Of a stretch of 21,630 bases of DNA, positions 1 to 21,630 are shown one piece after another. Every line of letters begins with the position of its first letter. The first letter of the stretch is position 1. The translations under genes were made by a program, and so were the position numbers. Under the pieces are notes generated by a model. The model searched no databases, was not told where the DNA came from, and saw only the letters and a list, made by a program, of their open reading frames with translations. Source of the stretch: a virus; IMG/VR virus record IMGVR_UViG_3300020185_000293, positions 1 through 21,630 of that record. The stretch is one strand, 5' to 3'.

Positions 1-1632
1 GTTCGAGTGCGGCGTACTAGCGACGATGTAGAGGCTGACGTAGCTTTTGATAGCGGGGAGATTACTCTAAGCAGTGCTATCAGTAACACTACGGCTTCAG
101 AGACTACGTTTGGGGATTTTGTTGGTCACGGCGGAACTCCAGTAGACGCTTTTGTAGACACTTGGTATGATCAGAGTAGCAACGCTAACCACGCGGAACA
201 AGATACGCCAAGTAGTCAGCCACAGATATATGACGCTACTAACGGGTTGATTACCGAGAACGGGAAGCCATTCCTCAAGTTTAGGGGCGGTAACAGCGGC
301 AACGAGTCGATGAACATGACTTCGGCGGTTACTTGTGAGACTATGTTCAGTGTGGTCGCAAACGACACCGCTGGATTCTTGGCGTACTACCTTTGGAACT
401 CAGGCGCAAGTTTAGGATTCTTTAGCGGCGGTACCTTTCAAGTAAGCGCCAACGGTCCAGGTGTGGCGACAGCTTCACTTGGCAGCATTTCGGGAACTGT
501 TACAGGTCAAACACTTCTGTACAACGACCATAACGGTACAGGTTGGGAAGTTGGTCAGGATGGTGGCACGGCTAGTCAAGCTCTTGCAACAACGCAAAAA
601 TCAATTAATCAAATAGTTAGACCGTCGACCAACCTGCAAGTTGAAAAATTCCAAGAGTGCATAATTTGGGATAGCGACAACAGCAGCAACCGCAGCGGCA
701 TCGAGGTCAACATCAACAACCACTTCGCAATCGGTAACCTCCCGAATCCAACCTCTGGCCTTCTCTTCGACTACCCCGATGCCGCTGCCGCGTACTCGGT
801 GAGGCAGTTGTCTAACACCGCCCCGCTTTCCATGCGTGTCCGTCGGGATACGGCAGGCGGTACGGGCGACGATGACGAGGCCGATGTGTTGTTCGACTTC
901 ACGCTCACCGACCCGACTATTTCTCTGGACTCACGGATTAACAACGCCAGTACGGACGTAGCATCTACGACCTTGGGCGAGTTCCTCAACGCTACGGGAT
1001 ACACTGACAAGGACAACCTCACGGTTGTAGCGGACGGGTTCTGTGATACTTGGTACGACCAGAGTGGAAACGGCATTGACGCGGAGCAAAACGTACCAGG
1101 CAGACAACCCCAAATCTTCGACTCGGCCTCACCCACCGACTTGATTCAAGAGAATGGCAAGCCGTTGGTTAAAGCCACGAGGGGCGGAGGTCTTGCGGCA
1201 GGATTTGACGTGTCTGTAAGTTTGGTTCAAGCCTTTACGGTTGTCTCTGTTGGTGAGGTGGGCAACCTTAACGCGCACCTATATGCAGATTCTACGCGAG
1301 CATATTGGATGCGCCCACGAGATTCGGGCGCTGCGGTTAATTCAGGAACAAGTTTAGGCACTACTGGAACCTACACCCACAGCGGGCAAATATTCAACGC
1401 ATATGTGGCAGATGGTGTAAGCAGTTACCTAGAAGCAACGAGTGCGGCGGGAACAGAGAACAGAACAGGCAACAGCGGCTCGACCGATTTCAGCATTTCG
1501 CAACTTTTAAACCGCTCCACTTACGACAGAGCTTATGCAGCCCAAGAGGTAATTTTCTGGAACACCGACCAAGGCACAACAAATATTGCAGCCATAGAAT
1601 TAGACATGGACACTTATTATTCATTCTCGTAA
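1..1632 (+). CDS. tail fibre/adhesin with two LamG/arabinofuranosidase-B-like repeats (5' end missing)
   Basis: The frame is open from base 1, so the gene starts upstream of the window; 543 residues are visible. They form two copies of one domain: copy 1 spans about bases 1-756 and copy 2 about 757-1632. Each copy has an RVRR start, an acidic EAD(V)xFD stretch, a DTWYDQS core (near bases 157 and 1045), an A-Q-x5-QPQI segment, an L(I)xENGKP segment, and ends in an (I/F)W(D/N)(S/T)D block followed by an aromatic-rich tail. This layout is typical of carbohydrate-binding concanavalin/LamG-like domains, often labelled alpha-L-arabinofuranosidase B catalytic-like, in marine phage tail proteins. I infer a receptor-binding or tail-fibre role on the virion surface. 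The repeats are clearly diverged at DNA level, so this is an old duplication. It could instead be a head-fibre adhesin. No catalytic residues can be assigned from sequence alone. Confidence 0.8.
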   Translation, partial: VRVRRTSDDVEADVAFDSGEITLSSAISNTTASETTFGDFVGHGGTPVDAFVDTWYDQSSNANHAEQDTPSSQPQIYDATNGLITENGKPFLKFRGGNSGNESMNMTSAVTCETMFSVVANDTAGFLAYYLWNSGASLGFFSGGTFQVSANGPGVATASLGSISGTVTGQTLLYNDHNGTGWEVGQDGGTASQALATTQKSINQIVRPSTNLQVEKFQECIIWDSDNSSNRSGIEVNINNHFAIGNLPNPTSGLLFDYPDAAAAYSVRQLSNTAPLSMRVRRDTAGGTGDDDEADVLFDFTLTDPTISLDSRINNASTDVASTTLGEFLNATGYTDKDNLTVVADGFCDTWYDQSGNGIDAEQNVPGRQPQIFDSASPTDLIQENGKPLVKATRGGGLAAGFDVSVSLVQAFTVVSVGEVGNLNAHLYADSTRAYWMRPRDSGAAVNSGTSLGTTGTYTHSGQIFNAYVADGVSSYLEATSAAGTENRTGNSGSTDFSISQLLNRSTYDRAYAAQEVIFWNTDQGTTNIAAIELDMDTYYSFS

Positions 1633-1671
1633 TGGCTACCGTATACCTCTCTGTAGAAGAAATTTAACTTA

Positions 1672-2061
1672 ATGCGCATCGTATATATATCGCTTATAGC
1701 AGTAATAGGACTGCTTCTAATTCCTGTTGGGGTAGTGTTTTCTTTTACCCGTGCTTTCTTTATGTTTCGCTGGAACCCCCTCCCGAAGCTTAGGAGCTAC
1801 TTAAACAGCATGGGGGTGGCTTTGTCTCAGTTACTGAATACAACGACAGCAGAGCTCTTTAATGAAATCCTGATAACCAGCAGGGGGTTTAAGTTCGGGA
1901 ACGTAAAAGAAACCACTAGCTCTGTGCTAGGAAAGAACAAAGCCAAAGGCACTCTGTCTCATACAGGGGAGTTTGTAGTAAGCGTATTGAATAAAGTGGA
2001 TCCAAACCACGTAGAAGACGCTTCAGGGTTTGTTCAGATTACCGTAAAACCTCTGAACTAA
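1672..2061 (+). CDS. small protein with one N-terminal membrane helix, unknown function
   Basis: This encodes 129 residues starting at an ATG 39 bases after the adhesin stop. Residues about 4-30 are strongly hydrophobic (IVYISLIAVIGLLLIPVGVV) and then turn basic and aromatic, so a single membrane anchor or uncleaved signal is likely, with the remaining ~95 residues soluble. The soluble part contains no motif I recognise. No Shine-Dalgarno sequence precedes it; the leader is A/T-rich. Its last 39 bases overlap the end of the opposite-strand regulator gene. It has no lipobox. A role at the host membrane (lysis, injection or superinfection exclusion) is possible, but nothing in the sequence decides between these. 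Confidence 0.6.
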   Translation: MRIVYISLIAVIGLLLIPVGVVFSFTRAFFMFRWNPLPKLRSYLNSMGVALSQLLNTTTAELFNEILITSRGFKFGNVKETTSSVLGKNKAKGTLSHTGEFVVSVLNKVDPNHVEDASGFVQITVKPLN

Positions 2062-2448
2062 AAGTCTAGCCTTTTGGCTTAGCGCATATCTAACCCTGTA
2101 GTTGTACTTAGTCTCATCACGAAACAAGTGGTCATCTAGGTTCTTAGATGGGGTGAGCCTACCGAAGTGCTGGTATAGCAATCCTTGCTGCTGAAGGGGA
2201 TATACTGTCCTGTTAGCGAGATTGGTCCTGTTAAACCCATATTCTTCTGCCGCGTAGTCTATGGTCCAAAACTCCAAATCGTAAGCCCAGATAAGAAATT
2301 CCAAGTGGCTCCAGGAAACTCCGCTTGACTTACAAAACTCACTTCTTATAGAGTGTAAGTTCTTGAGGTAGTTGTTGTTAACGTACTTGTCTTTTAGGAC
2401 GGCAAAATCCCTGAACATCCTTTTCTTTGTCTTCAGTGAATTTCTCAT
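2023..2448 (-). CDS. winged helix-turn-helix protein, putative transcriptional regulator
   Basis: This is the only convincing minus-strand gene in the window (141 aa). Residues ~45-95 look like a MarR-type winged helix: a helix with SWSHLEFLIWAYDLEF, a second helix TIDYAAEEYGF, a recognition-type helix NRTNLANRTVYPLQQQGLL, and then a wing-like stretch ending near LTPSK. A conserved-looking basic segment (KYNYRVRYALSQKA) follows. It overlaps the end of the membrane-protein gene by 39 bases and diverges from the next plus-strand gene across only 19 bases, the position expected of a regulator that controls its neighbours. I infer DNA binding. It might instead be a structural DNA-binding protein. 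No promoter box is evident on its own strand. Confidence 0.75.
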   Translation of the reverse strand: MRNSLKTKKRMFRDFAVLKDKYVNNNYLKNLHSIRSEFCKSSGVSWSHLEFLIWAYDLEFWTIDYAAEEYGFNRTNLANRTVYPLQQQGLLYQHFGRLTPSKNLDDHLFRDETKYNYRVRYALSQKARLLVQRFYGNLNKP

Positions 2449-2455
2449 TAATGGT

Positions 2456-2463
2456 TATCTTTG
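2456..2463 (+). promoter_or_regulatory. TAnnTTTG box 4 nt before ATG
   Basis: TATCTTTG is followed by AATT and the ATG at 2468. It matches the Bacteroidota -7 consensus and lies in the 19-bp divergent region next to the minus-strand regulator. No TTTG is found at a normal -33 distance: the nearest, at 2426-2429, leaves a 26-bp spacer. The predicted transcript would begin at or next to the start codon. Confidence 0.6.
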
Positions 2464-2467
2464 AATT

Positions 2468-2773
2468 ATGAATAACATGGATAAAGAGTTTATCGCGGAG
2501 GCATACTCTTTGATCGTTAAGATAGAAGAATTGATCAAAAAATATGACTATGAAGATAGAGTCATGTCCAGCATTCTCATAGGAGTTATAGACGCAGACA
2601 TGAGCTCAGAACCGAAAGACGGGGATGAAGTTGAGCTAAAGAGCATATTTAGCTACAACCTGGATAGCGCAGAAGAACTGGAAATGATGAAAGACATCAT
2701 GACTATGCAGTATAAGGGTCCCGACTCAGAGCTTGACGGACTCCTTGGAGACCTAGGTATATCGCTGAACTGA
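2468..2773 (+). CDS. acidic small protein, unknown function
   Basis: This encodes 101 residues, rich in Glu and Asp, predicted largely helical, with no recognised motif. The ATG at 2468 is chosen because it lies four bases downstream of a TAnnTTTG box; the alternative is the ATG at 2477 (residue 4). It is the first gene of a tightly packed plus-strand cassette, and its TGA overlaps the ATG of the next gene (TGATG). Acidic, soluble early-type phage proteins of this size often bind host proteins, but that is only a general possibility here. Confidence 0.7.
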   Translation: MNNMDKEFIAEAYSLIVKIEELIKKYDYEDRVMSSILIGVIDADMSSEPKDGDEVELKSIFSYNLDSAEELEMMKDIMTMQYKGPDSELDGLLGDLGISLN

Positions 2774-3009
2774 TGGAGGGATTAATAAGAAAGCTTGTAA
2801 TAGGCAAGGACCCAAAGAACGGGATGGCGTATTTCGTTGGGATGAGAGCAGGTGAAGGAAGGGTGTCTGCTATTATACAGGACGAGTCTTACTTGCACAA
2901 GTTTGGCAAATGCCGTTACTTAGTGTACACAGAAAGAGAAGAGGGCACTGACCTCTGGAAGGCGATTGACGATATGCCATGTTTGATAGAGTTTGATTTA
3001 GACTTCTAA
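2773..3009 (+). CDS. hypothetical protein, 78 aa
   Basis: The ATG shares one base with the preceding stop (TGATG), which indicates translational coupling. The protein has a compact, mostly beta-like sequence (AYFVGMRAGEGRVSAIIQDE, then KCRYLVYTEREEGTDLW) and an acidic C-terminus. There is no signal peptide, membrane segment or recognised domain. Four bases separate it from the co-chaperonin gene, so the two are probably co-transcribed. Confidence 0.65.
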   Translation: MEGLIRKLVIGKDPKNGMAYFVGMRAGEGRVSAIIQDESYLHKFGKCRYLVYTEREEGTDLWKAIDDMPCLIEFDLDF

Positions 3010-3013
3010 TATA

Positions 3014-3595
3014 ATGAGATCCCTTAATAATTTTATTGTAGAAATAAATAAAGAGCTTAACGACGAGATAGTAACGGATAGTGGATTTAAACTTTACGTA
3101 GACACCAAGTACAATGAGTTTGAACACCGAACTACAGAAGGTAAAGTTTTGGCTACACCGATTAAGTTCGACACTGGCGTCAAGTCTGGAGACACCCTTT
3201 ATTTTCATCACCATGTGGTCATCAATGGTGGCAGTCCTCTTAATAAAGAAGATAAGCAGTACGTTGTCAACTACGATGAAGAGCATGCAGCACAAAATCA
3301 GGCAATCGCTTACAAAAAAGGCGAAGAAGGTAAAGTCTATCCTCTCTACGGTTGGGCTTTGTTGGAGCCTGTTGAAGAAGATGTTAAACGACCTGAAGGG
3401 GTTGTAGAGGTAGTTTCACTAGAGGAAAACCCCGTAACCCAAGGTGTCATTTCGTTTCCGACAAAACAGCTCGAAGAGATCGGCGTATCCGATGGAGACG
3501 TGGTTGGGTTCAAAAAGAACCGAGACTATAGAATTAAAATTGATGGCAAAGAATACTACAGGGTCGCGGTCTCAGAGCTCCTCTACAAAGTTTGA
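3014..3595 (+). CDS. tandem-domain GroES-like co-chaperonin
   Basis: This 193-residue protein appears to be two GroES (Cpn10) folds fused head to tail; 193 is almost exactly twice the ~97 residues of GroES. Domain 1 (~5-100) has an N-terminal strand, a loop at ~20-42, EGKVLATP (42-49), VKSGDTLYF (56-64) and a terminal strand QYVVNYDEE (82-90). Domain 2 (~108-193) has YGWALLEPVEE (112-122), a loop with PEGVV, TQGVI (142-146), SDGDVVGFKKNRDY (159-172) and the strongly GroES-like IKIDGKEYYRVAVSELL (174-190). Phage co-chaperonins such as T4 gp31 work with host GroEL to fold the capsid protein, and I infer a similar role here. The plastid Cpn20 is a known double-domain parallel. The small gene at 3543 overlaps its 3' end by 53 bases. 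Confidence 0.85.
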   Translation: MRSLNNFIVEINKELNDEIVTDSGFKLYVDTKYNEFEHRTTEGKVLATPIKFDTGVKSGDTLYFHHHVVINGGSPLNKEDKQYVVNYDEEHAAQNQAIAYKKGEEGKVYPLYGWALLEPVEEDVKRPEGVVEVVSLEENPVTQGVISFPTKQLEEIGVSDGDVVGFKKNRDYRIKIDGKEYYRVAVSELLYKV

Positions 3596-3866
3596 GACGG
3601 TATCAGCGGCAACAAGACTAATGGATGCGATGGCTATTGCCATTGACAACATGATAGAGGAAGTAAAGAAACCAGTAGACCCAGACGCAGGGGGTTCGGC
3701 TAGAAAAGCGGAACTCCAGTCAGTAAAGCAGACCGCAGTGGATTGCAAAGAACTGATTCGGGAGAGACAGTCTCTAGAGCAGATGGTCAAAGAATTAAAA
3801 CAAAATGGAGAGATACAAGAAGACAAGGACTACTCTGGTGGGTTTGCAGAGCGATACAGCAAGTGA
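3543..3866 (+). CDS. small helical protein, possible terminase small subunit
   Basis: This encodes 107 residues from ATG 3543 (MAKNTTGSRS...), overlapping the co-chaperonin gene by 53 bases in another frame; ATG 3621 is an alternative start. After a Ser/Thr/Lys-rich N-terminus comes a helix (AATRLMDAMAIAIDNMIEEV), a Pro/Asp/Gly hinge (KPVDPDAGG) and a long charged helix (KAELQSVKQ...KELKQNGE) suited to a coiled coil. Its size, helical build and place upstream of TerL would fit a small terminase subunit. No diagnostic motif is visible and four genes plus two tRNAs separate it from TerL, so the role is tentative. Confidence 0.6.
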   Translation: MAKNTTGSRSQSSSTKFETVSAATRLMDAMAIAIDNMIEEVKKPVDPDAGGSARKAELQSVKQTAVDCKELIRERQSLEQMVKELKQNGEIQEDKDYSGGFAERYSK

Positions 3867-3966
3867 CCACACACTAAGAGTAGATGGGTTTAAATGGACT
3901 CAATCCAGTAGCAATAACAACCATATTTATTTTAACGATGAGTGGAACGATGAATACGAAAGCTAG
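3805..3966 (+). CDS. possible overlapping 53-aa protein
   Basis: An ATG at 3805 opens a 53-residue frame ending in TAG at 3964-3966. It bridges the otherwise uncoded stretch between the preceding gene (stop 3866) and the MazG gene (start 3938) and overlaps both. The product (including LRVDGFKWTQSSSNNNHIYF and an acidic DEWNDEYES tail) reads like a real protein, with mixed aromatic and polar residues. GTG 3838 is an alternative start. No homologue is recognised, and the frame may be fortuitous. Confidence 0.4.
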   Translation: MERYKKTRTTLVGLQSDTASDHTLRVDGFKWTQSSSNNNHIYFNDEWNDEYES

Positions 3967-4267
3967 TACGCTAGATGAGCTTAGTGTAGCTGTTTTAGCG
4001 TGGGCTGATGAGCGTGGCCTTATAGAAGAGGAAAACGCCCCCAGGCAAATGCTAAAGGTCATGGAGGAGATCGGGGAGCTATCAGGGGCTCTTGCTAAGA
4101 AGAACGAAGAAGAGATGATTGACGCGATCGGGGACAGCCTCGTGACAATCATTATCTTAGCAGCACAGATGGGACTGACCGCAAAGGACTGCTTAGGCAG
4201 CGCCTATAACGAAATCGCTGAGCGGACAGGGACTACCGTCGATGGTGTCTTTATAAAAGATGAATAA
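3938..4267 (+). CDS. MazG-like nucleotide pyrophosphohydrolase
   Basis: From ATG 3938 the protein has 109 residues; ATG 3950 is an equally plausible start, and an in-frame ATG at 3884 would add a hydrophobic N-terminus that is probably untranslated. It shows the metal-binding signature of the all-alpha NTP pyrophosphatase (MazG) superfamily: EEIGE at ~43-47, then ~11 residues later EMIDAIGD at ~59-66, on two helices. The family hydrolyses (d)NTPs to NMP and PPi; phage members are proposed to act on aberrant nucleotides or to lower ppGpp in the host cytoplasm. It overlaps the next gene by 8 bases, which suggests coupling. Confidence 0.85.
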   Translation: MSGTMNTKASTLDELSVAVLAWADERGLIEEENAPRQMLKVMEEIGELSGALAKKNEEEMIDAIGDSLVTIIILAAQMGLTAKDCLGSAYNEIAERTGTTVDGVFIKDE

Positions 4268-4478
4268 GAGAAACTACAAGAAGGAGTACAAGAAGTACGG
4301 TAAAAGCAAGGCCGCTAAAAAGTACCGCGCCGAACTGAATCAGTACAACAGAAAGTCTGGTACTTACGGGAACGGAGACGGCAAGGACGCCGCTCACGAG
4401 GGTGGTAAAATTAAGAGGTTTGTAAAAGCCGCTATAAACAGAGCAAACAACAGGCCTAAAAAAAGAGGGAGCAAGTAA
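4260..4478 (+). CDS. small basic protein resembling a degenerate HNH-type phage protein
   Basis: This encodes 72 residues, about one third Lys/Arg. The layout NYKKEYKKYGKSKAAKKYRAELN, then GDGKDAAHEGGKI, then INRANNRPKKRG resembles a family of small phage HNH-like proteins with a basic N-terminus, a GDGKDVDHK core, a glycine-rich loop and a C-terminal asparagine/arginine segment. Here the expected D-H pair has become A-A-H and the NL-R-V stretch is missing, so nuclease activity is doubtful. HNH proteins often sit beside terminases and can assist packaging, and this one is ~0.9 kb upstream of TerL. An alternative is a simple nucleic-acid-binding protein. Confidence 0.65.
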   Translation: MNKRNYKKEYKKYGKSKAAKKYRAELNQYNRKSGTYGNGDGKDAAHEGGKIKRFVKAAINRANNRPKKRGSK

Positions 4479-4517
4479 TCGACAGAGATCCTCCTACGCA
4501 TGAAGAGGTGGACCAAC

Positions 4518-4591
4518 TGGGGCGTAGCTCAGCTGGTTAGAGCATCTGTCTTATACACAGAAGGTTGCGGGTTCGAGTCCCGCCGCCCCAA
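4518..4591 (+). tRNA. tRNA-Ile(TAT), reads ATA
   Basis: A complete 74-nt cloverleaf: the acceptor pairs TGGGGCG/CGCCCCA are perfect, followed by TA at positions 8-9, the D stem GCTC/GAGC, the anticodon stem TCTGT/ACAGA, loop CTTATAC (anticodon TAT), a 5-nt variable loop, T arm GCGGG-TTCGAGT-CCCGC, and discriminator A. CCA is not encoded. The anticodon TAT decodes ATA isoleucine. Confidence 0.93.
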
Positions 4592-4624
4592 CAAATTTTG
4601 TTACCTTTAAGGAAAATTCTTTCA

Positions 4625-5014
4625 ATGAAACCAGACAAGTTCACTTTTAATGGATGGAGACTCTTTTCGGTTATACTTCTATCTATTTCTCTGGGCGCTT
4701 GCGGCACTTATGCTGGTGTTAGTAAGTCACTTGCTGACGACCTAGAGAATAGGGAAGTTCCTCTTTACAATTATGCAGATACTGTTTTTTTGCAAGAGTA
4801 CAGGGCTACATTGGAGCCTGACTATATTGCTACACTTTCCATTGATAGCAACTTGATTGGAGTTAAGGTAGACCCATATTTGATCCAAACTACCCCAGGA
4901 GTTAAGGGGTCGGAATACTACTACAGAATACATCTATATCACTCAAAAGTTGACAGTGTCTTCATGGACTACGTTGACACCTCTAATAAAGTTTTATCAT
5001 GGGAAAAGGAATAA
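4625..5014 (+). CDS. lipoprotein, unknown function
   Basis: This encodes 129 residues from ATG 4625. The frame is open upstream, into the tRNA, but an MRVRVPPP-type leader read from a tRNA T-arm is a well-known artefact. The N-terminus carries a basic/aromatic start, a hydrophobic core (LFSVILLSISL) and a lipobox LGAC with Cys26, so lipid attachment after signal peptidase II cleavage is expected. The mature part (~104 aa) has no recognised domain. A phage lipoprotein could be an outer spanin, a receptor-blocking (superinfection exclusion) protein, or an expressed cell-surface modifier. It sits between two tRNA genes and overlaps a second, shorter lipoprotein frame by 16 bases. Confidence 0.75.
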   Translation: MKPDKFTFNGWRLFSVILLSISLGACGTYAGVSKSLADDLENREVPLYNYADTVFLQEYRATLEPDYIATLSIDSNLIGVKVDPYLIQTTPGVKGSEYYYRIHLYHSKVDSVFMDYVDTSNKVLSWEKE

Positions 5015-5139
5015 CACTACTTGGACTGTGCGCGTTAGGCATGATTTTTTCTACTTGCTCTCCTCGCCACTGCGAAGCGTACACCATACATCAGGAAAAA
5101 AATGTATTCATAGCATGCCCTCGTAGCTCAGATGGATAG
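4999..5139 (+). CDS. very short lipoprotein, overlapping tRNA-Arg
   Basis: ATG 4999, inside the end of the preceding lipoprotein gene, opens a 46-codon frame: MGKGITLLGLCALGMIFSTC then SPRHCEAYTIHQEK and on. The N-terminus is a good short lipoprotein signal (Lys, hydrophobic core, FSTC lipobox at Cys20), leaving a mature peptide of ~27 residues. The stop at 5137-5139 lies inside the D arm of the tRNA-Arg gene, so its last ~7 codons are tRNA sequence. Two overlapping lipoprotein signals in different frames recall the embedded or overlapping gene pairs of spanin systems, but no inner-membrane partner is seen. It may be fortuitous. Confidence 0.45.
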   Translation: MGKGITLLGLCALGMIFSTCSPRHCEAYTIHQEKNVFIACPRSSDG

Positions 5140-5190
5140 AGCAACAGCCTTCTAAGCTGTGGGCCCCAGGTTCGATTCCTGGCGGGGGTA
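5117..5190 (+). tRNA. tRNA-Arg(TCT), reads AGA
   Basis: A complete 74-nt cloverleaf: acceptor GCCCTCG/CGGGGGT with G-T pairs at the end and at the fifth position, D stem GCTC/GAGC, anticodon stem ACAGC/GCTGT, loop CTTCTAA (anticodon TCT), T arm CCAGG-TTCGATT-CCTGG, and discriminator A. CCA is not encoded. It decodes AGA arginine. Confidence 0.93.
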
Positions 5191-5204
5191 CTTAATTCAA
5201 TGGA

Positions 5205-5384
5205 ATGTCAAAATACAAATGTGAGTGCGGAGAAACCGCAGAAGTACAGAATGTAAGCATCAAGGTTATCGACGGGAAAGTACGTCACGATGTACCTTGT
5301 GAGTGCGGTAAATACATGTCCCCCACCGAAAAGAAATCTGGCATGCCTTCGTTTAAGAGCAATAGGTATGGACAGATCCGATGA
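5205..5384 (+). CDS. small zinc-ribbon-like CxCG protein
   Basis: This encodes 59 residues from ATG 5205 (ATG 5200 is in another frame and stops quickly). It has two CxCG knuckles, KCECGE (Cys6, Cys8) and PCECGK (Cys32, Cys34), separated by a beta-like segment with VIDGKVRHDV, which fits a zinc ribbon or treble-clef metal site. The C-terminus ends GMPSFKSNRYGQIR. The gene ends 17 bases inside the terminase gene, so the two are probably translationally coupled. Small CxCG proteins of this type occur next to packaging genes in Bacteroidota phages. A DNA-binding or packaging accessory role is possible but unproven. Confidence 0.72.
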   Translation: MSKYKCECGETAEVQNVSIKVIDGKVRHDVPCECGKYMSPTEKKSGMPSFKSNRYGQIR

Positions 5385-7479
5385 GGTTGTTTGGCTGGGA
5401 GACGAACATTCAGGCGGAGAGGTCCTCGAACTCCATGGGCTTCTCATTGGTCTCCCGAAAAAGCCAAAGCGATCTGAAATACTCTTCCATGACAAGCCAA
5501 AGGGGATGCAGATGTGGTCGCGCATCGCTATGCCCGAAGAGCTGTCGAGGACTAGAAGTATGGATGAGTGGCTCGAAAAGCCTTCCGAGTTTCGAAAGAA
5601 GTTTTCTTCTTATATCGAAAAGGAGTTTGAGCGCAGGCGTAACGGTGTTTGGTTTTACAACAATGGCGTGCCTACGTACATTACAGGGAGGCACTATATG
5701 TTTCTCCAATGGAGTAAGATTGATATCGGATATCCTTCGTATCTTGCCTTCCAGCGTGAGATATTTCTTCACATGGCTGCGTGCGAGGCTGATCCCCGTT
5801 GTATCGGTCAGCTTTATACTAAGTGTAGGCGTTCTGGCTATACTAATATCTGTGCTGCAGTACTTGTTGATGAAGCTACTCAGGTTAAAGACAAGCTTCT
5901 GGGAATCCAGTCAAAGACTGGTAAAGACTCTCAGGAGAATATTTTCATGAAGAAAGTGGTTCCGATGTTTCGGAGCTACCCCTTCTTCTTTAAACCTATT
6001 CAGGATGGCACTACGAACCCACGTATGGAACTCGCTTTTCGGGAACCATCAAAACGAATCACCAAGAAGAATAAGACGTCGCAAAAAGGCGATGCACTCA
6101 ACACGATCATTAATTGGAAAAACACCACTAATAACGCCTATGACGGAGAAAAACTTCATATGCTCTACCTCGACGAGGCTGGCAAGTGGGAAAAACCTGT
6201 CGACATCAAAGAAGCGTGGCGCATTGAGCGAACTTGTCTCATCGTTGGTAAACGCATTGTAGGTAAGGCACTTGTTGGGAGTACTGTCAACCCTATGGAA
6301 AAGGGTGGTCAAGAGTATAAACACCTGTGGGAGGATTCTGACCCAAGCGAGAGAAATGCTAACGGGAGGACCAGATCAGGGTTGTATAGATTATTCATAC
6401 CTGCTTCTGAAGCTCTTGAGGGTTTTTTTGATAAGTATGGTATGCCTGTACTGGATGAGCCGACTAAAAACGTAGAAGGTGTCGACGGAGAGATTATTGA
6501 CCAGGGAAGCCTTGATTACTTGAAAAATGAGCGGGATTCCTTGAAACACGACCCTTCTGAGCTGAACGAAATTATAAGGCAGTTCCCTTTAACTGAAGAC
6601 GAAGCGTTCAGAGACAGCATCGAAGGCAGTATATTTAATATAGGAAAGATTTATCAGCAGGTAGATTGGAACAATAACCTATATCCCAACCCTGTAGTTC
6701 AAGGAAATTTCATCTGGAAGGAGAAGGACAAGGAGGTTATTTTTACTCCCGACCCAAGGGGCAGGTTCAGAGTTGCTTGGCAGCCACCACCCGATCTGAG
6801 AAACAAAGTTCTTGAAGTCAGGGGGAAGAAGTCTCCTGGTAACACTCAGTACGGGGTTGGGGGTGTTGACTCTTATGACCTTGACGAGACTGTTGATGGG
6901 AGGGGATCTAAGGGGGCACTTCACCTGTACAATAAGTTCAGCATGAACCAAGATGTGCCTAGTAACATGTTTGTATTGGAGTACGCTTCTCGACCAGACT
7001 TAGCCAGCATCTTCTATGAAGACGTGCTCATGGCTGCCTTCTATTACGGGTATCCGCTCCTCGTGGAGAACAATAAGTACGGCATAGTAAGATACTTTGA
7101 ATCAAGAGGTTACGATGGCTACTTAATGGATCGCCCTTCTCACTTGATGGCTGCTAACGCTAAAGTAAATGTCAAGACCAAAGGAATACCTTCTAACTCC
7201 CAGGACGTCATACAAGCTCACGCTCACGCTATTGAAGATTACATTCACAATCATGTTGGGGTAAGGCCTGAAACTGAGGACTTTGGTAAAATGTACTTTA
7301 ATAATACTTTGGAGGACTGGATAGGCTATAAAATCACCAACAGGACCAAGTATGACCTTACTATTAGCTCAGGCTTGGCGCTTCTTGGAGCTCAGAAGGC
7401 AAAGCAAAAGAAAAAGAAGTCTGATTTAAGCGACAAGGTGTTCTTTAGGAAAAACAAAGTAAAAGAATGGCACCGCTAA
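5368..7479 (+). CDS. terL: terminase large subunit (TerL)
   Basis: This 703-aa protein is the ATP-driven motor and nuclease that packages DNA into the prohead. ATG 5368 is preferred over ATG 5290, because the extra 26 residues would lie wholly inside the CxCG gene. The ATPase half has an N-terminal region with FYNNGVPTYITGRHYMFLQW, a Walker A KCRRSGYT beginning at K152, and a Walker B HMLYLDEAG with D269/E270. The Walker A lacks Lys in the usual GK(S/T) place and matches the deviant form of phage lambda gpA (KSARVGYS), where the functional Lys is the first residue. The RNase H-like nuclease half has GGVDSYD (D501), then a PLLVENNKYG segment, and a region of His/Asp residues near SNSQDVIQAHAHAIEDY. 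Overall it resembles TerL of crAss-like and other Bacteroidota podoviruses. Confidence 0.95.
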   Translation: MDRSDEVVWLGDEHSGGEVLELHGLLIGLPKKPKRSEILFHDKPKGMQMWSRIAMPEELSRTRSMDEWLEKPSEFRKKFSSYIEKEFERRRNGVWFYNNGVPTYITGRHYMFLQWSKIDIGYPSYLAFQREIFLHMAACEADPRCIGQLYTKCRRSGYTNICAAVLVDEATQVKDKLLGIQSKTGKDSQENIFMKKVVPMFRSYPFFFKPIQDGTTNPRMELAFREPSKRITKKNKTSQKGDALNTIINWKNTTNNAYDGEKLHMLYLDEAGKWEKPVDIKEAWRIERTCLIVGKRIVGKALVGSTVNPMEKGGQEYKHLWEDSDPSERNANGRTRSGLYRLFIPASEALEGFFDKYGMPVLDEPTKNVEGVDGEIIDQGSLDYLKNERDSLKHDPSELNEIIRQFPLTEDEAFRDSIEGSIFNIGKIYQQVDWNNNLYPNPVVQGNFIWKEKDKEVIFTPDPRGRFRVAWQPPPDLRNKVLEVRGKKSPGNTQYGVGGVDSYDLDETVDGRGSKGALHLYNKFSMNQDVPSNMFVLEYASRPDLASIFYEDVLMAAFYYGYPLLVENNKYGIVRYFESRGYDGYLMDRPSHLMAANAKVNVKTKGIPSNSQDVIQAHAHAIEDYIHNHVGVRPETEDFGKMYFNNTLEDWIGYKITNRTKYDLTISSGLALLGAQKAKQKKKKSDLSDKVFFRKNKVKEWHR

Positions 7480-7485
7480 GTTTAT

Positions 7486-7493
7486 TATATTTG
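7486..7493 (+). promoter_or_regulatory. TAnnTTTG box upstream of portal gene
   Basis: TATATTTG is followed by seven bases and the portal ATG at 7501. It lies in the 21-bp gap after the TerL stop. No -33 TTTG is seen at ~19 bp upstream. Confidence 0.55.
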
Positions 7494-7500
7494 CCGTTAG

Positions 7501-9993
7501 ATGCACGGTACACAGGGAAAAAACAGCACAGGCTTTCCTGACCCCCTTGAGCCGAGGGAAATAAAAGAGGGTAAGGAATATGGTTTGCGCTACGCAAAAG
7601 CTATTGCTTCCCAGTGGGGTAGCTACGAGCAGGATAACTCCCTGATGAGAAAGCGTCGTAGGGTTTTCGATAGAAACAGAAAGTACGCTAACGGAACTCA
7701 AGACACTAGCATTTATAGGCAGCTTCTGACCAGTCTCGATCCTAACAACTCAGACGGAAGCTTCTTGAACATGGACTTTACGCCTGTTCCAATCCTCCCT
7801 AAGTTTGTTAGAATTGTAGTCAATAAGATCCTTTCTACGGAACCTTATCCTAACCTTGAAGCTGTCGACCCTTTGTCGTCAAGCGAGAAGGACTTGGAGC
7901 GAAAGAAAGTAGAGATGGCTGTGGCTAACAGGCAGAAACTAAACGACATCAAGAAAAATACAGGGGTTGACATCGCGGAGATGGAACAGATTCCTGAGAC
8001 TCTTGAAGAGGCGGAGATTTTCATCGGAAACAACATCAAGTCTTCTTCCGAGATAGCGGCCCAGGTTGCCACGAATATGACTTTGAAGTGGAACGACTTC
8101 AATGATGCTACTTATAGGCGCTGCGTAAACGACCTTGCTACACTTGGTATGGCTGTCGTAAAGCGCGACAACGACCCTAGCCAAGGAATTAAGACAAGCT
8201 ACGTTGACCCCTCGGAATTCGTTCACAGCTACACTAACGACCCTAACTTCGGGGATTTGGTTTACGCTGGTCACGTAAGGCGTGTTCCTATCCAGGAGTT
8301 AAAGCGGATCGCTGGAGATCAGTTTAGCGAAGAGGAGTACAAGAAGATAGCTCAGAAGGCCGCCAAGAAGTACGGTTATGACGTAAGTAAACTTGGTGAG
8401 AGCAGGTACGACGACTACTTGAAAAGGTATAGGTTTGGTTATGACGAATACATGGTTGAGGTCATGGATTTTGAGTTCGTGTCTGTGGATCAGATGTACT
8501 TTGAGGAGAAGGAGAGTCAGTATGGTAATACTGGCTTTTACTACAAAGGAGACAGCTACAAGGGCCCTAGTAACTCTGTCTTTAGGAGAGACGTAAAGAA
8601 GCTTGAGAACGCAGTTGTGTACGGGGGGAGCTTTATCATGGGGTGTGACATGCTGTACAACTATGGGATGCAGACAAACATCCCTAAGAACATGCACGAC
8701 CTCTCTAGGGCTAACCTGTCTTATTCTGTTGTTGCAACCAACATGGAGGATATGATCCCCAAGTCTATGGTTGACAGCTGCGTAGGTTTTGCTGACCAGC
8801 TTCAGCTGACTCACTTGAAGATTCAGCAAGCTATTGCTAAAGCTAAGCCTGACGGGATCATTATTGACGTTGAAGGACTGGAGAATGTGCAGTTAGGTAA
8901 AGGGGGTGAGCTTCAGCCACTTGAGCTTCACGACATCTATGAGCAAACTGGTGTATTCTACTATAGAAGTAAAAATCCTGAAGGTGGATTCCAAAACCCC
9001 CCGATCAGGGAGATTGGCAATTCTGTCAGGAACATCAATGAATTCATTGCTCTATACAATCATTATTTGCGTATGATCCGCGATGCTACAGGCATCAACG
9101 AAGCAATGGACGGGACCACTCCGAAAGGAGAGCAGCTGGTAGGCGTGCGTCAGCAAGCTATTGCAGCGGGCAACAACGCTATCTACGACATTACTAATTC
9201 TTCTATGGTTCTGTTCAAGAAGGTTTGTTCAGATATTGTAAAGTGCTTGCAGGTCATTCCTAGGGAGAGCATTCTGTATCGCGCTTACGAGAACGCTATC
9301 GGTAGTGAAAACATCGGTATTCTAAATACGTTCAACAACCTTCCTATGTACAACTTTGGGGTACAGGTGGTTAAGGAGATGGAGGACGTTGAGAAGCAGT
9401 ACCTGGAACAGAATATACAAGTGTCCTTAGCGCAGAAAGAACTAGACATCGAGGACGCTATAGCCATCAGGCAGCTGAAGGACATCAATCAAGCGGAGAG
9501 GCTGCTAGTTGTTCGTCGTAAGAAGCGTATGGCAGCTAATCAGATGATGGCTCAACAGAACTCACAGATGCAAGCTCAGGTACAGGCTCAGGCTTCTCAG
9601 GCTGCTAGTCAGGCTAAGATGCAGGAGTTGCAGGCTAAGGCTCAGATTGATGCTCAGATGGAGCAGATGAAGGCTCAGATAGAGGCTCAGTTAGAGACGT
9701 TAAAGCATGAGCACAGAAAGGAGATCGAAATGATCAAAGCTCAAGCTACTCTTGGATTTAGAACTGAAGAGCAAGAGTTTAGGGAAAAGCTTGAGGTTCT
9801 CAAGGAAGACAGGAAGGACACGAGAGTTAAGAAGCAAGCTACTGAACAAAGCAAGCTGATTTCTCAAAGGCAAGGCGAGCGTGGTGAGCTTCCAGAAACC
9901 GAAGGTGAGATAAGCGAGGGTGACAGCTCTGAAGACATTATCAATGACATAATTAGCTCTGCCTCACAGGGACCGCTACCTCCGCAGCAATAA
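7501..9993 (+). CDS. portal protein
   Basis: This 830-aa protein directly follows TerL, the standard place for the portal, which forms the dodecameric vertex ring through which DNA passes. Support comes from size, position and the N-terminal pattern YGLRYAKAIASQWGS followed by an RKRRRVFDRNRKYANG segment, FTPVPILPKFVRIVVNKIL, and a helical stem/wing region. The section around YNHYLRMIRDATGINEAMDGTTPKGEQ resembles a conserved portal segment. The C-terminal ~150 residues (~670-785) are a Gln/Ala/Glu/Lys-rich coiled coil (repeats of QAQ, QAKAQ, EAQLE), which would form the barrel or crown inside the head, followed by an acidic tail. It is longer than most podovirus portals, similar to crAss-like ones. 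No frameshift is seen. Confidence 0.9.
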   Translation: MHGTQGKNSTGFPDPLEPREIKEGKEYGLRYAKAIASQWGSYEQDNSLMRKRRRVFDRNRKYANGTQDTSIYRQLLTSLDPNNSDGSFLNMDFTPVPILPKFVRIVVNKILSTEPYPNLEAVDPLSSSEKDLERKKVEMAVANRQKLNDIKKNTGVDIAEMEQIPETLEEAEIFIGNNIKSSSEIAAQVATNMTLKWNDFNDATYRRCVNDLATLGMAVVKRDNDPSQGIKTSYVDPSEFVHSYTNDPNFGDLVYAGHVRRVPIQELKRIAGDQFSEEEYKKIAQKAAKKYGYDVSKLGESRYDDYLKRYRFGYDEYMVEVMDFEFVSVDQMYFEEKESQYGNTGFYYKGDSYKGPSNSVFRRDVKKLENAVVYGGSFIMGCDMLYNYGMQTNIPKNMHDLSRANLSYSVVATNMEDMIPKSMVDSCVGFADQLQLTHLKIQQAIAKAKPDGIIIDVEGLENVQLGKGGELQPLELHDIYEQTGVFYYRSKNPEGGFQNPPIREIGNSVRNINEFIALYNHYLRMIRDATGINEAMDGTTPKGEQLVGVRQQAIAAGNNAIYDITNSSMVLFKKVCSDIVKCLQVIPRESILYRAYENAIGSENIGILNTFNNLPMYNFGVQVVKEMEDVEKQYLEQNIQVSLAQKELDIEDAIAIRQLKDINQAERLLVVRRKKRMAANQMMAQQNSQMQAQVQAQASQAASQAKMQELQAKAQIDAQMEQMKAQIEAQLETLKHEHRKEIEMIKAQATLGFRTEEQEFREKLEVLKEDRKDTRVKKQATEQSKLISQRQGERGELPETEGEISEGDSSEDIINDIISSASQGPLPPQQ

Positions 9994-10004
9994 CATATAA
10001 TTAT

Positions 10005-10012
10005 TATCTTTG
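10005..10012 (+). promoter_or_regulatory. TAnnTTTG box 4 nt before ATG
   Basis: TATCTTTG is followed by TAGC and the ATG at 10017, in an A/T-rich 23-bp gap after the portal stop. The spacing to the ATG equals that at 2456, 15277 and 21258. Confidence 0.6.
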
Positions 10013-10016
10013 TAGC

Positions 10017-10310
10017 ATGAAAGCCTGTAAGTCTTACAAAAAAGGAGGACGGGTCCTACTTAAAATGGGGAAACACAAAGACCCAAAAGGAGGACTTACT
10101 CAGGCTGGAGTAAAAAAATACAATAGGGAGACTGGAAGCAACCTGAAGATGGCTGTTACTACAAAGCCCTCAAAGTTGAAAGCAGGCAGCAAAGCTGCGA
10201 AGAGAAGGAAGAGTTTTTGTGCTAGAATGAGTGGGGTAAAAGGGCCGATGAAAAAGCCTAATGGAAAGCCTACTCGCAAGGCATTGGCGCTAAAGAAGTG
10301 GAACTGTTGA
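10017..10310 (+). CDS. small basic protein, DUF6321-like
   Basis: This encodes 97 residues, very Lys/Arg/Gly-rich. The block GGLTQAGVKKYNRETGSNLK...AVTTKPSKLK...GSKAAKRRKSFCARMSG...KALALKKWNC matches a small-protein family common in marine phages that I remember as DUF6321; the fixed points are GGLT, KxY, AVT, RRKSFCARM and the KWNC end. Its function is unknown. The high charge suggests nucleic-acid binding or an internal head protein. The N-terminus MKACKSYKKGG is nearly the same as that of the gene at 10840. It starts from its own TAnnTTTG box and ends two bases before the next start. Confidence 0.8.
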   Translation: MKACKSYKKGGRVLLKMGKHKDPKGGLTQAGVKKYNRETGSNLKMAVTTKPSKLKAGSKAAKRRKSFCARMSGVKGPMKKPNGKPTRKALALKKWNC

Positions 10311-10312
10311 CA

Positions 10313-10519
10313 ATGGATAATATTTCTCATATCGAATTTTTAGCTGTGGCTGGATCTATAGTGGGGGTTTGGATCAAACACCAAATGGATTACGCAAGGC
10401 TTGTAGCTAGGGTTGAAGGGCTTGAGGACGACAACAGCGACTTCAAAAGAGACGTAAAGAAGCTGCTCGATAGCATTCAAGAAATTAAAGTACTTTTGGC
10501 AAAGAACAAAGTAGAGTAA
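10313..10519 (+). CDS. single-pass membrane protein with coiled coil, holin-like candidate
   Basis: This encodes 68 residues from ATG 10313; GTG 10298 is possible but would overlap the previous gene. Residues ~6-24 (HIEFLAVAGSIVGVWIK) form a short hydrophobic helix, followed by a charged amphipathic segment (VARVEGLEDDNSDFKRDVKKLLDSIQEIKVLL) with heptad spacing that suits a coiled coil. Small proteins with one membrane helix and a coiled coil occur among phage holin-like (XhlA-type) proteins, although that family usually has the coiled coil first. A structural or holin-related role is only a suggestion. Confidence 0.65.
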   Translation: MDNISHIEFLAVAGSIVGVWIKHQMDYARLVARVEGLEDDNSDFKRDVKKLLDSIQEIKVLLAKNKVE

Positions 10520-10522
10520 ACT

Positions 10523-10840
10523 ATGGCTAGAGTAAGACAACCAGGAGCTGCGGCTTCAGCTTCATTCGGACAATCAGGTAGCGTTTATGCTACTGCAGGG
10601 GACGTTGTTACTGCTCCTGATGGCAAGGCCATTGTTGCAATTCAACTTTTGGCTGCAAGTACTTTTGCAGACTTGACCCCTGTATCTACAGGGACTTGCT
10701 TTAACACCGATGGTGCTGGGTACGTGACTTCAACTACACTCCCTACGAACCAGTCTTTTTCTGCTGGGGTTGTTGTTTACGGAGAGTGGTCTAGCGCTAC
10801 ACTCGGTGCTGCTAGTGCAGCCATAATGTATTTCGCCTAA
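10523..10840 (+). CDS. small structural (decoration/head-fibre-like) protein
   Basis: This encodes 105 residues rich in Ala, Ser, Thr and Gly with very few charges, unlike its basic neighbours. It begins MARVRQPGAAASASFGQSGS and continues with AGDVVTAPDGKAIVAIQLLA, AASTFADLTP and the closing SFSAGVVVYGEWSS, a beta-rich pattern I associate with small marine-phage virion proteins in which a VAIQ-type strand is followed by a threonine/serine-rich tail. The stop overlaps the next ATG by one base (TAATG). I infer a capsid decoration or trimeric fibre-base protein. Confidence 0.65.
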   Translation: MARVRQPGAAASASFGQSGSVYATAGDVVTAPDGKAIVAIQLLAASTFADLTPVSTGTCFNTDGAGYVTSTTLPTNQSFSAGVVVYGEWSSATLGAASAAIMYFA

Positions 10841-11025
10841 TGAAGGCTGTCAAGTACAAAAAAGGCGGGAAGCTGAAGGTGCTTAACAAGAAAGTAAGTA
10901 TTGACCCACCGAAGGGATATCACTGGATGGAAGAGTCTGGTAGGTATTACTTGATGGCGGGGGACTACAAGCCTCACCCTGGGGCTGTAGAAAAGGCTTC
11001 TTTTAAAACCGTGTCTCATGGCTAA
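10840..11025 (+). CDS. small basic protein with MKA-K-YKKGG N-terminus
   Basis: This encodes 61 residues. The start is fixed by the TAATG overlap with the previous stop. It begins MKAVKYKKGGKLKVLNKK and has a core GYHWMEESGRYYLMAGDYKPHPGAV that resembles a small protein found in marine phages; the function is unknown to me. The C-terminus overlaps the next gene by 8 bases. It is probably co-expressed with the surrounding head genes. Confidence 0.68.
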   Translation: MKAVKYKKGGKLKVLNKKVSIDPPKGYHWMEESGRYYLMAGDYKPHPGAVEKASFKTVSHG

Positions 11026-11206
11026 GGCAGTAAAAAAGAGCAAAGTAAACGAGGCTGGTAACTACACTAAGCCTAGTATGCGTAAGAGACTTTTTAATCA
11101 GATTAAGGCTGGCAGCAAAGGAGGGAATCCTGGTCAGTGGTCTGCCCGTAAAGCACAGCTTCTAGCCCAGAGATACAAGAAAGCTGGGGGCGGCTACACG
11201 AACTAA
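11018..11206 (+). CDS. small basic protein, DUF5872-like
   Basis: This encodes 62 residues, almost all of them one recognised small domain: AGNYTKPSMRKRLFNQIKAG, GGNPGQWSARKAQLLAQRYK, and GGGYTN at the end. This agrees with the DUF5872 pattern (GQWSARKAQ ... YKxxGGGY) seen in phage and bacterial proteins. The biochemical role is unknown. It overlaps the previous gene by 8 bases and the next by one (taATGg). Confidence 0.82.
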   Translation: MAKAVKKSKVNEAGNYTKPSMRKRLFNQIKAGSKGGNPGQWSARKAQLLAQRYKKAGGGYTN

Positions 11207-11445
11207 TGGGGTTAGCTAAGTCACAGCGAAGCCTAAAGGAGTGGACCTCTCAGAAGTGGCGAACCTCAAGCGGAAAGAAATCCGAAGGTAAGCGCAGATA
11301 CTTGCCTGACGCTGCGTGGAAATCCCTGTCTCCAGCAGAGAAAGCAGCTACAAACAGGGCTAAAGCAAAGGGTAATAAAGAGGGGAAGCAGTTCGTTTCT
11401 CAACCCAAGAATATCAAGAAGAAGGTAGCCAAGTACCGTAAGTGA
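11206..11445 (+). CDS. small basic protein with WRTxSGKxS and YLP motifs
   Basis: This encodes 79 residues, about one third Lys/Arg. Recognisable pattern: SLKEWTSQKWRTSSGKKS, then RYLPDAAWKSLSPAEKAATNRAK, then GKQFVSQPKNIKKKVAKYR. In many phage and bacterial proteins this block accompanies the DUF5872-type domain in a single chain; here it is the next gene, overlapping by one base, which suggests a partnership. The function is unknown; RNA or DNA binding is possible from charge alone. Confidence 0.78.
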   Translation: MGLAKSQRSLKEWTSQKWRTSSGKKSEGKRRYLPDAAWKSLSPAEKAATNRAKAKGNKEGKQFVSQPKNIKKKVAKYRK

Positions 11446-11453
11446 TTGATATT

Positions 11454-11461
11454 TATATTTG
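11454..11461 (+). promoter_or_regulatory. TAnnTTTG box upstream of scaffold gene
   Basis: TATATTTG is 14 bases before the scaffold ATG at 11476, in the 30-bp gap after the preceding gene. Unlike the others it leaves a short A/T-rich leader (CTAAAATTTAATTT). Confidence 0.55.
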
Positions 11462-11475
11462 CTAAAATTTAATTT

Positions 11476-12546
11476 ATGGAAGATCAACAAGTTAATCCAA
11501 CCGAAGGACAGGAGCAAGAAACTCCGTCTTTCACTTTTGTGGATGAATCTGAGGTCATCGAAGCACAACAAGCCGAGGCTGGTGTGTCAGAACCTCAGGT
11601 AGAGATGCAAGAGGATGTTGTAGAACAGACTCAAAACTACGAGCCTTCAACGGAAGAAGCTCAGAGTGAACATATAGAACAAGACTACTCTCAAGAGGAT
11701 GTCGAAGGGGCGGTACTGAATTACCTTAGCGAAAGGCTTGGGACTCAGGTCGAATCTTTAGACGACCTTATTGGGGGTCAGCAACAAGAGAGCGAGCTTG
11801 ATGAGCGGATTGCCGCTATTGCTCAGTTTGTCGAAGACACTGGAAGGGCTCCTCAAGACTGGTTTATTTATCAGCAGCTTAACCCATCCGAAATGGATGA
11901 CATGACTGCAATTCAAGTTCAGATGGCATCTGACTATCCAAACCTGTCTCAAGAGGAAGTGTCCACTTTGATGAGCAGCAAGTACAAGCTCGACCCTGAT
12001 CTGCATACAGAAGATGAGGTGAAACTCTCACAGTTGCAACTGAAGATTGACGCTCAAAATGCGCGTCAGGGAATTGAAGAGCTGCGTGGTCAGTATTCAA
12101 CCCCTGAAGTAAATGAAAGCGGAGATGATCAGTCTCCATTCGACGACAACTGGTATCAGTCTATGCAAGCCGAAACTGAAGCTCTCGACGGGGTCGAATT
12201 TGACCTCGGTAACGGGAAGAACTTTACGTTCGGATTGAATGACAGGTATCGAAACGAGTTGGTGGAGAAGAACACTCGCCTTGACGAGTTCTTTGATCCT
12301 TACGTCCAACAGGATGGGAGCTGGGACTACGACAAGCTGAATATTCACAGGGCTGTAGTTGACAACATGGAACAAATTGTTCAGTCGGTATACAAACAAG
12401 GTATGGCAGACGGTCAACGAGGCATTGTGAATCAGGCAGCTAACGTAAGCGCTCAAACCCCGAATCAAGGTGGACAACCCCAGGAAGACAACCTTTCTTC
12501 GCAGCTTAGGCAAGCGTTGGGAGGGGACTCAACTTGGTCTTTTTAA
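11476..12546 (+). CDS. capsid scaffolding protein
   Basis: This 356-aa protein sits immediately upstream of the major capsid gene. The first ~90 residues are extremely acidic and Gln-rich (EDQQVNPTEGQEQE, EVIEAQQAEAG, EEAQSEHIEQDYSQED), the middle is helical and charged, and the C-terminus is Gln-rich and ends GGDSTWSF. Acidity, low complexity, helical content and position are the usual marks of a scaffolding protein that guides capsid assembly and then leaves the prohead. No protease motif is seen, so it is probably not a scaffold-protease fusion. Confidence 0.8.
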   Translation: MEDQQVNPTEGQEQETPSFTFVDESEVIEAQQAEAGVSEPQVEMQEDVVEQTQNYEPSTEEAQSEHIEQDYSQEDVEGAVLNYLSERLGTQVESLDDLIGGQQQESELDERIAAIAQFVEDTGRAPQDWFIYQQLNPSEMDDMTAIQVQMASDYPNLSQEEVSTLMSSKYKLDPDLHTEDEVKLSQLQLKIDAQNARQGIEELRGQYSTPEVNESGDDQSPFDDNWYQSMQAETEALDGVEFDLGNGKNFTFGLNDRYRNELVEKNTRLDEFFDPYVQQDGSWDYDKLNIHRAVVDNMEQIVQSVYKQGMADGQRGIVNQAANVSAQTPNQGGQPQEDNLSSQLRQALGGDSTWSF

Positions 12547-12578
12547 CCTAAACAACAAAACTTTTTATATAAGAAATT

Positions 12579-13940
12579 ATGAGTGCTATAGACGCAACAA
12601 AAAACGGAGGGGTAACTCCTACTGGGTACCCTTCTTCTTTGAAAACTACTCCAGACAAGTACACTTCTCTGGGGGACCTTCTGGACTACCAGAAGCCTGA
12701 CAACAGGGACCTGCTCATCAAGACCTTTGGTGATCAAGGTATCACTGGATTCTTGCAGTTGACTGGCGCTACGCGCTCTGCTGGTACGAACGACGAAGTT
12801 CAGTACTGGGAAGAGGGTAGACTCCATAAGACTGTTGCTTTTAACACGGTAGACTCCGACAGCATCAACTGTCCTGCTTTTACCGCTACGACAGCTCCAT
12901 GTAGACTTAATGACGTTCTTCTCCTTGAGAATGGAGAGCGCGTTGTAGTTACTGGTATTGACGCTGCTAATAACGAGCTTGATATCGTTAGGATGAACGC
13001 AGGAACAGTTTCGGCTATTTCCACTTCTGGTGTCGCTGCTATCGTAGGTAACATCTACGCTCAGGGTTCTGGTCAGCCTTCTGAGTTCTACCAGACTGAA
13101 GTCGTGAAGCGTGAAAACCCATTCTTCATTACTAAGGAGACCTACCACGTTACTGGCTCTCAAGCCACGAACATTGGTTGGATCAACATCGGTAATGGTG
13201 ACTACAGGTGGTACGTTAAGGGTGAGATGGATACTCGGAAGCGTTTCATGAACCAGCGTGAGATGATGATGCTCCTCGGACAGAAGGGTGACATCGACGT
13301 GCCTGATGGAACTGGTGTCACTGGAATCGCAGGTTCTGAGGGTTACTTCGCTGCTGTAGAGAACAGAGGTATCACTACCACTGGTACTTTCGGTGACGGA
13401 GCTGGATTCGCTGACATTGACGAGATCATCTTCGAGCTCGACAAGCAAGGCGCTCCTGCTGAGTACGCTATGTATGTTGATACGGCTACTTCGTTGGCTA
13501 TTGACGACATGCTTGCTGCTGGTATCGCTACTCAGACTACGGCTGGACTTCCTGGTCAGTTTGGTGCTTTCCAAAACAGCGCTGACATGGCTGTTAACCT
13601 CGGCTTCAAGAGCTTTACTAGGGGTAGCTACACCTTCCACAAGCATGGTTGGAAGTTGTTGAGTGATCCTACTTTGCTCGGTGCTTTCACGACCAAGCCT
13701 TACAAGGGTGCTATGGTTCCAATGACGCAAGTTGCTGACGCCAAGACTGGTGTTAAGGCTCCTGCGTTGGAAATGAACTATAAGGAGGTGAACGGCTACA
13801 ACCGTGAGATGGAGCACTGGGTTGAAGGCGGTGGTGTCCTCGGATTCGCAACGAACGATCAAGACGTGGCTAAGTTCCACTACCGTTCTGAGGCGAACCT
13901 GATCACTCGCGCTGCTAACCAGCACATCGTTCTCAAGTAA
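12579..13940 (+). CDS. major capsid protein
   Basis: This 453-aa protein follows the scaffold. Position, length and the beta-rich, glycine- and threonine-containing sequence fit an HK97-fold major capsid protein. Its start MSAIDATKNGGVTPTGYPSS is followed by a helix and a VQYWEEGRLHKT segment; later sections include ETYHVTGSQATNIGW, a large alpha/beta domain, and MVPMTQVADAKTGVKAPAL near the C-terminus. Compared with neighbours, the gene uses codons such as GGT, GCT and CGT heavily, as expected for a highly expressed protein. The leader AACAAAACTTTTTATATAAGAAATT lacks a TAnnTTTG box. A hairpin follows its stop. Confidence 0.9.
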   Translation: MSAIDATKNGGVTPTGYPSSLKTTPDKYTSLGDLLDYQKPDNRDLLIKTFGDQGITGFLQLTGATRSAGTNDEVQYWEEGRLHKTVAFNTVDSDSINCPAFTATTAPCRLNDVLLLENGERVVVTGIDAANNELDIVRMNAGTVSAISTSGVAAIVGNIYAQGSGQPSEFYQTEVVKRENPFFITKETYHVTGSQATNIGWINIGNGDYRWYVKGEMDTRKRFMNQREMMMLLGQKGDIDVPDGTGVTGIAGSEGYFAAVENRGITTTGTFGDGAGFADIDEIIFELDKQGAPAEYAMYVDTATSLAIDDMLAAGIATQTTAGLPGQFGAFQNSADMAVNLGFKSFTRGSYTFHKHGWKLLSDPTLLGAFTTKPYKGAMVPMTQVADAKTGVKAPALEMNYKEVNGYNREMEHWVEGGGVLGFATNDQDVAKFHYRSEANLITRAANQHIVLK

Positions 13941-13954
13941 TTAACCTGAAGTGA

Positions 13955-13982
13955 GAGAGAGGGTCCTTAGGGGCCTTCTCTC
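13955..13982 (+). other. strong hairpin after the capsid gene (terminator or RNA-processing element)
   Basis: A 12-bp stem, GAGAGAGGGTCC with GGGCCTTCTCTC, includes two G-T pairs and closes a TTAG loop, 15 bases after the capsid stop. It is followed by AATCTTCAC with no T-run, so it is not a standard intrinsic terminator. It may be a partial terminator or a stabilising 3' structure on the capsid mRNA. Confidence 0.6.
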
Positions 13983-14004
13983 AATCTTCACAATACATAG
14001 AGAT

Positions 14005-14340
14005 ATGGCTACAAATGGAGTTTTTCCTCTTATTAGAAAAGAGACACATACCACAGTTGGCGCTACCACTTGGGGCGACGACACTACCAAGGAGGTAGGG
14101 GTTATCAAGATTGCTGGTGCTCACACCACTGACTTTGATAGCACTAACTTCCCAGGAAATCCTGGCGACATGGTTATTGTGGTCAACACCACTGAAAGTA
14201 ACGTTAACGTTTTGATCAATCCAGATCCGTTTGGAGATGACACTGCGGACGGGCTGGTCCTTGGAGCGGGTGCTGCGGTTTCCGTCATTTACCATGAGGA
14301 CAACGGTTGGCTCTTCATGGGCACTGTTGCTGCAAGCTAA
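14005..14340 (+). CDS. capsid-associated small protein, probable decoration protein
   Basis: This encodes 111 residues from ATG 14005; an upstream GTG at 13951 would lie inside the hairpin and is rejected. The sequence is beta-rich and poor in Lys/Arg (MATNGVFPLIRKETHTTVGA, then FPGNPGDMVIVVNTTESNVNV, then LVLGAGAAVSVIYHEDNGW), a pattern seen in small trimeric head or fibre decoration proteins. It is its own transcription unit between two nearly identical hairpins directly after the major capsid gene, fitting a product needed in high, separately tuned amount. I recognise no specific family. Confidence 0.7.
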   Translation: MATNGVFPLIRKETHTTVGATTWGDDTTKEVGVIKIAGAHTTDFDSTNFPGNPGDMVIVVNTTESNVNVLINPDPFGDDTADGLVLGAGAAVSVIYHEDNGWLFMGTVAAS

Positions 14341-14355
14341 CAAACACTGGTAATT

Positions 14356-14392
14356 GAGAGGGCCCTTCGGGGCTCTCTCTCTTACTCTTTTT
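14356..14392 (+). terminator. rho-independent terminator
   Basis: Stem GAGAGGGCCC (14356-14365) pairs with GGGCTCTCTC (14370-14379) around a TTCG tetraloop, with one G-T pair. It is followed by a T-rich tail TCTTACTCTTTTT. It lies 15 bases after the stop of the preceding gene and closely resembles the hairpin at 13955. Confidence 0.8.
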
Positions 14393-14410
14393 AATTCAAC
14401 TACAAATTCA

Positions 14411-15223
14411 ATGACTACTACAACTAAGAGGGGGCCAGGTCGCCCCGCCACAAAAAAGACCGTCACCCCTCAGGCTACAAAGCAAAAGCCTAGGATAAAA
14501 AGAAATTTAGATACGAATTCCGTAAAGGAGTACAAAACCATTAAGTCTATGGGGGCGACCTATATGATGCAGCAGAAAGGGACAACGGTCTTTGACGCTG
14601 AAGAGAACAGAATAAGAGAGATTCGGTACTGTCCAAACGAGCCTAGTATTTACAGAGAGGAGCAATCCGATAACGCAAGGCGGGAAAGCATTGTGTTTAT
14701 TGAAGGGAGAAAGTTTGTTCGTCCTGACCAGCCCAACCTGATTGAGTTTATGGAGACTCACCCAGACAACAAGGTTAACGGAGGGACTCTGTTTGAACTC
14801 GTCAACAAAGAAAAGAAGGCTGAAGTAGAGGTCGAGAAGGAGTTCTTGGTTGCTGATGCTGTTATGATGATCAGAAACAAAGATCTTGAGGAGCTTCTTG
14901 GAGTTGCTGTAGCCCTTGCTGTAGACGTAGATAGACCAGTAAACGAAATCAAGCATGACCTCTTGGTGTTTGCTAAGAAGAGTCCACAGAAGTTTATTGA
15001 GTCATTCGACAACCCTGTCGTAGAGATGAAGACTAAGCTAAAGATGGCTGACAAGTACCAGATCATCAAGCTCAGCAGCGATGGGGTGAAGTGGTATGAC
15101 ACCAACAAGCTCATCGTGTCTGTACCAGCAGGTAAAGACCCTCTGGACGTATTCGTAAGGTATTGCCTGACCGAGGTGGCTGTCCCAATCGTTGAAGAGA
15201 TTGACAAGCAGCTGAACGCTTAA
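14411..15223 (+). CDS. protein with N-terminal AT-hook-like motif, head-associated
   Basis: This encodes 270 residues from ATG 14411; a longer frame from upstream would begin inside the terminator. Residues ~6-16 (KRGPGRPATKK) match an AT-hook, the GRP core that binds the minor groove of A/T-rich DNA, followed by more Lys/Arg (KQKPRIKRN). The rest is a mixed globular protein with RYCPNEPSIYR, an FIEGRKFVRPDQPNLIEFM segment and a helical C-terminal half. Its position between the decoration and connector genes suggests a head protein, perhaps contacting packaged DNA. Nothing shows enzymatic activity. It is followed by a strong terminator. Confidence 0.7.
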   Translation: MTTTTKRGPGRPATKKTVTPQATKQKPRIKRNLDTNSVKEYKTIKSMGATYMMQQKGTTVFDAEENRIREIRYCPNEPSIYREEQSDNARRESIVFIEGRKFVRPDQPNLIEFMETHPDNKVNGGTLFELVNKEKKAEVEVEKEFLVADAVMMIRNKDLEELLGVAVALAVDVDRPVNEIKHDLLVFAKKSPQKFIESFDNPVVEMKTKLKMADKYQIIKLSSDGVKWYDTNKLIVSVPAGKDPLDVFVRYCLTEVAVPIVEEIDKQLNA

Positions 15224-15244
15224 CGTATTGGAATTACCAACAAG

Positions 15245-15274
15245 AAAGGCCGCCTTCGGGCGGCTTTTTCTTTT
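15245..15274 (+). terminator. rho-independent terminator
   Basis: GCCGCC (15249-15254) pairs with GGCGGC (15259-15264) around TTCG, extended by AAA(G)/(T)TTT pairs, followed by TTTTTCTTTT. It closes the preceding gene and directly adjoins the next TAnnTTTG box. Confidence 0.92.
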
Positions 15275-15276
15275 CG

Positions 15277-15284
15277 TATATTTG
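15277..15284 (+). promoter_or_regulatory. TAnnTTTG box 4 nt before ATG
   Basis: TATATTTG is followed by CTTC and the ATG at 15289, right after the terminator's T-run. A promoter for the neck genes is exactly what is needed here, because the terminator upstream cuts them off from the head genes. Confidence 0.7.
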
Positions 15285-15288
15285 CTTC

Positions 15289-16005
15289 ATGGCAAGCGTA
15301 TCCGCCGTATACAACACTCTTAAAGACTTGGTTAACAAAGACCAAAATGGGTTTGTTACGCCTACTGTGTTCAACAACTTTGCTCAGATAGCTCAGCTAA
15401 GAATATTCAATAGATTATTCGATGAGCTCAAAGACGCAAAGCGAATAAGCAAGGCAGGCTTTAACCCTGGTCGGGACAAGTCTAGGTTCAAAAGAATCGA
15501 AGAGGATTTGGCTTATTTCTCTAGAGTGGCTACCCCAACAAAGGTCGGGGATGTATTCCCTAAACCAGACGACCTTGCTAGACTCATCGGAGTTACAACT
15601 ACCACTAACCCTAGGGTGAACGTAGAGATGTGCTACGACGAAGACAAGATTGACAGAATCTTAATCAGCAACATTAGCGCCCCAACAACGGACTTTCCTG
15701 TGGCTTTGGTCAATCAGGACATAGAGGTGTTTCCTAGTAGTATAGCAAACATCAGGGTTAAGTACTACAAGTACCCTCAGGGTCTTGATAATACTGGGGC
15801 AGCTTCTGTTTCTCCGCCTACGGTAGTCGTGGATGCTAACGACACCCCTACTTCAACCTGTATAGACTTTGAACTACCCGATCACTACCTCAATGACTTA
15901 GTGATTGAGATAGGGCAGCTTATTGGGATTAACCTTAGGGATCAGTTAGTTACTCAGACTACTCAGTTGGAGCAGAACGAACGTAAACAAGAAAGCACCT
16001 TCTGA
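15289..16005 (+). CDS. head-tail connector/adaptor-type protein
   Basis: This encodes 238 residues, beginning MASVSAVYNTLKDLVNKDQN with a helical N-terminus (NNFAQIAQLRIFNRLFDELKDA) and then an RFKRIEEDLAYFSR section. It shares a TGATG stop/start overlap with the next gene. Position between the head module and the large neck protein, plus size, suits a portal-proximal adaptor or ring protein (gp40/43-type in crAss-like phages, tubular or adaptor proteins in other podoviruses). The middle is beta-rich (VEVFPSSIANIRVKYYKYP). I see no catalytic motif. The exact ring position cannot be told from sequence. Confidence 0.7.
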   Translation: MASVSAVYNTLKDLVNKDQNGFVTPTVFNNFAQIAQLRIFNRLFDELKDAKRISKAGFNPGRDKSRFKRIEEDLAYFSRVATPTKVGDVFPKPDDLARLIGVTTTTNPRVNVEMCYDEDKIDRILISNISAPTTDFPVALVNQDIEVFPSSIANIRVKYYKYPQGLDNTGAASVSPPTVVVDANDTPTSTCIDFELPDHYLNDLVIEIGQLIGINLRDQLVTQTTQLEQNERKQESTF

Positions 16006-16832
16006 TGTCGAGGAATTATATACCACTAAATCAAGTAATTAACGACTTTGTAGTTACTCTGGATACAGACGACTACGTAAGTAACGCCCCTGACACAACC
16101 CTCAGGAGTTTTGCTTTGCGGGGTATTCGCGAGATGGGGTTTGACCTGTTGAAGGTCGTCAGGTCCCTAAAGATGCCTGTATCGAGTAACAACACAATCG
16201 ACCTTCCAGACGATTACGTGGACTGGAGCAAGGTTGGGGTTGTAGGCAATGACGGGCTGGTGTATGTGCTGGGAGAGAACAAGAACTTGAACATATCTCA
16301 GACATACGATCTGGATAGCAACGGAGACCCTCAAGACGCAGACAGCGATGGGTTTTTTGACAGGGTGGACTCTAAGTCAGCCACTTCTAGCGGATCCCCT
16401 GCTTCAGACGCTGGTATCGCAGACGGTATGGAGTCATATATCTTCCGCAACTTCGTTCACGAGAACAATCAGGGTCGGCTGTATGGTATCGGAGGCGGCA
16501 ACTATTACGGGGAGTTCAGGGTAAACTTGGATCAGAACAGACTCGAACTGAAGAGCAACTCTAGTATCAGTGAGGTAGTCATCGAATATATAGCTGATGA
16601 AGCCAGGTCTGTAAATCCTAGGGTTCACATCTATGCAGAAGAAGCTTTGAGGTCTTTCATCTACTACAAGATGATTGAGCGCAAGTCTTCTGTCCCAGCT
16701 AACGAGAAGGCTAGGGCTCGACAAGAGTACTACAACGAAAGGCGCAAGGCTAACGCTCGCATGAAGTCCTTCACGAAAGAAGAGTTGCTCAAGACTATTC
16801 GTAAGAACTTTAAGCAAGCACCTAAGCGCTAA
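16005..16832 (+). CDS. neck/ring (head-tail) protein with a DxDxDG calcium-type loop
   Basis: This encodes 275 residues. The TGATG start and TAATG stop overlaps show tight coupling with both neighbours. The start (MSRNYIPLNQVINDFVVTLD) and the helical section FALRGIREMGFDLLKVVRSL resemble ring or adaptor proteins of Bacteroidota podoviruses, and VPDDY-type strand positions (DLPDDYVDWSKVGVVG) recall tail-adaptor (gp11-like) proteins. Residues 102-122 contain D-L-D-S-N-G and D-A-D-S-D-G-F-F-D, resembling thrombospondin type 3 or EF-hand-like calcium loops. The C-terminus is basic (RARQEYYNERRKANARMK). Confidence 0.72.
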   Translation: MSRNYIPLNQVINDFVVTLDTDDYVSNAPDTTLRSFALRGIREMGFDLLKVVRSLKMPVSSNNTIDLPDDYVDWSKVGVVGNDGLVYVLGENKNLNISQTYDLDSNGDPQDADSDGFFDRVDSKSATSSGSPASDAGIADGMESYIFRNFVHENNQGRLYGIGGGNYYGEFRVNLDQNRLELKSNSSISEVVIEYIADEARSVNPRVHIYAEEALRSFIYYKMIERKSSVPANEKARARQEYYNERRKANARMKSFTKEELLKTIRKNFKQAPKR

Positions 16833-19800
16833 TGGCTATTGATAAGACTATACCGAACAGACTCCAAGCAGATGCTGATCAGAGGCTTGTACGCCCTGAA
16901 GTCGGTGAGATGCTTGATGCTCAGAACGTTACTATGGCAGAGGGTGGAGGCAGTTCTTCTGGTGTCATCAAGAACGTCAGGGGTACACTTGCTGGTACGC
17001 CTCTTACTGCTTCGGACAGGATTGCAGACGATGATGCGGTAACGGTTATCGGTAGTGTATCTGATCCTCAGCGTGGGTTCATATACTGGTTTGTTGCTGA
17101 CAATGCAGGAAGCTCTCAAGACGCTATATATCAGTACAATACGTCAGACGACACCTATAGAGTGGTGTTAAAGGGGTCTTTTCTGTCCTTCAGTCATAAT
17201 GGATTTATTAAAGCAGACTTAGTAAACGCTGCGTTTCAACAAGATGGAGTTATTCAAACTGCTTTATACTTTACTGATAATGTAAACCCTCCTAGAAAAA
17301 TTAATGTAGACAGGGCTATATCTGGGGACTACGCAGTTTTTGGTCAAGTTTCTGGCGATATAGACTTTTCTATAACTGTCATTAGAGCCTGTCTAACTAC
17401 ACCACCTACGTTCTTTTTTGAAACAGACGAAAATTTTTCAATAAACAACTTTAGGGAGGATTCTTTTCAGTTTGCCATACAGTATATATACAAGGACGGG
17501 GAGGAGTCAGCTATATCTACGTATTCAAAAATAGCAGTATCGAACTCAATAAAAGAATCTGGAATTGTAGATGTGTTGTCTTCTACCAACGACGAGAACG
17601 TTTGTGTAATTGACACTAAGTGGGTGTCTGAAAACGAAAGAACGTACAAAACTGACGTAAAAAAGATAAGGATCCTGGGAAGGGTTAGGAATGGGGGTAC
17701 TTTTTATATTATAGATGAATTCGATCCAAACTCTTCCGTTTCTAGAGAGTTTGATGGAGTGGACCTAAATGTTTATGACTCTACCCTCGGTCACTACAGA
17801 TTTTACAATGAAGGTCTCTACTCTGTTGTTTCGTCAGACACGGTCAACAAGATTTATGATAATGTACCTCTTTTAGCTGCTGGTCAAGCAATAGCAGGAA
17901 ATAGGTTGATGTACTCTAATTACACAGAAGGCAGAGAGAACAACCCTGTGTCTCCTAACTTGTCAGTTACTTACTCGTCAGATAATCCTTCTGGAAGCTC
18001 TAGTTACCACGATCAGTCTAACGCTGCTTCCGCTATTACAATCGCCCTTAATGTCTCTGACGTAGAGGACGGAAAGGTTGTAGTTGATTTAACATCTAAT
18101 GCTTTTACCTGGCCCTCTCCAAACAATCAGACATCTACAGTACCAGACAATACCACCACAAAAATATCTTTTGACTACTTACTTTTTTCAGACGTGTATA
18201 AATCTGGAAGTGAGGTTCATACGATTTCGTGTGTTAGTGACGGGGGGGAGTTTGACTTGGATTTTGGGACAGCAACGAACAATAAATTTCCGATTAGACC
18301 AGCTGACTTATCTAGTAGTAACCCAAATCCTCTTTCAGTTAGCGCTACCTACACTACTTCTGGGTCGCAAGACGTAGAAAACATATCTGACGGGCTAAAA
18401 AGCTTGCTCGTTGACACTCAATACGAATCATCTTACATATACACAGTAAATTCTGTTTCTGCTGTAATATCTAACAGTACGGACTCTTCATACCCTGACG
18501 GAGGAACGGTATTGGGAACCGTTAAGTTCAAGCTAGTGATGGGGTTTGATCAGATAACGGACGATAATGATGATGGGTTGTTTATTATTAGTCCGTATAT
18601 AAAAGAAGTAGAGGTCTTGTCTCACGACTTCTCTGCGGTCAATTCTATAACTAGCCAGTCAACAAACTCGTCTTTGCTTTCCACGCAGGCGACTTATGAT
18701 GCTGATCCAACACAAACATCAGGAACATACATATCAAGTCCTTCGGTTTATTCTCAGTCTCCATCTCTCACCAGCTCTTTTAAGATGGGGAGTTCTCATG
18801 AATTTGGAATTGTTTATTATGACAAGTGGGGGAGAAATGGATTTGTAAATAAAGCAGGTAGCATATACGTGGACCACACTGCTGAAAGATCTAGTAATTA
18901 TGGACCAGCGTCAATAACTATGTCTTTCGGTTCTGGCGAGGACCCACCTTCTTGGGCGGACTCGTGGCAGCCCGTGTATAGAGGTATGTCTTCTTTTAAT
19001 GATTTTACCACATACACTACTGGTGGGGGATATCCAATAAAAGAGAACGGTCACGCCACACTAATAGAGTCTGACCATAGAATATATGTTTCTTTAAACA
19101 CCCTTGACATATACAACGAAGAACAAGGGGGGTTTAGAGACTATTCCTTTACGGAAGGGGATATACTCAGGGTGATATCTAGAAAAGAGGGAACGTCAGG
19201 AACAGTCTACTACCCTTCGGCTAATGATGGTTCTCCGATAGAATTTAAAGTTTTAGGTGTTGAAATGCTTGCACCTAATACGAACGAGGACCCCAATCCG
19301 CTTGTGGGGAATGATTCAGGCCACGGAAAACACTACACTGGAAAGTTTCTTGTTCTTCAAGCGCCAGATGTGGACGGAGGCAGACAAGTTGACACTGATG
19401 GAGACGGAATCGTTGATGCTGACCTAAAGTACAACGGCTTTGACTGGCCTTCTATTACTGGGAGTAACTATCCCAACGACGCCAATTCCACAACCACAAA
19501 CTACTGGGGTAACGAAACTGTAGTGGAGATACTTTCTCCTAGAAGTACCACTTCTAGTAACGTGTTTTACGAAATTGGAGAGCGTCAAAAAGCAAACGCT
19601 TGGGTAATAGTACCTAGCAGGGTAGACACTCAGCACGGTCCCGCGTTAACGATTAGAGAGGGCGACGTCCACACGAGGGTTATTTCTTGTCAAACCCCTG
19701 TATACGATTCCTCCTGGAACACAGACTCAGAGACCCCAAAAGAAGATTGGGGGTATGCGAGTAAGGTTATAGAGACAAGAACCCTAAGCGATAAACAGTC

Positions 19801-21256
19801 CGAAGTGTGCTGGTCAAGAGGAAGGCCTCACATACCTTTTGAAAATGCAGCAGAGGTAAATAGGTACAACGGGATCACATACAGCGACGCCTATGCCGAG
19901 GACGTAGCGAACCTTTCACTATCATCATTTAATCCTAGCCTCGCTAACTTTTTTAGTCTCGACTCAGCTAACGGGGCCTGCAATTACATAGATACGTTTA
20001 GGGATGGCTACTTGCTTGCCTTCCAAGAAAATAGGGTTTCTAGGGTGGGGGTAAACAAAGACATCATTACCACTCCAGCAGCAGGACAGATTCCGTCCTT
20101 AACAACAAGCGTACTTGGGGAGCCCGTATATTACCTAGGTGACTTCGGGTGTGGGGATAATCCTGAGTCTGTCCTTATCCGCGACGGCAATGCTTTCTTT
20201 GTAGATATGTCAAGGAAGAAGTTAGTTAGGCTAACCTCAGAGGGGTTGTCTCCAATCTCTGAGAACGGAGTAGACTCTATGTTCAAGACCAACCTCGATT
20301 CATTTACAGAAGAAGGGGGGACTCGTATTGTCAGCGGATATGACCCCGAAGACAATCAATACTATGTAACCCTAAGACAGATAGACAATCCCGCTTATGA
20401 CCCTGAGATTGAGGGAAGTGAAGAGTTCCTGTATAACGGCCTTACGTTGGGGTACAACATTTCTGCAGGGGCATGGCAGAGTAGATATACGTTCTATCCA
20501 GACATGTATTCTGATCAAAACGGAACTTTGTATTCTGCGTACTACACTCAAAACGAAGCAGTTAGCGATGACGCAGAGGTGTTTCACCACCACACAAACG
20601 AAACAGAATATAACACGTTTTATGGGGGGTACGGAACCTCAATAGTGAAGGTTGTTAGCAATCTAAACCCAAGCATGACTAAGGTGTTTAACGCTATATC
20701 CACTGAGGGAAGTGAAGCTCAACGGTGGGTAGCTTCAGTAATTACTGACCTTGGTTCAAACGGAAGCATAGACATTACAGACTTCCAAGACAAAGAAGGG
20801 AGTAGGTATGCATCTATACGTAGAGACTCTTCTTCTAATAGCACTAAGCACATAATACCTATAGGTGAGGTTGCGTCATCAGATATTGGTACTGGAGTAG
20901 TCACGTTCGTAAATAGAGTGAATACGCTACCACTCATGTCAGGGTCTACCGTCATGGAGGTTGATGGACTAGGCAACCTCACTAACATAGGTACGCCTAT
21001 TAACTCGGTTCTCACCTCTAGAACCCTTGGCTCTGTTGTTGCTACTAGGCAAATACAATTAGACTTCGGTACATCAGTAAACCTTACTGGAAAAGACCTT
21101 GTTCTTGTAACGGACCAAGACCAAAATGGAAACCCAATCCGTGGACACTGGGCAGAAATAACACTAACTACTAACCAAGCTACACCTTTTGAGTTGTATT
21201 GTGTAAACACGCACATCGTGCAATCACATCAAGATCACTCGTTAGGCCAGCAATAA
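16832..21256 (+). CDS. giant neck protein, crAss-like muzzle/stabilization-protein relative
   Basis: This 1474-aa protein begins at the TAATG overlap. The N-terminus has IPNRLQADADQRLVRPEVGE, then LDAQNVTM, then GVIKNVRGT, then a section with YFTDNVNPPRKINVDRA. I associate this start (NRLQxDAD, A-N-x-T, V(I)KNVRG) with the stabilization/muzzle protein of crAss-like and related podoviruses, which sits below the rings in the short tail. The long middle is Ser/Thr/Asn-rich beta sequence. D854-D864 (DTDGDGIVDAD) is a calcium-type loop. The C-terminal ~400 residues hold RDGYLLAFQENRVSRVG and PVYYLGDFGCGDNPESVLI, resembling a beta-propeller-like tail region. Its central ~1.8 kb is markedly AT-richer than its ends. 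It is followed by its own TAnnTTTG-driven gene. Confidence 0.82.
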   Translation: MAIDKTIPNRLQADADQRLVRPEVGEMLDAQNVTMAEGGGSSSGVIKNVRGTLAGTPLTASDRIADDDAVTVIGSVSDPQRGFIYWFVADNAGSSQDAIYQYNTSDDTYRVVLKGSFLSFSHNGFIKADLVNAAFQQDGVIQTALYFTDNVNPPRKINVDRAISGDYAVFGQVSGDIDFSITVIRACLTTPPTFFFETDENFSINNFREDSFQFAIQYIYKDGEESAISTYSKIAVSNSIKESGIVDVLSSTNDENVCVIDTKWVSENERTYKTDVKKIRILGRVRNGGTFYIIDEFDPNSSVSREFDGVDLNVYDSTLGHYRFYNEGLYSVVSSDTVNKIYDNVPLLAAGQAIAGNRLMYSNYTEGRENNPVSPNLSVTYSSDNPSGSSSYHDQSNAASAITIALNVSDVEDGKVVVDLTSNAFTWPSPNNQTSTVPDNTTTKISFDYLLFSDVYKSGSEVHTISCVSDGGEFDLDFGTATNNKFPIRPADLSSSNPNPLSVSATYTTSGSQDVENISDGLKSLLVDTQYESSYIYTVNSVSAVISNSTDSSYPDGGTVLGTVKFKLVMGFDQITDDNDDGLFIISPYIKEVEVLSHDFSAVNSITSQSTNSSLLSTQATYDADPTQTSGTYISSPSVYSQSPSLTSSFKMGSSHEFGIVYYDKWGRNGFVNKAGSIYVDHTAERSSNYGPASITMSFGSGEDPPSWADSWQPVYRGMSSFNDFTTYTTGGGYPIKENGHATLIESDHRIYVSLNTLDIYNEEQGGFRDYSFTEGDILRVISRKEGTSGTVYYPSANDGSPIEFKVLGVEMLAPNTNEDPNPLVGNDSGHGKHYTGKFLVLQAPDVDGGRQVDTDGDGIVDADLKYNGFDWPSITGSNYPNDANSTTTNYWGNETVVEILSPRSTTSSNVFYEIGERQKANAWVIVPSRVDTQHGPALTIREGDVHTRVISCQTPVYDSSWNTDSETPKEDWGYASKVIETRTLSDKQSEVCWSRGRPHIPFENAAEVNRYNGITYSDAYAEDVANLSLSSFNPSLANFFSLDSANGACNYIDTFRDGYLLAFQENRVSRVGVNKDIITTPAAGQIPSLTTSVLGEPVYYLGDFGCGDNPESVLIRDGNAFFVDMSRKKLVRLTSEGLSPISENGVDSMFKTNLDSFTEEGGTRIVSGYDPEDNQYYVTLRQIDNPAYDPEIEGSEEFLYNGLTLGYNISAGAWQSRYTFYPDMYSDQNGTLYSAYYTQNEAVSDDAEVFHHHTNETEYNTFYGGYGTSIVKVVSNLNPSMTKVFNAISTEGSEAQRWVASVITDLGSNGSIDITDFQDKEGSRYASIRRDSSSNSTKHIIPIGEVASSDIGTGVVTFVNRVNTLPLMSGSTVMEVDGLGNLTNIGTPINSVLTSRTLGSVVATRQIQLDFGTSVNLTGKDLVLVTDQDQNGNPIRGHWAEITLTTNQATPFELYCVNTHIVQSHQDHSLGQQ
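17160..18930 (+). other. AT-rich segment inside the neck-protein gene
   Basis: Hand counts of 60-base rows give ~33% GC at 17401, 17521 and 17701 and ~37% at 18181, against 43% at 17101, ~47-50% at 16141, 20101 and 20281. The edges are approximate. It corresponds to residues ~110-700 and contains most of the low-complexity Ser/Asn/Thr beta region. The reading frame is intact throughout. Confidence 0.6.
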
Positions 21257-21257
21257 C

Positions 21258-21265
21258 TATATTTG
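21258..21265 (+). promoter_or_regulatory. TAnnTTTG box 4 nt before ATG
   Basis: TATATTTG is followed by TAAC and the ATG at 21270, immediately after the neck gene's stop (TAA 21254-21256). Confidence 0.62.
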
Positions 21266-21269
21266 TAAC

Positions 21270-21630
21270 ATGGACCCAATTACTTTATCGCTCATAGGAT
21301 CTACTTTAGGTCAGGGTATATCAGCTTTTGGTCAGCGTAAGGCAGCCAAGGAGCAAGAAGACCGTTACAGCGAACTAGGTGGTGCTGGGGAGGCTGAAGC
21401 CAAAAGGCTCAAGTCTCAAAGAGAAGGCATGTATGGGGTAGGGCCTACTATGCGTAAGTACATGCAGTACGCTATGCAAGACCCTACTGCTGACCTTCAG
21501 AGGCAAGAGGCTCAGAGGCAGTCTGGTACAGCTGTGGAGGCGCTGAAGGCTGGAGGGGCTAGAGCGGTCCTCGGTGGGCTTGGCAAACAGCAACAACAAG
21601 CTGCCAGCACTATGGCTAGTATTGGAGCGG
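21270..21630 (+). CDS. putative internal virion/ejection protein (3' end missing)
   Basis: ATG 21270 opens a frame that runs off the window with 120 codons visible. The product starts MDPITLSLIGSTLGQGISAF, an Ala/Gly-rich hydrophobic stretch, then charged helix-forming sequence (RKAAKEQEDRYSELGG, KRLKSQREGMYG), then Gln/Ala/Arg-rich repeats (LQRQEAQRQSG, LGGLGKQQQQAAS). A glycine-zipper-like N-terminus plus a long Gln/Ala-rich helix is typical of podovirus internal virion proteins that are ejected with the DNA. The gene stands directly after the neck gene, where internal or cargo proteins are often found. Full length and domain content are not visible. Confidence 0.65.
   Translation, partial: MDPITLSLIGSTLGQGISAFGQRKAAKEQEDRYSELGGAGEAEAKRLKSQREGMYGVGPTMRKYMQYAMQDPTADLQRQEAQRQSGTAVEALKAGGARAVLGGLGKQQQQAASTMASIGA

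Follow-up and report, generated by a model that had tools for sequence, protein, structure and literature searches.

Marine phages of a group infecting Bacteroidota carry, on the reading of their nucleotide sequences, a promoter word whose distance to the start codon is exactly four bases in many predicted late genes, and this spacing is conserved across the group. The explanation considered very probable is that the late promoters are of the Bacteroidota sigma-A type with a strong -7 box, that about half of the late units are leaderless in the clade and that this state is derived at the neck gene. The late promoters would be minimal, a strong -7 box (TATMTTTG) immediately preceded by T-rich DNA, and transcription would start 4-5 nt downstream of the box. 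In about half of the late units of the clade, the A of the ATG would then be placed at +1; the mRNA would start directly with AUG and undergo leaderless translation, while the remaining late units would retain conserved leaders, measuring about 2-3 nt at the portal gene and about 10-16 nt in other cases. In Bacteroidota, translation does not rely on Shine-Dalgarno signals, and the mRNAs of these bacteria themselves are mostly leadered. Orthologous phage promoters found in both states and differing mainly by a leader of about 15 nt would constitute a natural paired experiment on leader function. The boxes also provide many testable predictions of transcription start sites at single-base resolution, and the cassettes that join terminator, box and ATG within about 45 nt could serve as compact expression parts for Bacteroidota.

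Promoter boxes in the window

The whole stretch of DNA analysed, referred to as the window, is 21,630 nt long. A pattern scan located the word TAT[AC]TTTG six times, always on the + strand and never on the - strand, as compared with a mean of 0.65 in shuffled sequences, none of the 1,000 shuffles reaching 6. The arrangement TAnnTTTG-N4-ATG was found 4 times (shuffle mean 0.092; 4 reached in 0 of 1,000 shuffles). The loose word TAnnTTTG shows no overall excess, with 16 occurrences observed for 14.9 expected, and TAT[AC]TTTG together with the spacing was therefore used instead. The excess claimed in the preliminary description thus holds for the position and for the refined word, which are the non-random part, and does not extend to the loose word. 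The spacers separating the boxes from the ATG codons at 2468, 7501, 10017, 11476, 15289 and 21270 measure 4, 7, 4, 14, 4 and 4 nt; all six positions agree with those given in that description. The 7- and 14-nt sites are no loose versions of the N4 arrangement, each being a gene-specific spacing kept in relatives.

The first box (TATCTTTG, 2456..2463, + strand) sits in the 19-bp gap separating a divergent gene from the ATG at 2468 and is a predicted leaderless promoter. It precedes a 101-aa protein of unknown function (2468..2773, +), the predicted leaderless first gene, present in 11/11 large relatives; the box spacing of its orthologs is 4-5 in 9 loci and 18-20 in 15 loci. The portal gene (7501..9993, +; PHROG 6547, E=5.6e-196) is preceded by TATATTTG at 7486..7493 (+), with a predicted 5'UTR of 2-3 nt and a spacing of 7 conserved in 15 loci. 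A second TATCTTTG box at 10005..10012 (+) lies before the predicted leaderless gene of a small basic DUF6321 protein (10017..10310, +; PF19846, E=4.1e-26), the spacing being 4-5 in 17/17 ortholog loci that have a box. The box at 11454..11461 (TATATTTG, +) is followed by a predicted leader of about 10 nt and by a 356-aa protein (11476..12546, +) which occupies a scaffold-like position directly 5' of the major capsid gene; the transcript is predicted to be leadered, and the spacing is 14-15 in 10 loci.

An intrinsic terminator (15244..15269, +) runs with its T-tract straight into the next box (TATATTTG, 15277..15284, +), a predicted leaderless promoter fused to this terminator, and a terminator-like hairpin precedes the neck gene in 40/43 orthologs. 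The neck gene (15289..16005, +), predicted to be leaderless, encodes a virion protein that is weakly SU10-adaptor-like (PHROG 14543; PF24175 below cut-off). The last box (TATATTTG, 21258..21265, +) precedes a predicted leaderless virion structural protein gene (21270..21630, +; PHROG 13764) that runs off the contig, with a spacing of 4 in 9/11 orthologs having a box. As had been reported, boxes follow stops or terminators: in addition to the terminator fusion, those at 7486, 10005, 11454 and 21258 are closely downstream of stop codons.

Distribution in relatives

In a set of 139 de-duplicated IMG/VR relatives (1.88 Mb), the late strand carries TAT[AC]TTTG-N4-ATG 132 times and the opposite strand 2 times. 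The genome- and relative-wide positional excess called for in the preliminary description is thus present and large. Late-strand counts at most other spacings below 14 are only 2-5; N5 and N7 form smaller peaks, of 23 and 18 respectively, and TATMTTTG is the dominant word at N4 sites. Late boxes are confined to one strand, and the N4 density amounts to about 65 per Mb per strand in the phages versus 2.45 in 60 Bacteroidia genomes. The box-to-start spacing is bimodal in the 11 large relatives (68/107 at 3-8 nt, 0 at 9-13 and 32 at 14-30). Some relatives sharing the same genes have few N4 sites or none, as in G009 and G011 with 0, which speaks against the preferred explanation. Chance or A/T composition is left with a practically negligible probability as the origin of the pattern: the loose word is indeed not over-represented across the window, but the window counts were never equalled by shuffling, the box is phylogenetically conserved, and the relatives, where this reading demands no positional excess, display a large one specific to strand and spacing.

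Among the matches listed in IMG/VR pattern scans, an ORF follows in 74/81 cases at N4 versus 34/80 at N6. The same fused terminator-box-ATG cassette is present in many other, unclassified viral contigs, and the feature probably reaches beyond the window clade.

The box marks operon-first genes only, being found at 42/43 neck genes and 47/48 portal genes but at none of the 197 operon-internal starts inspected (MCP, g16005, g16832, g2773 and GroES). Because 0/197 internal genes carry it, the box is read as a promoter signal and not as a translation signal. The fixed distance from start codons could suggest that the word is a phage translation-initiation signal with no promoter function. This proposal was rejected as highly implausible in view of the internal starts; moreover, the word is identical to the host -7 element, orthologous genes retain it even 15-21 nt away, and the host preference for A at -3 and -6 (PMC6847099) is not displayed by the N4 sites.

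Predicted transcription starts

The Flavobacterium -7 box extends from T-12 to G-5 with a box-to-start distance of 4-5 nt (PMC6847099), and a second source supports the same geometry (PMC9723704). Since the published box occupies -12 to -5, the N4 spacing would, on this Flavobacterium geometry, make the A of the ATG the +1 position. The N4 peak and this geometry together yield the arrangement expected of leaderless genes, in which the box puts +1 on the start codon. They support the original proposal of leaderless promoters, from which we infer leaderless transcription itself. AUG is strongly preferred, as expected of leaderless genes, the codons at N4 being ATG 132 times, GTG twice and TTG once. 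A pyrimidine is present at -1 in 114/129 N4 sites versus 75/150 leadered sites (p=3e-12). This enrichment speaks for the preferred explanation; that leadered promoters in these phages do not share the trait counts against it. The scarcity of leaderless mRNAs in Flavobacterium hosts is a further point against it: only 5.5% of F. psychrophilum mRNAs are leaderless (PMC9723704), and in F. johnsoniae 13% of the leaders are 10 nt or shorter and 87% exceed 10 nt (PMC6847099). Leaderless and leadered genes did not differ consistently in the folding of the first 45 nt of their mRNAs. No description of leaderless promoters in Bacteroidota phages was found in a literature search that was thin on subscription journals.

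It is conceivable, albeit unlikely, that late in infection the phages alter the host, either its polymerase or its ribosome and initiation factors, in order to favour leaderless mRNAs. If so, the switch from leadered to leaderless would be an adaptation handing late translation to the phage, and 5'UTRs of about 5-9 nt would be selected against.

Origin of the predicted leaderless state

Among neck-gene orthologs with a box, the spacing is 4 in 26 and 15-21 in 16. Comparative analysis places a single origin of the leaderless state at this promoter, from a leadered ancestor of the kind seen in phi38:1 and elemo, with one reversal; on the MCP tree this state takes 2 changes as compared with 13 in shuffles. 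The N-termini of the neck proteins (MASV...) align between the leaderless and leadered classes, and therefore the leader was lost while the start was not moved. About 15 nt of leader disappeared, the box and the start codon on either side being left unchanged. Acquisition of a new upstream ATG was rejected on the same alignment. It could also be argued that the promoters are real and translation does not begin at the N4 ATG, the true start being located downstream so that the mRNA has a short leader, as gene calls are based on ORF logic and not on protein N-termini. The correspondence of the N4 ATG with the start of leadered orthologs and the near-exclusive use of ATG at this position make this very unlikely.

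The -33 element and the polymerase

The late-strand boxes lack the -33 TTTG element of the Bacteroidota sigma-A promoter: TTTG at 20 nt is found in 0/184 of them versus 10/95 early-strand boxes (p=1.5e-5). The early-strand promoters read AAATTTGG-N19-TAtcTTTG and lie on the same strand as replication-type genes. The early operons of these phages would rely on another type of promoter, which has a clear -33 and gives leaders of about 23-36 nt. The missing -33 initially noted is therefore confirmed for late boxes and does not apply to early-strand promoters.

A phage-altered or activator-dependent polymerase had been suggested on this basis. In such a scheme, the late promoters would need a phage-made factor, either an undetected sigma, an activator or the winged-helix protein encoded at 2023..2448, to use a -7 box without -33 in the manner of T4 late promoters. 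This is possible but doubtful. The difference between early and late boxes, the location of late boxes on a single strand and the conservation of the winged-helix gene beside a predicted leaderless promoter in 29/32 IMG/VR contigs speak for it. On the other hand, F. johnsoniae sigma-A promoters likewise show little -33 signal, which is hence not strictly defining (PMC6847099); sigma region 2 (Sigma70_r2) was not detected in the 14 phages searched and sigma region 4 (Sigma70_r4) gave sub-threshold matches only. For a phage RNA polymerase, too, PHROGs gave nothing useful on the giant late gene of 3,185 aa. Furthermore, three distant relatives, phi38:1, elemo and MW202828, yielded no winged-helix gene, although their orthologous late promoters carry the same box. 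Since a -33 is often not visible in host promoters and the searches gave no phage sigma, host sigma-A is the simplest candidate polymerase for the late promoters. An altered polymerase is thus not needed, although the early/late contrast still permits an activator.

The divergent gene (2023..2448, -) encodes a 141-aa winged-helix protein of MarR-like fold (model pLDDT 78; MarR-type Foldseek matches with probability 1.00 and E of about 5e-3). It is a candidate regulator only. As a cause of leaderlessness it is unsupported, being present as well in relatives whose neck-gene promoter is leadered.

Comparison with known systems

Bacteroidota sigma-A (sigma-ABfr) promoters have the same box, TAHHTTTG, matched by all six boxes of the window, as well as an expected box-to-start distance of 4-5 nt, AT-rich upstream DNA and a weak or absent -33. 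Host 5'UTRs are mostly longer, whereas the majority of boxes lie here 3-8 nt from the start.

The late promoters of T4 consist of TATAAATA without a -35, their transcription involves gp55, gp33 and the clamp, and T4 late mRNAs carry leaders. Both systems combine one-box late promoters of the -10 type, devoid of an upstream element, with two-element early promoters. In contrast to T4, no phage-encoded late sigma was found here, the box is the -7 consensus of the host itself, and many transcripts would be leaderless. In the TA-led leaderless genes of Actinobacteria and Deinococcus-Thermus, TANNNT is located about 10 bp upstream of the start (PMC3160421). There too, a -10-type word lying a short, constant distance ahead of the ATG predicts a leaderless mRNA; the sigma box and the phylum differ, and the present case concerns a putative late regulon of phages in which, for one promoter, a leadered ancestor was mapped.

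Cellulophaga phage phi38:1 (Pervagoviridae, Callevirus) and the Flavobacterium elemo phages (Elemovirus) share the gene order terminase-portal-MCP-neck with the window. Sequence relationship is distant: the MCP is only about 31% identical to elemo in best matches, the terminase has its best match among phage records at 48% (MW202828) and stays below 60% in all, and phi38:1, on its long branch, falls outside the window clade in the MCP tree, which does not indicate a close relationship of the kind expected within Pervagoviridae/Callevirus. These phages also place a box after a terminator before the orthologous neck gene, but at 19-21 nt from the start, which predicts a leadered transcript, unlike in the window.

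Distribution of the box in the window and in related phages

The word TAT[AC]TTTG, hereafter the box, occurs in the 21,630-base window at 2456, 7486, 10005, 11454, 15277 and 21258 only, exactly where the preliminary description had placed it, and never on the minus strand. None of 1,000 dinucleotide shuffles reached six boxes (mean 0.65) or the four boxes located exactly four bases before an ATG (N4 sites; mean 0.092). The downstream genes, starting at 2468, 7501, 10017, 11476, 15289 and 21270, encode a 101-aa protein, the portal, a DUF6321 protein, a scaffold-position protein, a neck-like virion protein and a further virion protein. Judged from its sequence, the window belongs to a podovirus-like phage of Bacteroidota and represents its late module. 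The best relatives among annotated phages infect Flavobacterium, Cellulophaga and Maribacter, and in GTDB its terminase retrieved contigs from Bacteroidota MAGs only. The module also contains two tRNA genes (4518-4592 and 5117-5191), namely a tRNA-Ile whose TAT anticodon reads AUA directly, which is unusual in bacteria, and a tRNA-Arg(TCT). A strong terminator (14356-14379) directly precedes the gene at 14408, which lacks a TATMTTTG box; 8/38 of its orthologs carry one, at 20-30 nt.

Two IMG/VR scans provided 160 loci, reduced to 139 by de-duplication (1.88 Mb). The positional excess proposed as a check in the preliminary description was found in these loci, with 132 N4-ATG sites on the late strand versus 2 on the opposite strand, although such counts are not independent events because the sites share ancestry. 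Other spacings below 14 mostly returned 2-5 sites each, apart from smaller peaks at N5 (23) and N7 (18). No N4-like peak appeared in the 139 loci when control words were made by permutation. The boxes of 11 large relatives lie nearly all on the late strand, at about 7-12 per genome and at the same genes; the start follows at 3-8 nt in 68 of the 107 boxes with an ORF behind them, at 14-30 nt in 32 and at 9-13 nt in none. One large relative, G006, encodes a giant late protein of 3,185 aa (33437-42994; loci L186/L187) that matches hardly any protein family (PHROG 586, weakly), and most large relatives have a gene of similar length with a box spacing of 5 or 17-20.

Promoter function and spacing

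Orthologous start codons were placed by tblastn. A box lies within 60 nt of the start in 42/43 loci for the neck gene (15289-16005) and 47/48 for the portal gene (7501-9993), and is absent from the starts of five operon-internal genes (MCP, the genes at 16005, 16832 and 2773, and GroES; 0/32, 0/36, 0/41, 0/49 and 0/39). A role as translation signal is rejected, as operon-internal starts never carry the box; on these sequence comparisons the box is a promoter. In 40/43 loci a terminator-like hairpin precedes the neck-gene box, its T-tract continuing directly into the box.

The box-to-ATG spacing is 4 or 15-21 for neck gene orthologs, 7 or mostly 18-34 for the portal, 4-5 for the DUF6321 gene (10017-10310), mostly 14-15 for the 11476 gene and mostly 4 for the 21270 gene. 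Since spacings are gene-specific, the 7- and 14-nt sites of the window are conserved variants in their own right.

The Flavobacterium johnsoniae box is T-12 A-11 T-8 T-7 T-6 G-5, with the TSS 4 or 5 nt further on (PMC6847099), and TSS mapping in F. psychrophilum likewise places it at -12 to -5 (PMC9723704). Position +1 at N4 sites should therefore be the A of the ATG. A pyrimidine occupies -1 at 114/129 N4 sites versus 75/150 leadered sites (p=3e-12), as focused initiation at this A would predict. Start codons at N4 sites are ATG (132), GTG (2) and TTG (1). The leaderless promoters proposed in the preliminary description are thus supported by comparative evidence, transcription and translation of N4 genes without a leader being predictions.

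Among the matches listed in other IMG/VR contigs, 74/81 copies of T-tract-TATATTTG-N4-ATG and 34/80 of the N6 version of the same word opened an ORF with a length of 60 aa or more. The presence of such fused cassettes in many of these unclassified viral contigs (L231-L310), some exceeding 300 kb, suggests that leaderless promoters exist in other virus groups.

Origin of the predicted leaderless state

A capsid-protein tree of 42 loci, labelled by neck-gene spacing, was rooted by midpoint and has long outgroup branches. Spacing class changes twice on this tree versus 13 times in shuffles, and one 27-row clade gathers all 26 leaderless loci and a single reversal (L033). A leadered neck gene is found in the remaining IMG/VR branches and in the distant isolates phi38:1, elemo and MW202828; given this distribution and the midpoint root, we take the leadered condition to be ancestral. 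The N-terminal residues (MASV...) align across both classes, so that the leaderless class differs by the loss of about 15 nt of leader and not by a shifted start codon. Leadered orthologs of the 2468 gene (e.g. L108, L120, L143) conserve AAACAAATTTACA between box and ATG, possibly an operator or RNA element, which is lost in the leaderless clade.

The only minus-strand gene of the late module (2023-2448) is divergent from the leaderless promoter of the 2468 gene, at 19 bp, and shows no nearby TAnnTTTG box that would serve the gene itself. The model of its protein (pLDDT 78) resembles those of MarR winged-helix proteins, and the protein is a possible regulator. It is present in 29/32 IMG/VR contigs tested and was not found in three distant relatives. 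No role in leaderlessness is assigned to it, since it also occurs in relatives with a leadered neck-gene promoter.

Comparison with early and host promoters

Early-strand promoters of the same phages read AAATTTGG-N19-TAtcTTTG, and the ATG mostly follows the box at 26-40 nt. We infer the labels 'early' and 'late' from gene content, the early-strand genes of one relative including ribonucleotide reductase, primase/helicase and exonuclease. TTTG is found 20 nt from the box at 10/95 early-strand versus 0/184 late-strand sites (p=1.5e-5). The missing -33 element is no proof of a modified polymerase, because this signal is likewise slight in F. johnsoniae promoters (PMC6847099); no Sigma70_r2 domain was detected among 14 phages.

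Leaderless mRNAs are rare in the hosts, amounting to 5.5% in F. psychrophilum (PMC9723704), and 13% of F. johnsoniae leaders measure 10 nt or less (PMC6847099). N4 sites occur at 2.45 per Mb per strand in 60 Bacteroidia genomes (N8 control, 1.12), versus about 65 per Mb on the phage late strand.
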